DNA of 64,000 nt. It comes from Micromonospora sp. NBC_01699 (lineage in GTDB: Bacteria > Actinomycetota > Actinomycetes > Mycobacteriales > Micromonosporaceae). The first letter of the stretch is position 1. Every line of letters begins with the position of its first letter. The notes beneath the pieces were generated by a model. The model was not told the DNA's origin and made no database searches. It saw only the letters and a list, made by a program, of their open reading frames with translations. Positions 1 through 64,000 of the stretch are shown here, piece after piece. Position numbers and translations under genes: made by a program. The stretch is taken from positions 496,001-560,000 of the forward strand of contig NZ_CP109199.1 of the NCBI RefSeq assembly GCF_036250065.1, in the 5' to 3' direction.

Positions 1-297
1 CCCTGACCTGTGGGCTAGCAAATTAGAAGTGAGTTCGGGGGCAAATGTGGGCCCCTCGTGGGAGCCGTTGTCGGAACTCAATCGCTCAAGATCCACATCT
101 CATCGCAAGTCGTCCATATTGCCTGCTCATTGGGTATGTAGTTGAAGACTGCTGACTCCGGGCGGCGCACCTTTTGAGCTGTATTGCGTTGAACGTCTTG
201 AGCGGCTCGCTCGCTGGTTGGACTGCACCAGGTGGACTGCGGGCGGTATCGGTCCTGGTCCGTAGCGATCGCGCTGCTGTCAGCATGGAGGTCATCG
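1..297. other. Upstream flank of the integrase, no gene seen
   Basis: No reading frame here is convincing on either strand; the short open frames run antisense to one another and have no recognisable content. The last bases carry a good Shine-Dalgarno sequence (GGAGG at 286-290) that decides the integrase start. I see no tRNA 3' end or copy of the tRNA-Arg repeat found at 29.3 kb, so the left end of the island cannot be placed from this segment. Confidence 0.5.
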
Positions 298-1728
298 GTG
301 GGCACTACTGGCTGTTTCAAGCGGTGCGGCTGCCGCCCGACGGGATCGTCCGAGGGGCCCTGTCCGAGACTGCGCCGCGTAGGCGGGACGTGGAGCATCG
401 ACCACGGGACCTGGTACTACCAGCTGGAACTGCCCCGGGTGAGTGGTGGTCGCCGACGGCAACTATGCCGGGGCGGGTTCCGGATACGGCGCGACGCGCT
501 CGCCGCCCGGGACCATGCCCGTGCCCTGCTCGACCTTGCTCAGGGCGATGCCACCCTGCTCGGCGAGATCACGGATCTACTGGTCGCGAGCCGTCGGATG
601 CGGCCGCTTGCCTCCGTTGACGCCGTACGCCGCAAAGTTGAGGCTCGGCGCAGTCTCGGTGGTTCCACCTCGGTCGCCACCTACCTGCGACGCTGGCTCC
701 AGTGGTGCAGGGTCGATCCGAACACGCTGCTTGCCTACGAGGGGCACGTCCGGGTCCACCTGATCCCGCATTTGGGTGAGTTGTCCCTCGACCAGCTGCG
801 GGTCGACGACATCCGGATCATGTTCGATGCCATCGAGAGCAACGGTGCGAAAATCCGTTTGTCGCAGGCTTCGCGTGACGCTGCGGTGCGGGCCTCGGTC
901 CGTGGACTGAGGCCCGCCGGCCCCTCCACCTGCCAACGGATCCGCGCGACTCTCCGCAAGGCGCTCAACGACGCCATCGCCGAGGGCCTGATCGCGACGA
1001 ACCCGGCCACACACGTCCGGATGCGCCGGGCTGGATCGGCCGGACCACTGCTCTGGACCGAAGAGCGGGTCGACCACTGGCGAGACACCGGACAGGTCCC
1101 CGCTTCGGTCATGGTGTGGACGCCGCAGCAGACTGGTGCGTTTCTCGATCACGCCGCCAAGCATGACCCGGACCTCTACCCGCTGTTCCACCTCATCGCG
1201 TACCGGGGACTGCGCCGCGGAGAGGCAGTCGGCCTGCGTGACCTCGACACCGCACTCGATCGCGCCGAGATCACCATCGCCAATCAGATCACCGCCATCG
1301 GCCGCGGACTGCACCGGAAGCGCCCGAAGAGCGAATCCAGCAACCGGAGTATCGGACTCGACACTGTGACCGTCGCCGTCCTACGCGCCTACCGCAGCCG
1401 GCGGCCCCGTGATCGCAATGAGGGACTCTTCTTCACCCGCCCCGATGGGTTCGCCTGGCATCCGGCCGCCGTCAGTCGCCGATTCCGTAGGCTCGTCGCG
1501 TTGGCTGACCTACCACGTGGTCGTCTGCACGACCTCCGCCACGGCGCCGCCACCCTCGCCCTCGCCGCCGGCGTCGATCTCAAAGTCATCCAGGCCACCC
1601 TCGGTCACTCCACGTTGGCGCTCACGGCCGATACGTACACCAACGTGCTGCCCGAACTCAGCCACGCCGCTGCCGAGGCCGTAGCCGCACTTGTGCCCCG
1701 CCGGCTGCCGACACCTGTGGCCGCGTAA
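298..1728 (+). CDS. Tyrosine-type site-specific integrase
   Basis: A 476-residue phage/ICE-type tyrosine recombinase that would integrate or excise a mobile element by strand exchange at an att site. The N-terminus has a Cys-rich start (FKRCGCR) followed by GTWYYQLELP, an arm-binding segment typical of actinomycete element integrases. A SAM-like core-binding domain lies roughly at residues 110-260. The catalytic domain shows the first Arg in AYRGLRRGE, a Lys in RKRPKSE, HDLRHG (His-x-x-Arg), LGHS and the nucleophile Tyr in TADTYTN. I chose GTG 298 because GGAGG lies 7 bases upstream; an in-frame GTG at 232 has no such site. The gene lies 212 bases before the dpd operon and reads in the same direction, so the dpd genes are probably its cargo. 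It looks intact. The integration target is not identifiable. Confidence 0.9.
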   Translation: MGTTGCFKRCGCRPTGSSEGPCPRLRRVGGTWSIDHGTWYYQLELPRVSGGRRRQLCRGGFRIRRDALAARDHARALLDLAQGDATLLGEITDLLVASRRMRPLASVDAVRRKVEARRSLGGSTSVATYLRRWLQWCRVDPNTLLAYEGHVRVHLIPHLGELSLDQLRVDDIRIMFDAIESNGAKIRLSQASRDAAVRASVRGLRPAGPSTCQRIRATLRKALNDAIAEGLIATNPATHVRMRRAGSAGPLLWTEERVDHWRDTGQVPASVMVWTPQQTGAFLDHAAKHDPDLYPLFHLIAYRGLRRGEAVGLRDLDTALDRAEITIANQITAIGRGLHRKRPKSESSNRSIGLDTVTVAVLRAYRSRRPRDRNEGLFFTRPDGFAWHPAAVSRRFRRLVALADLPRGRLHDLRHGAATLALAAGVDLKVIQATLGHSTLALTADTYTNVLPELSHAAAEAVAALVPRRLPTPVAA

Positions 1729-1882
1729 CAGCCGAGCGGCGTGGCGGGGGCCGGCCTCGGGATGCGGTCTACGCCTGCACGGACCCGCAAGGTTCGAGAC
1801 TAGATCGATGGTCTACTCGCTGGCTCCCGCGGCGACTTTCATCCGCGCTTTCTGCACGCTAACGTGAGCCACAACAGGACGG

Positions 1883-1902
1883 AAACTACATCTCCGTAGT
1901 TT
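1883..1902 (+). promoter_or_regulatory. Small inverted repeat upstream of queC
   Basis: AAACTAC and GTAGTTT form perfect 7-base arms around a 6-base loop (ATCTCC), followed by T, T, C. It lies 38 bases before the queC start. It could be an operator or a weak attenuator for the dpd supply operon. It lacks the length and conserved pairing of a preQ1 riboswitch. Function is inferred from position only. Confidence 0.35.
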
Positions 1903-1940
1903 TCGATCCCGGCACAGTTTCCTGGAGTTTGGGGGCGGCA

Positions 1941-2636
1941 ATGCTAGCACCGAAGGCAGTGGTCCTGCTCAGCGGTGGTTTGGACTCGACGACGGTGCTT
2001 GCCATCGCCCGTAGCGAGGGCTTCGAGCCCTACGCGCTGAGCTTCCGCTACGGCCAGCGTCACACCATCGAGTTGGAAGCCGCAGCCCGCGTTGCCCAGG
2101 CGTTCGGCGTTAGTAGGCATGTGGTGGCGGACATCGACCTGCGCGCGTTCGGCGGGTCGGCGTTGACCGACGACGCGATCGACGTACCCCACCACGACAG
2201 TGCTGATGATCTTGACTCCGACATTCCAGTCACCTACGTGCCGGCCCGCAACACGATCTTCCTGTCGTTCGCGCTGGCGTTCGCCGAGACGGTCGGCTCG
2301 TCGGACGTGTTCATAGGGGTGAGCGCCCTGGATTACAGCGGGTACCCGGACTGCCGGCCGGAATACATCGAGGCATATGAGCGGATGGCGAACCTGGCGA
2401 CCAGGGCTGGCGTGGAGGGCACTCAGCACTTGAAGATCCACACGCCGCTGGTGGCGCTGACCAAGGCGCAAACAATCAAGCGTGGTCTGGAGTTGGGTGT
2501 CGATTATGGGATGACGCACAGTTGCTACGACCCAGTCGATGGCCGCGCCTGCGGCACCTGCGACTCGTGTCTGCTCCGGATACGCGGCTTCGCCGAGTTG
2601 GGCATGGACGATCCGTCGATGGCTGCGGTCGCGTAG
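1941..2636 (+). CDS. queC: 7-cyano-7-deazaguanine synthase QueC
   Basis: A 231-residue ATP-dependent enzyme that converts 7-carboxy-7-deazaguanine (CDG) to preQ0, the last step of preQ0 synthesis. The N-terminal PP-loop SGGLDSTT (residues 11-18) binds ATP, and the C-terminal HSCYDP...[11 protein letters not shown] carries the four Cys that bind zinc in this family. Length is normal. I chose ATG 1941; an in-frame TTG at 1929 would add four residues. It is the first gene of the plus-strand dpd operon, three bases before queE. No queF follows, so preQ0 is probably the end product, destined for DNA through DpdA. Confidence 0.96.
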
Positions 2637-2639
2637 TCC

Positions 2640-3278
2640 ATGTACCGGGTGAAAGAGATTTTTTATACCTTGCAGGGTGAGGGCAGCCACGCCGGTCGTG
2701 CGTCAGTGTTCTGCCGCTTCACCAGTTGCAACCTGTGGACCGGTCGAGAAAGCGATCGACATCGGGCTGTATGTCAGTTCTGCGACACGGACTTTGTCGG
2801 CACCGACGGCCCCGGCGGGGGCCGTTTCCGTTCTGCGACCGACCTTGCCGCTGCCGTTGCGAAGGCATGGCAGGGAACGGCGCACCCGCGGGCCCGCCGC
2901 TACGTCGTGTGCACCGGCGGCGAGCCGCTGCTGCAGTTGGACGCTGCGGCGGTCGCGGCCCTGCACGATGAAGGGTTCGAAGTCGCAATCGAAACGAACG
3001 GCACCCGGCCGGCACCGGCCGGTATCGACTGGATCTGCGTGAGCCCGAAAGCTGAGGCAAAGGTTGTACTGACCTCGGGCGACGATCTGAAGTTGGTGTT
3101 CCCGCAGCCGGAGGCGATGCCTGACCGGTTCGAGCACCTCGACTTTCGCCGTTTCCTGTTGCAGCCAATGGATGGCCCTGATCGGGAAGCGAACACGGCG
3201 GCGACGGTGGCGTATTGCCTCGAACATCCGCAGTGGCAGCTCAGCCTGCAGACCCACAAGTACCTTGGGATCGCCTGA
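2640..3278 (+). CDS. queE: 7-carboxy-7-deazaguanine synthase QueE (radical SAM)
   Basis: A 212-residue radical-SAM enzyme that contracts 6-carboxy-tetrahydropterin to CDG. The cluster motif is not the usual CxxxCxxC: the first Cys (TSCNLW) is followed by 14 residues and then CQFC, giving Cx14CxxC, an arrangement known from some QueE proteins such as that of Burkholderia multivorans. CTGGEPLLQ is the GGE motif that contacts SAM, and VSPKAE lies in the substrate region. The stop overlaps the start of queD by one base (TGATG), so the two are translationally coupled. Confidence 0.95.
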
Positions 3279-3634
3279 TGGAAATCTTCCGCGAGTTCAC
3301 CTTCGAGGCCGCCCACCGGCTACCCCATGTGCCGGAAGGCCATAAATGCGCCCGGCTCCACGGCCACTCGTACAAGCTAGAGGTTCACATAAGCGGCGAG
3401 GTCGACCCGACGATGGGCTGGATCATGGACTTCGGTGATCTGAAGGCTGCCGTCAATCCGGTGATCGCTGAGCTAGACCACTACTACCTCAACGAGGTCC
3501 CTGGGTTGGAGAATCCGACCAGCGAGAACTTGGCTCGGTGGGCGTGGGAACGACTCGTCAACACGCTGTCGCTGTCGGCGATCGTGGTCAGAGAAACTTG
3601 CACCTCGGGTTGTGTGTATCGAGGTGAGCGGTGA
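3278..3634 (+). CDS. queD: 6-carboxy-5,6,7,8-tetrahydropterin synthase QueD
   Basis: A 118-residue protein of the PTPS/QueD family, which converts 7,8-dihydroneopterin triphosphate to 6-carboxytetrahydropterin. Zinc ligands are visible as His13 (FEAAHRL) and HGH at residues 28-30, with the catalytic Cys24 in KCARLHGH. The C-terminus [12 protein letters not shown] carries the conserved pterin-binding Glu and Cys. I chose ATG 3278, which overlaps the queE stop, over an upstream in-frame start at 3215 that lies entirely inside queE. Its stop overlaps the GTG of folE2 (GTGA). Confidence 0.95.
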
Positions 3635-4434
3635 CCCTCATCGATGTGCAGGCCCTACCCGACGAGCGCGGGGTCCCGTTGGAAACCGTGGGTGTTGACG
3701 GGTTGCGCTATCCGGTACTGGTCCGCGACGGCCAGGGCAATAAGCGGGACACGGTCGCCACTATGACCATGACCATTGATGTGGAGGCCGAGGTCAAGGG
3801 CGCGCACTTGTCGCGATTCGTTGAAGTGCTGCATGCCTGGCGCGACCAACTCGACGCTGCGACCATGCTGTTGATGGCCGACGACCTACGCCAGCGGATG
3901 GGCTCGCTCACCGCGACCGTATCGGCTGCCTTTGTCTACTTCCTAGAGCGGCAGGCGCCGGCGACCGGTGCGGCCTCGTTCATGGACTACCCATGCAGGA
4001 TCACCGTCATCAGCGGTCCGGCCGGTGGTCGGGTGTCGCTGCGCACCGAGGTGGCGGTAACCAGCGTTTGTCCGTGTAGTAAGGCGATCAGCGACTACGG
4101 CGCGCATAACCAACGTGGCCGGGTCACCATCGAAGCCGACCTGGCCAGTCCAGCCACCGGGCTGTGGTTCGACGACCTTATCGCCGTGGCGGAGCAGGCC
4201 GGCTCATCGCCGCTGTACGCACTACTAAAGCGCCCGGACGAGCGGTACGTGACGATGGCCGCCCACGACAATCCAGTCTTCGTCGAAGACATGGCCCGCA
4301 ACGTGGTGATCGCGCTCCGCGACGATCCACGGATCAACCGGGGCTGGGTGCGGGTCGTCAACGACGAAAGCATCCACAACCACGTCGCCTTTGCCCAGGT
4401 ATCGTGGCCCGTACCGTCTGGAGCTGGTTCGTGA
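3631..4434 (+). CDS. folE2: GTP cyclohydrolase I type IB (FolE2)
   Basis: A 267-residue GCYH-IB enzyme that opens GTP to 7,8-dihydroneopterin triphosphate, the entry point of both folate and preQ0 synthesis. [19 protein letters not shown] carries the catalytic Cys (Cys147, CxC with Cys149) and the His of this family. The start is GTG, overlapping the queD stop. Bacteria normally have a housekeeping GTP cyclohydrolase, so a dedicated copy here makes the operon self-sufficient from GTP to preQ0. Type IB enzymes are not strictly zinc-dependent as FolE1 is; whether this matters here is unknown. Confidence 0.93.
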
Positions 4435-5348
4435 CCAGCCAGCGTGGGCCGCTACACATCGTGGTCACCTGCGCGAACCGCAAACGTCACGCTGTCCCGG
4501 CCGACCTCCACCTGCGTACAGTCCTCCAGCGGCGCCCCGCAGATCGATTTGCCAGCTGGACCCGCCGGCTCGAGACATCTACCTCTCGCCGCTGCCCCGC
4601 GATCGACGCCTACGCCGGCGAACACTGGAAGGTCGTGCGTGAGCTGGTCGATTCCCGGGCCGGTCGGAACGCTCAGTTGTGGATTGCTTCCGCTGGCTAT
4701 GGCCTGATCCCGGCCGATGCTCCGATCTGTGCTTACGGCGCCACGTTCTCTGCGCCCGCCCCCGACACGGTGGGGGCGACAGTTGCGGAGGTGAGCGACT
4801 GGTGGCAGCGGCTAGGCGAGTGGGAGGGGCCCGCCGTCGGGCCCCGCACGTTCCAACAACTCGTCGCCGCCGACAGGTCGGCGACCGTAATCGCCGTATT
4901 GTCCGAGGCATACCAGCGGGCCTGTGCCGAGGACCTGCTCGCTGCTGCTGGGCTGCTCAACGGAGACACCCTGTCTGTCGTCGGGCCACCCGCCGCGCAT
5001 GCCCCGCTCGCGAATCTGCTGATCCCGGTCACCGCAGTGCTGCGTCACACCGTCGGGGGCAGCCTGCAGGCCCTCAACATCCGCGTCGCCAACTACCTAC
5101 TCGAACATGGCACCGGCACGACGCGCGTCGCGCTGCGTACGGCCGCCAAGGCTGCAGTCCCCGCCAACCCACCGGCGGCCCGCGCCGCAGGTCAGCGGAT
5201 GACAGATGTCGAGGTCGCTGCCTACATCCGCAGCCACGCCCATACCAGCGCCACCCAGTTGCTACGTCAGTTGCGCGCTACCGGCCGCTCGTGCGAACAG
5301 CACCGTTTTGCCGACCTGCATCGCGACGTTTGCGATGTGCACCGATGA
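4431..5348 (+). CDS. YaaA/DUF6884-like protein in the dpd operon
   Basis: A 305-residue protein of unknown function. The N-terminal half resembles the DUF6884/YaaA-type fold: HIVVTCANRKR near the start, then WIASAGYGLIPAD around residues 85-97, with a central strand-helix pattern. The C-terminal third (after about residue 255) looks like a short helical domain that could bind nucleic acid (MTDVEVAAYIRSHAHTSATQ). GTG 4431 overlaps the folE2 stop and its own stop overlaps the next ATG, so it is made with the preQ0 and DNA-insertion enzymes. In Salmonella, DpdC occupies the tailoring step that turns dPreQ0 into dADG. This gene is the positional candidate for such a step, but homology to DpdC cannot be shown here. 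Confidence 0.6.
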   Translation: MTSQRGPLHIVVTCANRKRHAVPADLHLRTVLQRRPADRFASWTRRLETSTSRRCPAIDAYAGEHWKVVRELVDSRAGRNAQLWIASAGYGLIPADAPICAYGATFSAPAPDTVGATVAEVSDWWQRLGEWEGPAVGPRTFQQLVAADRSATVIAVLSEAYQRACAEDLLAAAGLLNGDTLSVVGPPAAHAPLANLLIPVTAVLRHTVGGSLQALNIRVANYLLEHGTGTTRVALRTAAKAAVPANPPAARAAGQRMTDVEVAAYIRSHAHTSATQLLRQLRATGRSCEQHRFADLHRDVCDVHR

Positions 5349-6484
5349 TGACCGATCAGCCGACGGAGTTGCGGCGCCGCGCGCTGCGCATCGACCAGAT
5401 CAACGGACACCCGCTGTACCTGTTCGCACTTACCGCGGCTGAAGTGCTGCAGATCGCCGACGTGTCTCGGGTGAGCCGCGACGAGGCTAGCCGGCTAATC
5501 GGCTACCAGCGGCCCGAGGTTCGTAGCCATGTCCAGGACATCATCGACTACCTCAACAGCGGACCGGTGATCTTTCCTAACGCGATCATCCTGGCCCTGT
5601 CCTCCCGCGCGAGGTTTACTGGCAGCCGTGGACCCCGCACCCACGACGGGCTGGCCACTGCAGGCACGTTAAGACTCCCGCTGGCCGGTCCGGCACAGGC
5701 AAAGCCTGCGTGGATCGTCGACGGGCAACAACGGGCGATCGCCCTGTCCCGAGCCGAACGCCACGACTTCCCCGTGCCAGTTACCGCGTTCGTCGCCGAC
5801 GCGGTAAGCCTGCAACGCGATCAGTTCGTCCGCGTCAACAACACCCGCCCGCTGCCGCCGAGCCTGGTAACCGAACTTCTGCCAGAGGTGGACGCGCCGC
5901 TGCCCCAGCGGCTCAGCGTCCGTAAAGCGCCATCGATGGTGTGTGACCGGCTCAACAACGACGAGCGGTCACCGTTTCACCAGATGATCAAACGGGCCTC
6001 CACCAGCGGCAACGCCGTCCGCATCGCGGTGATCGCCGACAACAGCATCGTGTCGATGATCCAAGAGAGCCTCACTGCTGCGGCTGGCTGCCTGTACCCG
6101 TACCGGAACCTGACCAGCAACGAGATCGATGTTGACGGCATCCACCACGCCCTGTGCCTGTATTGGTCGGCAGTCCGCGACGCATTCCCAAACGCGTGGG
6201 GCAAACCCGCCAACGACAGCCGCCTCATGCACGGCGCCGGCATCCGGGCGATGGGAAGGCTCATGGACAGGGTGTTAGCAATCGTCGATCCGCGCCGTCT
6301 CGACGCCGCCGAACAGATTCGCAAGGAGATCGACTTGGTTGCCCCCTACTGCCGGTGGACCGCCGGCACCTGGGACCAGATCAACTTGCCGTGGAACGCG
6401 GTTGAGAACGTACCCGGCCAGATCCAGACACTGTCGAACTACCTTATTCGGGTCTACATCGATGCACGGGCGGCCCGATCATGA
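5345..6484 (+). CDS. dpdB1: DpdB-like DGQHR-domain protein, first copy
   Basis: A 379-residue member of the DndB/DGQHR family; DpdB works with DpdA to insert preQ0 into DNA in Salmonella. The signature is present as IVDGQQRAIAL (Asp126), preceded by IGYQRPEVRSHVQDIIDYL, which matches the ParB-like N-terminal region, and followed by FVRVNNTRPLPPSL. The C-terminus contains WNAVENVPGQIQ. It starts at ATG 5345 in an ATGA overlap. It is clearly paralogous to the gene at 7722: both share GYQRPE, VDGQQR, SRLMHG.GI..MG.LMD and a C-terminal WTxGTW block, but they are not near-identical, so the duplication is old. The dpdB symbol is by family resemblance. Confidence 0.85.
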   Translation: MMTDQPTELRRRALRIDQINGHPLYLFALTAAEVLQIADVSRVSRDEASRLIGYQRPEVRSHVQDIIDYLNSGPVIFPNAIILALSSRARFTGSRGPRTHDGLATAGTLRLPLAGPAQAKPAWIVDGQQRAIALSRAERHDFPVPVTAFVADAVSLQRDQFVRVNNTRPLPPSLVTELLPEVDAPLPQRLSVRKAPSMVCDRLNNDERSPFHQMIKRASTSGNAVRIAVIADNSIVSMIQESLTAAAGCLYPYRNLTSNEIDVDGIHHALCLYWSAVRDAFPNAWGKPANDSRLMHGAGIRAMGRLMDRVLAIVDPRRLDAAEQIRKEIDLVAPYCRWTAGTWDQINLPWNAVENVPGQIQTLSNYLIRVYIDARAARS

Positions 6485-7725
6485 AGTACTTTTTCCCCGA
6501 TAGCCAGGATCAGATCGACCCCAGCTTCGACTTCCTCACAGAGGAACGCGACCCCATGCGGGTACGCCAACGCGATGACTTGTACGCTCACGAGGTCTTC
6601 GATTCGCCGCCCTTTCATGGCTTGCTGGTCGCCAAGTCAATCGTGGACGGCTACTCGAGCGGCGTCGCGGGGAAGTACACCGGTGCGCAGCGCAATCGGC
6701 TGCGACGCGAAGGAGCCCGCCGGTTCTTCCGCCTGGACCATGTCCACGGCCCGCTGAGCATCATGGGCGACTGCGGCGCCTTCACCTATCATCAACTCGA
6801 TGAGCCGCCGTTCACCGTCGAGGAAGTCATTGAGTTCTACGACCGCAACGACTTCGATTACGGTATCTCCGTTGACCACATCGTGTTCAACCTGAAACCG
6901 CTGACGCCAGTCGATCCAGGGCACGAGTCGGTGCAGAAATGGGCCGACCGCCAGGATCTCACCCTCGACTATGCTAACCAGTTCTGGAAGCGATGCAAAG
7001 ACCGCAAGGTGCGCTTCGAGCCACTTGGGGTGGCGCAGGGCTGGAGCCCAGAGTCCTACGCCAAGTCCGTGAGAGAACTGCAGCGTATCGGCTACAGTCG
7101 TATTGCGATGGGTGGCATGGTCCCGTACAAGACTCCGGAGATCCTCGCCTGCCTCGCTGCCGTCGATGGGGAGCGTCACGCCGGTACCCAACTGCATCTG
7201 CTCGGGATCAGCCGTTGCGACAATATCCCGGCCTTCGCCGAGCACGGCGTGACAAGCTTTGACAGCACCTCGCCGTTCCTGCAGTCGTTCAAAGACGACC
7301 GCGACAACTACTACACACCCAATTCGACCTATGTCGCCATCCGGGTGAAGCAGGTGGAAGGTAACCCCGCACTACGCAAGAGGATCAGCGCCGGGGAGAT
7401 CGACCAGCGGAGGGCGATGACCCTCGAACGCGCCGCTCTTCGCCGGCTGCGCGAGTACGATGCCGGGCTAGCCACCATAGATGAAACCTTGACGGCCGTC
7501 CACGAATATAGCCAGTTGGTGGACCCCAAGGTCGACCGCCGCGCGGACTACCGGCGGACCCTGCAGGACATGCCCTGGAAGGACTGCAAGTGCCCGCTGT
7601 GCCGCAAGGAAGGCATCACCATCGCCATCTTCCGCGGAAGCGAGCGCAACAAGCGACGCGGCTTTCATAACCTGTACGTTTTCCGAAATCGGTTGCGTAC
7701 CCAACTCGGAGAGGACCCAATGTGA
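6481..7725 (+). CDS. dpdA: DpdA, TGT-like DNA transglycosylase inserting preQ0
   Basis: A 414-residue homologue of tRNA-guanine transglycosylase that exchanges guanine in DNA for preQ0. Residues alignable to TGT are Asp97 in MGDCGAFTY (TGT: DSGGF), Asp132 in GISVDHI (substrate recognition) and Asp261 in TSFDSTSPF, the likely nucleophile (TGT: FDCVxPTR). The C-terminal zinc site is Cys369-x-Cys371-x2-Cys374 with His396, close to the TGT spacing. The tRNA-specific PUA region is absent. It overlaps both neighbours by 4 bases and sits between the two dpdB copies. Assignment to the DpdA branch rests on these motifs and on the whole locus; roles of individual residues are inferred from TGT. Confidence 0.93.
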   Translation: MKYFFPDSQDQIDPSFDFLTEERDPMRVRQRDDLYAHEVFDSPPFHGLLVAKSIVDGYSSGVAGKYTGAQRNRLRREGARRFFRLDHVHGPLSIMGDCGAFTYHQLDEPPFTVEEVIEFYDRNDFDYGISVDHIVFNLKPLTPVDPGHESVQKWADRQDLTLDYANQFWKRCKDRKVRFEPLGVAQGWSPESYAKSVRELQRIGYSRIAMGGMVPYKTPEILACLAAVDGERHAGTQLHLLGISRCDNIPAFAEHGVTSFDSTSPFLQSFKDDRDNYYTPNSTYVAIRVKQVEGNPALRKRISAGEIDQRRAMTLERAALRRLREYDAGLATIDETLTAVHEYSQLVDPKVDRRADYRRTLQDMPWKDCKCPLCRKEGITIAIFRGSERNKRRGFHNLYVFRNRLRTQLGEDPM

Positions 7726-8882
7726 CGCAGGCACCTGACAGCCCGCAGAAGTCTGGCCGCCGACGGCTGCTGCGCCTGCCCGCGCTGCAGATCCAGCAGG
7801 GCCCAAACCGGCGCGTCTACACGTTCGCAATCGACGGGAAGCAGCTGCCGGACATCGCGACGGTGTCACGTATTCGCCGCGACGACACAACCAAGCTACA
7901 CGGCTACCAGCGGCCGGAAAGCGCGGCGCACGTCGGTGCGATTCGCCGCTACCTGGACACTGACCCGAGCCCTCTGCTGCCAAATGCAATCGTGATCGCG
8001 TTCGACGAGAGCGTCCGATTTCAGGGCAAGAAAGGCGCTGATGAGGACGGCCCTGGTTTCGTGCGGTCGGGCACCATTATTATTCCGATCATCGTCGACG
8101 GGCAGGAGGAGGACAAGCCCGGGTTCATCGTCGATGGGCAGCAGCGGAGTGCCGCAATCCGTGACTCGCGTCTTGACGAGTTTCCGGTGTGCGTGACCGC
8201 CTTCATTGCCGACACTCACGCCGACCAACGTTCTCAGTTCATCCTGGTCAACTCGACCAAGGCGCTTCCTAAGGGCCTTATCCATGAGTTACTGCCCGAG
8301 GCGTCCGGTGCGCTCCCAGCGCCGCTGATGGTCCGCCAAATACCGGCGACCCTCGTGGAACGGCTTAACTTCTTAAAAGAGTCGCCGCTGCACCGCATGA
8401 TCCAAACCCAGACCAACCCGAAAGGGCTGATCAAAGACAATTCGATGTTGCGGATGCTGGAGTCTAGTCTCAGTAACGGTGCCCTCTGGCCCTACCGCGG
8501 CGACAACGCTGCGCCGAACTATGACCGCATGACCTCGATCCTGAACAACTTCTGGAAGGCCGTCGCCGAGGTCTTCCCCGACGCGTGGAACAAACCGCCA
8601 CGCCAGTCTCGGCTCATGCACGGTGTAGGCATCATCGGTATGGGTGTGCTGATGGACGAGATCTCCCATGCACGCGGCAGTTCGGATGGAATTGTCACGG
8701 AGGCAGAGTTCGCAGCCGACTTGAAGGCCATCGCCGACGACTGCCACTGGACCGAGGGAACGTGGCCGTTCCCCGACGGCGAACGGGTCTGGAACGGTGT
8801 GGAAAACACCTCCCGCGACATCGCCAGAGTGCAGGAGTACCTCATCGACCGTTATCGTTACCGGGTCGGCGGTCGCGGCTAA
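7722..8882 (+). CDS. dpdB2: DpdB-like DGQHR-domain protein, second copy
   Basis: A 386-residue DGQHR-domain protein paralogous to the gene at 5345. It shows the N-terminal HGYQRPESAAHVGAIRRYL block, FIVDGQQRSAAI (Asp138) and FILVNSTKALP. It has an extra acidic stretch (GQEEDKPG) just before the motif. GTG 7722 overlaps the dpdA stop. Its last 41 bases overlap the 3' end of dpdD on the other strand, so the two operons collide here. DpdB may present DNA to DpdA or couple ATP hydrolysis to insertion. Why two copies are kept is unknown; a heteromer or different sequence contexts are possible. Confidence 0.85.
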   Translation: MTQAPDSPQKSGRRRLLRLPALQIQQGPNRRVYTFAIDGKQLPDIATVSRIRRDDTTKLHGYQRPESAAHVGAIRRYLDTDPSPLLPNAIVIAFDESVRFQGKKGADEDGPGFVRSGTIIIPIIVDGQEEDKPGFIVDGQQRSAAIRDSRLDEFPVCVTAFIADTHADQRSQFILVNSTKALPKGLIHELLPEASGALPAPLMVRQIPATLVERLNFLKESPLHRMIQTQTNPKGLIKDNSMLRMLESSLSNGALWPYRGDNAAPNYDRMTSILNNFWKAVAEVFPDAWNKPPRQSRLMHGVGIIGMGVLMDEISHARGSSDGIVTEAEFAADLKAIADDCHWTEGTWPFPDGERVWNGVENTSRDIARVQEYLIDRYRYRVGGRG

Positions 8883-11103
8883 GGCGGCCTGCCGGGCGTT
8901 CAGGAGTCTCGTCCGGCCCGGCCTGCCGGTCACGCAGCCACGTCTCCACAGTCTCGATCAATGAGGTGGAACCTTTGCCGGCAGCGTAACGGATCGGTGC
9001 GCTGGGTCGGTCGGCCTTGACCGCAGCGGTAGCCGCGTGCGTGGCGGCCCGGTCAACGACGACGAACAGGTCGGCTGTCCGGGCCGCCACCTTGAGTGTG
9101 TCGGTGGCGACATGGTCCGAAGAGACCAGAAACCCCAGCCCCGGATGCCGTTGCTGGAGTATCTTCGTTGCCCGAGCGAGCGCCCCCTCCTCGAGCGAAT
9201 AGAGCGCGATCTTGAGACCGTTCGGTATGACAACGGGCGATGGGGCAGTGTGCATTGCCGGCAGTTCGATGGTCAGGCCGAACGTCGCCGCGAGGTCGAC
9301 TGCCACCGCCAGTGGCGCCGACGGGATGCGCCCCGCGTTGTGGCTGCCGATTCGCGACAGCATCGGGATGGCGAACTTGTCCAGACTGTCGGAGTCGGCG
9401 GGTCGGTAGCCGATCAACTGCTCCAGGACGTCAAGTCCGACAGGCAGGTCGGCATCGGTAAGGAACGGATCCCAGCCGACGCGCAGCAACTCGATGACCT
9501 CGTCGAACTCCTGACGGCTCAGCCCGACTTCGACAGCCGCGCTGGCGAGCTGCCCGATACGGGCCGCCCGACGGCGGTCACCGGTGGTGTCATGGAACGC
9601 CCACAGTTCCAGCACCGTCCGGCTAAGCGACCTAATGGCATCATGGTCTGCCTCGCTGGCCTTAAGATCGCGGGCGAGATCGATACACACGTCCAGACCA
9701 GTGGCCAAGCGCATCACGTCCTCGCTGGCTGTGAGCTCGCGCAGCGCCCGACACACTGCGTCGGTGCCACCCGGAGCGCGGAGTTCTGCGAGACCGGACC
9801 GTTCGATGGCGGTGGTTATGTCGGCGATAGCAGCAGGTGGCGTCGCCGGGTTGAACAGTGCCCGCAGTCGTTGCACGAGCGAGGTGCCGGCACTGGTAGG
9901 AACGGGCTTTTGGATGCTGGCCTGGCGTAGTATCTCGTCGCCGTGTGCCGCGCGGTGACGCTCTAACAGCGCTAGGGCGGCTGAGGTGAACGTGTGGGTG
10001 ACGGCGTCGATGACGCCGGGCAGGTCGACGACATCAGCTGGCAGTACCGAGAGCAACTCGATTGCGGTGTCGTAGCGACCTTCGCGGATCGCCGCTTGGG
10101 CCGCAGCGCGCAACTCCTGGTGCGTACGTGTCGGTGCGCCCTCGTCGGCGCCGGCTGGGCCGCCGGTACCGAGAATGGCGGTGACGGTCGGGGTAGCCCA
10201 GCCGGCGTCGATGAGACGCTGGCGTAGTTGCTCAGGTGCTTCACCGGCCGCCAGCGACCGCAGGGTGTAGTACAGGGCGCCGGCCGGCGTCCGGATGACC
10301 GTCACGGAGTCGATCAACGATCCGAAGCGGGTCCCGACAGGCTGGAATGCCTCCAGCGTTGGCGAATCCGGCAGTTGCGCGATGGCCAGGCGGGCCAGTG
10401 CGTCCGAGACCGGGCTGGGCCGGTCGAGCCTCAGCAGGTTGTCGAGCATTGGATGATTTGTAAGATCGTCCCATTTATCGAACGCAGCGAGAACTTGGAC
10501 CTGCAGGAATAGCCGATTCGTCTCGGATATCCGGTGATCGGCTGCCAACATAGCGTATGTGCGGTTGGCAGCGTCCTCTGCGCCGGCAGCGCATGCGTCG
10601 GCGAGGTCGCCCACCAGACGTCCGATTGGGACGGCCAGCCGTGTTTGGCGACGTGGCGCTGTGCCCAGCGATTCCAGTAGCGACAGGACCGAGGCGCGGA
10701 CCATGTCGCGTTCAGTGGTAGCGACCCTCAACCGGTAGACGTAACGTGGATTGCCAGCGAAGGCTGTGGCGGCCTGCACCAGCGGATCGTTGAGGGCCGG
10801 ACCGTGGACGCTGAGCCCGTCGAAGTCCGACCAGGTTGCTCCGACGTGGGACTGCAGCAGTTCTCGCAGGCTGTGGGCCTGTTCATTGGTGAAAGCAATG
10901 CCGTAGTAGAAGGAGACACGGCCCACGACCGCCGGCAGCACGATCGGCTGGGGCGGCTCGGCCGCAACGAGTTGGCTGACAACAGATAGCAGACGGTCCA
11001 GGTCAGGAATTCGTTTGGTGATGTCCAGAGTGTTGGGGGGCGCGAAGAACGTGTCGCGGAAAGTTGGCCACACCGCGATCACTGGCGTTCGTGGTCCGGT
11101 CAC
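8842..11103 (-). CDS. dpdD: DpdD-like restriction component
   Basis: A 753-residue protein and the last gene of the minus-strand operon. The middle is helical and repetitive. The C-terminal ~110 residues read as an alpha/beta domain (LKIALYSLEEGALARATKIL, FLVSSDHVATDTLKVAART, DLFVVVDRAATHAA, IRYAAGKGSTSLIETV) that resembles DUF2325-type Rossmann-like modules, with a Gly-Lys-Gly-Ser-Thr-Ser loop. In Salmonella dpdD is among the genes needed for the restriction-like phenotype. The start is GTG 11103 in a GTGA overlap with dpdK. The gene-family name is assigned by elimination and position; the C-terminal domain call is my own pattern match. Confidence 0.65.
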   Translation of the reverse strand: MTGPRTPVIAVWPTFRDTFFAPPNTLDITKRIPDLDRLLSVVSQLVAAEPPQPIVLPAVVGRVSFYYGIAFTNEQAHSLRELLQSHVGATWSDFDGLSVHGPALNDPLVQAATAFAGNPRYVYRLRVATTERDMVRASVLSLLESLGTAPRRQTRLAVPIGRLVGDLADACAAGAEDAANRTYAMLAADHRISETNRLFLQVQVLAAFDKWDDLTNHPMLDNLLRLDRPSPVSDALARLAIAQLPDSPTLEAFQPVGTRFGSLIDSVTVIRTPAGALYYTLRSLAAGEAPEQLRQRLIDAGWATPTVTAILGTGGPAGADEGAPTRTHQELRAAAQAAIREGRYDTAIELLSVLPADVVDLPGVIDAVTHTFTSAALALLERHRAAHGDEILRQASIQKPVPTSAGTSLVQRLRALFNPATPPAAIADITTAIERSGLAELRAPGGTDAVCRALRELTASEDVMRLATGLDVCIDLARDLKASEADHDAIRSLSRTVLELWAFHDTTGDRRRAARIGQLASAAVEVGLSRQEFDEVIELLRVGWDPFLTDADLPVGLDVLEQLIGYRPADSDSLDKFAIPMLSRIGSHNAGRIPSAPLAVAVDLAATFGLTIELPAMHTAPSPVVIPNGLKIALYSLEEGALARATKILQQRHPGLGFLVSSDHVATDTLKVAARTADLFVVVDRAATHAATAAVKADRPSAPIRYAAGKGSTSLIETVETWLRDRQAGPDETPERPAGRLSRDRRPGNDNGR

Positions 11104-11639
11104 CGGAACAGGCTCATCAGTTCGGTAGTGATAGTGGCGACACGCGCTGGATCGGTGGAGACCGTCACAAGTTCGCCATTGATTTCCACACCGCGGTAGG
11201 TCAGGTTCATGGACCCGAACACGGCCCAGTCGTCACCTGCGATCGCCTTCTCATGGTCGAGAGCCTTCTCTGGGTCATGCCTGGACTGGCGGGTGTGTAA
11301 CCGTGTCTCAGTGCCGTCGGTGCGGGCCATATTGCGCAGATGGTCGATGAACGCCTTCTCACGTCCGCCGGGCCCACAGTGCAGATACACCTCGGTGTGC
11401 CTTTCGAGCAGGGTGCGGAGCACCACTGACAGACGGATGACGCGGGTGCTCCAGGAGCTGTTTAGCGCGGTGAAACGGCCGCCGCGGTTGTCCAGAATTG
11501 GCACGTCGCTGATCCACGGCGACGCAATCAGAACGCGCCGTCCGGGTGACAGGATCTCTGCGACGACGAGGCCCTGCAGCGCCTCGCCGATGAGTCGATG
11601 CGGCCGCGCCGCGAGCCGGTGGATGTGCCTGTTGCTCAT
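11100..11639 (-). CDS. dpdK: DpdK, phospholipase D-like nuclease component
   Basis: A 179-residue protein with a single PLD-type HKD motif: His129-x-Lys131 in LDHEKAI followed by FGSMNLTYRG (residues 141-150). One HKD per chain means it should dimerise to form an active site, as single-motif PLD nucleases do. It is the most obvious candidate nuclease in the locus. I chose ATG 11639, which overlaps the dpdJ stop (ATGA), over an upstream start at 11726 that lies within dpdJ. Its stop overlaps the GTG of dpdD. Involvement of dpdK in restriction is reported for Salmonella; cleavage activity here is inferred. Confidence 0.85.
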   Translation of the reverse strand: MSNRHIHRLAARPHRLIGEALQGLVVAEILSPGRRVLIASPWISDVPILDNRGGRFTALNSSWSTRVIRLSVVLRTLLERHTEVYLHCGPGGREKAFIDHLRNMARTDGTETRLHTRQSRHDPEKALDHEKAIAGDDWAVFGSMNLTYRGVEINGELVTVSTDPARVATITTELMSLFR

Positions 11640-14600
11640 TGAGGCGTCTCCTCCAGCGACACCTCGACGTGTAGGACGCCGTCGTGGCGGGCCATTGCCT
11701 CCACATGCGCGTGCACATGCAGCCACCCGAGTTCGATCGGGCTCGTAACCAACTGCTGGATCGCGTGTTTGAGCTGCAAACGGTCATCGCTTGCCGAGTA
11801 CAATCGGCAACGGCCGCTGCTGGCGATGAAGTCACTGAGCATGCGGAGCCACTGCGGCTCATCGACGTCTACGTCGCTCACCGGGTTGGGCAAGGAATCC
11901 AGCACGAGCGTCCGTTCGGTTAGAGGGGCCTCGTTGACGAACCGATTCGACGCGACGAGGGACGCCGCCCGCCTCGCTTCGGCGCTCGGCCACAATAACC
12001 CTTGCAACACGGACCGTGCCCAACTGTCGCCCTGCTTGGCGGCTTCGGGTATGGCCTCGACGAGCGCGGCCCGGACATCCTGTTCGGCGAGCAAGGTCAT
12101 GCAGATGCTGCGGTAGTCGACCGCAAACCCGACCCGCTCCTCGGTCTCGTCCCAGCGTCGCAGGCACGTGGTGAGCAGTTGATCGGACGCGGGCGATGAC
12201 GCCGCCCGGAATATGCGGCTGGCCAGCGCAGTCACCGTGGTGTGAGCCGGGCTCACACCCTCGGCGGTTAGTGTCACGAGGAGGTCCTGCCAGGCGCCCA
12301 GCCGGTCACCGGTCGCCTGCCGGAACCGGGCCGCCGTCCGGGCCACGCCGTCATTGCGGGCGAGTAGGTCGAGGGTGTGCCGCATGGACCGGTCCACCTC
12401 CTCCAGATCGGAGGCCTGCAGCGCGGTCGTAACCAGGTAGTCGAAGCGCCGCGGATCCTCGCTGATGCGGTTGGTTAGCGCGTCGATGAGACCGCCACCG
12501 CCGATGGCAGAGTCGCTGATAATGAAGGTAGCCGTCGGTCCGTCGCCCAAAGGGTCGACATCGATGAGGCTGTCGAGATCGGCATCGAATTCGGGACAGA
12601 TCTGCTGCGCGGCAGCCTGCCAGGCGGCGGCGATCGTCTGGACGTATCGGTCGCGAAGCCACGGCAGCCATCCGTCCCCGGGTGGTGCTGTCAGCTCGCC
12701 GATCACAGCGGTGATGGCGGCAGCCACATGTGGTGTTGTCAGCGATTCCAGGAGCCGCTCCTGTTGTTTACTGCCGGCCTGACTGTCGTGCTGCTCGTCA
12801 TCGCTGTCGTCGAGGCCGATCACCCCTTCGTGGAGCAGGCCCCCAATTACTGTCTTCCACTCGGATACGGGGATGGCCGTCAAGTCGACGGCGGCACCCC
12901 CACCGATAATCCTCGCGGCGGCGGCGACGGCTAGCGCTTCGGCGATGTCGCGGGAGAGGAAGGCATCGATGCGCACGGCATGCAGGGCGGAGCGCATCTG
13001 ATGGATGAAGTAGTCGCGGCGCAACTGGCGGAGACGCTTGCCGGAGTGGCCCAGGGCGAACGCTGCCAGGGTCTGCGGCACCGTGACCGTGACGATCTGT
13101 GCGTCCACCGTCGCCTCGTAGCCGATGGCCGCTGGTGCGCCCTGCCAGGTGAACGAGTTACGCAACTCCCGCCGTCCTCCGGTGCGCCGTAGCACGCTGG
13201 CGGTGGTCTGGGTCGCGTACCGCCACGTGCGAAGCGCGCCCGCAGCGGTGTGTAGGTAGGCGAGGACCTCGGTGACGCAGGTCCGCAGTGGACCAGATCG
13301 GGGTCGAGTCATCTCAATAGCCCCGCCCGCAGGCTGGTGCTGTATCTGCCAGGCCAGCCGGCCGTTTGACGACGGCCGCACGTCGGGCTCGGGTACGACC
13401 GGTGCGGTGATCAGCGGCCGGATCAGCGGCAGCACTTGGCCCTTGACCTTCACCTCCCCAATGAGCTGATTCACCCGAGCGATGCCCTCCTCCACCGCTA
13501 CCGACCCGCCGTCGTCAGCTGGAGGGATCCATAGCCCCTTGCCGCGCTCGACCGCCCAGCGCATAGTCACCTTGCCCGGCGCAAGCTCATTGAGTGCCAT
13601 AAAGACCGCGAGAGACTCGCGGGCAGCGGCGTCGTAGCCGACCGGCGGTTCGATCGCAACCTCAGGCAGGCACAGGTCGCTGAACAGCGCCTTCGGGATG
13701 AAATCCGGCAGCGGGGAGTCCTCCACCCAACTGTCGTCCGGGTCGCGACCGTCGTCGTCGCGGTGCTTGGTCCATCGACTGGCCAGTCGACGTCGTGCGG
13801 TCGGCACGGCGTCGAGTAGCAGCGACCGTGGCTGCTCCCAACACACCGCCTCGACCTCGTCTCGCGGCAGTTGCATAGACGCCCCGACGAACGCTATGAG
13901 ATCGTCGCGTTCAGGTCCGCCGCTCATCACCCGATCGAGCAGGTCGGCGGTCTGCTCACGCAGAGGGTCGTGGGTCTCGTCGGGCTTGACGAACACCTTG
14001 CGCATGGTGCGGCCACTGTCCCGGCGGGCCGAGACGTTCAAGACGTTCGCAGCCCAATCGATCAGGCACATCGCCGCCTGCATCTTACGCACCGACTGGT
14101 TGCCTAGCGGGAGTCGCTTCTCGGGTAGCGCGGGTGCCAAGAGCGTCTCGTAGTCCTGGTATGCGGCCCGGTCACGCCCGAAATCGGATAGCACCACGAC
14201 CGTCCATGGACGTTGAGTCTGAGTACGGCCGGCGCGCCCCCGTCGCTGCAGGAACGAGGCGATGTCGCGAGGTGCTTTGTGTTGAAGGACAGCACCGACT
14301 TGCGGGTCGTCGAAGCCGACCTCAAGCGAGGCGGTCGTGACGATCACATCGGCCAGCGTGTTCACGCCGGCGTCCTGTGACGAGGTCCGGCCGATGGTCA
14401 GCACCCGGCCGTCGAATCCCAACTGCTCGGGCATCCACCAGTGCTGGCCATCGGCATCGCGTAGCGGCCAGTCCGTGACAACTGCACCGAGTCGCTGGGC
14501 GGATCGACTCATTCGCAGGTCCGCGAGGGCATAGCCGTTTGCCTTGCGTCGGCCGAACTCGTCGAAACCTTCGGCATCGAGAACCTGCCGATAAAGTCGG

Positions 14601-16096
14601 TTCACTAGGTCGAGGTTGTCGCAGAACGCAAAGACACGACTGCCGTAGGCTCCGATGGTGGTGGGCCGAGGATCCAGGACCCGGCGGATCAGCATCAGGG
14701 ACTGGATCGTCGTGGACAGCAGCGCCGTCTGGGCTCCGGGGTCACCACGAAGGACGACCTGGTACTCACGGCCCCGTGGCTCCATGTGCTCAGGCTGGGG
14801 CTCTACCGGTTCGACAGCGCCATCGTTAAGGCCGCACAGTTCGGCGAAGAAACGCTCGGCGTTGGCCAGCGTCGCGCTGAGCCCCACCCAGGCCGTTGAC
14901 CGGCTCGCCGAGCGTCGCATGAGACGGCGCCACCGGCGAAGCAGATAGGCGACCTGTGCACCGTTGGTGCCATTGTAGGTGTGTACCTCATCGAGCAGGA
15001 CGAGGCGCGGCGTGTAGCGCGCTTTCGGGCCGACACCGAACACATGCATGCTCCAGCCGTCGCTCAGCGACCGGTTGAGCGTTTCAGTAGTGCTGAACAG
15101 TAGGTCCGGGGGCTGCTGCTGCATCTTGCGCCGTGTCAAGATCAGTTCATTTTCGTTCACGACGTCTCCGCACGTCGCACATCTCAACTGCTCGCGGCCG
15201 GTTTCATAGTCGGCAAACTGCCAGATAAGGTCGCCACCGCAGCGCTTGTCGTCGATGGACACCCGGCAGGTCAGGAACGGGCAGGCCCAGCCAGCCGGCG
15301 CCCGGCGCCACTGCCGATTCGGCGCGTGGCCCCTTTGTGCCTGGTTTGGCGTGTTACCGAAGTACGCGCCGATGCGGATCTGGCGGCCGCCAGCGGACCG
15401 TAACCGACGGGTCTCGTCAAGCGCGGACGCAAGTTGGTCTTTGAGTAGTTCGTTCCGCGGGTAGATGGCGATAACACCGGCGCCGGTCTCCCCGTCTGGT
15501 CTGGTCCCCAGGTAGATCAGCGCCGGCAGATAAAACGCTAGCGTCTTGCCACTGCCAGTGCCGGCAGACACGACCACGCCTCGATCACGGCCGGCCATCG
15601 CGTTTAGTATTGCCACGGTCGAGTCGAGTTGAAACTGCGAGAGATCGCGTCCGTCCAGAATTTTGGCCGCAGCGTCGAATTTTGGACTTATTCCCTGCAC
15701 CGAAAGTCTCGTCGATACGTCGGCCAGGTTCAGGTCACGTTTCGGAAAGCGACGGGGCTCGTGCCTGAACCGGAAGTCCGCCACTAGCGGAGCCGCAGCC
15801 TGCCATGGCTTGTTGGAAAACTGCTGACGAAGGTGCGCAAACAACCGCATTGCCTCGGCCATACGGGTGCGGTAGGCCGTCGGCCAAGTCCGTTCCACCT
15901 CGAACAGCAGTCCATGCTGTTGCAACTGTTCCAGGACCTCATGCGGGTCGAAGAGGGTGGCTGCTCGGCTGATGCGATCGATCAACGCTTCCTGTGTCCA
16001 CGACTCCTCGGTAAGTCCCCATACGAGGTTGCGGGCCTCGTGGTCCTCAAGCTCGTCGAGAACGCGTAGCAGTACCTGGTGGTCGATGTCTACCAT
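11636..16096 (-). CDS. dpdJ: DpdJ, large DEAD/DEAH-box helicase
   Basis: A 1486-residue superfamily 2 helicase. Walker A is SAGTGSGKTLAFY (about residues 175-187), motif II is LLDEVHTYNG, and SATLANAERF is motif III. The helicase C domain ends with FLQRRGRAGRT (motif VI). Between Walker A and motif II there is a four-Cys zinc-binding insert (CPFLTCRVS...CGG, then LRCATCGD). The C-terminal ~650 residues are helical and Cys-poor and carry the remaining family-specific region. ATG 16096 overlaps the dpdI stop by 7 bases. It probably unwinds or translocates on unmodified DNA for DpdK or another nuclease; that is inference. Confidence 0.87.
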   Translation of the reverse strand: MVDIDHQVLLRVLDELEDHEARNLVWGLTEESWTQEALIDRISRAATLFDPHEVLEQLQQHGLLFEVERTWPTAYRTRMAEAMRLFAHLRQQFSNKPWQAAAPLVADFRFRHEPRRFPKRDLNLADVSTRLSVQGISPKFDAAAKILDGRDLSQFQLDSTVAILNAMAGRDRGVVVSAGTGSGKTLAFYLPALIYLGTRPDGETGAGVIAIYPRNELLKDQLASALDETRRLRSAGGRQIRIGAYFGNTPNQAQRGHAPNRQWRRAPAGWACPFLTCRVSIDDKRCGGDLIWQFADYETGREQLRCATCGDVVNENELILTRRKMQQQPPDLLFSTTETLNRSLSDGWSMHVFGVGPKARYTPRLVLLDEVHTYNGTNGAQVAYLLRRWRRLMRRSASRSTAWVGLSATLANAERFFAELCGLNDGAVEPVEPQPEHMEPRGREYQVVLRGDPGAQTALLSTTIQSLMLIRRVLDPRPTTIGAYGSRVFAFCDNLDLVNRLYRQVLDAEGFDEFGRRKANGYALADLRMSRSAQRLGAVVTDWPLRDADGQHWWMPEQLGFDGRVLTIGRTSSQDAGVNTLADVIVTTASLEVGFDDPQVGAVLQHKAPRDIASFLQRRGRAGRTQTQRPWTVVVLSDFGRDRAAYQDYETLLAPALPEKRLPLGNQSVRKMQAAMCLIDWAANVLNVSARRDSGRTMRKVFVKPDETHDPLREQTADLLDRVMSGGPERDDLIAFVGASMQLPRDEVEAVCWEQPRSLLLDAVPTARRRLASRWTKHRDDDGRDPDDSWVEDSPLPDFIPKALFSDLCLPEVAIEPPVGYDAAARESLAVFMALNELAPGKVTMRWAVERGKGLWIPPADDGGSVAVEEGIARVNQLIGEVKVKGQVLPLIRPLITAPVVPEPDVRPSSNGRLAWQIQHQPAGGAIEMTRPRSGPLRTCVTEVLAYLHTAAGALRTWRYATQTTASVLRRTGGRRELRNSFTWQGAPAAIGYEATVDAQIVTVTVPQTLAAFALGHSGKRLRQLRRDYFIHQMRSALHAVRIDAFLSRDIAEALAVAAAARIIGGGAAVDLTAIPVSEWKTVIGGLLHEGVIGLDDSDDEQHDSQAGSKQQERLLESLTTPHVAAAITAVIGELTAPPGDGWLPWLRDRYVQTIAAAWQAAAQQICPEFDADLDSLIDVDPLGDGPTATFIISDSAIGGGGLIDALTNRISEDPRRFDYLVTTALQASDLEEVDRSMRHTLDLLARNDGVARTAARFRQATGDRLGAWQDLLVTLTAEGVSPAHTTVTALASRIFRAASSPASDQLLTTCLRRWDETEERVGFAVDYRSICMTLLAEQDVRAALVEAIPEAAKQGDSWARSVLQGLLWPSAEARRAASLVASNRFVNEAPLTERTLVLDSLPNPVSDVDVDEPQWLRMLSDFIASSGRCRLYSASDDRLQLKHAIQQLVTSPIELGWLHVHAHVEAMARHDGVLHVEVSLEETPQ

Positions 16097-16854
16097 TTGC
16101 GCATCACATAGCCGTCGCCATGGCCGTCCATGTCGAGCCACTCACGTACGGCCGGGGTGAGCAGAGACCATCCGGCGCCGTCGTCGCTGACTGCGGCTTC
16201 GATGAAGGCCTTGATCTCCGGGGGAAGTTCGGAGATGGCCTGCGCTAGGGACCGGCTGACCGCGTTCCACTCGCTGGCAGCAGCCCGCCAGCCGTCGATC
16301 GCGGCCGGTAAATCGGTGACCTGTTGGGCAGCACGCTGTTGTAGAGTGCTTTGAATCCGCTGGGCCTGTATCCGCACCGACTCTTTCCCGGGTAGGACGG
16401 TGATGGGTCGGCCAATTCCATCCGGTGTGACGCGTCTTCGCTCGGTGTCCGCCGCTGCGATCAACGCCTGCTTGGACCTCTTCACGATGGCTTCAGCGGT
16501 TTCCAATGCCGTTTGAACGGCATTGCCTCGCAGGCGGCTGGTCAGATCTTCCTCTGAATCCAGTGCCCTTGTAGCAACGCCGCGCAGATTTGTGGTTGCC
16601 TTTCTGGCGTCCGGCGGTAGCGGCGGCGGTGTGTACGGCACGTTGCGTGTCGCGAACTCGGTGACGATCTCCGCGAGGGCGTCCAGGTCTTTGGACGCAT
16701 CCTCGGCACGTTTGCAGGCGGCGGTGATCCCGGCGAGCTCGTCTGCCGACTTTTGCTGGTCTCCGCGTGCCGCCAGCATAAGTAGAGCCTTGTTCGCTCG
16801 CTGGGCGAGCGTCTCGCCATTGGGAGTGGTGGCAACGGTGTGGGTGTCAGTCAT
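16090..16854 (-). CDS. dpdI: DpdI-like coiled-coil protein
   Basis: A 254-residue, almost wholly helical protein rich in Ala, Glu, Arg and Lys with long heptad-like stretches (for example residues 15-65 and 90-135). There are no catalytic motifs, signal peptide or membrane segments. It lies between dpdH and dpdJ exactly where dpdI lies in the Salmonella cluster, and it overlaps both neighbours (ATGA with dpdH, 7 bases with dpdJ). The assignment rests on position and length rather than on a sequence motif. It is probably a structural or bridging subunit of the restriction complex. Confidence 0.65.
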   Translation of the reverse strand: MTDTHTVATTPNGETLAQRANKALLMLAARGDQQKSADELAGITAACKRAEDASKDLDALAEIVTEFATRNVPYTPPPLPPDARKATTNLRGVATRALDSEEDLTSRLRGNAVQTALETAEAIVKRSKQALIAAADTERRRVTPDGIGRPITVLPGKESVRIQAQRIQSTLQQRAAQQVTDLPAAIDGWRAAASEWNAVSRSLAQAISELPPEIKAFIEAAVSDDGAGWSLLTPAVREWLDMDGHGDGYVMRKW

Positions 16855-19751
16855 CGTGTGGCCTGCTCTTCAAGGCGGTCGGCAAGGGTTCTGAACGCGT
16901 TGTGCAGGCGCGCCCGGTCGTAGGTGTCTGTGGGCCCATCATCCACCGGGTTGAAAGAGCGCACCGAACGCAGAAGGCTGTCACAGTTTCGCCAAAACGC
17001 CAGGATGTTCTTCAGCATCGGTGTCTGGTCCTGCGGAAGCTCCCACAGCATGGCCGGGCTGATGGTGGTTTCTCGTCGCTTGAGCAGCTGCCGAAGTTTA
17101 GTGAGATGTCCTGGTGCGGCTGCGGCCCGGAGCTCTTCGTACCGGCGGTGTGCTTCTGGGTCTTTCAATACACCAGCGCGGAGGGCTTGCTCGACGAAGC
17201 GATCCATGACCTGTAGCGTCTCCGTGAAGTCCTCCGACGGGCCAATCTGCTGCGTGATCGCGGCTAGCGTGCCTTTGACCGGTGCCCATGCCGACGTGGC
17301 GGCCACGGTCTGTTGATCGCGCACTGCTCGCCACATCAGGTTGGTCGCCGCGCCGTTTCCGGGAAGTTCACTCAGTCGTGCTGCGGGCAGCAAGTCCTCT
17401 AGCACTGCTCCCGCGTCGAAGATTGTCGGAAGGCCGGTGGACTTGCGTTGTGTGAAGTGATCTCGCACCACGGTTAACGCTTCCGTCCGTTGCCGCTCGA
17501 CCGCACCGAGAAACTTCACGATCTCCGGGTGCAGGTTCTCCGGCCGCTGCGGCCTGACCATGATCGCGATAGCCTCTGCCGGGCTGGTAGGAGTTCGTTC
17601 GTCGGCGCTGCTCAGCACACCAAGCACTGCCAGCGCGTTGCCTATCTCGTCCTCGGGCTGTTGCGACGCCCGGTCGACGATCTCCCGCTCCCACGTGTCG
17701 AGTCGCGCCTGGAGGTCGAAGAACCAACGGCCAGCATTCGGGCCCGCGAGATCCCCGGTGTCCGACGACAGAATGCCTTTGAGGACCACCGCGTCAGTAT
17801 CACTTTGTCGAAACTGAATCGTAAGTTCCTCAGGTGGGTTACCGCCACCGCCCGCGTTGTGCACCACCACGTGCCCCTGAGTGATGTCGACAGCTCCGAC
17901 TCGAACGCTGCCGCGCGAGCGGTAGACGCTGAGGCTATGTGGGTGGTTGAGCAGCCGCAGGGCCAGGGCATCGATTACCCACCGTCGAATCTTGCGCGCA
18001 TCGTTGCTCGGCAGTCGCTCACCGTTGGCCCACGCATCGATGGTCGAGGGAGCGGTAACGGCGGCCGGCGTTGGCTGCGCGGCCTCGGGAGCTGAGGTCT
18101 CAAGACCAAGATCGGTAAGTTCGACTCCGAACACCATGGCAATCGAATCCAGCGTCGGATCGCTCGCTATTGGGTTGGCCGCGTAGAACGCCCGTAGGCT
18201 GATCTCGGCCTCGCCGCTTGCAGAGCCTCTCGTGATCGTGTCACGTGTCACCAGCGGCACTCTGGTGCGGGTAGGGGCGAGGGTGGCTGCGAAGCGCGCC
18301 GACGGGAACATACCGGGCGTAGCCAGTTCCGCCTCGGCTACCTCCAGCGGGGCGCGAACGACCTCTCGCAGGATGTTGCGCGGATCGAACCTGTCGGGGC
18401 TTGCCAGCTCAACGAGCCGATCCACCGCGACCGCGTTGAACGGGAACAGGCCATGCCCCTCGTCGGTCGTGCCGAACATCGGATGGCACCTGTCCCGGTA
18501 CCTGCAACCGGTGCACTTGTTCGGTCTCGGCGAGCCAAGGTGTCTCGCCTGCGCGAGCTCGTGGCGCCCGACCCGACCAGCATTGAGGTAGCGGCCGACG
18601 AACATGCGAAGGTCGCCGGGGTCTATCTGCTCGCGCGGGACATCCATCGTGTAGTGCACACCACGTTCTGCGAAGGTGTCGTAGCGGGTGTCGAGATGAC
18701 CGGTGGTGACGGCTATCACCGCCCGGATCGGACACAGATCACGCCGGGCAGGCAGTGTCAACGCGTGCGCCAACTGCCCGTCGATACCATGCAGGAGTAC
18801 CAAGTCTTCGATGAAAAGGAATAGCTGCTGACCTCGGCGAGCCAATTCGCCTCGGACGTCTTCGAAGACGCCAAGCAGGTCGGTCCCGCTGCCAGTGATG
18901 GCCGCGGCGGTTGCTCGGGGCACGTAGTAGTCGATAATCGCGGCGGCCTCCGTCCGACGGCCCTCGTTGGAGGCCAGGGACCGGATCAGGACCTGGAAGT
19001 CCTGGCCCGCGTCCTCGAAGGCCTCGGCGTCGACTCGCAGGTCCGATTGGCGAAACCGAAGATCCTCTGGACTGACGGTGGCCTCGGAGTCGTAGCCGTG
19101 CATGGCGAGCTTTACGATCCGCTCGATCGGCCCGCTCGGGCGTGAAAGCTGCTGCTTGAACATGAAGTCGCCGATCAGACGGGCGACAAAGGTGCGAGAT
19201 TCTGCGAGATCGGGCCCAGACAGGCCAGCGATCGTAGGAGCCTCGTCGAACGTCACGAGTTGGTGGAGTTGGTTCAGGACCGCAAGCATTGCCTCCTCAA
19301 CCGTAGTGACCTGCGCCGCAGCGTGAACCAGGCTGATCCGAAGCGTGTTGGCGGTTGGCGTGTCGATATCGGTCAAAATCTGCTCGATGATCCGCCGCAA
19401 CGAGGTGTTGCGCTTCTCGATGTAGACCAGGTGCCACTTATCGTTGCGAGGTATCTGGGTCCGCAGCCACCGGACCAAGTGACTCTTCCCAGTACCGGTC
19501 TGTCCGGTAATGAACCGGATAAGCGGCTCATTCGAGGTGATCGGTTGACAGAGGTCGTTGAGTACATCTCTCTCGCTCGCCGGCTGCTGCTGCTTATTCT
19601 TGCCGAGCCGGGCGAGAGGTACAGACTGATGGACCGCGTCGAATAGGGCGCTGGAGGCGTCGTCCTCGAAGTCGAGCGCGCCGACGTCGACCTGAGCAGC
19701 GTTCTGAATCTCTGCCCGCGACCAGCAGGGCGGTATCGACAGCGTCGTCAC
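16851..19751 (-). CDS. dpdH: DpdH, P-loop ATPase of the dpd restriction module
   Basis: A 966-residue cytoplasmic protein with an N-terminal ATPase domain. Walker A is TGQTGTGKSHLVRW (about residues 82-95) and a hydrophobic Walker B-like strand ends in LFLFIEDL near residue 310. A small Cys cluster (CTGCRYRDRCHP, about residues 420-431) may bind zinc. The rest is helical with no known domain that I can see. The start is GTG 19751, overlapping the dpdG stop (GTGA); an upstream in-frame ATG at 19784 lies inside dpdG. The DpdG-DpdH pair is adjacent in known dpd loci. It could act as a loader or motor ATPase; role inferred. Confidence 0.82.
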   Translation of the reverse strand: MTTLSIPPCWSRAEIQNAAQVDVGALDFEDDASSALFDAVHQSVPLARLGKNKQQQPASERDVLNDLCQPITSNEPLIRFITGQTGTGKSHLVRWLRTQIPRNDKWHLVYIEKRNTSLRRIIEQILTDIDTPTANTLRISLVHAAAQVTTVEEAMLAVLNQLHQLVTFDEAPTIAGLSGPDLAESRTFVARLIGDFMFKQQLSRPSGPIERIVKLAMHGYDSEATVSPEDLRFRQSDLRVDAEAFEDAGQDFQVLIRSLASNEGRRTEAAAIIDYYVPRATAAAITGSGTDLLGVFEDVRGELARRGQQLFLFIEDLVLLHGIDGQLAHALTLPARRDLCPIRAVIAVTTGHLDTRYDTFAERGVHYTMDVPREQIDPGDLRMFVGRYLNAGRVGRHELAQARHLGSPRPNKCTGCRYRDRCHPMFGTTDEGHGLFPFNAVAVDRLVELASPDRFDPRNILREVVRAPLEVAEAELATPGMFPSARFAATLAPTRTRVPLVTRDTITRGSASGEAEISLRAFYAANPIASDPTLDSIAMVFGVELTDLGLETSAPEAAQPTPAAVTAPSTIDAWANGERLPSNDARKIRRWVIDALALRLLNHPHSLSVYRSRGSVRVGAVDITQGHVVVHNAGGGGNPPEELTIQFRQSDTDAVVLKGILSSDTGDLAGPNAGRWFFDLQARLDTWEREIVDRASQQPEDEIGNALAVLGVLSSADERTPTSPAEAIAIMVRPQRPENLHPEIVKFLGAVERQRTEALTVVRDHFTQRKSTGLPTIFDAGAVLEDLLPAARLSELPGNGAATNLMWRAVRDQQTVAATSAWAPVKGTLAAITQQIGPSEDFTETLQVMDRFVEQALRAGVLKDPEAHRRYEELRAAAAPGHLTKLRQLLKRRETTISPAMLWELPQDQTPMLKNILAFWRNCDSLLRSVRSFNPVDDGPTDTYDRARLHNAFRTLADRLEEQATR

Positions 19752-20710
19752 GAGCGTTCCTTCGCCACGTCTTGTGGGTGCCATTCCAGATGGGAGACGT
19801 TTCGACCTGCCCTGTCCGAGCCCAGAGAAATGACCATGGAGTCGCGGTCACTTTCGGCGGGCGGGATGCTCACGTGGCCGGATGCCTCCAGTTGCGACAG
19901 CGTCATTGATAATCCGGGGGAAATCTCCCGCGGATCGTCAGGCTTCCAATGAGTGCGAGACCCTCCGTCGCTGATCGGCAGCTGGCGGACGCAATGGTCG
20001 ATGAAGTCTCTCACCCGGTATCGCGACCGTGGCAAAGAGTGCAAATCGGCCACGAGGGCCTGGCTCGCCTCGGCGATGACTGACTGCTTGCCAACGTGCT
20101 GCGCGTACCCCAGATAGGCCGCCCATCGGCGGAAGGGCGCGAATTGTACGACGTTCGTTATTGGCCAGTCTGCCTTGTTCGGGCCGTACCAGTGGGCTTG
20201 GGCGAAGTCGAATCGGCGACCGCTACCACCCTCGAAGTCAAATGGGCGCAGTGGCTCGGGCCACGCGTGCAGGACTGCCAGGGCGTTCACGAGATCGCTG
20301 TCAGGGTCGGCAGGCAGCGCGTCGTCGCCCGCAGTCGCACCTTGCCACAGTTGAGAGCGGAGGACTCGGCTGAGGGATCGGGCGGACACATCGGATGGCT
20401 TCGACCAGTGACGGCGAGCAGTATCCGTTGCGACAATCTCGGCACCCTCGGCGGAGACGAGCTTGAAGGCTGTTAAGGCAATTAGTGATCGGGTGACAAT
20501 GAGATTGCCGCTTGTGGAGTTGTTCTCGTTATCGCCGTCATCTGGCTTGTCGCCTTCGAAGGGCTTCATGGTCTCGGGGAGGCCCTCGGGTGCCACTAGT
20601 AGAAGGAGATCCGATTTGTTGCAGCGTGCGTCGGTGTGGGCCAACACGGCACGCAGTAGGTACCGCAATGCCTCGGGCACAACGTCAGGCGACGTCGTCA
20701 TCACACCCAT
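19748..20710 (-). CDS. dpdG: DpdG-like protein
   Basis: A 320-residue protein without an obvious enzymatic motif. The N-terminal part (MTTSPDVVPEALRYLLRAVLAH) and repeated helix-turn-helix-sized segments suggest winged-helix modules. HWKPDDPREISPGLSMTLSQLEASGHVSI near the C-terminus looks like a wHTH unit. ATG 20710 lies two bases after the dpdF stop. DpdG is reported as needed for restriction in Salmonella. The identification comes from position next to the dpdH ATPase, size and cytoplasmic character. DNA recognition or complex assembly are plausible roles. Confidence 0.65.
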   Translation of the reverse strand: MGVMTTSPDVVPEALRYLLRAVLAHTDARCNKSDLLLLVAPEGLPETMKPFEGDKPDDGDNENNSTSGNLIVTRSLIALTAFKLVSAEGAEIVATDTARRHWSKPSDVSARSLSRVLRSQLWQGATAGDDALPADPDSDLVNALAVLHAWPEPLRPFDFEGGSGRRFDFAQAHWYGPNKADWPITNVVQFAPFRRWAAYLGYAQHVGKQSVIAEASQALVADLHSLPRSRYRVRDFIDHCVRQLPISDGGSRTHWKPDDPREISPGLSMTLSQLEASGHVSIPPAESDRDSMVISLGSDRAGRNVSHLEWHPQDVAKERS

Positions 20711-20712
20711 GG

Positions 20713-23154
20713 TCAGACCTTCCTCAGTAAATCGTAGATGTCGTAGCTGGGCGTCCACGCTTCGTGCAGGAACTGTTTGGGATTGCGCGGATCACGTCGT
20801 GTCGTCGGCGTGAGGACCACCCCAAGTGTTTGATTTGTCAGCGACGTTAACGCCCGGGCAAGGTCGGTGTCGTCGAGTCCGTGGTCCACAATAAGCAGCG
20901 TAGGCACACGCCAAGGTGCCAGGCGCCGCTCGATGAGCGAGGCTATGTCCTCCTGCCACCAGGGGTTCGGTGATCTTGAGGTCCATGCGGTGCTCGACAG
21001 CGCGGCTACGACGACGATGCCCCTCCTGATCAAGCGGTCCACCAGCGATCGGACGGCTGCGGGGTCAGGTGCGTCGAAGCGCACGCTCAGCCGGCGATCG
21101 ACCGATAGCGCCCGCAGGTCGTCGTGCGCCTCCATGCTGATAGTGCCCGCCACGAGCGTGTGGTGCATGGGCGCGGAGCGCGGCAGGCTGCCAATTCGGC
21201 GGCAGTGCGGGCATCCGCCGCAGGCAACGGAGACCGGGAACCGGTCGCCGCTCTCGTCTTCGACCTGGTAGTTCCTTGCTAGGTAGCGGTTGGTGCATTC
21301 ATTGAGGCCACGTACGAGATGGGTAGCCGCAGCGAGAGCTGCAGCGGATCCGCTGCGAGCGCTACGCTGGCCGGCCGCGAACCGGGTCTTGAAGGTTGAC
21401 TCATCGTCGAGATCGCTCTGGAGTACTTCGACGGCTGCGGCGGACCGCTGGTTGTCAAACAGCACCTCCAAGGTGTCGTCATCCGCATCGTCGGGAACGT
21501 TTTCGGGAATAGGCCACTGGCGGCGGACCATCTTGGCGCGATCCATGGCCGAGAGTGTCTGGATGTTCCAGTAGATGTTCGCGTCGCTTGATGGATACTT
21601 CACACCCGCGTGGTCCGCCCGCAGATCGACGGTGAGGTGCGTCCCAGACCACTTTCCGTTGCGCATACTCTTCCAGCGTCTCCACGCAAGGTCCACACCG
21701 AGCAGACGCTCGTGGGAGATGGACTCCGCGAGGGCCATGTCGGCGGCAGTCCACAGCACGAGCGATGTCGTGGCCAAGCCGTCGCGCCCGGAACGGCCCA
21801 CCTCCTGGTAGAGGCGATCTATTGTCTCCGGAACACACGCGTGAATGACCGTACGGATGTCTGGAATGTCGATTCCCAGACCGAACGCAGACGTCGCCAC
21901 GACGACGTCGAGGTCGTCTTCCAGAGGCCCGCTCAAGCGAAGGCCGGCCACTGCAGCCTGTCGGCGTTGTGGACTGGGATTGTCGGCGATCTCGATCGTC
22001 GATCGGAAACCCGCCTTTCGAAGCCATGACTGGACAGTCTTGGTGTTGGTCGATCGCTCCGACGTGTGCAGGGTCGTGTAGACCAGAGCGGGCCGGGGTA
22101 GGTGACGGAGCGCCTCGATCAGCCGGTCGCGTTTCTCATTCTCGGTGGCACAGTGTGCGTTCCACCACGCGGGCTCCGGGCGAGTCGCCTGTCCAGACAC
22201 GATCAACCGGTTCCGCCCAGGGAAGAGCCGTGTCAGCGTGGCCAGGCCGTAGGTGTCGAGGGTCCCAGTGAGCAGTACCGTGGTCGCCTGCCGCCCGTCA
22301 GGAGCCACGGCGAGCAGGCGTTGCCGCAAGCCAGCGAACGTATGGAAGGCGGGCCGGAAGGCATCGCCCCACTCAGCCACAATGTGTGCCTCGTCGATGA
22401 CGATCATGTCGAGTGTGCCGCGGTTCGCAGCCTCCAGGAGTGGTCTGGCAAGGGAGAGACACGCGGCCTCGGGGCCGGCGATCGTAAGCCACTGGGAGCC
22501 GGCAGCGATACCTGTATGGATTCGGTCCTTGATAGCGCCGTCGGCGGCTCCGTAGTACGCGAACCGCTCGGTCGTCTTCAGGAAATCCTGCACTCGGCGT
22601 TCAAGGTCGATTGCTAGCGACACCGTTGGAACGATGATGATGGCCTGCTGCGGTCGGTAGCGGATCGCGCGCGTGAGCACGACGTCTGTCTTGCCTGAAC
22701 CGGTGGGCAGCACGCAGATCACCGTGTCGCCTGGGCCGGCAAGCGCGGTCGCACGCAACGCGTCGCGCTGAGCGAGCGTCTTGGCGGTTGCCTGCCCGGT
22801 CGCACCTTCGTAAAAGCGGTCGGCCGGCACGCTGCCGTCGAGCCGGCGTCGAGCCCGGCGGCTGACTGGTTCGTCGGGCGGGGCACCGCCGTGCGTATCG
22901 AGCCAGCTCGGCTGCCACGGAGTTAGGGTGAGCGTGTCGCCATCTTTGAGGAGGCCATGCGGTTGCCAGATCGCTGTATCCCAACTCCGCATGGGTGTGT
23001 CGATCAGATTTAACGTGCTGGCACGGGCAAACATGAGGCCGGATCGGACAAGGACGGCGACTTCGTGCGGCGCAGGGTTGTTTGCTGCCAGGCGGCGGTC
23101 GAGCCTCGGGTCGTTGTGCCGCAGGTCGCCGAGGGCGATGGTCGGTCCGGTCAT
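20713..23154 (-). CDS. dpdF: DpdF, RecQ-like helicase
   Basis: An 813-residue superfamily 2 helicase of RecQ type. Walker A is VLPTGSGKTDVVL, motif II is VIDEAHIVAEWGDAFRPAF (the RecQ-like W-G-x-x-F-R-P-x-F continuation is clear), motif III LLTGTLD and motif VI YQEVGRSGRDG. A Cys pair cluster CGGCPHCRR in the C-terminal third suggests a zinc site. ATG 23154 overlaps the dpdE stop in ATGA. In dpd loci DpdF accompanies DpdE and DpdJ, giving three helicases in one system, all present here. Confidence 0.87.
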   Translation of the reverse strand: MTGPTIALGDLRHNDPRLDRRLAANNPAPHEVAVLVRSGLMFARASTLNLIDTPMRSWDTAIWQPHGLLKDGDTLTLTPWQPSWLDTHGGAPPDEPVSRRARRRLDGSVPADRFYEGATGQATAKTLAQRDALRATALAGPGDTVICVLPTGSGKTDVVLTRAIRYRPQQAIIIVPTVSLAIDLERRVQDFLKTTERFAYYGAADGAIKDRIHTGIAAGSQWLTIAGPEAACLSLARPLLEAANRGTLDMIVIDEAHIVAEWGDAFRPAFHTFAGLRQRLLAVAPDGRQATTVLLTGTLDTYGLATLTRLFPGRNRLIVSGQATRPEPAWWNAHCATENEKRDRLIEALRHLPRPALVYTTLHTSERSTNTKTVQSWLRKAGFRSTIEIADNPSPQRRQAAVAGLRLSGPLEDDLDVVVATSAFGLGIDIPDIRTVIHACVPETIDRLYQEVGRSGRDGLATTSLVLWTAADMALAESISHERLLGVDLAWRRWKSMRNGKWSGTHLTVDLRADHAGVKYPSSDANIYWNIQTLSAMDRAKMVRRQWPIPENVPDDADDDTLEVLFDNQRSAAAVEVLQSDLDDESTFKTRFAAGQRSARSGSAAALAAATHLVRGLNECTNRYLARNYQVEDESGDRFPVSVACGGCPHCRRIGSLPRSAPMHHTLVAGTISMEAHDDLRALSVDRRLSVRFDAPDPAAVRSLVDRLIRRGIVVVAALSSTAWTSRSPNPWWQEDIASLIERRLAPWRVPTLLIVDHGLDDTDLARALTSLTNQTLGVVLTPTTRRDPRNPKQFLHEAWTPSYDIYDLLRKV

Positions 23155-26100
23155 AGGCTTGGGTCGGTTATGAGGACGACGCCGCAGGCGTCGATAGCTA
23201 GATGAGGATTTTGCACGGCGGCCACGACGGCCCTGAGAACGGCGGCATCCAGTGTGGGTCCGGCACTGGCATCTAGGTGGGCCTGGAGGATGGCGCTCTC
23301 ATGAGCCAACATCACCTCTGCGCCCGCCGCCGCTGCCGCTGCGGTCTCCTGGACCGCGTCCCGTTGCGCTGCCACTCGCAAGGCCCCGGCGGCTGCGCGC
23401 TCGCACAGATGCTGCCAGTCGAGGCCGTAGGTCAGGTGGTGGAACCGCTCCGGATCCACGCCGAGGTCATGCCCCGTAGCCGAGGCAAGCGCCTGACGTG
23501 CACGCTCGTCGGGTTCGCCGTGTATCGAGTGCCACCATACGGTCTCCAGTCGTGGCGGGAACAGTTGACCGAGTCGGGCTGTTGCTGCCGCCCCGGCTGC
23601 CGGGTCTTTCGCGTAGAGGTGGTCGACGGGCGCCGGCCCCGGCGTCACAATCACGTTGAACCTGAAGAACGTCAACACCGACTGAGGGTCGCGGCGCGGC
23701 TGGCGAACCTCGATGGCGAAAGCACGTCCCCGTTCGTCCATCATCGCGAGATCGACGAACCGGTTGACCATCGGCTCGCCCCACCGCAGCAAGCCGATTC
23801 CGTCGACTGCCGCAGCACGGCGGCTGGCGTAGCGGCGGCGCAGGTGGTCCGGTCCGATCTGATGGATCTGCGACTCTGTTAGACGCGGCGGTTGCCGCGA
23901 ACTGATACCAAAACGCGTGCTGTTCTTTCCGACATCCTCGGTAAATCGCAGGGTCTTGACGACATAGTCGCGGAACTTGCCGGAGATTCGGGGTGATCCA
24001 TCAGTCGATTGCATGCTGTCGGCCAAGTGCTGATCGTCGGCCCGGTCCTCGATTGTGTCCAGTAGGTCCTGACCCTCGATTCGACGACGCTGAGCCTCGA
24101 GGTCGTCGCGCCGGGCGACCATCTGCTTGGCTGCGTCTGGGAGTCCTGAGTCGAGGGCTAGCTCGATGAACCCGTTTTCAAGCTCGGGCAGTACGTACTG
24201 CAGTGTCGCGCTCGACTGACCGAAGATGTCGACGCCTTCGTCGAGTACCCGTCGCCATGCCCCGAGGTGAGCGTCCAAGCGTTCGTCGGCTTCAGAGAAG
24301 ACAGTGGATCTCACCGGGGACGTGATGGCAGAGCCCCGTGGAGCCCATCGATCAAAGCGCCCGAGACGTTGCTCAAGGCGGGCGTTGCTAACCGGGAGAT
24401 CGAGATGAAGGACCTCTTCGACGACCTGCAGGTTCAGACCCTCTTCGCTACCCCGGTCGATCACGACGATCGACCGAGAGGGTTCTGCGAGGAACAGGCT
24501 TCCGGCCTCGTCGCGCGCTTCGACGCTCATTGTCGACAGCAGGCGTACCACGCGCCCAGAGCCGAACTGCGTCTCCAGCCGTAGGGCGGCGGCCTCGGCG
24601 GTGGCCGGAAAAGAGGTGGCTACGGCAACTCGGCGCACACCGATATGGGGCCATGCCCATTCGATCATCACGTCAAATCGGTCGTTCTCCGTGCCAAGGG
24701 TCAGAATCTGGTCAATGCGATTCGCCAGCGATCGCCCAACAGGGGTGTCGGTGAGACCGTCGAGGGCGGCAGCCTCAGCCGCATCAAGATCGTGACCGGG
24801 CTCCGCGCGCAGGGCAATTGCTGCATCGGCCAACGCGGTTATAGGGGCCATGGCTCTTCCGAGCATTGCCCGGAATGCGGCGGCGGGGTTCACGGTATTG
24901 GACTCATACAACTCCATCCGTAGGTCTTCCATCAGGCGTTGAACCTCTGTCCGCCGGGTATCTGGGTCGGCAAGCAGCCACTTCTTTCCGCCGGTCCGGC
25001 CGCGGACAGGAAAAAGTTTCGCCAAGGACCCGCTGCGGCGGGTTCTGATCAGTCGACGGTGAATTCGATGCGTCTCGCTAAGTCGGGTGTGCACCCTCCG
25101 AGAAATGGCCCGTGCGGTGGCGGCATCCCGACTGGTGATTGCTGTGTCGAGCAGGTCCAGCTCACAGGCTAGCCACTGTTCGTTGGGCAGCAACCTCCGT
25201 AATGTCGTCGCTGGTTCGTTGAGGAATCGAACCGGAGTCTCGTCGCTCATCGAGGCGAGCGCCTGCGCCAGATCGTCCCTGATTTCCACTCGACGTCGAA
25301 AGTTGGCGATGTCGTCCAACGGGTAGGTTGTTGGGTCAAGGAGATGCAGCATCCTCAGGAAGCCATCCTCGTTCGATCGGACTGGCGTCGCAGACAGGAG
25401 CAACAGGCACTTGGCGGCCTTGGTGATCGCGCAGAGCGATGTGTAGCTGTGGTCGACGTCGGCGTCTAACGCCGTGAGCCGGTGCGCTTCGTCGACGACG
25501 ACGAGCAGTCGCGGTGCTGCGTCAATGGCTGGAACCTCGGAGTGAGCAGCGATCGAGACTCGGTTTGGGTACTGGTCGACACGAAACTTTGAGTGAAGCT
25601 CGCTATCCCACTGGGCGACCAGGCCGTCTGGCGCAATGACCAGAATATCGCCAGCTTCGTCCATCATTAGTTGTCGAAGGATCATTCCCGCTTCGACTGT
25701 TTTGCCCAGCCCGACCTCGTCCGCGAGGAGATATCTCTTTACTGGATCTGCTAGAACCCGGCGGGCGGCACCGATTTGGTGGGCATGGAGCTCGACTCCG
25801 GACGACCAGATGCCGGCTAGTCCTTGGGAGGCTGCACGCTGTCGCATGATGTCGCCAACGAAAGCGGCGCGGCCGTCATGGAAGCCTTTACTCTCGACTA
25901 CGCCGGCCTTCAGGAACGGCAAAGGATCGACAAGGGGCAACCTCCTTCGAACGCGCAATAGGTCGGCGGAAATATATTTCGTTCCGCCCTGTGTAAGGTC
26001 AACTAGATAGACGTCACCATTATCGCTCGGGCTATCGGCATACCCGGTGAGCCACCATCCTGCGTCCTTGAACCAGACCCGCTGGCGGTGCTCGAGTTGA

Positions 26101-26309
26101 ACGATAGTGAAGTCCGACGTGAAGGGCATGGCGATCTCGTCGATGCCGGGGGCGTCGAAGAACCAGACCAGCGATCCGCCGCCAGCTATCCTTCCGATGC
26201 CGTAGATCGGGTGCCTGACGAAGTGGTCAGCCACCGAGTCGCCGCTTCCGACGGACACCGTGCGTCGTCCGAGCCGCGCGCGAGCCCATGCCACCTCCGA
26301 CTGGCGCAT
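23151..26309 (-). CDS. dpdE: DpdE, SNF2-family helicase
   Basis: A 1052-residue SNF2-type translocase and first gene of the minus-strand operon. Walker A is LLADEVGLGKTVEAG and motif II is VVVDEAHRLTA. The helicase C half shows VVIDRGSEEGLNLQ and LEQRLGRFDRWA. The N-terminal ~100 residues contain short beta strands (GIGRIAGGGSLVWFFDA) typical of SNF2 proteins such as RapA/HepA. The C-terminal ~250 residues are Ala-rich helix. The start ATG 26309 has no strong ribosome binding site, and a start a little downstream (GTG near VSVGSG) is possible. DpdE is required for restriction in Salmonella. Confidence 0.87.
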   Translation of the reverse strand: MRQSEVAWARARLGRRTVSVGSGDSVADHFVRHPIYGIGRIAGGGSLVWFFDAPGIDEIAMPFTSDFTIVQLEHRQRVWFKDAGWWLTGYADSPSDNGDVYLVDLTQGGTKYISADLLRVRRRLPLVDPLPFLKAGVVESKGFHDGRAAFVGDIMRQRAASQGLAGIWSSGVELHAHQIGAARRVLADPVKRYLLADEVGLGKTVEAGMILRQLMMDEAGDILVIAPDGLVAQWDSELHSKFRVDQYPNRVSIAAHSEVPAIDAAPRLLVVVDEAHRLTALDADVDHSYTSLCAITKAAKCLLLLSATPVRSNEDGFLRMLHLLDPTTYPLDDIANFRRRVEIRDDLAQALASMSDETPVRFLNEPATTLRRLLPNEQWLACELDLLDTAITSRDAATARAISRRVHTRLSETHRIHRRLIRTRRSGSLAKLFPVRGRTGGKKWLLADPDTRRTEVQRLMEDLRMELYESNTVNPAAAFRAMLGRAMAPITALADAAIALRAEPGHDLDAAEAAALDGLTDTPVGRSLANRIDQILTLGTENDRFDVMIEWAWPHIGVRRVAVATSFPATAEAAALRLETQFGSGRVVRLLSTMSVEARDEAGSLFLAEPSRSIVVIDRGSEEGLNLQVVEEVLHLDLPVSNARLEQRLGRFDRWAPRGSAITSPVRSTVFSEADERLDAHLGAWRRVLDEGVDIFGQSSATLQYVLPELENGFIELALDSGLPDAAKQMVARRDDLEAQRRRIEGQDLLDTIEDRADDQHLADSMQSTDGSPRISGKFRDYVVKTLRFTEDVGKNSTRFGISSRQPPRLTESQIHQIGPDHLRRRYASRRAAAVDGIGLLRWGEPMVNRFVDLAMMDERGRAFAIEVRQPRRDPQSVLTFFRFNVIVTPGPAPVDHLYAKDPAAGAAATARLGQLFPPRLETVWWHSIHGEPDERARQALASATGHDLGVDPERFHHLTYGLDWQHLCERAAAGALRVAAQRDAVQETAAAAAAGAEVMLAHESAILQAHLDASAGPTLDAAVLRAVVAAVQNPHLAIDACGVVLITDPSL

Positions 26310-26581
26310 ATGGGAACTGATCGACTGCCAAAACTGGTCGTGACGAGCGGTGGCGCACGGTCTGTGCGAACGCCGATGCCACGGCGAACGAGCCTAACAA
26401 GAAGCTACGACAACTTCGGGTTGTGGCTGCGCGGCGACGCCGTCGTATCTGGACTGGGCTCTGCTTACATTCGGATTGGCCAACTAGTCGTGTTTGGGTC
26501 GTTCCAAGCGGGTAGTTGGTGCTTCACCCCAGTTTCCCATTGTTGGTAGGGAATGGACCTTGTTGAGGGGTTGGCGTTTCG
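26310..26581. other. Leader region of the dpdE operon, no gene seen
   Basis: This stretch should hold the promoter of the minus-strand dpd operon. It is less GC-rich than its surroundings between about 26460 and 26580. A short inverted repeat (ACAAC-TTCGG-GTTGT) lies near 26410. I cannot identify a -10/-35 pair with confidence. Confidence 0.4.
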
Positions 26582-26827
26582 TCAATCTAGCGACCTCCTG
26601 CACGGTTGCGGGTCCTTGAGCATCGCTGATCGTTGTTCCGGCCGAAACAGGCCGCAGGTACCCAGCAGGTAGCCGGCGGGTGGGCGCGTGAGTAGCCGTC
26701 TGGGCCGGTCAGTTGACAGACCCTGTTCCTTGGTCAGCCGCACGAGCTCGGCGAGGGCCTTTGCCTCGGTTGCTGGGCTCGGCCTTGGCCGTCCCCAGGT
26801 CATGTCATTCAGTGTCGTGGTCATCAT
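26582..26827 (-). pseudogene. IS256-family transposase N-terminal remnant
   Basis: The open frame starts MMTTTLNDMTWGRP and contains LAELVRLTKEQGLS, the hallmark N-terminal helix of IS256-family transposases (usually continuing LTGPDGLLKQ). An extra base near 26712 shifts the frame: in the +1 frame the expected LTGPDG follows directly and then resemblance ends. The remaining ~350 residues, including the DDE catalytic core, are missing. It is a decayed insertion sequence at the edge of the dpd island. The upstream in-frame extension to 26887 is not needed. Confidence 0.65.
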
Positions 26828-27295
26828 GGCGCCCTCCTCGCCAGGTGCAACGCCCGGTAGGTCGGGTCGGAAAACCGTTAGATCCACAGACCGCGCGAGC
26901 CGCTACGCCACCCGCAACCCGGGTTCGAGGATGTGGTGCGGTGGCCACCCTGCTGTGGGATGGGCGGGATCGACGGCGGTACGGCGGTTGGCCGCGAATC
27001 AGCCGAGGAACTGGAGTCGCGGCTGCGGATCGAGCGGTGGTGCGGGGATGTGCGACGGGGCAGGAGAGGCCGGCCTCTCAACAGCTACGGCACGCATACC
27101 CGCTCCAGTAGACATCGTCGCCGAGGAGCCGTCCTCCATACCTCATCAGTTGCTGATGCCGATAAGTCATAGAAACGCACAGACTGTCCGACATAGTCGC
27201 CTGCGGAAGGTTGAGATTGGCGGAGCCTTCGCGTCAAAACGGCGGGAAGGAAGGTGACTCGGGCGCGGTAGAGCCCCGATCGGAGAGGAAGCACG
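26828..27295. other. Spacer between IS remnant and DUF6907 gene
   Basis: No convincing gene on either strand. The overlapping short frames lack family resemblance. The end contains a good ribosome binding site (GGAGAGGA at 27282-27289) for the next gene. No inverted repeat that would mark an IS end was found by eye. Confidence 0.4.
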
Positions 27296-28648
27296 ATGTC
27301 GAAGAACATGGGCCGGCGGAAGACGGGATCGAAGAACCGTGGGCGGCGCCTTGCGCGGTCACCGCGATCAGTGGCCGTGATCCGCTCGGTTCCGATCGAC
27401 GCCACCACCGCGATGCGTGAATCGCTGCCAGCGGTGAGGCACCTGGTCGGCTCGGACACGGGGCTGTCCGCCCCGGCATCGGCGTTCCGGCCTTTCTGGA
27501 TGGTCGGCCCGGAGCCCACATGGTGCGCCTTCGGTCACTTCAACGACGACAGCCTCGACGACCGGCGCCATGAGAGCGTCACCGCACAGATGCGCCTGTC
27601 ACTGGCCGACGTCTATGACCACGGCGCCAATATCCCCGACGAGCGTAGGTACGAGCCCGCCCGGCTGCATGTCCAACTCGTCCAACGGCTCACCGAGGCA
27701 GAGCCCGCTCTCCGGTTCTACCGCGACCACTGGGCCGAGGAGGTGTGGTTCACCTGCGCCATGGCGGAGGCGGGGGATCTTGCCGACAAGCTCGTCGCCG
27801 CAGCTGAGCGTGGCGAGGAACCCCTTCCGGTCGGACCCCCGTCCGAAGGATCACCCTTCTGGCTGACCACCGCGTGCCCGTCCTGGTGCGAGGAGACGCA
27901 CGACGTCGACGGCTTCTACCAGGACCGCGAGCACGTACCCGATACCTGTGAAGACGTGATGACCAGGGTCGACCTGTGCCTGGAACGCGCGGCCGACGAC
28001 TGCCCCGAGTGGCTCGAACTCATGGTCTTCCGCCACTATCGGGACTCGATCGGGACAGTGGACATGACGAAGTCCGGCTTGCTCGGTATCACTCTCACCC
28101 CTGCGGAAGCCCGTAGCTTGGCCGGCGACCTGCGGCGCCTCGTCCGCGCCGGTCAGGCGCCATCCCTGCCCGAGGTGCCGGACTCGGCCGCGTCGTCGCT
28201 GAAGGGTCCCACGCCGTTACGGCACGAGCGCGGCGAGGCCCGGTACCCCTGCCCGCGTCGCATCTTGTGGTGTAAGGGGCATTCGAAACGAGAGATCCTG
28301 GACGCGCGTAAGCCGGGCAACATCCTTCTGCATTCGATGGTCATGGACTGCGTGTCAGCCGACGGTGACATCGATTCGTATGTCCAGGTCACGTTGGAGC
28401 ACGATGACGACCAGAGCCGGCCGCCGTACGCGTTCCTCACCACCCACTCTGAGGGCGCCGAACTCGGCGTCGTTGGCATCGACAGCCTCATTACGGTCCT
28501 GCGGCGAGCTCGCGCCGCCATCGTCGGCAACGACGCCGGCTTGACCTTGGCGGGCCCGACAACAAGGCCCACGGACCGCATCGGCTCGGCCACGACCAGC
28601 AACAACCAGCGACACCTGGCAGCCCTACGGGCCCCCGACGCTGCGTAA
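27296..28648 (+). CDS. Protein with three DUF6907-like modules
   Basis: A 450-residue cytoplasmic protein of unknown function. After a basic N-terminus (MGRRKTGSKNRGRR) it has three related units, each with a Cys/His start and an Arg-rich terminal helix. Unit one, about residues 70-170, has EPTWCAFGH and ends AGDLADKLVAA. Unit two, about 190-290, has CPSWCEETH, then EARSLAGDLRRLV. Unit three, about 320-420, has ILWCKGHSK, then LITVLRRARAAI. CPSWC...H with a trailing helix is typical of DUF6907, an actinomycete domain often found near integrated elements. The Cys and His could bind zinc. The start is fixed by GGAGAGGA 7 bases upstream. It may be island cargo or belong to a neighbouring element. 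Confidence 0.7.
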   Translation: MSKNMGRRKTGSKNRGRRLARSPRSVAVIRSVPIDATTAMRESLPAVRHLVGSDTGLSAPASAFRPFWMVGPEPTWCAFGHFNDDSLDDRRHESVTAQMRLSLADVYDHGANIPDERRYEPARLHVQLVQRLTEAEPALRFYRDHWAEEVWFTCAMAEAGDLADKLVAAAERGEEPLPVGPPSEGSPFWLTTACPSWCEETHDVDGFYQDREHVPDTCEDVMTRVDLCLERAADDCPEWLELMVFRHYRDSIGTVDMTKSGLLGITLTPAEARSLAGDLRRLVRAGQAPSLPEVPDSAASSLKGPTPLRHERGEARYPCPRRILWCKGHSKREILDARKPGNILLHSMVMDCVSADGDIDSYVQVTLEHDDDQSRPPYAFLTTHSEGAELGVVGIDSLITVLRRARAAIVGNDAGLTLAGPTTRPTDRIGSATTSNNQRHLAALRAPDAA

Positions 28649-29264
28649 ACCAACCAGCGCCTCACCCCGGCTGCCTCGGCGGTGGGTGGTCGCCTGCGCG
28701 CGAATCCAGTGACGTCAGCGCCCATCCACCGCGGCACCTCCGACCGCAGCACCCTCCGGGGCTGCGGTTCGGTTGCTTGAGACGGCCGGCATCCCTCCCG
28801 AAGCGCCCAGCGTCGCCTTCGCTCGGAGGCCAGGGGGCTATTGAGCCGCAGCGATCAGCCGTCAAGGGGGCGGCACCTGTGCACTCCCTGTGGGTGAGGG
28901 TGGCCTCTCAGGGTGGTCCTGTGGCGTATTTGCAGACGCGAGTGTCTGACGACGGGCGTGACCGTTCGTGTCTGCCAACGCCCGAGCAGGCTATGCTGCT
29001 GAAACATCGGTCCGGCCCCGGTTCGTGCCGCAATAGTGGCGAGTTGTTGATCATGCGTGGGAGCGGTGTGGGGGCCGTGGCGATTACCGACGTTCATCGA
29101 GGACTGACGAGGGCTGCCGCTGTTCGGTGACGTGACCATGCGACAAGATCATCAGCCGGCCGTGGGGTCCACGTGGGGTCCCTGGTCGGGGATGCGACGG
29201 CTACCGACGTCTACCGCTCCCCGTCGACGGTTACCGCTCGCAGGCAGGTACCCTGTTGGCTTGC
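28649..29264. other. Non-coding stretch before tRNA-Arg
   Basis: No supportable gene. Short frames on both strands have no recognisable product. Near the right end are short direct repeats (CGTGGGGTCC twice at 29161-29181; TACCGCTC twice between 29213 and 29240). The last part presumably contains the tRNA-Arg promoter. The segment may be the remains of the border of an integrated element. Confidence 0.4.
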
Positions 29265-29340
29265 GCCCTCGTAGCTCAGGGGATAGAGCGTCGGTTTCCT
29301 AAACCGTGTGTCGCAGGTTCGAATCCTGCCGGGGGCACCA
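29265..29340 (+). tRNA. tRNA-Arg (anticodon CCT)
   Basis: The cloverleaf can be drawn by hand. The acceptor stem is GCCCTCG with CGGGGGC and discriminator A. The D-arm GCTC/GAGC has loop AGGGGATA. The anticodon loop TTCCTAA gives CCT, so Arg. The T-arm GCAGG/CCTGC has loop TTCGAAT. CCA is encoded at 29338-29340. The outer anticodon stem pair is a T-T mismatch; the rest pairs well. tRNA 3' ends are common integration targets, and this one has a partial diverged copy 480 bp downstream. Confidence 0.95.
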
Positions 29341-29514
29341 ACGCAAGGCTCTGACCAGCAAAAAGCCAGTCAGGATTTCGAAATCCTTCTATGCGGTTTT
29401 GAATCGTCCCCCGGAATCCCCTCGATAACGCCTATGGGCGATCGGGTTACGGCCGGTCCGCGCCGTGGGATGTCGGATGTTGTCCCTGCGTGTTTGTCCG
29501 GTCCGGTGTGGGTC
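29302..29514 (+). repeat. Direct repeat copy 1 (tRNA-Arg 3' half plus flank)
   Basis: Starts at AACCGTGTGTCG in the anticodon stem and runs through the tRNA 3' end and about 175 bases beyond. Landmarks shared with copy 2 at 29787 are GGTTCGAATCCTGCC, CTATGGGCGATC and the GTCCGGTGTGGG block near the end. The copies are readily alignable but diverged, and small indels separate them. This suggests an old duplication at an integration site. Confidence 0.8.
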
Positions 29515-29786
29515 ATGGTGGTATCGGCGTACCGACCCCCAGACCCGAGGGTCGTAGCCGGTCTTGCTGACGCGCGGGTCGACGTGCACAGGCATCATTG
29601 GAGGATGGTGGGCGCCGTGCGGTGCTCAGAAAGGCGGCACAGTGACCGGTACCGGCATGGCGCCCCCTTTACGGCCTCCAAGCTTCGACAAACAGCGACA
29701 AGCGACCATCACCGCTTGGTGACGTTCTCGCAGCTCAATGCGAAAGCTTGGCAAGCGACGACAAGCTGGACGCCGTGACGGTCGGT
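29341..29786. other. Segment between the two tRNA-derived repeats
   Basis: The first 175 bases belong to repeat copy 1. The rest (about 29515-29786) holds no gene that I can support; an open frame across it (from 29308) encodes no recognisable protein. If the repeats are att sites, this is what remains between them. Confidence 0.4.
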
Positions 29787-29994
29787 AACCGTGTGTCGCT
29801 GGTTCGAATCCTGCCGGGGCACGAACACGATGTCCTGACCTGCAACAAGCCAACCGGGGCCTAGATGTCCGTCGATGCAATGTTGCATCGTCCCCGACCC
29901 CCCGGGTAACACCTATGGGCGATCAGGTTCCAGCTGACCCGTGCTGTGGGGTGTCGAGGCTGCCCCTGCGTATCCATCCGGTCCGGCGTGGGCA
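29787..29994 (+). repeat. Direct repeat copy 2 (defective tRNA-Arg 3' half plus flank)
   Basis: Contains GTCGGT-AACCGTGTGTCG just as in the tRNA but with the anticodon loop bases missing, then GGTTCGAATCCTGCC and a GGGGCAC acceptor end one G short. It is not a functional tRNA. The similarity to copy 1 continues through CTATGGGCGATC to about 29994 and stops exactly where fibronectin-III-like coding sequence begins. Confidence 0.8.
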
Positions 29995-30135
29995 GGGTTC
30001 TACGTCGGCGCCAACAGCACCTCGTTCTACCGCACCGGCCTCGGCTCCCGCCAGACGATCTGTTTCAAGGTCCGGGCCCACAACACGGCGGGCTACTCCG
30101 CCTGGAACAACATCAGCTGCGCCACCACGTACTGA
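29995..30135 (+). pseudogene. 3' stump of a fibronectin type III domain gene
   Basis: The frame ending at TGA 30133-30135 encodes FYVGANSTSFYRTGLG followed by QTICFKVRAHNTAGYSAW and ends SCATTY. This is the last ~45 residues of a fibronectin-III-like domain of the type found at the C-terminus of secreted actinomycete proteins. The upstream part is replaced by repeat copy 2, so the gene is truncated and has no start or signal peptide. An ATG at 29947 or a start at 29941 in the repeat would give a 64-residue product, unlikely to be functional. Confidence 0.6.
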
Positions 30136-30145
30136 CGCGCTGTGC

Positions 30146-30181
30146 CGGTCTTGGCCGCACTGTCTCGTGCGGCCAAGACCG
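30146..30181. terminator. Strong hairpin terminator between convergent genes
   Basis: CGGTCTTGGCCGCAC (30146-30160) and its exact complement (30167-30181) flank a 6-base loop. It is 11 bases after the fibronectin-III stump and 34 bases from the stop of the convergent hydrolase gene, and could terminate both directions. There is no U-tract, as is usual for actinomycetes. Confidence 0.8.
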
Positions 30182-30214
30182 ACGTCTGCACCTGATCTGG
30201 CCGGTCGGTTGTCG

Positions 30215-32101
30215 CTACGGCAGCGAGTTGAGCACGATGGCGCCGATGTCACGGCCGAGTTGGGTGGTGCTCTGGGCGCCGGAACGGTCGTTCATCATGA
30301 CAGCCACCACGATGCCGTCTTCGGGATAGATCCGCAGGTAGGCGAGGGCGCCCGTCCACGAGCCGTCCTTGGCGACCACCTGGTGGCCGTTCTCGACGCC
30401 GGTGCTCCAGCCGTAGGCGTAGCTGCTGTCGGCGTCCGGTGCGGTCCACATGGTGTCCAGCGACGCCTGGGTCAGGATCTGGCCTGCCGCGAGCTTGGCG
30501 CCGAACCGGCCCAGGTCGTACACGTTCGACTGGATCCCGCCGCCGAGGGTTTTCCAGTCCTTGTTCTCGAGCGGCACCTCCGCGTTGCTGGTCGTGTACA
30601 TGGTCATCCGCCGGACGCCGGCGCTCAGGTCTGCCGGGGCGAGAGTGCCGAGACCGTAGGGACTGGTCAGCTTCGTACGCACCAGGTTCTTGATGTTGTC
30701 GCCGCCGGCTGCTTCCAGATCGGCGCCGAGCAGGGTGTATCCCAGGGTGGAGTAGTAGTAGTCCGGAGGCGTGCAGACCAGCGGCTCGTCCCAGAACTCG
30801 TCGGCGGCGGCGAGAGCGGTCGCGTACGGCAGGTTGTTGAAGCCGGACGTGTCGATGTCTCCGTAGTCGCCGACGCAGCCGCGGTTGCTCACCAGGTCGC
30901 CCACGGTGTGGGTGTGGTGCGCCGGCATCGACGGCACGAGATCGCGGCTGTCGTCGTCGAGGTCGACCAGCCCCTGCTCGACCATCCGCATGGTCAGCAC
31001 GCCACCGACGGCTTTGCTCACCGACGCGAGGCCGCCCACGTGCTCGCTGTCCATCCACGTGTTGTCGTCGATGTCGGCGAAGCCGAAGCCGCGCAGGTAT
31101 TTCGCCTGGTTGTCATGGAACACCGCCACGCTGATGCCGGGCACGGCGGTGCTGTCCAGTTCGGCCTGGATCCTGGTGTTGACAGCATTTTTCAACGCCC
31201 AGTCCGGACGGTCGTTGTTCTGCCGCCAGATTCCGGCGTATCGCGCGCCGCCGGCGGTGTCGTACTTGTTGTAGGCCACCAGCCGGTAGCCCTCGTCGGA
31301 GTAGCGGTGCCAGTGGTTGGCGAACATCGCGGCGGTCATGTCGCGGCGTTCGGCCCAGCCGCGGCCGTTGCGGTTCTCCACCCAGATGCCGGCGTAGCGC
31401 TGACCCGCGGTGGTCCGCACCGACTCGAACGTCAACATCCGGTAGTCGCGCTGAAGCTCGGCGAACTTCGTCGAGAACTCAGCGGAGGTGAGATCGCGCC
31501 ACAGCGCCCACGCGAGGCTCTCGGCGTTCTGGACCCAGATCACCGAGTAGCGCAGGCCCTGCGATGTGTCGTACACGTCGATGTCGATGGGCATTCGTCC
31601 GGCGCGGCGCTGCTCGTCGAATTTTGTCGAGAACTCGGCGCTGGTCAGCCCTCTGAACGAGGCCCAGGACAGGTTTTCCACGTTCTCGACCCAGACCCCG
31701 GCGTAGCGACGTGCCCCGCCCACGAGGTAGGTCTCCTGCTCGGTCAGCCGCATTCCCTGGTTGCCGGCCTCGACCCAGGCGGCATGAAACCCTGCGTCGT
31801 CGAGGTCGCGCAGCTCCTTCCAGCCCCGTTTGTCGATGTTCTGCTGCCACACCGAGCCGACCCGATAGGCTCCGCCGGTGGTGTCGATGTCCAGGTCGTC
31901 GATCAGGTAGTTCTTGCTGTGCGTGGCGAACGAGGTCGCGAACTGGGCGCTGGTCTGGTCACGCAACGACAGCCACGAGACCGAGTCCGGATCGAAGATC
32001 GGGGACGGCGCGCCCGGCACTGCCAGTGCTGGCGGGCCGCTCAGCGCCGCGCCGGCCAGGACCGTGGCGAGCACGACCGCCACCCGTCTGCGCATGGTCA
32101 T
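30215..32101 (-). CDS. Secreted serine hydrolase with BTRD1 repeats and beta-lactamase-like domain
   Basis: A 628-residue exported protein. The signal peptide is MTMRRRVAVVLATVLAGAALSGPPALA. Residues ~35-310 contain about six copies of a ~47-residue repeat with the pattern W..R.LTSAEF..KF......Y...D...YDT..G.RYAGIWVEN, the bacterial tandem repeat domain BTRD1. The C-terminal half is a serine beta-lactamase/DD-peptidase fold: SVSK in GGLASVSKAV gives the nucleophile Ser and Lys, YYYSTLGY supplies the Tyr, and GWSTGVENGHQVVAKDGSWTG is the KTG-like region. This architecture is known from polyglycine hydrolases and related secreted esterases/peptidases. The start at ATG 32101 has GGAG about 10 bases upstream. 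Substrate unknown. Confidence 0.85.
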   Translation of the reverse strand: MTMRRRVAVVLATVLAGAALSGPPALAVPGAPSPIFDPDSVSWLSLRDQTSAQFATSFATHSKNYLIDDLDIDTTGGAYRVGSVWQQNIDKRGWKELRDLDDAGFHAAWVEAGNQGMRLTEQETYLVGGARRYAGVWVENVENLSWASFRGLTSAEFSTKFDEQRRAGRMPIDIDVYDTSQGLRYSVIWVQNAESLAWALWRDLTSAEFSTKFAELQRDYRMLTFESVRTTAGQRYAGIWVENRNGRGWAERRDMTAAMFANHWHRYSDEGYRLVAYNKYDTAGGARYAGIWRQNNDRPDWALKNAVNTRIQAELDSTAVPGISVAVFHDNQAKYLRGFGFADIDDNTWMDSEHVGGLASVSKAVGGVLTMRMVEQGLVDLDDDSRDLVPSMPAHHTHTVGDLVSNRGCVGDYGDIDTSGFNNLPYATALAAADEFWDEPLVCTPPDYYYSTLGYTLLGADLEAAGGDNIKNLVRTKLTSPYGLGTLAPADLSAGVRRMTMYTTSNAEVPLENKDWKTLGGGIQSNVYDLGRFGAKLAAGQILTQASLDTMWTAPDADSSYAYGWSTGVENGHQVVAKDGSWTGALAYLRIYPEDGIVVAVMMNDRSGAQSTTQLGRDIGAIVLNSLP

Positions 32102-32195
32102 GATGCACTCCTGACGTCTGATGTGCCTGTCTGGCACAGGTGAGACGAACGAGTGCCTACGGTCCGGCAGTCCATGGGGCGAGCGCTGCCGATCC

Positions 32196-32233
32196 TGAAC
32201 TCGGTTGAACACGGGGGCTGAACATTGTTGAAC
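32196..32233 (+). promoter_or_regulatory. Four TGAAC repeats between divergent genes
   Basis: TGAAC occurs at 32196, 32206, 32219 and 32229, giving two pairs with 10-base spacing. SARP regulators bind short direct repeats about one helical turn apart, so this array between the hydrolase gene and the SARP gene is a plausible operator. A small palindrome (TGTGCC-TGTCT-GGCACA, 32122-32138) lies nearby on the hydrolase side. Confidence 0.45.
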
Positions 32234-32312
32234 AGATGGACCTGTCGGGGCATCGACCGAAGCCGTCAACTTGGCGAACGCGGCGGCTATCGTGTTTCAG
32301 GAGGGTGGCCGG

Positions 32313-35300
32313 ATGACCGACGACAAGGGCATGTCAGACCTGACCCGCATGTTGCGCCAGCTACGGCGGCGCGAGGCGCGGGGGCGGGGCGGCGCGGAGC
32401 TGACCTACCGGGAGTTGGCCACCAGGACGGGTTGGTCACTCGGGATCATCGCGCAGTACTTCTCCGGCAAGTCGCTTCCGCCGGTAGACCGGTTCGACGT
32501 CCTGGTCCGGCTGCTGGGCGCCTCTCCTGCTGAGCTGGGCGTTCTCGCTACGGCGCGGGACAGGGCCGATGACCATCGGCGCGGTCCCACCCCGGCGGCG
32601 GGCGGCGCCACCCCGCATCGTGCCGACGTCAGGCTGCTCGGACCGGTGGAGGTGGTCGGGCCGGGCGGCCGGGCGGCGCTGGTGGGTGTGCGGCAGCGGG
32701 CCCTGATCGGCCTGCTGGCCCTCGAAGCCGGCCGAGTCGTCACCAAGACCCGGCTGGTGGACGCGCTGTGGGGCGAGGCGCCACCCCGGACCGCGATCGA
32801 GAGCCTGTACAGCCATGTCGCACGGGTCCGCAGCTCCCTCGACGCCTGTGGACTGCCGGGCCTGCTGATGACCCGCGCCTCGGGATACGTCCTCGCGGCA
32901 CGGCCCGACGAGGTGGACGTGACCCGCTTTGCCAAACTGGCAGCTCAAGCGCGACCGGCCCTTGCCGACGGCAGGACGGCCGATGCCGCCGCAGGTCTTC
33001 GTGACGCGCTGGCCCTCTGGCGGGGTGACGCGCTGGCCGACGCGCAACCGGCTGGTTGGGGGGCGGCGGAGGTCGACCGGCTGCACGAGATGTGGCTGAG
33101 CGCGCAGGAAGATCTGTTGGACGCACGGCTGCGCCTCGGCGAGCATGTCCTCGCTGTCGATGAGCTGGAAAGGCTGCTCGTCACCCGTCCGGCCCGGGAG
33201 CGACTTGTCGAACTGCTCATGGTCGCCCTCTACCGGGGTGGACGGCACAACGAGGCTGTCGAGGCGTACCAGAGGCTGCGCGGCCATCTTGCCGAGCAGT
33301 TGGGCGTGGAGCCCGGTCCCCGAGCGGCACACGTGTACACAGCCGTGCTGCGCCGGTCCCCCGAGCTTGATCTCGACTCCGGGGTCGCGGCCCGGAGGGG
33401 GATATCCAGACCGGCGCAGCTGCCGTCGCGAGTGGGCCATTTCGTCGGCCGTGACGGGGAACTCGCCGTCCTGGGCGGCCTGCTGAAGGGCTCCGCGAAG
33501 GCCGGTCGGTTGGGTGTGGTGTGCGGCCCGGCAGGCATGGGCAAGACCGCGCTTGCGGTGCAGTGGGCACACCGGGTCGCCGGCAGGTTTCCCGACGGGC
33601 AGCTCTACCTTGACCTGCGCGGCCACGACCCCGCCACCGCGATGCCGGTCGCCGAGGCGCTGGCGCACCTGCTCCGCGGGCTCGATGTGCCGTCCGACCA
33701 GATACCGGCCGATCTGGCCAAGCTGGTCGGCCTGTACCGGTCGGCGCTGCACGACCGGCGCGTCCTGATCCTGCTCGACAACGCCGCCGCAGCTGATCAG
33801 GTGACCTCACTGGTGCCCCCGTCGGGTGGCAGCCTGCTGCTGGCGACCAGCCGCAACCAGCTGGCCGGCCTCGCGGTGGACTACGCCGTGATCAGTGTTG
33901 ACGTCGACGTGCTCTCGGCCGGGGAGGCGCTGACGCTGCTGAGCCGGGTGCTGGGCGTCGACCGCGTCGACCGGGAACAGGCCGCGGCCAGCAAGCTCAT
34001 CGACCTTTGCGGTCGGATGCCCCTGGCCCTGCGGATCGCCGCGGCCAAGCTCGCCACCCGCCCGCCGCGGCCGATCGCGGAGCTCACTGCCGATCTGGCC
34101 GGCGCCGACCGGCTTGCCACCCTGGCCGTCCCAGGGGACTCGCGCAGCATCAGAACCGTCTTCGCTAGCGCCTACCAGGCCCTGAGCCCGGCTGCCGCAT
34201 GCCTGTTCCGCCGAATGGGCCTGCACCCCGGCGCCACGTTCACGCTGGCGCTCGCGGCGGCGGTCGTCGGCGCCTCCGTCGTCCAAGCCCGCAGCGCGCT
34301 CGACGAGCTGGCCGGTGTCCACCTGCTGATCGACATGGGCGCCGGCCGTTACCGCTTTCACGACCTCATCCGCCTCTACGCCGGTGAGCAGGCCGAGTCC
34401 AACGAGGACGAGGTGAGCCGGATCATCGACTGGCACCTGATCGTGGCTGACGCCGCCAACCGGGTGTTCGACCCGGCACGCGACCGGGCGGGACCACTGT
34501 CGGTCCACCCGCCCATCGAAGCCCCGTTCCCCGCCGATCATGACAGCGCGCTGGCCTTCCTCGATGAGGAGCGCGCCAATCTGCTGCCGGTGGTGCGCCA
34601 CGCAGGCGAACAGGGCCACGACCGCGCCGTGTGGCAGCTTGCCTACCTGCTGACCAGCTTCAATCTCGTACGCGGGCACCGGGCCGACCAGGTCGAGATG
34701 TGCCGCTTCGGCCTGGCCGCAGCGCAGCGCCTCGACGACCCGACGGCCGAGGCGCTGATGCGAAGTCTGCTCGGCATGGCCTGCAACGGCACGCAACGTT
34801 ACGCAGAGGCGCTGGAGCACCTGCAACACGCCCTTGCGCTCACCCGGACCGTCGGCGACAAGCGGGGGCAGGGCATGGCGCTCAACAACATCGCCATGGC
34901 GTACGGCCGGTTGGGCCGGCTGGACGCGGCAGCCGACGCGTTCGGTGAGGCCCTGGCGCTGCACACCGCTGACAGCCACCCGCCGGGCATCGCCCTTGCC
35001 CTCAACAACCTCGGTCACATCTACACCCTGATGGGTAGGCCGGAACTCGCCCTCGAGCCGCTGTCGCAGGCGCTCGCGCTCGCCCGGGAAATCGGCCACT
35101 CCCCGCTGGAGGCGTCCGCGCTGCACAGCCTCGGCGAGGTCCACCTCGCCGAGGCTGAGCACGACAATGCGCTCGACTGCTTCACGAAGGTTCTGACGAT
35201 CCGGCGACGGATCGGCGAACGGCGCCGGGAGGCCGAAACGCTCAACCTCATCGGCCTCACCCTCCAGGGTCGTGGCGACCACGCAGCCGCCACCGGACAC

Positions 35301-35411
35301 TTCCGACAGGCCTTGGCGCTCAGCGTAGAGCTCGGCGACCGGCACCTCGAGGCGGCGACCCTGGCCCACCTGCGCGATGACCAGCCGGCCGAAGGAGTCT
35401 CACGCGCTTAG
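32313..35411 (+). CDS. AfsR/SARP-type regulator with N-terminal HTH, NB-ARC and TPR
   Basis: A 1032-residue cytoplasmic transcription regulator. Residues ~5-75 form an XRE/HTH_31-type helix-turn-helix (LTYRELATRTGWSLGIIAQYFSG). Residues ~105-190 are an OmpR-like winged helix, followed by the BTAD domain to ~345. The NB-ARC ATPase follows with Walker A CGPAGMGKTALA and Walker B RRVLILLDNAA. The C-terminal ~300 residues are tetratricopeptide repeats (ALNNIAMAYGRLGRLDAAADAF and similar). ATG 32313 is chosen because AGGAGG lies 8 bases upstream; a start at 32271 lacks one. Divergent from the secreted hydrolase, which may be its target. No biosynthetic cluster is adjacent. Confidence 0.9.
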   Translation: MTDDKGMSDLTRMLRQLRRREARGRGGAELTYRELATRTGWSLGIIAQYFSGKSLPPVDRFDVLVRLLGASPAELGVLATARDRADDHRRGPTPAAGGATPHRADVRLLGPVEVVGPGGRAALVGVRQRALIGLLALEAGRVVTKTRLVDALWGEAPPRTAIESLYSHVARVRSSLDACGLPGLLMTRASGYVLAARPDEVDVTRFAKLAAQARPALADGRTADAAAGLRDALALWRGDALADAQPAGWGAAEVDRLHEMWLSAQEDLLDARLRLGEHVLAVDELERLLVTRPARERLVELLMVALYRGGRHNEAVEAYQRLRGHLAEQLGVEPGPRAAHVYTAVLRRSPELDLDSGVAARRGISRPAQLPSRVGHFVGRDGELAVLGGLLKGSAKAGRLGVVCGPAGMGKTALAVQWAHRVAGRFPDGQLYLDLRGHDPATAMPVAEALAHLLRGLDVPSDQIPADLAKLVGLYRSALHDRRVLILLDNAAAADQVTSLVPPSGGSLLLATSRNQLAGLAVDYAVISVDVDVLSAGEALTLLSRVLGVDRVDREQAAASKLIDLCGRMPLALRIAAAKLATRPPRPIAELTADLAGADRLATLAVPGDSRSIRTVFASAYQALSPAAACLFRRMGLHPGATFTLALAAAVVGASVVQARSALDELAGVHLLIDMGAGRYRFHDLIRLYAGEQAESNEDEVSRIIDWHLIVADAANRVFDPARDRAGPLSVHPPIEAPFPADHDSALAFLDEERANLLPVVRHAGEQGHDRAVWQLAYLLTSFNLVRGHRADQVEMCRFGLAAAQRLDDPTAEALMRSLLGMACNGTQRYAEALEHLQHALALTRTVGDKRGQGMALNNIAMAYGRLGRLDAAADAFGEALALHTADSHPPGIALALNNLGHIYTLMGRPELALEPLSQALALAREIGHSPLEASALHSLGEVHLAEAEHDNALDCFTKVLTIRRRIGERRREAETLNLIGLTLQGRGDHAAATGHFRQALALSVELGDRHLEAATLAHLRDDQPAEGVSRA

Positions 35412-36236
35412 AAGGGTGACCACGGCCACGCCGTCGACGACGACACCGTGCGAGGGCGCAAAGATCCGGACATTGAACCATCGCCGCTGCGGGCCTGCCG
35501 GACGCGACAGCAGCTTGACCGACAGCGCGACCAGCTTCGCCCCCGCTGGCACGGCCGCCACCCGGTCGGGGACCCCGACGAAGTCGACGCCCGCTTCGGC
35601 GGTCCCGTCCGCAGTTCCCCAGCGCACCGTCATCGCTGGTCCCGGTGGCGGAACCACGTAGATCGCGCCTTCGACCAAGTCGCACAGAAGCCGTTGTTCA
35701 CCGGCTATCCACGGCTCACCGGGCGGCGGCGTCTGGTCGACGACCCACTGCGGGCAGACCTGGTCGTCCACCGCCCAGGCAAACCCGAGGCCATCGTCAT
35801 CGACAATGCGCCCGTGCCCGACGCCGTGGGCCACCCTGACACCCGGGCTCGGGTTGACGAGCGTCACTCGGAAGTCTTCCAGCGCGGATTCCGGCACGCT
35901 GTCGAGCGCCACCGTGACAGTGATTCTGCGGGTGGTGGAATCCCCCGCAGCCCAGCGCAGCTGGCTCCCTGACAACGCGAAGTCCACGCCCGGCTGGGCG
36001 GCGCCAGCCGTGACCGTGTAGGCGACCTGGCCCGAGGCCGCACACCCGCCCGAGAACACCGTGAAGATCAACCTGCCGGCGCCCTCGTTGACCGTCACCT
36101 CGGGATTGATGACGATCACACGCTGGCAGGCCGCCAGACCCGGACTGCCGACAGTCACCAACGAAACCGCGATGACGAAGACCGCAATGACACATCTGGC
36201 GAGTACCCGCCTCAACTCTTGCACCATACGAAGCAT
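35400..36236 (-). CDS. Secreted Calx-beta domain protein
   Basis: A 278-residue exported protein. The signal segment is MLRMVQELRRVLARCVIAVFVIAVSLVTVGSPGLA. Two beta-sandwich units follow. The first (VIVINPEVTVNEGAGRLIFTVF...GVDFALSGSQLRWAAGDSTTRRITVTV) is a typical Calx-beta repeat. The second (MTVRWGTADGTAEAGVDFVGV...AVPAGAKLVALSVKLL) matches the same pattern. Four Cys after the signal could form disulfides. Function is probably calcium-dependent adhesion or matrix binding, inferred from the domain. It converges with the SARP gene and overlaps its end by 12 bases. ATG 36227 is an alternative start. Confidence 0.8.
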   Translation of the reverse strand: MLRMVQELRRVLARCVIAVFVIAVSLVTVGSPGLAACQRVIVINPEVTVNEGAGRLIFTVFSGGCAASGQVAYTVTAGAAQPGVDFALSGSQLRWAAGDSTTRRITVTVALDSVPESALEDFRVTLVNPSPGVRVAHGVGHGRIVDDDGLGFAWAVDDQVCPQWVVDQTPPPGEPWIAGEQRLLCDLVEGAIYVVPPPGPAMTVRWGTADGTAEAGVDFVGVPDRVAAVPAGAKLVALSVKLLSRPAGPQRRWFNVRIFAPSHGVVVDGVAVVTLLSA

Positions 36237-36325
36237 CCTCGGTCCGCTGTCTTGCACGAAGCTTGTGGGCCGGGCTTCCCTGTGACATGGACAGCTGATC
36301 GAGGCTTCCTGGACGTCTGCGTCCG

Positions 36326-36457
36326 CTATGCCCGGGCGGCGGGCACGACCAGGCCGGCCTCGTAGGCCATCGCCACGGCTTGCGCCCGGCTGGACAGCGC
36401 GAGCCTGCTCATCAGCCGGCCGAGGTGGGTCTTGACGGGCTTCATTGAGAAGAAACA
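36326..36457 (-). pseudogene. LuxR-type response regulator, C-terminal remnant
   Basis: The frame ends with VKTHLGRLMSRLALSSRAQAV followed by AYEAGLVVPAARA, which matches the last two helices of NarL/FixJ-type DNA-binding domains (normally SPATVKTHVGRLLxKLGLRDRAQAVVxAYE). The upstream sequence in the same frame does not resemble a response regulator, so the receiver domain and half of the HTH are lost. It is a decayed gene fragment. Confidence 0.7.
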
Positions 36458-36584
36458 GCTCGCCGTGTCGGCCGGAGCCGGTTGCTTGGAGGTGGACCGA
36501 CGGTGGACCCACTCATGGTTACCGCAGCGACGATACTTGCCGCCCTGGACGACCACCGAACTCGCCCAGGGCGGCCGGTAGGCG

Positions 36585-36878
36585 GTGTCCGCGCTGATCG
36601 ATTTCCTGCGAGAACGATTCCGGCGCGAGCCAGAGGCGCGAGAGGTCATCGAGGGCTTGCTCCACCAGCCATCACAGGACGCCGCTTATCCCCTTGCGGT
36701 GTTGCTCAATCGCGAGGCGCGACGCGACCCGGAGTTCGGCGCAGAGTTCCAAGACCGATGGCAGCAGACTGGCCTGCCGGGTGACGTGTACAAGAAGGGC
36801 CGGGAAGAGGCGCGGCCGTCGCAGCCGGTCCGGACGGCGTGGCGAACTCCATCTCGGGCGATGTCAGCGGCCCTGTAG
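36585..36878 (+). CDS. Small hypothetical protein, possibly broken
   Basis: A 97-residue frame starting at GTG 36585: ALIDFLRERFRREPEAREVI near the start and AYPLAVLLNREARRDPEFGAEF in the middle. The pattern resembles the middle of a class of actinomycete hypothetical proteins that normally begin with a hydrophobic segment. In this frame a TAG directly precedes the GTG (36579-36581), and a hydrophobic start (VTAATILAAL) lies in another frame upstream near 36516, so the gene may carry a frameshift and a nonsense mutation. I do not recognise a function. Confidence 0.35.
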   Translation: MSALIDFLRERFRREPEAREVIEGLLHQPSQDAAYPLAVLLNREARRDPEFGAEFQDRWQQTGLPGDVYKKGREEARPSQPVRTAWRTPSRAMSAAL

Positions 36879-37315
36879 TGCGGGCGCGTGACGTTCACGG
36901 GGGTATCTCGTTCGGAGGCGACAAGTGATCCTGGCTGGACCACCGCTGCGGGCCGTTGATGGCGAAGTCAGCTCCCAGGCTCTGTGACATGTCAGGCACG
37001 CGAGACGTTGGCGGGCAACGGGGTGCTCGGATGCCCCGGCCGAACGGCCGGGCATCCTCGGGCCGCCCCGCTGTACGGTGCCGAACGCGCCCTGACCACA
37101 GCCGGCGCGTGCGGTTGGTCTTGCGTGACCTCCATCGGGCTCTCGGCGGCGGACCCTCGCGCCGGCCCGCAGTGGCTGACGCGTCACGTCGTCTCGCATC
37201 GGCCTAAGTAGGGCGGTGCTGCGCGGGTTCGAGGCGCCCGGCCTCCTACCGCGACCCGAGGACTGGCGCTGTGGTCCTTCACGCCGCCGGAGGCCCAGCC
37301 CCCACCTGCCCCGCG
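36879..37315. other. Gene-free spacer with a hairpin
   Basis: No supportable gene; the long antisense frame extending from gap through this region is a GC-skew artefact. A strong stem-loop lies at 37029-37057 (GGATGCCCCGGCC and GGCCGGGCATCC with one bulged base), 259 bases beyond the gap stop on its downstream side, and may be a terminator. Confidence 0.45.
37029..37057. terminator. Possible terminator hairpin
   Basis: A 12-13-base stem with one bulge closes a four-base loop. It is far from the nearest stop codon (gap, 37316), so the role as terminator is tentative. Confidence 0.45.
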
Positions 37316-38919
<1,604 letters not shown>

Positions 38920-38929
38920 GCCAATAGTT

Positions 38930-38949
38930 TGTACATACCAGTAGGTACA
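38930..38949. promoter_or_regulatory. Likely TetR operator
   Basis: TGTACATACCAGTAGGTACA is an imperfect 20-base palindrome (16 of 20 positions symmetric) located 10 bases upstream of the TetR start. Its TACnnACCnGT core resembles operators of TetR regulators of this subgroup. It is well placed to control the TetR-gap operon. Confidence 0.65.
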
Positions 38950-38974
38950 GCGCAACCGCTTCACGCACGTGACC

Positions 38975-39001
38975 TGAGCTGCGGCATGTTTCCGCAGCTC
39001 A
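38975..39001. promoter_or_regulatory. Inverted repeat in the TetR/ABC divergent region
   Basis: TGAGCTGCGG and CCGCAGCTCA are perfect 10-base arms around a 7-base loop. It lies between the divergent TetR and ABC transporter genes, 125 bases before the ABC start. It may be a second operator or a leader hairpin. Confidence 0.45.
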
Positions 39002-39126
39002 CGGACCTGACCAACGTCAGCAGGCGGGCTCGACTCCGAGGGCGCCGCCACGGTCGTGACACCAGATCAACTCGGTGTCGGTGGCGTGTCGGGGCGGTGT
39101 CAGCCGGGCCTTGCAACCTGGTCGGC

Positions 39127-40149
39127 ATGACAGCAGATCTGGTGATCGAGGCAGAGGGCCTCGTCAAGCAATTCGGGAAGACGAGGGCGCTACAGGGCGT
39201 GGACCTGGCCGTACCTCGGGGGACGGTGCTCGGGGTGCTCGGTCCGAACGGTGCAGGCAAGACGACCGCCGTACGCATTCTCTCCACGCTCCTGGTCCCG
39301 GACGGCGGCACGGCTCGGATCAGCGGCTTCGACGTCGTACGGGACGCGGAGCGGGTCCGGCAGGTGATCGGTCTCACCGGCCAGTACGCCTCCGTTGACG
39401 AGGACCTGACCGGCCGGCAGAACCTGGAACTGTTCGGCACGCTGCTCGAACTCGGGCGGGCCGGGTCCCGCCGCCGGGCCGCCGAACTGCTCGAATGGTT
39501 CGACCTGACCGACGCCGCCAACCGGCCGGCGAAGACGTACTCGGGTGGGATGCGGCGGCGGCTGGACCTGGCCGCGAGTCTGGTCGGCTCCCCGGACGTG
39601 ATTTTCCTCGACGAGCCGACGACGGGACTCGACCCGGCCAAGCGCGAGGACATGTGGGACGTGGTGCGGTCATTGGTGACGAACGGGGCGACCGTGCTGC
39701 TCACCACGCAGTATCTGGAGGAGGCGGACGCGCTCGCGGACGCGATCACGGTGATCGATCACGGCCGGGTGATCGCGTACGACACGCCGGAGGGGCTCAA
39801 GCGGGTCGTCGGTGGCCAGACCCTTGAGGTGCGGCCGTCGGACCCGGTGGACCTTGACCGGACCGCCGCGATTCTGTCCGAGGTGTCCTCGGGTGCCCGG
39901 GCCGACGAGATCCGCAAGGGCGTGCTGGCGGTGCCGGTCACCGACGACGCGGCCTTGACCGAGAGCGTCGCCCGGTTCGCCGCCGCCCGGATCGGTGTCA
40001 CCGAACTGTCCCTGCACCTGCCGAGCCTGGACGAGGTGTTCTTCAGCCTCACCGGCCGCACCGCGTCCGCCGACGACACGACCAAGACCAAGACCACGAC
40101 CACTACCGGGACCGAGGGTTCCACGAAGATCAAGGAGGTGGCGGCATGA
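39127..40149 (+). CDS. DrrA-like ABC exporter, ATP-binding subunit
   Basis: A 340-residue cytoplasmic ATPase of the daunorubicin-resistance (DrrA) type. Walker A is GPNGAGKTT, the signature is YSGGMRRRLDLA, Walker B is VIFLDEPTTGLDP, and the H-loop region follows as TTQYLEEAD. The C-terminal ~100 residues form the DrrA extension (GGQTLEVRPSDPVDLDRTAAI), ending in a Thr/Lys-rich tail. ATG 39127 is the first start with the family N-terminus; the longer upstream frame is not needed. ATGA overlap couples it to the permease. Probably drug or lipid efflux; substrate unknown. Confidence 0.93.
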   Translation: MTADLVIEAEGLVKQFGKTRALQGVDLAVPRGTVLGVLGPNGAGKTTAVRILSTLLVPDGGTARISGFDVVRDAERVRQVIGLTGQYASVDEDLTGRQNLELFGTLLELGRAGSRRRAAELLEWFDLTDAANRPAKTYSGGMRRRLDLAASLVGSPDVIFLDEPTTGLDPAKREDMWDVVRSLVTNGATVLLTTQYLEEADALADAITVIDHGRVIAYDTPEGLKRVVGGQTLEVRPSDPVDLDRTAAILSEVSSGARADEIRKGVLAVPVTDDAALTESVARFAAARIGVTELSLHLPSLDEVFFSLTGRTASADDTTKTKTTTTTGTEGSTKIKEVAA

Positions 40150-40973
40150 GCACGATGGTCGAATCAGCCCCGAGAGCCAGCAGTGTGTTGTCGGCGGTGG
40201 CCCCGAATCCGCGACCATTTCGGCTGGTCCGGCACTCGCTCGCACTCGCAAAAAGAAGCCTGATAAAAACCTGGCGTACGCCCGAAGCACTGATCGACGT
40301 CACGTTGCAGCCGGTGCTGTTCCTCATTATCTTCGTCTACATTTTCGGCGGCGCGGTTGCCGGCTCGACCCATGATTACCTGCAATTTCTGCTGCCGGGC
40401 ATCCTGGCCCAGACTATCGCGACGGGCAGCATCGCGATCGGCGTCAACCTCAACACCGACATCGCCAAGGGCATTTTCGACCGGTTCCGTTCGCTGCCGA
40501 TCCCGCGTTCCGCACCCCTGCTCGGCGCGGTCCTCGGCGACGTCGTCCGGTACGTGATCGTCACGATCTCGACCCTCGCGATCGGTTACCTGCTCGGCTT
40601 CCGGATCGACTCCGGCCCGTTGAGCGCGATCGCGGGCTGCCTGCTCGCGGTGCTGTTCGCACTCTGCCTGAGCTGGCTGCCGGTCTTCGTCGGCATGAAG
40701 GTACGCACACCGGGTGCCGTACAGGGTCTGATGTTTGCCCTGATCATGCCGCTGAGTTTCGCGTCCAACGTGTTCGTCAGCGCCGACACGCTGCCCGGTT
40801 GGATGCAGGCGTTCGTCGACGTCAACCCGATGACCCACCTGGTGGCGGCGGTACGCGGACTGTTCCTCGGTACGCCGGTCGGCTCGCACGTCTGGTGGAC
40901 CCTTGCCTGGTGCGCCGGTTTCGTGGCGGTCTTCATGCCACTGGCACTGCGCGCCTACCGCAAGAAGGTCTGA
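40146..40973 (+). CDS. DrrB-like ABC-2 permease
   Basis: A 275-residue inner-membrane protein of the ABC-2 family, partner of the preceding ATPase. There are about six hydrophobic segments: PVLFLIIFVYIFGGAV near 60, LQFLLPGILAQT near 85, YVIVTISTLAIGYLLGF near 145, AIAGCLLAVLFALCLSWL near 170, LMFALIMPLSFASNVFV near 205, and TLAWCAGFVAVFMPLAL near 260. The cytoplasmic N-terminus contains the typical LVRHSLALAKRSLIKTWRTPEALIDV stretch. It starts at ATG 40146 inside the ATPase stop. Confidence 0.93.
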   Translation: MSTMVESAPRASSVLSAVAPNPRPFRLVRHSLALAKRSLIKTWRTPEALIDVTLQPVLFLIIFVYIFGGAVAGSTHDYLQFLLPGILAQTIATGSIAIGVNLNTDIAKGIFDRFRSLPIPRSAPLLGAVLGDVVRYVIVTISTLAIGYLLGFRIDSGPLSAIAGCLLAVLFALCLSWLPVFVGMKVRTPGAVQGLMFALIMPLSFASNVFVSADTLPGWMQAFVDVNPMTHLVAAVRGLFLGTPVGSHVWWTLAWCAGFVAVFMPLALRAYRKKV

Positions 40974-40993
40974 CGCGCGTACCGGAAGAAAGG

Positions 40994-43900
40994 CTAGGCG
41001 AGCAGGTCGTCCATCAGTTCCCGGATGCGGGCACCGACGGCCCGGACCGGCCGCTCCCGCCACGCATCGAGCAACGGCTCACGCTGCTCCTCGTTCCCGA
41101 GGGCGGCGGTGAGCCGTTCGCCGTCGCCGGGCGGGAACAGCCGGCCGAGGTTGGCCCCGATCCGGCCTCCCAGCACCCACAGTTCGCGCGCGGTCGGAAG
41201 ATCGCCCCGGTGCGCGGCCAGCGCGGCACCGCCCAGCGCCCATGCCCCGACCAGGGGAAGGTCGTGCCCGGCCAGCGCCTCGTCGCGGGTGAGCGCCAAC
41301 AGCGTGGCCGCGCGGGCGTCGGAGTCGTCGGCCGAGTTCGGCCGCACTTCGGCCACCCTCAGGTAGAGGATCGCGGCCGCCACCCGGAACATGATGCGCG
41401 GCTGCGACGGCAGCTCGTCGAACCCGGCGGCGGACCGGGCCACCAGGTCGGCGTAGGCGACCGTCTCGTCGTACCGCTCGCGCTGCCAGGCGAGGTGGGC
41501 CAGCCCGAGGTACGTCTGCGCGGTGTCCATCTCCCCGGCCGGACCCGCCGTCGCCGTCTCCCGCAACCGGTGCTCCGCCTCCGGGTCGCCGGCCAGGGCC
41601 AGCTGCACGTCCAGCACCACCCGGATCGACCGGGCGTCCTGCGTCGCACCGAGCAGGTCCATGTGCCGTACGCCCCGGGTCAGCCACTCGGTGGTCTGCG
41701 GGTCGCCCTGCCAGTTGCCGAACTGCCCGACGGCCTGCGCCGCGACCGCCATGCCCCAGTGGTCGCCGGCCACCTCGAACAGGCGGTACGCCTGCTCGGC
41801 GTCGGCGATCGACGCCTCGGGCATGCCGCCGTTCTCCCGTACGGCGGCGCGGGCGAACAGGCCAAGCCCCTGCACGTACGGGTCCGGGTGGGAGATCATC
41901 TCCTCGGCGCCCTTCATGTTCTGCTCCAGGTCGAACTTGTCGAACCCGGGCAGTGCCGACGCGAGTACGGTCCGCCTCGGCGAGACCTCACCGGGCCGCT
42001 CCGCGAACAGGGTCCGCAACGCCCGCCGGGCGAGTGCGGCCACCCGGAGCGGGCCGGTGATGCCGGCGTTGACACTGATCAGCAGGCAGATCCAGGCGAG
42101 CCGGTCGGCATTGGGCAGCGGCCTGCCGGTGGCCCGCCCGCCCAGGATCGCCGAGCGCCGCCGCAGCTCCGGTTCGTCGGCGTGCAGGAGTGCACGGGCC
42201 CAGCCGGTGACTTCGAGGTGCAGGCCGCGTACGGCCCACAGGTGGAACAGCGCGATGGCGATGTCGATCGAGGCGGGTTCGTCGTCCCGCCCGAGCGCCC
42301 AGCGCAGGCCCGCGATCAGGTTGTCCTGCTCGGTGGCGCAGCGCGCGAACGCGGCGAGTTGGCCGCTGCCGATGAGCTGGGCGGCGAGCGCGACGGACTG
42401 TTCCCTGGCCCAGTTGACCAGTCCGGCCATCGCCGGTTCCCGGTTGCCGGCGGCGTCGAGCCGGGCCTCGCCGTACTCGCGGACGGTTTCGAGCATTCGG
42501 TAACGGGGTGGCCCGTCGCCCTCGACCAGGGTCAGCAGGGACTGTTCGACCAGTGTTGCCAGCCCGCGCCGTACGTCCGGGGTTTGGGTGACCGCGGCGG
42601 CGAGGTCGGCGGTGAACGGTGCCGGGATGACCGCGAGGCGTTGTAGCAGCTCACGGTCGCCGGGGGCGAGCAGTTCGTGGCTCCAGTCGACCATCGCCCA
42701 CAGGCTCGCGTGCCGCTCCGGCAGCCCCCGCAACGCGTCGTCGAGCAGCGCGAACCGGTCGGTCAGGCCGGCGAGTACGTCGTCGATCGGCATGTGGCGC
42801 AGCCGCGCCGCGGCGAGTTCGAGGGCCAGCGGCAGGTTGTCCAGCCGGTGGCACAGGGTGAGCGCGCGCTCGGTGTCCCAGGTCGGCACCGCTCCGCCGG
42901 CTCGCGCGCGCGTCTCGACCAGCCCGAGGGCGTCCGCGTCCGGCAACGCCGTCAGCCGGTGGACCAGTTCGCCGACCAGTCCCAGCGGGGCCCGGCTCGT
43001 CGCGAGCACCGCGACCTCCGGCGCGGCCGCCGTGAGCAGGTCCGCGACGACGACGGCCACGGCGTCGAGGACGTGCTCGCAGTTGTCCAGCACCACCAGC
43101 CCGTCGAGGTCGGGCGCGATCGTCCGCAACCGTTCCTCGGGGCTGAGTACCCGCCGGTCGAGACCCAGGTTGGCCCCGGTCGCGGAGGTGTCGGCGCCGC
43201 CGAGGGCCGCGAGCACCGTGGGCAGCACCTCGTCCGGCGCGCGCAGCCCCGCGAGCTCGATCACGCGTACGGTCCGCCCGGCGGCCGCCGCGCGTCGGGC
43301 GACCTCCGCGGCGAGCCGGGTCTTGCCCGCGCCACCGGTCGCGACGATGCTCACCAGCGGGGCGTCGATCAGCGCGCCGGTCACCTCGGCCACGTCCCGC
43401 TCCCGCCCGACGAGGGCGGTCGCGGAGCGGCGCCACGCGGCGGGCAGGGCGATCGTGGTCGGCCGGTGGGGTGTTTCCACGACGGCCGGGCCGGCGAGTT
43501 CTCCGCGCAGCAGGGCCAGGTGGACCTGGGCGATCACCGGCGACGGGTCGGTGCCGTACCGCTCGGCCAGTTCGGCGCGGAGCCGTTCGACCACCTCCAA
43601 CGCCTCCGCGTCCCGCCCCTGGGCGGCCAGTACGCGTACCAGCAGCGCGGCCGACGGTTCATCCGGCGGCGTACGGGCGACGAGCCGGCGCAGATCGGCC
43701 TCGTCGTACGACCCGGAGCCGGCGAGCGCAGCCTGGGCGCGCAGCGTGACGATATCCGTGAACAGTCGGGTGTCTTCGGCGCTGCCCAGCTCGGGGACCT
43801 CGGGGAACAGGGCACGGGCCTGGTCGGCCAGCCGGCGCGCGCTGTCCGGATTACCCGTACGCAGGACGTTCCGCGCCCGTTCGGTCAGCGCGCGGGCCTC

Positions 43901-44173
43901 GACGGCGTCGACCTCGACCCGCTCGGGCGGGACGCGATATCCCCCCGGCACGGCGACCACGGGCAGCCCGAGGCGCCGCACCCGGGACACGAGCGCCTGT
44001 ACGGCCCCGGTCGCGTCGTCGGGCGGGGTGCCGTCCCAGACGGCCTCGACCAGTGCCGCCGTGGACACCGCCCGTCCGCGCGCGCCGACGAGCTCGCGGA
44101 CCACCGCCGCTAGCCGCTCGCCCCGAACCGGCTGGCCGTCGACGGCTAGCGGGCCGAGGATTGTGATCTGCAC
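40994..44173 (-). CDS. Large SARP regulator with BTAD and ATPase domain
   Basis: A 1059-residue regulator. The N-terminal winged helix (VQITILGPLAVDG...AVVRELVGARGRAVSTAALVEAVW) is followed by the BTAD domain (~90-245). A predicted STAND ATPase comes next: Walker A VATGGAGKTRLAAEV, Walker B DGLVVLDNCEHVLDAV, then TSRAPLGLVGE, the pattern seen in LuxR/SARP hybrid ATPases. The C-terminal half is helical, TPR-like. GTG 44173 gives the standard SARP N-terminus; a start at 44224 would add 17 low-complexity residues. Converges with the ABC exporter operon and diverges from murB. It differs from the SARP at 32313 in lacking an extra HTH. Confidence 0.88.
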   Translation of the reverse strand: MQITILGPLAVDGQPVRGERLAAVVRELVGARGRAVSTAALVEAVWDGTPPDDATGAVQALVSRVRRLGLPVVAVPGGYRVPPERVEVDAVEARALTERARNVLRTGNPDSARRLADQARALFPEVPELGSAEDTRLFTDIVTLRAQAALAGSGSYDEADLRRLVARTPPDEPSAALLVRVLAAQGRDAEALEVVERLRAELAERYGTDPSPVIAQVHLALLRGELAGPAVVETPHRPTTIALPAAWRRSATALVGRERDVAEVTGALIDAPLVSIVATGGAGKTRLAAEVARRAAAAGRTVRVIELAGLRAPDEVLPTVLAALGGADTSATGANLGLDRRVLSPEERLRTIAPDLDGLVVLDNCEHVLDAVAVVVADLLTAAAPEVAVLATSRAPLGLVGELVHRLTALPDADALGLVETRARAGGAVPTWDTERALTLCHRLDNLPLALELAAARLRHMPIDDVLAGLTDRFALLDDALRGLPERHASLWAMVDWSHELLAPGDRELLQRLAVIPAPFTADLAAAVTQTPDVRRGLATLVEQSLLTLVEGDGPPRYRMLETVREYGEARLDAAGNREPAMAGLVNWAREQSVALAAQLIGSGQLAAFARCATEQDNLIAGLRWALGRDDEPASIDIAIALFHLWAVRGLHLEVTGWARALLHADEPELRRRSAILGGRATGRPLPNADRLAWICLLISVNAGITGPLRVAALARRALRTLFAERPGEVSPRRTVLASALPGFDKFDLEQNMKGAEEMISHPDPYVQGLGLFARAAVRENGGMPEASIADAEQAYRLFEVAGDHWGMAVAAQAVGQFGNWQGDPQTTEWLTRGVRHMDLLGATQDARSIRVVLDVQLALAGDPEAEHRLRETATAGPAGEMDTAQTYLGLAHLAWQRERYDETVAYADLVARSAAGFDELPSQPRIMFRVAAAILYLRVAEVRPNSADDSDARAATLLALTRDEALAGHDLPLVGAWALGGAALAAHRGDLPTARELWVLGGRIGANLGRLFPPGDGERLTAALGNEEQREPLLDAWRERPVRAVGARIRELMDDLLA

Positions 44174-44356
44174 CGACCCAGCATCCCCCACTCCTCCGGT
44201 GCCCCGTCCACTACTACCCGCCACTCGTTCGTGCTTCCCGCCCGCCCGGTCCCGTGTGCCCCTCGGCCGGGGTCGGCGTGAGCGTCCACCGGCTGGCGAG
44301 GGCTACGGGTCCGATGCCCGGTACCCGTACTGGGCCGCTCGGTAAGCTATGCAGCC

Positions 44357-45370
44357 GTGACCACCACGTTTGCTGACCTGACCACCATGCGGATCGGCGG
44401 CCCGGTAGGGCGGCTGCACGTCGCCACCAGCGTTCCGCACGCCATCGAGCTGCTCGGCGCCGCCGGCGGCGCCGGAGATCCACTGCTGGTGATGGGCGGC
44501 GGGTCGAACCTCGTCGTCGGGGATGTGGGCTGGCCGGACACCGTGATCAAGATGGCGTCGTCCGAGCTCGACATCGACGGTGACCTGGTCACCGCCGCCG
44601 CCGGGGTCGAATGGGACGAACTGGTCAAGACGGTGGTGGGGGAGGGGCTCGCCGGCATCGAGGCCCTGTCCGGGATTCCGGGCTCGGTCGGCGGTACACC
44701 GGTGCAGAACGTGGGCGCGTACGGCAGCCTCACCTCGGACGTGCTCGACGCGCTCACCGTCTACGACCGGGAGACCGGCTCGGTGGAGCGCTGGCTCCCC
44801 GAGCAGTGCGGGTTCGGCAGCCACCGGCAGTCGGTGTTCAAGCACAGCGACCGCTGGGTGGTGCTCGACGTGACGCTGCGCCTGCGCCGCGACGGCCAGT
44901 CGAACCCGGTCACCTTTCCCCAGGTCGCCGAGCGGTTGGGCATCGAGGTCGGCGGTACCGCCGCCCCGGCGGACGTACGCGAGGCCGTCATCGCGCAGCG
45001 CCGCGAGCGGGGGATGGTGCTGAACCCCGACGACCACGACACCTGGAGCGTGGGCTCGTTCTTCATCAACCCGGTGCTCGCCGAGGTGCCCCGGCGCGCC
45101 GCCGAGGCACCGAGTCACCCGGACATCAAGGGGACCAAGCTCTCCGCGGCCTGGCTGATCCAGCACGCCGGCTTCCCGCCCGGCTACGGCCGGGACTGGG
45201 GCAACGGGACCGTCGCCCTGTCCAGCCGACACGCGCTCGCGCTGACCAACCGGGGCGGCGCCACGACCGCGGACGTGATGAAGTTCGCCGCGCACATCCG
45301 CGACGGTGTCGAAGCCCGGTACGACGTCCGCCTGAACCCGGAGTGCGACCTCGTCAACTGCTCGTTCTGA
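44357..45370 (+). CDS. murB: UDP-N-acetylmuramate dehydrogenase MurB
   Basis: A 337-residue FAD enzyme that reduces UDP-GlcNAc-enolpyruvate to UDP-MurNAc in peptidoglycan synthesis. LTTMRIGGP opens the FAD-binding domain, LLVMGGGSNLVVGD is the FAD motif, and GIEALSGIPGSVGGTPVQNVGAYG is the diphosphate-binding loop. The catalytic Ser lies in WSVGSFFINPVL and the C-terminal Glu in RLNPECDLV. Length is normal. The start is GTG 44357. A housekeeping gene and a useful anchor for the chromosomal part of the window. Confidence 0.96.
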   Translation: MTTTFADLTTMRIGGPVGRLHVATSVPHAIELLGAAGGAGDPLLVMGGGSNLVVGDVGWPDTVIKMASSELDIDGDLVTAAAGVEWDELVKTVVGEGLAGIEALSGIPGSVGGTPVQNVGAYGSLTSDVLDALTVYDRETGSVERWLPEQCGFGSHRQSVFKHSDRWVVLDVTLRLRRDGQSNPVTFPQVAERLGIEVGGTAAPADVREAVIAQRRERGMVLNPDDHDTWSVGSFFINPVLAEVPRRAAEAPSHPDIKGTKLSAAWLIQHAGFPPGYGRDWGNGTVALSSRHALALTNRGGATTADVMKFAAHIRDGVEARYDVRLNPECDLVNCSF

Positions 45371-45450
45371 ACAAACCGGTCCCCGGTGACCCTCCGGGCG
45401 GGCGGGAAAACGGCTGGCTCGGCACGAGCGGGCCGCAGTACCTTCCTCGC

Positions 45451-46698
45451 ATGGTGACCTGGATCGAGCGGTTCGGACCGGGCACCGATCCCGACGACGG
45501 CACGCTGCGGGTGGCGGTCAAGGACGCCATCGACGTGGCCGGCACGGTCACCACCGCGGGCTGTGCGGCCGTACGTGACCTGGCTGTGCCCGCCGTCGCC
45601 GACGCCGCCTGCCTGGCCGGCGTACGGGCGGCCGGCGCCCGCATAGTCGGGAAGACCAACCTGACCGAGCTGTGTCTGAGCCCGGTCGGCGACAACGCCC
45701 TGTTCGGCACCCCGGTCAATCCGCTGGCACCGGATCGCATCCCCGGCGGTTCGTCCAGCGGCAGCGCGGTGGCGGTCGCGACCGCCGAGGCCGACCTCGC
45801 CCTGGGTACGGACACCGGTGGCTCGGTCCGCATCCCGGCCGCCTGCTGTGGCGTCGTCGGCCTCAAGACCACCTGGGGGCGGATCCCGACCGACGGGGTG
45901 TGGCCGCTGGCCCGCAGCCTCGACACGGTCGGCCCGCTCGCCCGGGACGTGGCCGGTGTCGTCACCGGGATGCGGTTGCTCGAACCGGCCTGGACCGTCG
46001 CTCCCGCGGCCGCCCGTACCGTCGGCCGGCTGCGGATCGATGGGGTGGATCCCGCCTACGAGCGGGCCGTCGACGCCGCGCTCGACGTCGCCGGGTTCAG
46101 CGTTCGCGCCGTACGGCTGGACGGGTGGAACGCCACCCACGCCGCCTTCGACACCATCGTGATCAGCGAGTTCTGGCAGGCCCACCATGCCCTGCTCGAC
46201 GCGGACGGGATGAGCCCGCTCGCCAACGGGGCACTTCGCGCGGGCAGCGCGGTGAGCGTGGAGCAGTTGGCCGAGGCGAGGTCCGTGCAGCGGGCCTGGC
46301 GGGCGGAGCTGGCCTCGGCCCTGGCCGAGGTCGACCTGCTGGCCCTGCCGACGCTGGTTGCACCGCCACCGCTGTCGACCGACTTCGCCGGCTTCCCGCT
46401 CACCGCACTGACCGCACCCGTCAACCTCGCCGGCCTGCCCGCCATCGCGCTGCCGATTCCGGCGCCACCGCCGATCCCGGTGCCGGGCGCAGTCGTACCG
46501 CCGGGCGCAGTCGTACCGCCGGGCGCAGTCGTACCGCCGGGCGCGGCCGTGTTTACGAGCGCGGCCGTACCGCCGAGCCTGCAACTGGTCGGGCCCGCCT
46601 TCGCTGAGGACCTGCTCTGTGCGACCGCGCTCGTGGTCGAGAGCCGGCTGCGGTGGTCGGCGCCCGTCGGGTCGTCACCGCTCGGCGACCGGGGGTAG
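45451..46698 (+). CDS. Amidase signature family hydrolase
   Basis: A 415-residue amidase with the Ser-cisSer-Lys triad: Lys in VAVKDAIDV, and the two Ser in GGSSSGSAVAV and GTDTGGSVRIPAA. It hydrolyses an unknown amide. It starts at ATG 45451; the longer frame upstream is a murB shadow. Near the C-terminus, between LPIPAPPPIPVPGA and PPSLQLVGP, there are tandem 18-base repeats coding PGAVVP that enlarge a loop. The last 24 bases overlap the end of the convergent MFS gene. Confidence 0.9.
   Translation: MVTWIERFGPGTDPDDGTLRVAVKDAIDVAGTVTTAGCAAVRDLAVPAVADAACLAGVRAAGARIVGKTNLTELCLSPVGDNALFGTPVNPLAPDRIPGGSSSGSAVAVATAEADLALGTDTGGSVRIPAACCGVVGLKTTWGRIPTDGVWPLARSLDTVGPLARDVAGVVTGMRLLEPAWTVAPAAARTVGRLRIDGVDPAYERAVDAALDVAGFSVRAVRLDGWNATHAAFDTIVISEFWQAHHALLDADGMSPLANGALRAGSAVSVEQLAEARSVQRAWRAELASALAEVDLLALPTLVAPPPLSTDFAGFPLTALTAPVNLAGLPAIALPIPAPPPIPVPGAVVPPGAVVPPGAVVPPGAAVFTSAAVPPSLQLVGPAFAEDLLCATALVVESRLRWSAPVGSSPLGDRG
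46483..46545 (+). repeat. 18-base tandem repeat inside the amidase gene
   Basis: The unit CCGGGCGCAGTCGTACCG occurs three times exactly (46483, 46501, 46519) and once in part (46537), coding PGAVVP repeats in frame. Slippage at this array would change protein length in 6-residue steps without a frameshift. Confidence 0.9.
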
Positions 46699-47871
46699 GA
46701 CGGGCGCGTCGGCCCGGATCCGGCGAATTCCCGGTACGGCCAGGCCGACGAGCAGCACACCGACGCCGGCCCAGATCCCGAACGCGAAGGATGTGGAGTG
46801 CTGCGCGGCCAGCACCCCGAGACCGGGCCGGGCCACGGCGATGCCGACCCCGCCGACACACGCGACCACCCCGAAGATCGTCGCGCGTACGGCTCGCGGG
46901 GTGACCTCGTTGGTGAAGACCTCCAGCACCGTCAGGCCGAGGGTGTACCCGAATCCCATCAGCGGCAGGAACAGGAACGGGCCGAGCCAGTCCACCTGGT
47001 TGGTCGCCACCAGCGCGGCCAGGATGAGCAGGAACGCCGTGGCCAGTGCCGTCGGGCGGTGCACCGGCCGGACGTATCCGGCGACCAGCCCGCCGAACAC
47101 CGAGGCGGCCGCGAACACCCCGTACATCCAGCCGGTGACCTGCGCGGACAGGCCCAGTTCGAGGGCCAGGGGCTGGAACAGGATGCGGGCGCTCCAGCCG
47201 AACAGCAGCAGCAGGCCGCCGAGCCACACGGCACGCCGTACGCGGGGGTTGGCCGCCGCCGCCCGGATGTCCGCCAGCACCGAGCCGAGGGTGGCGACCA
47301 CCCGTGAACCGGCGATCTCCGGCAGCGTGTACGCGAGCAGGAACGCCACCCCGGCCAGTACGGCGGTGACGGTGAACGGCAGCCGGTGGTCCACCTCGTA
47401 GAGATAACCAGCCGCCAGCAGCGAGACGAGTACGGACCCGTTGCCGACCGCCCGTACGAGTCCGAACGCCCTGGCCGGATCGATGTCGAGCTCGTCTTGG
47501 GCGCACAGTTCGTAGAGGTAGGTACTGGCCGCGCCGGACGACAGCGCCCACAGCACACCCCAGAGCACCCATGCGCCGAACAGCACCCGCACCGAGTCGA
47601 TCTGCGTGATGGCGGTGAAGGTCAGCACCGTGGCGCCGGCCAGCGCCAGGTAGGTACGCCGTCGCCCGATCCGGTCGGCGACCAGACCCACCGGGAACTC
47701 GCAGATGACCGAGACGATCCGGAACACCCCATCGGCGAGCACGGCGGTGGTCAGCGGGAAACCGAGGTCGAGCAGGTAGATCAGCCAGATGGGGAACCAG
47801 AACTGCACTTCGAGCAGGAACTGGGTGATCGTCAGCGTACGGATCGGGCGGCTGCGCAGAGCTGTTCTCAT
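46675..47871 (-). CDS. MFS transporter
   Basis: A 398-residue membrane protein with about 12 hydrophobic segments. The loop after segment 2 reads GLVADRIGRRRTYL, matching the MFS motif A (GxxxDRxGRR). The N-terminal segment FLLEVQFWFPIWLIYLLDLGFPL and the family pattern resemble drug/solute efflux members of unknown substrate. The gene converges with the amidase (24-base overlap). Start ATG 47871. Confidence 0.88.
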   Translation of the reverse strand: MRTALRSRPIRTLTITQFLLEVQFWFPIWLIYLLDLGFPLTTAVLADGVFRIVSVICEFPVGLVADRIGRRRTYLALAGATVLTFTAITQIDSVRVLFGAWVLWGVLWALSSGAASTYLYELCAQDELDIDPARAFGLVRAVGNGSVLVSLLAAGYLYEVDHRLPFTVTAVLAGVAFLLAYTLPEIAGSRVVATLGSVLADIRAAAANPRVRRAVWLGGLLLLFGWSARILFQPLALELGLSAQVTGWMYGVFAAASVFGGLVAGYVRPVHRPTALATAFLLILAALVATNQVDWLGPFLFLPLMGFGYTLGLTVLEVFTNEVTPRAVRATIFGVVACVGGVGIAVARPGLGVLAAQHSTSFAFGIWAGVGVLLVGLAVPGIRRIRADAPVLPPVAER

Positions 47872-47889
47872 CGGGTCCGATCGCGTCCG

Positions 47890-49323
47890 TCAGGCCCGGT
47901 CGCGGCGGAAGAACAGGTACATGATCACCAGTAGCAGTGACACCACCCCGGACGCGATCAGGATGGCGTCCGCCGGCTGCGCGGCGACCCACTCCACCAT
48001 GGACGAACGACCCAGGTCGTATGCGGCCATGTCCGGGTCGTTGGCCATCGACCGCCCGAACTCGGTCACCGCGAGCGCCGTGGCGAGGATGGACGTCACG
48101 CCGATGCCCAGCAGGATCAGGTCGGTGAACATCCCGGACCGAGCCGTACGCCGGGCGGCCAGTTCGGCGAGCCGACGGTCGCAGATCTCGATCTTGAACC
48201 GTACGGGTTGGGCCAGGAGGCCGTCGTAGTCCCAGAACTCCAGGATCGCGTCCATCTCCACCCGTACCGCGCGCTTGAGGTACTTCGAGAGATCCTGCCG
48301 CTCCATGATGATCAGCTCGGCCCGCTGGCTCAGGCTCAACAGCTGCCCCCTGAGCTGGTCGAGCTCCCACCGGGAGGCGGCCACCGCCGCCGAATCAGCG
48401 AGGATCTTCGACAGCCGGGTGTCGATCCGGTCCAGCGTGCCGTAGAACACCTGCGCGTAGCGCAGCGCGTCCCACTGGTCCCGGAACGGGTCGCCGGGCA
48501 GCATCCGGCCGCCTGCCCCGGTGCGGTCCATGAAAATGTAGTTCAGCCAGCGGACCAGGTGCTCCAGATCGCCGGCCAGCAGCCGGTCCGCCGGGCTGCG
48601 GACGTCACCGGCCAGCACCACGTCCTTGACCCAGTGCCGGGTGACCGCGTCGGCCCCCGGCTGCGCCGGATCCAGTACGAGGCTGCGGGTGACCCAGAGC
48701 GGTTCGCCGAACTCCGCCGTCAGCGGGTCCTCCTCCGGCGTCGCCGCCACCAGGATCCGGCCGTCCCGGTCGGCCCGCCGGAGCAGGCGCAGCACCGGAT
48801 CCAGGTACCGGGTGACCGTCTCCCGCGCCACCCGTTCACCCATCGCCACCGCCGCGGCCTGGAGTTGGTCGAGACGCCCGGCCAGGCCGGCGGGGTCCTC
48901 GGTGGGCCGTGGGTCGACGTCGGCCAGCATCTCCAGCAGCATCAGGCCGTGGTCGTAGAGCCGGAAGCTGATCTCGGTGACCCCGGCGTGCGGGGCGGTG
49001 GTGACGCCGACGAACTCGCCCGGCAGGTGCTCGGGGTAGAGCGTGCCGGTGAGGACGTGCATGGTGCGTTCGACGGCGTGGTCGCTGATCACGCGGTAGA
49101 GGTTCAGCGAACTCGTCGGCCGGGTGTGTTCCAGCACCACGGTCGGGGACCGTCGGGGTCCATCCGGTGGTACGTCGTCCGGCGCCCGTTCCGCCAGCAG
49201 TTCGTCCACCGCCGGCTGCTGGTCGGCCCAGAAGCGCGCGTACCCCTGCGGGTCGCGCAGGGAGGCCCCGGGTACGGCGTAGTAGTCGACCACCACCGGG
49301 GCCAGGATCCGGAGCTGGATCAC
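47890..49323 (-). CDS. Membrane protein of unknown function with C-terminal TM pair
   Basis: A 477-residue protein that I do not recognise. Most of it is a soluble, helix-rich region. A long amphipathic segment at ~310-390 (LDRIDTRLSKILADSAAVAA, then LRGQLLSLSQRAELIIMERQ) looks coiled-coil. Two membrane segments follow near the C-terminus: FTDLILLGIGVTSILATALAV and AILIASGVVSLLLVIMYLFF, ending in a basic RRDRA tail. The topology, a long soluble N-terminus with a terminal hairpin, recalls CorA-like or RMD1-like proteins, but the GxN motif is absent. The start overlaps the stop of the binding-protein-like gene (ATGA), so the two probably act together. Confidence 0.6.
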   Translation of the reverse strand: MIQLRILAPVVVDYYAVPGASLRDPQGYARFWADQQPAVDELLAERAPDDVPPDGPRRSPTVVLEHTRPTSSLNLYRVISDHAVERTMHVLTGTLYPEHLPGEFVGVTTAPHAGVTEISFRLYDHGLMLLEMLADVDPRPTEDPAGLAGRLDQLQAAAVAMGERVARETVTRYLDPVLRLLRRADRDGRILVAATPEEDPLTAEFGEPLWVTRSLVLDPAQPGADAVTRHWVKDVVLAGDVRSPADRLLAGDLEHLVRWLNYIFMDRTGAGGRMLPGDPFRDQWDALRYAQVFYGTLDRIDTRLSKILADSAAVAASRWELDQLRGQLLSLSQRAELIIMERQDLSKYLKRAVRVEMDAILEFWDYDGLLAQPVRFKIEICDRRLAELAARRTARSGMFTDLILLGIGVTSILATALAVTEFGRSMANDPDMAAYDLGRSSMVEWVAAQPADAILIASGVVSLLLVIMYLFFRRDRA

Positions 49324-50402
49324 GACGGCTCCGTACCGAGCAGCAGGGCGCGGGCGTCGACGTGCAGCACCCGGCCCTGCGCCGGCCCGTTGGTGACCTT
49401 CACCCGGACCAGGATCCGATCCGGCGGCGGGCCGGGGCTCGCGCCGAACGCCTCGGGCCAGGCCAGCACCTGTGCGCGGGTGCCCTTCGGGGCGAGCAGC
49501 ACCAGTTTGCCGTCCTGGTCCAGGAGTTCCACCAGACCCGTCCCGCCGACCGGGATCAGGGTCACCTCGCGTCGCCCGGACGGTTCGAGGTCGGCGACGA
49601 TGTCCTCGTACTCCTGGCTCTGGCGCATTTTCGCCAGCGTCGCGTTGAACCTGGCCATCACCGTGGCGGCCTCGTTGCTGTCCGCCATCATGAAGTACAG
49701 GCCCTCCATCGAGTGCACCAGCGGGTTGTCGCCCGGCAGGTGGCCGAAGTCCGCGGCGTCACCGGCGAAGGACGGGTCGGCGAGCACCGCCCGGCCGGAG
49801 AGCAGCCCCTCGGCGAGCACGTCTATCCGGCCGTCGGCGAGCGCCCGGAAGCCCTCCAGGGCGGATCCGAACCGCACGAATTCGTCAACCGCCGACTCCA
49901 GTTCGCCCCAGTAGTCGTACCCGTCGATGGCGCCGACCCGCAGCGCGCCCAGGTCGGCGGCGGACGAGACGGTCGGTTCGCCGTTGCGGCGGTTGTAGAA
50001 CAGCACGTACTCGAAGTCGACCAGCGGGTCGGAGAGCAGGAAGTCGGTACGCCGGGACTCGCTACCCACCAGCGGGAACGCTCCGACGGTGGCGCCGGCG
50101 GCGACCTGCTCCTCGGCCAGCGACCAGGAGGTGTACCTGACCTCGGGGGAGTAACCGGACCGGCTCAGCACCTCGACCACCAACCGGGTGACCGGTCCGC
50201 CGGAGGGCAGCTCGGGGCCGACGAACGGTGCCCACGAGCCGCTGGAGACCAGCACCGCCCTGGACGGTGTGGTCGGCGAACCGCGCAGCCCGATGGCCAC
50301 GATCCCGGTGGCCACGACCACGGCTGCCACCAGGACCAGTGCCGGCGCCCAACTCCGAAGCGGCTTCAGCAGGGCGGACAGCCGCCGCGAGTTCGGGGTC
50401 AC
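49320..50402 (-). CDS. Membrane-anchored extracellular solute-binding-like protein
   Basis: A 360-residue protein with an N-terminal anchor (WAPALVLVAAVVVATGIVAIGL, residues ~18-39) and a family-3 periplasmic-binding-like domain: LVSSGSWAPFVG, VEVLSRSGYSPEVRYTSW, FPLVGSESRRTDFLLSDPL, LGALRVGAIDGYDYW, EGLYFMMA. It lacks a lipobox, so it is probably held by its uncleaved anchor. No ABC permease is adjacent; the partner is the membrane protein that overlaps its stop. A sensor or ligand-binding role is likely. The last ~70 residues are an extra beta-rich domain. Confidence 0.7.
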   Translation of the reverse strand: MTPNSRRLSALLKPLRSWAPALVLVAAVVVATGIVAIGLRGSPTTPSRAVLVSSGSWAPFVGPELPSGGPVTRLVVEVLSRSGYSPEVRYTSWSLAEEQVAAGATVGAFPLVGSESRRTDFLLSDPLVDFEYVLFYNRRNGEPTVSSAADLGALRVGAIDGYDYWGELESAVDEFVRFGSALEGFRALADGRIDVLAEGLLSGRAVLADPSFAGDAADFGHLPGDNPLVHSMEGLYFMMADSNEAATVMARFNATLAKMRQSQEYEDIVADLEPSGRREVTLIPVGGTGLVELLDQDGKLVLLAPKGTRAQVLAWPEAFGASPGPPPDRILVRVKVTNGPAQGRVLHVDARALLLGTEPS

Positions 50403-50554
50403 GGACGGATGCTATCCGCGCGAATCCACAGTCGACGGATGAGTGTCGTCCTACGGTCACGTTCGACCACCATCACGTCACGCATCGTCATGCCCCGATC
50501 GAAGCACGGATGCGAACGTTCCGACAGGGTGCCCGACGATCGAGGCGGTACGGG

Positions 50555-51133
50555 TCAGGCGGAGGGGATCTCGCGCATCGGCTTGAGCGCCAGCGCCCAC
50601 CGGGCCAGCTCGTCGAGCAGCGCCGTCGCCTGGGTCTCCATCTGCTCGGTCGGCCGGATCTCGGTCCCGTCCTCGCTGCGCAGGGACATCACGAACGGGA
50701 TCATGACCGACTCGTTCAGCGGCACCATCTTCAGCGCCAGCAAAACCGGCTTGATCTGCTGCTGGGCTCGGGTACCGGCGGCGATCCCGCCGTAGCTGAC
50801 CAGGCCGATCGGCTTGTACTGCCACTCGTTGTGCAGGTAGTCGATGGCGTTCTTCAGTGGCGCCGTGTAGCCGTAGTTGTACTCCGGCATCACCAGCACG
50901 TACGCGTCCCCGGCGTCGATCTTCGCGCTCCAGTCCAGGGCGTGCTGGCCCTCGTACCGGCGCATCCGGGGATGGTTCGGCTCGTCCATCATCGGCAGGT
51001 TCAACTCGGCCAGGTCGATCAGCTCCACGTCGAAGGCGCCGTGCTTGGCCGCGCGGTCGAAGAACCACTCGCCGACCGGCAGACCGATCCGGCCGGGGCG
51101 GGTGCTGGCGATGATGACGTGCAGCTTGGGCAT
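50555..51133 (-). CDS. NADPH-dependent FMN reductase
   Basis: A 192-residue flavodoxin-fold reductase. The FMN-binding start is LHVIIASTRPGRIGLPVG, and MPEYNYGYTAPLKNAIDYL is the signature loop of this family (PEYNxxxxxxLKNAID). It reduces flavin or quinone/azo substrates with NAD(P)H; the physiological substrate is unknown. Start ATG 51133. Not in an obvious operon. Confidence 0.92.
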   Translation of the reverse strand: MPKLHVIIASTRPGRIGLPVGEWFFDRAAKHGAFDVELIDLAELNLPMMDEPNHPRMRRYEGQHALDWSAKIDAGDAYVLVMPEYNYGYTAPLKNAIDYLHNEWQYKPIGLVSYGGIAAGTRAQQQIKPVLLALKMVPLNESVMIPFVMSLRSEDGTEIRPTEQMETQATALLDELARWALALKPMREIPSA

Positions 51134-51219
51134 GCCGCGTACGTCCCCTCTGGTGCGGTACGACTCCCTGGCCCGACCAGCCTCTCACGGCCGGCACGCG
51201 GTGACTCCGGGGGAGTCGT

Positions 51220-51942
51220 TCACTCGAAGAAGCGGGCCAGGTGGCTGCTCGTGGGCTCCGGGTCGCCGGGCTCCAGCGGGGTCAGGTCGGCGAAGATCGA
51301 CGCGCCGTCGCAGCCGGCGTGCAGCGGGTACCAGCGCGGGGTGCCCGGTGGCCGCGAGCAGATCCCCTTGATCGTCTGTACGTCCAGCAGCCGTACGTGG
51401 GTCGGGTCGGCGACCGCGTTCACATGCCCCCACCAGGGGCTCATGATGTGCAGGGTGCCGCCCGGCCGGAGCACCCGGTGGCACTCGTCGACCAGGGACA
51501 GGAAGTCGATCAGGTGCTCCAGGATGTGCACCGTGAAGATCACGTCGATCGAGTTGTCGGCGAGCGGCAGCGCCCCGGACAGGTCCGCCTGGGCGTCCAC
51601 CCCGTCCGCCCGGCGCAGGTCCAGGCCCAGGTTCTCCGGGTACTGCTTCGCCGCGCCGCAGCCGAGGTCCATCACCACCGGTTCCCGGCCGCCGACCCGG
51701 ATCCGGGACCAGACCGCGAGCACCCCGTCGAACCGCCCGACCAACTGCTTGACCAGCCGCAGTTGCCGCAGGTCGGCGACGTCGCCGGTCAGGTGCGCCA
51801 CGCCCCGGTCGAAGCGGACGTCGACCGCCACCCCGCGCATCCGATCGTCGTGCTCGGCCAGATCGGCGCACGCCTGCGTGAGGAAACCGTCGATCTCCCG
51901 CAGCCGCTCGCCGGAGGACGCCGTACGTGCCAACGCGACCAT
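51220..51942 (-). CDS. BON domain fused to class I methyltransferase
   Basis: A 240-residue protein. Residues ~15-85 (DRMRGVAVDVRFDRGVAHLTG...LVKQLVGRFDGVLAVWSRIRV) follow the alpha/beta pattern of a BON domain, normally found in envelope or lipid-binding proteins. Residues ~90-200 are a SAM-dependent methyltransferase: VMDLGCGAAKQYP (motif I, GxG), FTVHILEHLID, LRPGGTLHIMSPWWGHVNA. No signal peptide. The methyl acceptor is unknown. The BON part is a pattern match by eye. Confidence 0.75.
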   Translation of the reverse strand: MVALARTASSGERLREIDGFLTQACADLAEHDDRMRGVAVDVRFDRGVAHLTGDVADLRQLRLVKQLVGRFDGVLAVWSRIRVGGREPVVMDLGCGAAKQYPENLGLDLRRADGVDAQADLSGALPLADNSIDVIFTVHILEHLIDFLSLVDECHRVLRPGGTLHIMSPWWGHVNAVADPTHVRLLDVQTIKGICSRPPGTPRWYPLHAGCDGASIFADLTPLEPGDPEPTSSHLARFFE

Positions 51943-52028
51943 GGGCCCACCTCCCGGCCCGGCCTACCCACGATCGGCCCGGCCATGCCCCGCCGCCACC
52001 GCTTTTCCGGCGGCGGCAGGAGCCGGCG

Positions 52029-52343
52029 TCAGCGGGGCGAGGGGCGGCGGCCCAGCCGGGTGGCCCGGATCCGCTGCCGGGGCGGGGTCGGCGGCAGCAC
52101 CCGTTTCAGGTGGTATCGGTGCAGCTCGGCGGTGCCCTCCATCGAGCTGTCGTCGGTGACCGCGACCAGGTCCCAGCCCTGGAGCCCGGCCCGGTTCAGG
52201 TGCTCCAGCGCGGTTTCGCCGTACGCCGAGACGTCGAGCATGGAGCCGTCCGGGCCGTACCAGGTGTAGATGAGTTCCCAACCGGTGTCCTCTAGCCGGG
52301 CCTGCCGGCGCCGTACGAGCAAGGCGTACTCGAACTGGACCAT
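52029..52343 (-). CDS. Small DUF4177-like protein
   Basis: A 104-residue protein. MVQFEYALLVRRR at the start and LNRAGLQGWDLVAVTDD followed by HRYHLKR resemble DUF4177, a small fold typical of single-domain proteins (LNxxGxxGWELVxv...yhLKR). The tail is Pro/Arg-rich. Function unknown. Confidence 0.75.
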   Translation of the reverse strand: MVQFEYALLVRRRQARLEDTGWELIYTWYGPDGSMLDVSAYGETALEHLNRAGLQGWDLVAVTDDSSMEGTAELHRYHLKRVLPPTPPRQRIRATRLGRRPSPR

Positions 52344-52409
52344 GGGCTCATTGTCGTCTATTCCGGCAGGTCGGCAAGGCGAAGACGGCGGCGACCCGCC
52401 GGGGCCGGG

Positions 52410-54047
52410 TCAGCGTTCGGTCACCCGGCCGCCGTCGACCTCGACGTGCCGGGTGGTCCGGACCGCCGCAAGCATCCGGCGATCGTGCGTGACCAGCAAC
52501 AACGTCCCCGGGTACGCGTCCAGCGCCGATTCCAGCTGCTCGATCGCGGTCAGGTCGAGGTGGTTCGTCGGCTCGTCCAGCACCAGCAGGTTCACCCCAC
52601 GGGCCTGGAGCAGGGCGAGCGCCGCCCGGGTCCGCTCACCCGGGGACAGGGTCGCCGCCGGGCGCAGTACGTGCGCGGCCCGCAGCCCGAACTTCGCCAG
52701 CAGGGTCCGTACGTCGGCCGGCGCCAGTTCCGGTACGGCGGCGCCGAACGCGTCGACCAGCGGCTGGTCGCCGAGGAACAGTCCCCGGGCCTGGTCGACC
52801 TCGCCGACCACCACCCCCGGCCCGAGCGAGGCGTGCCCGGCGGCCAGCGGCAGTCGCCCCAGCAGGGCGCCGAGCAGGGTGGACTTGCCGGCGCCGTTGG
52901 CCCCGGTGATCGCCACCTTCTCGGCCCAGCCGATCTGGAGGTCGACCGGCCCGAGGGTGAAGCCGCCCCGGTCCACCACCGCGCCACGCAGCGCGGCGAC
53001 GATCGTACCGGCGCGGGGTGCGGCGGTGATCTCCATCCGCAGCTCCCACTCCTTGCGTGGCTCCTCGACCACGTCCAGCCGTTCGATCAGCTTCTCGGTC
53101 TGCCGGGCCTTCGCCGCCTGCTTCTCGCTCGTCTCACCGCGCATGTGCTTGGCGATCTTGTCGTTGTCCGGTGCCTTGCGGCGGGCGTTGCGTACGCCCT
53201 TCTCCATCCAGGCCCGCTGGGTACGCGCCCGCGCCTCCAGCCCGGCGCGGGTGTCGGCGTACTCGTCGTAGTCGGCGCGGGCGTGCCGGCGGGCCACCTC
53301 CCGCTCCTCCAGGTAGGCGGCGTAACCACCACCGAAGAGGCGCACCTGCTGCTGCACCAGGTCGAGTTCCAGCACGGCGGTGACGGTCCGGGTGAGGAAC
53401 TCCCGGTCGTGGCTGACCAGCACGGTGCCGGCCCGCAGACCGGTGACGAACCGTTCCAGCCGGTCCAGACCGGCCAGGTCGAGGTCGTTGGTCGGCTCGT
53501 CCAGCAGGAAGATGTCGTACCGGCTGAGCAGCAGCGAGGCCATGCCGGCGCGGGCCGCCTGGCCACCGGAGAGGGTGGTCATCGGGGCGTCCAGGTCGAC
53601 CGTGAGCCCGAGTTCGGCGGCCACCTGCTCGGCCCGCTCGTCGAGGTCCGCCCCACCGAGCGCGAGCCAGCGTTCGAGCGCGGTCGCGTACGCGTCGTCA
53701 GAGCCCGGCAAACCGGCGGTGAGCGCCTCGGTGGCCTCGTCCAGGGCGGCCTGCGCCGCACTGACCCCGGTACGCCGGGACAGGAAGTCCCGGACGGCCT
53801 CGCCCGGCCGCCGTTCCGGCTCCTGGGGCAGGTGCCCGACGCCTGCGCCGGGCGGGTTGAGCTGCACCGTGCCCTGTTCCGGCGGCTGAAGCCCGGCGAG
53901 GGTACGCAGCAGCGTCGACTTGCCGGCGCCGTTCACCCCGACCAGCCCGATCACGTCGCCCGGGGCGACGACCAGGTCCAGCCCGGTGAACAGGACACGG
54001 TCCCCGTGTCCGGCGGTCAGGTCCTTGGCGATCAACGTGGCACTCAT
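52410..54047 (-). CDS. ABC-F family ATPase
   Basis: A 545-residue soluble protein with two ABC domains and no membrane segments, the ABC-F type that acts on ribosomes or gives antibiotic resistance. Domain 1 has GVNGAGKST, LSGGQAARAGMA and LLDEPTNDLD. The linker is charged and rich in Arg/Lys (~residues 240-330). Domain 2 has GANGAGKST, LSPGERTRAALA and VLDEPTNHLD. ATG 54047 gives the canonical N-terminus; the longer frame to 54752 is an antisense artefact over the next gene. It resembles the Uup/EttA and actinomycete TlrC-like groups; the exact role cannot be set by eye. Confidence 0.92.
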   Translation of the reverse strand: MSATLIAKDLTAGHGDRVLFTGLDLVVAPGDVIGLVGVNGAGKSTLLRTLAGLQPPEQGTVQLNPPGAGVGHLPQEPERRPGEAVRDFLSRRTGVSAAQAALDEATEALTAGLPGSDDAYATALERWLALGGADLDERAEQVAAELGLTVDLDAPMTTLSGGQAARAGMASLLLSRYDIFLLDEPTNDLDLAGLDRLERFVTGLRAGTVLVSHDREFLTRTVTAVLELDLVQQQVRLFGGGYAAYLEEREVARRHARADYDEYADTRAGLEARARTQRAWMEKGVRNARRKAPDNDKIAKHMRGETSEKQAAKARQTEKLIERLDVVEEPRKEWELRMEITAAPRAGTIVAALRGAVVDRGGFTLGPVDLQIGWAEKVAITGANGAGKSTLLGALLGRLPLAAGHASLGPGVVVGEVDQARGLFLGDQPLVDAFGAAVPELAPADVRTLLAKFGLRAAHVLRPAATLSPGERTRAALALLQARGVNLLVLDEPTNHLDLTAIEQLESALDAYPGTLLLVTHDRRMLAAVRTTRHVEVDGGRVTER

Positions 54048-54143
54048 GAGAACGCCGATGTTATCCGCCCGGCTGCCACGATCGCCGGGCATATCCGGCC
54101 GGGCGGGCGGCGCGCGGTGCCGGCGTCGGGGCAGACTGGGCCG

Positions 54144-54896
54144 GTGGCGACCACTCTCGCGATCGACTGCGGCGGCGGCGGGTTGAAGGCGTCGGTGCTG
54201 GACGAGGCGGGGACGATGCGGGCCCGGCCGATCCGGGTGCCGACCCCGTACCCGTTGCCGCCCGCGCTCTTCGTCAAGACCCTGGTGGATCTCGGCGGAC
54301 AGCTGCCGGCGGCGGACCGGGTCACCGTCGGGATGCCCGGCATGCTGCGCCACGGCGTGGTGGTCGCGACCCCGCACTACATCACCCGCGCCGGCCCCCG
54401 GACCAAACCCGACCCGGAGCTGACCGCCGAGTGGTCCGGCTTCGACGCCCGGACCGCGCTCACCGACGCGTTCGGCCTGCCGGTGCTGGTCCTCAACGAC
54501 GCCGAGGTACACGGCGCCGGGGTGGTCGCCGGGACCGGCTCGGAACTCGTGCTCACCCTCGGCACCGGCCTGGGCTGCGCACTGTTCGACGGCGGCACGC
54601 TCGCCCCGCACCTGGAGCTGTCGCAGGCGCCGGTGCGCTGGGGGATGAGCTACGACACCTACATCGGCGAGCACGAACGCCGCCGGCTGGGCGACGGGTT
54701 CTGGTCCCGACGGGTACGCGGGGTCGTCGAGGGTCTGCGCCCGGTCTTCCACTGGGACCGGCTCTATCTCGGCGGCGGCAACTCGCGGCTGATCCGCCCG
54801 GAGCAGCTTGCCCGGATGGGCGACGACGTGGTGGTGGTACCGAACACGGCGGGCATTCTCGGCGGTGTCCGGGCCTGGGCGATCTCCGCCGGCTGA
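54144..54896 (+). CDS. ROK-family sugar kinase (polyphosphate glucokinase-like)
   Basis: A 250-residue kinase. LAIDCGGGGLKASVLD is the phosphate-1 motif, GMPGMLRHGVV lies in the region of the catalytic Asp, VLVLNDAEVHGAG holds a substrate-binding Asp, and LTLGTGLGCALFDGG is the adenosine/phosphate-2 motif. Length and pattern match the polyphosphate/ATP-glucokinase branch. The usual ROK zinc-binding Cys cluster (CxCGxxGC) is absent, which is normal for that branch. GTG 54144 gives the complete domain. Confidence 0.88.
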   Translation: MATTLAIDCGGGGLKASVLDEAGTMRARPIRVPTPYPLPPALFVKTLVDLGGQLPAADRVTVGMPGMLRHGVVVATPHYITRAGPRTKPDPELTAEWSGFDARTALTDAFGLPVLVLNDAEVHGAGVVAGTGSELVLTLGTGLGCALFDGGTLAPHLELSQAPVRWGMSYDTYIGEHERRRLGDGFWSRRVRGVVEGLRPVFHWDRLYLGGGNSRLIRPEQLARMGDDVVVVPNTAGILGGVRAWAISAG

Positions 54897-55007
54897 GCGG
54901 CTGGGCGCTGGCGCGGGCGAGAACGGCGACGGGAACAGTCGCTATCCGTGCGGTGTTGTGTCAGCGTCAGTGGGGACTGGTTGATACGGGACGAGGGGGT
55001 AGGTCTG

Positions 55008-55412
55008 ATGGATCTTCTGGCTGAGTACCGGCGGGCGACCATGTTCTTCGAGACCGGGGACCCGAGCGGGGCGGCCCGGTTGCTGGAGCCGATCGTCGAG
55101 GCCGAGCCCACGAACACCTCCGTACGGCAGCTGCTGGCTCGCGCGTACTTCCAGTCGGCCCAGCTCGGCCGGGCCGAGGAGCAGTTGCGGGTGCTGGTCG
55201 ACCGTGACCCGAGTGACCACTACGCGCACCATGTGCTGGGCCGGACCCTGGAGCGGGTCGGGCGGGCGCCGGAGGCGCTGCGGCACCTGCGGATCGCGGC
55301 GGCGATGCATTCGGAGAACGACGACTACCAGACGGCGTTGCGGCGGGTGGAGACCAAGGTCGGCGGTTCCCGCCGGGGTGACCTGCCTACGATGGGTTCC
55401 CATGGGAGCTGA
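55008..55412 (+). CDS. TPR-repeat protein
   Basis: A 134-residue protein built of about three tetratricopeptide repeats (MFFETGDPSGAARLLEPIVE, ARAYFQSAQLGRAEEQLRVL, HHVLGRTLERVGRAPEALRHL). It probably mediates protein contact. ATG 55008 starts the first helix; an upstream in-frame start at 54948 encodes no family residues. It is followed 18 bases later by the Smr gene, so they may be co-transcribed. Confidence 0.85.
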   Translation: MDLLAEYRRATMFFETGDPSGAARLLEPIVEAEPTNTSVRQLLARAYFQSAQLGRAEEQLRVLVDRDPSDHYAHHVLGRTLERVGRAPEALRHLRIAAAMHSENDDYQTALRRVETKVGGSRRGDLPTMGSHGS

Positions 55413-55430
55413 CCGGGGGATGGGCGTGCG

Positions 55431-55685
55431 ATGAAGCTCAAGCTCGACCTGCACGACATCTTCAACCGGGGGCAGGACATCGACCGGGCGCTGCGCGGCA
55501 TCATCGACGAGGCGGTGGCGAAGAAGGCCACCCTGGTCGAGATCATCCCCGGCAAGGGTTCGGGCCAGCTCAAAAAGCGGGTGCTGCGCTTCCTCGACCA
55601 AAAGGAAATCAAGCAGATCTACCACCGCGTAGAAAAGGACTCGAACAACTTCGGCCGAGTCTTCGTCCACTTCCGCTGGAAATAA
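55431..55685 (+). CDS. Stand-alone Smr (MutS2 C-terminal type) domain protein
   Basis: An 84-residue protein consisting of just one Smr domain: LKLDLHDIFNR, VEIIPGKGSGQLKKRVLRFL and FVHFRWK are the three conserved blocks (LDLHG, xGKGSxxLkxxV). Smr domains nick or bind DNA/RNA. The His in DLHD and the GKGSG loop are kept. No MutS2 core is present. Starts at ATG 55431, 18 bases after the TPR gene. Confidence 0.88.
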   Translation: MKLKLDLHDIFNRGQDIDRALRGIIDEAVAKKATLVEIIPGKGSGQLKKRVLRFLDQKEIKQIYHRVEKDSNNFGRVFVHFRWK

Positions 55686-55730
55686 CCCCTCCAACCCCTC
55701 CCCTCCCTCCCCCCACGGGCCCCTACCTGC

Positions 55731-55796
55731 TCGTCGATCTAGGGCGAATACGTGTTAGTCGATCTCTAATCACACGTATTTCCCCTAGATCGACGG
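55731..55796. repeat. Long palindromic element
   Basis: Arms of about 24 bases begin CGTCGATCTAGGGC and end in the near-complement CCCCTAGATCGACG, with an AC-rich centre (AATACGTGT / ACACGTATTT). The loop between them also repeats GTCGATCT. A REP-like dispersed palindrome is likely; it may serve as a terminator for the Smr gene. Confidence 0.75.
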
Positions 55797-55797
55797 G

Positions 55798-55856
55798 GTG
55801 TGGGGGGTGTGGGGGGTGTGGGGGGTGTGGGGGGTGTGGGGGGTGTGGGGGGTGTG
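55798..55856 (+). repeat. G-rich 9-base tandem repeat
   Basis: About six copies of the unit TGTGGGGGG follow one another, then a degenerate G-rich tail to about 55905. Runs of six G every nine bases can form G-quadruplexes on the plus strand. Repeat number is expected to vary between strains. Confidence 0.9.
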
Positions 55857-55911
55857 CGGGTGTGTGTGGTGGGGGTGGGGGGCTGGGGGCGGTTGTGGTG
55901 GGTGGGAGCGA

Positions 55912-55945
55912 GATATTGACATGCCTGAAATGCGCTGTCAATATC
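55912..55945. promoter_or_regulatory. Inverted repeat upstream of the cellulase gene
   Basis: GATATTGACA (55912-55921) and TGTCAATATC (55936-55945) are perfect 10-base arms separated by 14 bases. TTGACA within the first arm could be the -35 hexamer; the site is AT-rich against the local background. Likely operator or promoter element. Confidence 0.6.
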
Positions 55946-55956
55946 GCCCTACTCGC

Positions 55957-55970
55957 TGGGAGCGCTTCCA
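55957..55970. promoter_or_regulatory. CebR/CelR-type operator
   Basis: TGGGAGCGCTTCCA differs at one position from TGGGAGCGCTCCCA, the operator of the cellobiose-responsive LacI-type repressors CebR (Streptomyces) and CelR (Thermobifida). It lies 78 bases before the cellulase start. Cellobiose induction of the cellulase is the predicted consequence. Confidence 0.85.
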
Positions 55971-56048
55971 TGACCTTGGGTGCCGTGACCCGTACGCGGT
56001 GGTGATGTCGCGCCCGGCGGGACCGTGTCCTCCACCGAAAGGACTCCC

Positions 56049-58337
56049 GTGCGAAACCGACCACCCACCCGGCGTGCCGCACCGCTCGCCGTACTCACCG
56101 TGGCCGCGCTGGCCAGCACCGCACTTAGCGGCCCGGCCGCGTACGCCGAAGATCCCGAGCCCGGACCCGAGCAGATAGTCAACGGCACCTTCGACGGCGG
56201 TCACGCCCCCTGGTGGGGGACCGGCAACCTCACCCTGGACAGCGGCGGCGGGCGGCTCTGCGCCGCCGTACCCGGTGGCACGGTCAATCCGTGGGACGTC
56301 ATCATCGGCCAGGACAACGTCCCGCTGGTCGCCGGTGAGACATACGAGTTCCGGTTCTTCGGCACCGCCAGCCCGGCCAGGGTCGGCAAGGCGCTGGTGC
56401 AGTTGCCGGTCGACCCGTACACGCAGTATCTGTCCGCCAATCCCGAGCTGAGTGTCTCCGGCAACGACTACCGCTACACCTTCACCTCCCCGGTCGACCT
56501 GCCGAACGCCCAGGTCGCCTTCCAACTCGGCGGCAGCGTCGAGCCGTGGACGGTCTGCCTGGACAACGTCTCGCTGCGCGGTGGCGCGGCACCCGATGTC
56601 TACGTACCGGAGACCGGCCCGAGGGTCCGGGTCAACCAGGTCGGCTACCTGCCGAAGGGCCCGAAGAACGCCACCGTGGTCACCGATGCCACCGCCGCGC
56701 TGCCCTGGCACCTGCGCAACCGGAGCGGCCGGGTGGTGGCCAGCGGCCGGACCGTCCCGCGTGGACTCGACTCCTCCTCCGGGCAGCGGGTGCACTCGAT
56801 CGACTTCGGTCGCTACACCGACACCGGCAGCGGCTACACCCTGGTCGCCGACGGGGAGACCAGCCGGCCGTTCGACCTCGGCACGGACTTCTACGAGCGG
56901 CTGCGTACGGACGCGTTGAAGTTCTACTACACCCAGCGCAGCGGGGTGGAGATCCTCGACCGGTTGCGCCCCGGCTATGGCCGTCCGGCCGGTCACGCCG
57001 GCCTCGCCCCGAACCAGGGCGACACCGCCGTGCCCTGCCAACCCGGTGTCTGCGACTACACTTTGGACGTCTCCGGCGGCTGGTACGACGCCGGCGACCA
57101 CGGCAAGTACGTGGTCAACGGCGGCATCTCGGTGCACCAGCTGATGAGCGAGTACGAACGCTCCCGCCGGGCCGACACCGCCCAGCCGTGGCAGCTCGGC
57201 GACCGCACCCTCGACCTGCCGGAGAGCGGCAACCGGGTGCCGGACATCCTCGACGAGGCGCGCTGGGAACAGGAGTTCCTGCTCAGCATGCAGGTCCCGG
57301 CCGGCAAGCCGAAGGCCGGCATGGCCCACCACAAGATCCACGACGACTCGTGGACCGGGCTGCCGCTGCTGCCCCATCTTGACGACAAGCGGCGCGAACT
57401 GCACCCGCCCAGCACCGCCGCCACGCTCAACCTGGCCGCCACCGCCGCGCAGGCGGCCCGCGTCTTCCGCCCGTACGACCGGGGGTTCGCCGACCGCAAC
57501 CTGCGCGCGGCGAAGGCCGCCTGGGCCGCGGCCAGGGCGAACCCAACGGTGTACGCCGACCCGGCCGACGCCAACGGCGGCGGCGCCTACAACGACAACG
57601 ACGTCAGCGACGAGTTCTACTGGGCCGCCGCCGAGCTGTTCCTCACCACCGGGGCGCGCGAGTACCGCGACGCGGTGCTCGCCTCGCCGCACCACACCGG
57701 CGACGTTTGGCGGGAGCGCGGCTTCGACTGGGGCAACACCGCCGCACTCGGCCGGCTCGACCTGGCCACGCTGCCCAGCTCGCTGCCGGACCGCGAGCGG
57801 GTCCGGGCGTCGGTGGTCCGGGGCGCCGACCGCTACCTGGCCACGATCGAGACCCATCCGTACGGGGTGCCGTACGCACCGGCCGACAACCTGTGGGACT
57901 GGGGTTCCAACAACCTGATCATCAACAACGCGATAGTGCTGGCCACCGCCTTCGACCTGACCGGCCGGGACCGCTACCGCGACGGGGTGCTGGAGACGAT
58001 GGACTACCTGTTCGGCCGCAACGCGCTGAACCAGTCGTACGTGACCGGCTACGGCGAGGTGGCCGCCCGCAACCAGCACAGCCGCTGGTACGCCCACCAG
58101 CTCAACCCGGACCTGCCGAACCCGCCCCGAGGCACCCTCTCCGGTGGCCCGAACTCGGCTATCCAGGACCCGGTGGCGCAGCAGAAACTGCGCGGCTGCG
58201 CGCCGCAGTTCTGCTACCTCGACGACATCGAGTCCTGGTCGACGAACGAGCTGACCATCAACTGGAACGCCCCGCTGGCCTGGATCGCGGGATTCGTCGC
58301 CGACCAGGACGACGGTGCCGCCCACCCGCACCACTGA
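56049..58337 (+). CDS. Secreted GH9 cellulase with N-terminal CBM
   Basis: A 762-residue secreted endo-/exoglucanase. The signal peptide ([20 protein letters not shown] with cleavage near AAYA-ED) comes first. A carbohydrate-binding module of the CBM4/9 type covers ~40-185 ([14 protein letters not shown]...NVSLRGG), an Ig-like CelD_N domain ~195-285 ([20 protein letters not shown]), and the GH9 catalytic domain ~295-755. Active-site landmarks are [17 protein letters not shown] (catalytic base Asp pair), [10 protein letters not shown] and [21 protein letters not shown] (acid Glu). GTG 56049 is chosen because AAAGGA lies 7 bases upstream. A terminator follows at 58347. Confidence 0.93.
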
Positions 58338-58346
58338 CCGGCGTAC

Positions 58347-58383
58347 GGAAGGGCCCCTGGTCACGCACACCAGGGGTCCTTCC
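58347..58383. terminator. Terminator between cellulase and peptidase genes
   Basis: GGAAGGGCCCCTGGT and ACCAGGGGTCCTTCC form a 15-base stem (one G-T pair) around a 7-base loop. It lies between two convergent stops (58337 and 58414) and can serve both. Confidence 0.88.
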
Positions 58384-58413
58384 ATACAACTCGGTTGGAG
58401 CCTTTCGTACGGC

Positions 58414-60846
58414 TCAGTAGGAGTAGGTGTGGGCGACGGCGACCATCTCCGAGGTGTGCGAGCCGACCACGCCCACCCCGGCCGGGCGCGGACGGAAGCC
58501 GGGCAGCCCGGACAGGCCGTCGCTGCCGTCCATCGCCCGCAGTGACACCGGGCCGCCAAGGGGCGTGAGCACCAACTCGATCTCGATCCCGTCGGCCGGC
58601 GGGGCGTGGAAGACCAGCCCGAACGACCACGGTCCGCCGTCGGGAGCCACGGTCACCGGGACGTCACGTCCCGCGACCGTCGCCCGTTGCACCGTCGCGG
58701 TCGACGCGGCCACGTGCAGGCCGACCAGACGCACCTGCCGTTGCGGGGCCAGACGCAGCCGCAGGGTACGCCGATCACCGTCGGTCCGGTCGGCGAGCAC
58801 GGTCAACGCCGGGGCGGGCAGCGCCGCCGCCTGTGCCGGACCGGCGAGCACGTCCTTGGGGCCGAGCGCCGGGAAGTCGGCTCGGGTCGAGACCGGTGTG
58901 TCGACGTACCCGGCGGTCCACGGTTGCGGGTCGGCCTCCTCGCTGAACCAGCGGGCCGTACCGGTGTCGGTGTCGAGCGCGTACATCAGGTGGGTCGGCA
59001 CCGGATGCGCGGCATCGAACCGGTCGACCACCAGGCCGGTCCCGGCGAGCACCAGCGCGGCGAGCGCCGCCGCGAGACCCGGCACCGCGCCCGGCCACCG
59101 CCTGGCGGCCGCTACCCCCGCCGGCTCGCCCGCCGGTCCAGTGCCGGGCGGTCCAGTGCCGGGCGGTGCGGGGTGGAACAAGTCGAGGACCGGTAGCGCG
59201 CCGAGCCCGAGCATGACGGCGAACAGCGCCGCCACCCCGCCCATCGCCATGCCCAGCGCCGGGAACAGCAGCATCACGGTCGGCAGCAGGATGAGCACCC
59301 CGATCCCGGCGCCGGCGGTCACCGCGACCACCGCCCAGCGGCTGCCCGGCCGTACGGCGAGGGCCACCAGCGCGCCGCCCGCGCCGGCCAGCGCGGGCAG
59401 GGCGGCCAGGTACGACCCACCCGGAGTGAGTACGGCGAGCAGCACCCCCAGTACGGCCAGCCAGCCGAACCCGCCGACGGCCAGTGCCGCCGTCCCGATC
59501 CGGCGACGGAACAGCGCGTACCAGCCGAGCAGTACGGCGGCGGCCAGCGCCAGCACCGCCAGTCGATACCACAGCGGGCGGTACGGGTCGAGCAGCTCGG
59601 CGTAGCCGGGCCGGATGGTGGTGATGCCCAGCCAGAGCAGCTGCGCCAGCACCGGTGCGACCACTATCGGCAGCAGGGCCAGCCCGAAGCCGGCGCCGAT
59701 CCGGGACCGGGTGGCCTGCCCCCGGCGCCGGGTCAGCCAGCCGAGCAGACCGACCGCGGCGACCGCGAGCAGGGCCAGTGGCCAGGTCAGCCAGCCGGGG
59801 TAGCGGACCAGGGTGCCGGGCAGCGGGAAGTAGGTGGCGTCGTCGCCGGCGCGCAGGTCGGCCAGGTCGGTGGAACCGAACTCGCGGGCCAGCGCCAGCG
59901 CGTTGTCGCCGTGCTGCTGCACACTGCGCCGGTCGACCGTGGCCGGTGTGTCCAGCGGGGTGTGGTAGATCGCCCCGCCGTCCAGGTAGGCCGAGTTCAG
60001 ACCGGTGAAGCCGTGGTCGAGAAAGGCGGTGAAGTCGGTGTCGTTCGGCAGCAGCCGGTAGACCTCGACCGCGAACGAGGTGCCGACCGGGTGCGGGGCG
60101 GCCCGGCCGAAGACGCCGACCAGGCCGGCGTTGTCCGGCGAGGTTTCGAACATGATCACCGGCCCGGTGCTGCCGCGCGCCTCGACGTTGAGCACCACGC
60201 CGCCGTCGGCCGCGAGCGGGTGCCCGGACGCGAACGCCGAAGCGCCGCACAGGCATGCCTCCTCGGCGTCGGTCAGCACGAACACTATGTCGTTGCGGGG
60301 GCGGGGACCGGTGCTCAGCGCGCGGGCCACCTCCAGGATGGTCGAGGTCCCGACCGCGTCGTCGTTGCCGCCCGGCCCGGAGGGCACCGCGTCGTAGTGG
60401 GCGACCAGGAAGATCCGACCGGTCGGATCGGTGCCGGGGATGCGGGCGACGACGTTGCGTACCCGGCCCAGGGTGGTGCCGCCCGCCGCGCCGCTGAGCT
60501 GACCGGCCTCCTCGGCCACCGTGTCCTGGATCTCGGTGGACAGGCCGAGGTCGCGCAGGGTGCCTTCGAGGTACGTCCGGACCCGGTCGTTGGCGGGGCT
60601 GCCGGCGGGGTGCGGGCGCGCCGCGACGATGCCCACGTGCTCGGCGGCCCGATCGGCGCTGAACCGGTCGGCGGGGGCGTCGGCGCCGACCGGGGCCGGC
60701 GTACGCAGGTCGAGCAGTGCGGCGGCGCCGATCGCGACCAGCACGGTCAGCGCGGCGGCGGCGACCGACCAGCGCCGGGCGACTCGGACCGGTCGGACCG
60801 GTCGGGCGGGTGCGTGTCCGGGTGGTGACGGGGCGGGTGCGGCCAC
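58414..60846 (-). CDS. Membrane-bound M28 zinc peptidase
   Basis: An 810-residue membrane protein. An N-terminal anchor (RRWSVAAAALTVLVAIGAAALL) is followed by an M28 aminopeptidase domain (~70-330): zinc ligands are in VAHYDAVPSGPGGNDDAVG (His, Asp), the catalytic/ligand Glu in TDAEEACLCGA, an Asp in LPNDTDFTAF and the last His in IYHTPLDTPATVD. Eight or so membrane segments fill ~350-620, and a beta-rich C-terminal domain of ~190 residues lies outside. The layout resembles ER-metallopeptidase 1-like (Fxna) proteins. GTG 60846 has AGGAGA upstream. Confidence 0.85.
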   Translation of the reverse strand: MAAPAPSPPGHAPARPVRPVRVARRWSVAAAALTVLVAIGAAALLDLRTPAPVGADAPADRFSADRAAEHVGIVAARPHPAGSPANDRVRTYLEGTLRDLGLSTEIQDTVAEEAGQLSGAAGGTTLGRVRNVVARIPGTDPTGRIFLVAHYDAVPSGPGGNDDAVGTSTILEVARALSTGPRPRNDIVFVLTDAEEACLCGASAFASGHPLAADGGVVLNVEARGSTGPVIMFETSPDNAGLVGVFGRAAPHPVGTSFAVEVYRLLPNDTDFTAFLDHGFTGLNSAYLDGGAIYHTPLDTPATVDRRSVQQHGDNALALAREFGSTDLADLRAGDDATYFPLPGTLVRYPGWLTWPLALLAVAAVGLLGWLTRRRGQATRSRIGAGFGLALLPIVVAPVLAQLLWLGITTIRPGYAELLDPYRPLWYRLAVLALAAAVLLGWYALFRRRIGTAALAVGGFGWLAVLGVLLAVLTPGGSYLAALPALAGAGGALVALAVRPGSRWAVVAVTAGAGIGVLILLPTVMLLFPALGMAMGGVAALFAVMLGLGALPVLDLFHPAPPGTGPPGTGPAGEPAGVAAARRWPGAVPGLAAALAALVLAGTGLVVDRFDAAHPVPTHLMYALDTDTGTARWFSEEADPQPWTAGYVDTPVSTRADFPALGPKDVLAGPAQAAALPAPALTVLADRTDGDRRTLRLRLAPQRQVRLVGLHVAASTATVQRATVAGRDVPVTVAPDGGPWSFGLVFHAPPADGIEIELVLTPLGGPVSLRAMDGSDGLSGLPGFRPRPAGVGVVGSHTSEMVAVAHTYSY

Positions 60847-60988
60847 GGTTTCTCCTGGGGGAAGGGGGGTCTTCCTGGGGCGCGGGTGATCAGTGTTACC
60901 GGTGCGTACGGTCCGCGCTATCCGAGCCGTGGCCGGGTGCCGGTGGGTGACTGACGGTTGGCCCCGGTTGTCGCATAGCGTGGGGCGT

Positions 60989-61348
60989 ATGACCCCGGTT
61001 CTTGAGCCTGATCCGATCGACCTGCTGCGGCAGTTCGTCGAGCGGGTGGCGCCGTACGACCCGGATCCGTCGGGTTCCCCGGTGGCTTCGGTCGAGCTAC
61101 GGCACCGGCACGCCACCGAGCGTCTCGCGCTCACTCCGTACCTGGTCCGGGCGCTGGGCGCCGCACTGGCCGGCTACCGTGATCCGGGCGACCGGGGCCG
61201 CTGCGCGGAGTGCGGCGGCCGGCGGCTGGACGACAACCTGCACTGCCTCGACTGCGGTCGGCTGCACGGGATCCTCGGCGAGGTGATCGCCGCCCGCGCC
61301 GCGCGCATGTCACCGGAAGCGGGCCCGATCGGCGGTCCGGTCGGATGA
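60989..61348 (+). CDS. Small zinc-ribbon protein
   Basis: A 119-residue protein of unknown function. The central part is helical (ATERLALTPYLVRALGAALAGY), and the C-terminal half has a four-Cys ribbon: CAECGGRRLDDNLHCLDCGR, two CxxC pairs 12 residues apart. ATG 60989 gives the simplest start; upstream in-frame sequence to 60893 looks non-coding. Confidence 0.75.
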   Translation: MTPVLEPDPIDLLRQFVERVAPYDPDPSGSPVASVELRHRHATERLALTPYLVRALGAALAGYRDPGDRGRCAECGGRRLDDNLHCLDCGRLHGILGEVIAARAARMSPEAGPIGGPVG

Positions 61349-61496
61349 TCGGCCAGTCGGCGCGGGTCACCGCGTTCCCCGTGTTGTGTGGCAGCGTTGG
61401 TTGGTACAGGATCAGCAGGTTGATCGCGAAGGAGCAGGAGATCAGTATCGAGGATCCCCGATCCGGGACCGGTCCGCAGCGGTACGGAGTGCCGGT

Positions 61497-62723
61497 ATGA
61501 CCGGTTCTTCCGTGGTGCCCCAGCGGACGTACCCGCACGGTGGGCTCAGCCGGCATCCGAATCTGCCGGCGGGCGAGCGGTTGCGGGTGCTGCTGGTCGA
61601 GGACGATGAGGGCGACGCCTTCCTGGTCGGTGAACTGCTCGCCGAGACCCAGTCGGCGATCGACCTGCTGGTGGCGACGAGCCTCAACCAGGCCCGGCAG
61701 CAGATCGCCGGGGTGGACTGCGTACTGCTCGACCTCGGGCTGCCGGACGCCGAGGGGTTGGACGGGCTCCGCCAGGTCCTGGCCATGTCCACCGGTGCGG
61801 CGGTCTGCGTGCTCACCGGCCGCCAGGACGAGCGGCTCGGCGTCGACGCGGTCGCCGAGGGCGCCCAGGATTACCTGGTCAAGGGGCAGGTCGACGGGGT
61901 CCTGCTGTCCCGGGCGCTGCGCTACGCGGTCGAGCGCAAGCGGGCCGACGAGAACGCCCGGCGGCTGCGCGAGGTGGAGTTGCGCCAGGCGGAGTCGGCC
62001 CGGCTGGAGCGCGGCCTGCTGCCGCAGCCGCTGATGGACACCGACCAGGTCGAGGTGCACACCTTCTACCGGCCCGGCCGGCACGCCGCCCTGATCGGCG
62101 GCGACTTCTACGACGTCGTCCAGACCACCCCGAACCGGGTCGACCTGATCGTCGGCGACGTCTGCGGGCACGGGGTGGACGAGGCGGCGCTCGGCGTCGA
62201 GCTGCGGGTCGCCTGGCGGGCCCTGGTGCTCGCCCGGGTGCCGGACGACGAGGTGCTGCCCGCGCTGGAGCAGGTGCTGATGAGCGAGCGTCGGCTCCGG
62301 GAGATCTTCGCGACGGTCGCCACCGTACGGCTGGACCTGGCCGCGAACCGGGCCACCTTCCGGCTCGCCGGGCATCCGCCGCCGCTGCTGCTCTCCGGTG
62401 GCCGGGTCGCCCCGGTGCAGGTCCCGGGCGGGTTGCTGCTCGGGGTCCGCCCCCGCCCGCCGATCGCCTTCGATCTCGCCTTCGACACCGAGGACTGGTC
62501 TTTGTTGCTCTACACCGACGGATTGATCGAGGGGCGGGTCGGCGAGGGGCCGGACCGGCTCGACGTACCGGGGCTCGGTGGGCTGGTCGCCGACCCGAGG
62601 ACGCGGGGCGTGCCGCTGGCCGAGCTGCCGGGCTGGCTGGTCAGCCGGGCCGAGGAGCTCAACGGCGGCCCGCTCGCCGACGACGTGGCGATGCTGCTGG
62701 TCAGCCGGGGCGGGGGTCGCTGA
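61497..62723 (+). CDS. Response regulator fused to PP2C (SpoIIE/RsbU) phosphatase
   Basis: A 408-residue signalling protein. The receiver domain (~28-150) has the acidic pair in LLVEDDEGDAF, the phospho-acceptor Asp in LLDLGLPDAEG and the Lys in DYLVKGQ. A coiled coil (~150-185) connects to a PP2C-type phosphatase domain: GGDFYDVV, VGDVCGHGVDEA, AGHPPPLLL and LLLYTDGLIEGR supply the metal-binding Asp/Gly residues. Such proteins dephosphorylate anti-anti-sigma factors in stress control. It starts at ATG 61497 and overlaps the histidine kinase by 3 bases, which is its probable phosphate donor. Confidence 0.93.
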   Translation: MTGSSVVPQRTYPHGGLSRHPNLPAGERLRVLLVEDDEGDAFLVGELLAETQSAIDLLVATSLNQARQQIAGVDCVLLDLGLPDAEGLDGLRQVLAMSTGAAVCVLTGRQDERLGVDAVAEGAQDYLVKGQVDGVLLSRALRYAVERKRADENARRLREVELRQAESARLERGLLPQPLMDTDQVEVHTFYRPGRHAALIGGDFYDVVQTTPNRVDLIVGDVCGHGVDEAALGVELRVAWRALVLARVPDDEVLPALEQVLMSERRLREIFATVATVRLDLAANRATFRLAGHPPPLLLSGGRVAPVQVPGGLLLGVRPRPPIAFDLAFDTEDWSLLLYTDGLIEGRVGEGPDRLDVPGLGGLVADPRTRGVPLAELPGWLVSRAEELNGGPLADDVAMLLVSRGGGR

Positions 62724-64000
62724 TGAGTACGGCAACTTCGGCCCTGCGCCCGTACGGCTGGAGCCTGCGCCGCCGGGTCACCGCGCTACTCGTGGTGGTG
62801 GGCTCGGTGCTGGCCCTGCTCGCCGTCGGCGAGGCGCTGGTGGCCAACGCGAACCGGACCCACCTGGACACCCTGTTGACCAAGACCGGTCCGCTGCGTA
62901 CCGACGCGGAGTCGTTGCCGACCGCGCTGGTCGACCAGGAGACGGCCGTACGCGGTTACGCGGTCAGCGGTGACCGGGCGGACCTGGCGCCGTACGACGA
63001 GGGGATCGGGCAGGAGGGCGTCCTGATCTCCCGGATGGACGCGCTGCTCGACGACCAGCCGGAGATCCGCCGGCAGTTGCACCTGGTCCGGGACCAGGCG
63101 GAGCGATGGCGGGCGGAGGTGGCCCAGCCGATCGTCGACGCGACCACCAGCGGCGGCCCGAGCGCCGGCCAGCTGTTGGTCAACGAGCGGGGGCGGCAGC
63201 AGTTCGACGCGCTGCGCGGCTCGACCAGCCGGTTGCAGGAGCTGATCCTCGACCTGCGCAACGAGGTCGCCACCAAGGCCCGCAAGACCGGTAACACCCT
63301 GGTCCTGCTGCTCATCCTCGCCGGGGTGGTGGTGGTCCTGGCGGGGGTGGCCCTGCTGGTGTCGCTGAACCGGGCGGTGATCGGCCCGGTGACCCGCCTG
63401 GCCGAGCAGGTACGCGCGGTCGCCCAGGGCGACTACCAGCGCGACATCGAGCAGACGGGCCCACCCGAGCTGGCCCTGCTCGCCGCCGACGTGGACGCGA
63501 TGCGCCGCAAGATCGCCGCGGACCTGGCCGAGGTACGCGAGGCGCGTACCCGGATCGAGTGGGTCAACAGCCAGCTCCAGAAGCAGGCGGAGGAGCTGGT
63601 CCGGTCCAACCGTGACCTGGAGCAGTTCGCCTACGTCGCCTCGCACGACCTCCAGGAGCCGCTGCGCAAGGTGGCGAGCTTCTGCCAGCTGCTGCAACGC
63701 CGGTACGCCGGCCAGCTCGACGAGCGCGCCGACCAGTACATCGCGTTCGCCGTCGACGGCGCCCAGCGGATGCAGCGCCTGATCAACGACCTGCTCGCGT
63801 TCTCCCGGATCGGCCGGCTCACCACCGGTTTCGCCGAGGTCGACCTGAACCAGGTGATGGGCGATGTCGCCGGGCAGACCGAGGCGGCCCGGCAGTACGC
63901 CGGTGGCGAGCTGACCTGGTCCGACCTGCCGGTGGTGCTGGGCGAGGAACCGTTGCTGACCAACCTGCTGGCGAACCTGGTCAGCAACTCGTTCAAGTTC
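62723..64000 (+). CDS. CHASE3-HAMP sensor histidine kinase, cut by window end
   Basis: At least 426 residues; the gene runs off the window, still open, within the ATP-binding domain (last readable LVSNSFKF is the N-box). Membrane segment 1 (VTALLVVVGSVLALLAVGEAL) and segment 2 (TLVLLLILAGVVVVLAGVALLV) enclose a CHASE3 sensor loop (ALVDQETAVRGYAVSGD). A HAMP domain (VIGPVTRLAEQVRAVAQGDY) and HisKA domain (FAYVASHDLQEPLRKV, phospho-His) follow. The start ATG 62723 overlaps the upstream stop (TGATG). It most likely phosphorylates the receiver of the preceding protein. Confidence 0.92.
   Translation, partial: MSTATSALRPYGWSLRRRVTALLVVVGSVLALLAVGEALVANANRTHLDTLLTKTGPLRTDAESLPTALVDQETAVRGYAVSGDRADLAPYDEGIGQEGVLISRMDALLDDQPEIRRQLHLVRDQAERWRAEVAQPIVDATTSGGPSAGQLLVNERGRQQFDALRGSTSRLQELILDLRNEVATKARKTGNTLVLLLILAGVVVVLAGVALLVSLNRAVIGPVTRLAEQVRAVAQGDYQRDIEQTGPPELALLAADVDAMRRKIAADLAEVREARTRIEWVNSQLQKQAEELVRSNRDLEQFAYVASHDLQEPLRKVASFCQLLQRRYAGQLDERADQYIAFAVDGAQRMQRLINDLLAFSRIGRLTTGFAEVDLNQVMGDVAGQTEAARQYAGGELTWSDLPVVLGEEPLLTNLLANLVSNSFKF

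Follow-up and report, generated by a model that had tools for sequence, protein, structure and literature searches.

A predicted Dpd restriction-modification island carrying two DpdB paralogues at a tRNA-Arg(CCT) gene in Micromonospora

The dpdA-dpdK island of Salmonella enterica serovar Montevideo, reportedly the subject of work by Thiaville in 2016, Yuan in 2018 and Gedara in 2023, presumably has a single DpdB. The locus described here, which lies in a stretch of 64,000 nucleotides from Micromonospora sp. NBC_01699 (the window), differs from the Salmonella island in having an extra DpdB upstream of dpdA, a full preQ0 pathway with FolE2, and a DpdI that is not recognised by models. Common to both are the A-K scheme and the division into synthesis and restriction halves, as set out in sections of PMC11888242. 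The same sections count 333 unique dpd windows in Actinomycetota, which like ours have synthesis and restriction operons, and cite the measurement of 7-deazapurines in the DNA of Kineococcus radiotolerans. As actinobacterial dpd islands have thus already been published, the locus adds to a known type, and an actinomycete host is less unusual than the initial annotation had implied. Additional dpdB copies number 801 over all phyla in these sections, where they are counted and not presented as two families flanking dpdA.

Amongst individual loci, that of Micromonospora rubida NEAU-HG-1 has the same order as the window through queC-queE-queD-folE2-dpdC-dpdB-dpdA-dpdB-dpdD-dpdK-dpdJ, with identities of 85% for DpdA, 90% for DpdB1 and about 80% for DpdB2. 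It is on a 25.9 kb contig, and the comparison covers its genes. The locus on the Enterobacter cloacae plasmid pPOL9A runs dpdC-dpdA-dpdB followed by a convergent dpdD-dpdK-dpdJ, an unnamed gene and dpdH-dpdG-dpdF-dpdE, the unnamed gene lying between dpdH and dpdJ like its counterpart in the window. Unlike the window it has a single DpdB, of the downstream type, and no preQ0 gene was recognised in its 41-kb stretch. A helicase of the YprA family, DpdJ in Dpd, is also shared with DISARM, Druantia and BRIGADE, the last of which has a predicted 7-deazaguanine cluster and was found only in halophilic archaea; the descriptions of DISARM and Druantia in the parts of PMC12458937 used here do not include DpdA or DpdB.

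Profile searches with NCBIfam, Pfam and PADLOC showed that a Dpd system is encoded at 1929-26309 of the window, in the order queC-queE-queD-folE2-dpdC-dpdB1-dpdA-dpdB2 on the plus strand and dpdD-K-J-I-H-G-F-E on the minus strand. We read the locus, with a probability of roughly 0.93, as a Dpd restriction-modification island at tRNA-Arg(CCT), inserted probably by its own tyrosine integrase. This identity is based on gene content, gene order, open frames, family membership and att-like borders. The curated NCBIfam cut-offs were passed by DpdA, both DpdBs, DpdD, DpdE, DpdF, DpdH, DpdJ and DpdK as well as by the preQ0 genes, and all the gene classes named in the initial annotation were found where it had placed them. 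Its list had passed over dpdC, and its description of the system as complete is firm for everything except DpdG, which scores below threshold, and DpdI, which is assigned by position and by one relative. The enzymatic activities, the base made, restriction and the mobility of the island we infer from the sequence. The island would probably swap some guanines of the host for a modified base and attack DNA without it.

The putative synthesis half begins with queC (1929..2636, plus strand, ATG at 1941; TIGR00364, 209 bits, cut-off 150), followed on the same strand by queE of the Cx14CxxC type (2640..3278; TIGR04508, 357 bits, cut-off 240), queD (3278..3634, in a frame open from 3215 with its ATG at 3278; TIGR03367, 115 bits, cut-off 89) and folE2 for a GTP cyclohydrolase (3631..4434; NF010200, 248 bits, cut-off 215). 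Each of these is over its equivalog cut-off. The next gene, dpdC (4431..5348, plus strand), encodes a YaaA/DUF6884-type protein that matches the PADLOC model PDLC02817 over residues 8-301, near its full length (E 1.4e-66), with a weak match to PF03883 below gathering. It was present in 78 of 80 loci, these being the best 80 of 468 confirmed DpdA relatives. Since DpdC is predicted to carry out a nitrile-to-amide step, its family membership predicts dADG as the product, which narrows the final base that the initial annotation had left as unknown.

The DNA-guanine transglycosylase gene dpdA (6481..7725, plus strand) scores 575 bits against NF041059 (cut-off 200). The solved DNA-guanine transglycosylase 7ui4, as the PDB list calls it and which we take to be the Salmonella protein, aligns with it end to end (E 6.9e-120), and no other solved structure matched it at E <= 0.001. 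D97, D261, C369, C371, C374 and H396 are invariant in an alignment of seven DpdAs; the aspartates would presumably be catalytic and the cysteine and histidine positions bind zinc, as in tRNA-TGT. Assignment as a tRNA-TGT was considered and rejected, as TGT models gave at most 25.5 bits: 25.1 for PF01702 (gathering 26.3), 25.5 for TIGR00432 (cut-off 350) and 15.1 for TIGR00449 (cut-off 47.6). The protein, TGT-like in the initial annotation, thus groups with DpdA and away from the tRNA TGTs, so that the profile result which that annotation had named as refuting its reading did not arise. DpdA is distributed sporadically in the host's family, being over cut-off in 20 of 300 genomes, host included.

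On the minus strand are dpdD (8842..11103; NF041061, 409 bits, cut-off 300), dpdK, which encodes a PLD-type protein with one HxK(x4)D motif (HEKAIAGD in the translation) (11100..11639; NF041068, 145 bits, cut-off 100), and dpdJ for the YprA-like DEAD/DEAH helicase (11636..16096; NF041067, 1534 bits, cut-off 800; PDLC02896, 1393 bits). The other two helicases of the initial annotation are the RecQ-like DpdF (20713..23154; NF041063, 623 bits, cut-off 550) and the SNF2 helicase DpdE (23151..26309; NF041062, 763 bits, cut-off 500), and its P-loop ATPase is DpdH (16851..19784), which passes NF041065 marginally with 455.5 bits against a cut-off of 450 and matches PDLC02891 at 2e-91. The gene in the expected position for dpdG (19748..20710) gave 60 bits with NF041064, where the cut-off is 80, and 3.3e-8 with the PADLOC DpdG model. 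Between dpdH and dpdJ lies a gene for a protein of 254 residues (16090..16854) recognised as dpdI mainly by this position. Searches of Pfam, NCBIfam and PADLOC found no match to it. In a single pairwise comparison its positional counterpart from Enterobacter gave an E of 0.015, not a convincing match, and it has a relative at the same position in locus L049. Such a relative was recognised in two of the five loci with dpdJ and dpdH in the stretch, window included. A scan for consensus patterns found no terminator or promoter between the convergent ends of dpdB2 and dpdD.

From these families a pathway may be proposed in which FolE2, QueD, QueE and QueC would convert GTP to preQ0, DpdA with ATP-using, ParB/Srx-like DpdB subunits would exchange guanine for preQ0 in the host DNA, and DpdC would hydrate the nitrile to give dADG. 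DNA without the mark would be acted on by DpdD-DpdK, through the helicases DpdE, DpdF and DpdJ, the ATPase DpdH and the PLD protein DpdK.

Actinomycetes produce natural products derived from preQ0, and the preQ0 genes might serve one of these, or queuosine in tRNA, in place of DNA. We consider this very improbable. The genes lie directly upstream of dpdC-B-A-B, and queC, queE and queD were all within the stored flanks at 57 of the 80 DpdA loci (again the best 80 of 468). The queC of the island was the sole QueC match in a search of the genome, with no second copy found. Neither a tRNA-TGT nor QueF was found in the genome, where the same searches recovered TGT in 14 of 14 control genomes and QueF in 8 of 14, though DpdA itself was not among the hits of the TGT search at E <= 0.001, so that an equally divergent TGT would have been missed as well. 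As no other user of preQ0 was found, any 7-deazaguanine in the host DNA would most likely come from the island, for which this genome is a clean test bed. If the genes do supply DNA modification, the island could still be for modification only, its restriction half idle through a diverged DpdG and DpdI and its mark serving regulation or protection against other enzymes. The score of DpdG and the lack of a model match for DpdI would fit this, islands without a restriction operon are described in PMC11888242, and in a congener queC-queE-queD-dpdA-dpdB was detected with no dpdD-dpdK in the 20 kb taken. Against it, all eight frames on the minus strand are open and packed, and DpdJ, DpdE, DpdF, DpdD and DpdK are over their cut-offs. 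Moreover, according to sections of the same survey, most dpd genes occur in more than 70% of islands but dpdD and dpdI do not, so that failure to find or recognise a DpdI is nothing out of the ordinary. An idle restriction half therefore appears rather unlikely, and modification together with restriction would seem the better reading of the sequence.

A different question is raised by the DGQHR-domain proteins of the initial annotation, which are the two DpdBs. The genes flank dpdA, with dpdB1 (5345..6484, plus strand; NF041060, 420 bits, cut-off 300) upstream and dpdB2 (7722..8882, plus strand; 464 bits with the same model) downstream, and they fall in two paralogue families. By comparing 153 DpdBs from 87 loci (of 163 hits, those with at least 250 bits and 250 residues) we found that the family is predicted without exception by position relative to dpdA, the upstream type being upstream in 69 of 69 cases. 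In a FastTree phylogeny the branch separating the types had a support of 0.856. A more careful tree of 77 rows (28 hand-chosen from the 68 two-DpdB loci, all 16 downstream-only loci and 5 outgroup proteins) gave the upstream type, to which dpdB1 belongs, as one group at 100/100. The downstream type, on whose side of the tree dpdB2 falls, needs two changes and was one group in 2% of 200 bootstrap trees; L031_D and another row join the long outgroup rows there, in joins of a kind that is often false. DpdA was flanked by a DpdB on both sides at 64 of the 80 loci, which are the best 80 of 468 confirmed relatives, so that such proportions lean towards DpdAs like that of the window.

The second DpdB may be a redundant duplicate without a separate role. 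The VDGQQR motif is kept in every DpdB examined of both types, the downstream DpdB is found alone in 16 of the 87 loci and would suffice there, and along the DpdA tree DpdB1 was probably gained or lost several times. Redundancy nevertheless seems unlikely, given the single, position-locked upstream clade, five alignment columns fixed differently between the types, and the retention of both types together in 68 of 87 loci across Actinomycetota, Myxococcota, Planctomycetota and Pseudomonadota. Families locked to position suggest a two-part DpdB or two jobs, with DpdB1 and DpdB2 presumably working together. We tentatively propose that in most of the sampled Dpd systems, the window's included, DpdA may depend on two separate DpdB families, neither able to replace the other, whose divergence would predate the spread of the cassette through the sampled phyla. 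The two could assemble into a mixed ParB-like NTPase, or each could guide DpdA to its own site or strand, and systems with a single DpdB, such as that of Salmonella, would then be a reduced form. The pair thus poses the question of how DpdA is powered or aimed. AlphaFold2 models of DpdB1 and DpdB2 had pLDDT values of 88 and 91. Foldseek gave no match to the PDB at E <= 0.001 for either, and the best solved relative by sequence search was at E 0.11. For DpdB1 the first 16 rows of a second-look alignment were ParB, Noc, PadC, KorB or Srx (Z 5.2-6.8). KorB also leads for DpdB2 (Z 6.5), with the other ParB/Srx rows mostly at Z 4-4.7 and outranked by glutamate dehydrogenase (Z 5.5). The resemblance lies within Z 4-7, a range that the tool flags as common, and both proteins may be ParB/Srx-like and are predicted to use ATP.

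By its anatomy the cluster is an island. The initial annotation had drawn it at 1941-26309, where the dpd genes do lie, but the element is larger, extending over 29.3 kb from one copy of the tRNA-Arg(CCT) 5' half to another. The right copy (29263..29306, plus strand) is part of the intact gene found by ARAGORN at 29265-29340, and the left copy is at genome position C1:495924-495967, 34-77 bases before the window. The att-like repeat is 44 bp long with one mismatch between 27 and 16 identical bases, and a second comparison gave 96% over 47 bp. Beside the left copy and inside these direct tRNA repeats is the integrase, a tyrosine recombinase whose start codon is uncertain (232..1728, plus strand; PF00589, 6.9e-15; Phage_int_SAM_3, 2.1e-5), and the cargo includes a DUF6907 protein (27296..28648, plus strand; PF21848, 5e-15). 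The result is a bounded, self-sufficient dpd island with genes for preQ0 synthesis, modification, restriction and integration together. To its left is a second, tandem insert. No empty site was recovered in two congeners: their tRNA gene has other inserts alongside, and sequence from left of the inserts and from right of the island failed to map next to it. The flank queries match elsewhere, in congener G442 best at 2,579,195 and 8,207,073, with its tRNA gene at 2,173,675. Two integrase frames of that congener, which is also the one with the short dpd cluster, score 532 and 491 bits to the integrase of the window and lie beside a fragment of tRNA-Arg(CCT). The inserts beside this tRNA-Arg(CCT) gene differ in their defence genes, with Dpd in the window and Druantia in a congener, and suggest that a variety of defence systems integrate at one site.

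The dpd genes form part of an unbroken series of 17 genes that runs from an integrase (232-1728) to dpdE, which ends at 26309. On the + strand the preQ0 synthesis genes queC, queE, queD and folE2 are followed by dpdC, dpdB1, dpdA and dpdB2 (1929-8882), with gaps or overlaps of a few bases, while dpdE, F, G, H, (I), J, K and D follow one another on the - strand from 26309 down to 8842. QueC, QueE, QueD, FolE2, DpdA, DpdB1, DpdB2, DpdD, E, F, H, J and K all score over their NCBIfam cut-offs; DpdC has a PADLOC match spanning almost its full length, and DpdG reaches 60 bits against an NCBIfam cut-off of 80. Matches this large would not arise by chance, and the family matches confirm the gene cluster described in the initial annotation. 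None of Pfam, NCBIfam and PADLOC matched the 254-residue protein in the dpdI position. A relative is found at the same position in the locus of Micromonospora sp. U21; of the 87 loci compared, five have both J and H in the stretch, and the protein was recognised in two of these five, one of the two being the window. The proposal that this is an island for DNA modification and exclusion is supported with three adjustments: the presence of dpdC predicts dADG as the final base, the island is larger and bounded by tRNA sequence, and actinobacterial Dpd was already known.

The transglycosylase is placed with DpdA, as had been proposed, and not with the tRNA TGTs: its score is 575 bits for the DpdA model, and no TGT model gives more than 25.5 bits. 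The only PDB sequence matching it at E ≤ 0.001 is 7ui4, a DNA-guanine transglycosylase; judged by its sequence, the protein is not a tRNA enzyme. Asp97 (in GDCGAF), Asp261 (in TSFDSTSP), Cys369, Cys371, Cys374 and His396, presumably the counterparts of the TGT zinc ligands and catalytic aspartates, are invariant in an alignment of seven DpdAs from the window, one further genome of the phylum and five plasmids. A search of the host genome, a single contig of 8.28 Mb, gave no match to the TGT family PF01702 while being positive in 14 of 14 control genomes; as it also missed DpdA itself, an equally divergent TGT would escape it but an ordinary one should not. No QueF was found in the host genome (8 of 14 controls positive) and QueC was found solely in the dpd island (12 of 14). 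Given that neither a TGT nor QueF was found, DpdA is the only detected outlet for the preQ0 of the island.

Counting the host, DpdA scored over the cut-off in 20 of 300 genomes sampled from its family and in 2 of 396 sampled from the phylum, where the 20 other matches to the model (17.8-25.4 bits) are probably ordinary TGTs. Profile searching of genome contigs with the seven-sequence alignment gave at least 583 pattern matches and at least 468 confirmed relatives, of which the best 80 were kept; 64 of these 80 loci are from Actinomycetota. Micromonospora rubida is the closest among the matches listed, with its DpdA at 85% identity and the same gene order as the window across its stretch. These neighbours make it probable that the host belongs to the Micromonosporaceae. 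In the stored flanks of the best 80, the restriction half is convergent with dpdA (D'K'J') in 38 loci, codirectional (EFGH) in 27, upstream in 5 and absent from the flank in 10. A reduced cluster of queC, queE, queD, dpdA and one downstream dpdB is present in a congener, G442 (C1:5725001-5745000), with dpdC and the restriction genes undetected within 20 kb. For Actinomycetota, the available text of a published survey gives 333 unique dpd windows, and it cites 7-deazapurines measured in Kineococcus radiotolerans (PMC11888242); the system in the window is therefore a further case of a known kind.

The aspect likely to interest specialists is the split between DpdB1 and DpdB2, encoded upstream (5345-6484, +) and downstream (7722-8882, +) of dpdA. 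Across 87 loci (the best 80 of at least 468 relatives, one further genome, five plasmids and the window), a DpdB lies on each side of dpdA in 68, downstream alone in 16 and on neither side in two; in L069 only the upstream copy passed the filters, its downstream match being a short fragment close to where the contig ends. Among the best 80, all 53 loci from the class Actinomycetes have both and eight of nine from Acidimicrobiia have the downstream copy only. One Acidimicrobiaceae metagenome bin holds two dpd clusters, of which the first has the pair of DpdBs and the second the downstream copy only; they could come from two strains. An extra DGQHR protein, more distant and scoring 91-190 bits, lies in the dpd locus in five cases (L034, L056, L059, L064 and L109).

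A tree built from 153 DpdBs has a single branch (support 0.856) that parts all 69 upstream from all 84 downstream copies, with none misplaced. A more careful tree of 77 rows, including five DGQHR proteins as outgroup, unites the upstream type in one group (support 100/100); the downstream type requires two changes and is a single group in 2% of bootstrap trees, and some long-branched rows, such as L031_D, join the outgroup. VDGQQR is retained in every one of the 69 and 84 proteins. At five alignment columns each type is at least 90% fixed for a residue of its own: Arg12, Ile82, Leu85, Arg163 and Ser219 of DpdB1 correspond to Pro20, Val91, Phe94, Leu175 and Thr231 of DpdB2 (numbered on the full-length window proteins). 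As the four-state arrangement label changes 11 times on the DpdA tree, against a shuffled mean of 17.9, DpdB1 has probably been gained or lost several times. Distances correlate with those of DpdA at r = 0.955 for DpdB2 and 0.802 for DpdB1 (2278 pairs, 68 loci); because common descent alone yields a high r, the values show no more than joint travel of all three, with DpdA and DpdB2 the most tightly linked.

AlphaFold2 models of DpdB1 (pLDDT 88, pTM 0.66) and DpdB2 (pLDDT 91, pTM 0.85) gave no Foldseek match at E ≤ 0.001, and the likeness of their N-terminal halves to ParB/sulfiredoxin domains is thus suggestive only. In a second structural comparison, the top 16 rows for DpdB1 were ParB, Noc, PadC, KorB or sulfiredoxin (Z 5.2-6.8, mostly over about 90 residues); for DpdB2, KorB (6.5) and glutamate dehydrogenase (5.5) preceded ParB and sulfiredoxin rows at 4-4.7. 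Since ParB-type NTPases work as dimers, a mixed DpdB1-DpdB2 assembly would be the simplest reading of the pair. Alternatively, the two could serve different target specificities, DpdB1 could be regulatory, or they could be redundant. The available text of the survey counts 801 additional dpdB copies, and no description of two DpdB families was found in it (PMC11888242).

The element is larger than the extent initially given (1941-26309). ARAGORN places a tRNA-Arg(CCT) gene at 29265-29340, and its 5' half is repeated immediately left of the window (C1:495924-495967), as 27 and 16 identical bases around one mismatch or, alternatively, 96% over 47 bp. The 29.3 kb between the copies contain all the dpd genes and the integrase, which adjoins the left copy, and we infer that the island is mobile. 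In 1-kb steps through the window, GC content lies at 0.60-0.68 as far as about 32 kb and from there mostly at 0.66-0.75, so it does not mark the right border. Some 460 bases downstream of the intact tRNA gene, at 29787-29819, part of its 3' half recurs, perhaps left behind by an insertion on the opposite side. Further right, a BTAD/AAA/TPR transcription regulator (32271-35411) and a Calx-beta protein (35400-36512) are presumably host genes.

Another 5' fragment of the tRNA at C1:470930-470982 (91% over 53 bases) suggests a second, tandem insert of about 25 kb to the left (C1:470930-495921). It encodes a C5 cytosine methyltransferase, Z1-domain, HNH and ApeA/PDC-S58-like proteins, and two Eco29kI-like GIY-YIG proteins scoring just under the Eco29kI model cut-off. 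Two congeners, G404 and G442, also carry fragments of this tRNA gene 20-27 kb from an intact copy; the island flanks do not map beside it in either, so the shared site is the same tRNA gene only and not synteny. In G404 fragments flank the intact gene on both sides, and the upstream stretch encodes an SNF2 helicase (PADLOC C3a139 HKD+Snf2, 415 bits). In G442 (C1:2172001-2204000) two separate integrase frames, matching the window integrase at 532 and 491 bits, lie between fragment and intact copy, and the same stretch encodes a 1857-residue Druantia DruE1 (1954 bits).
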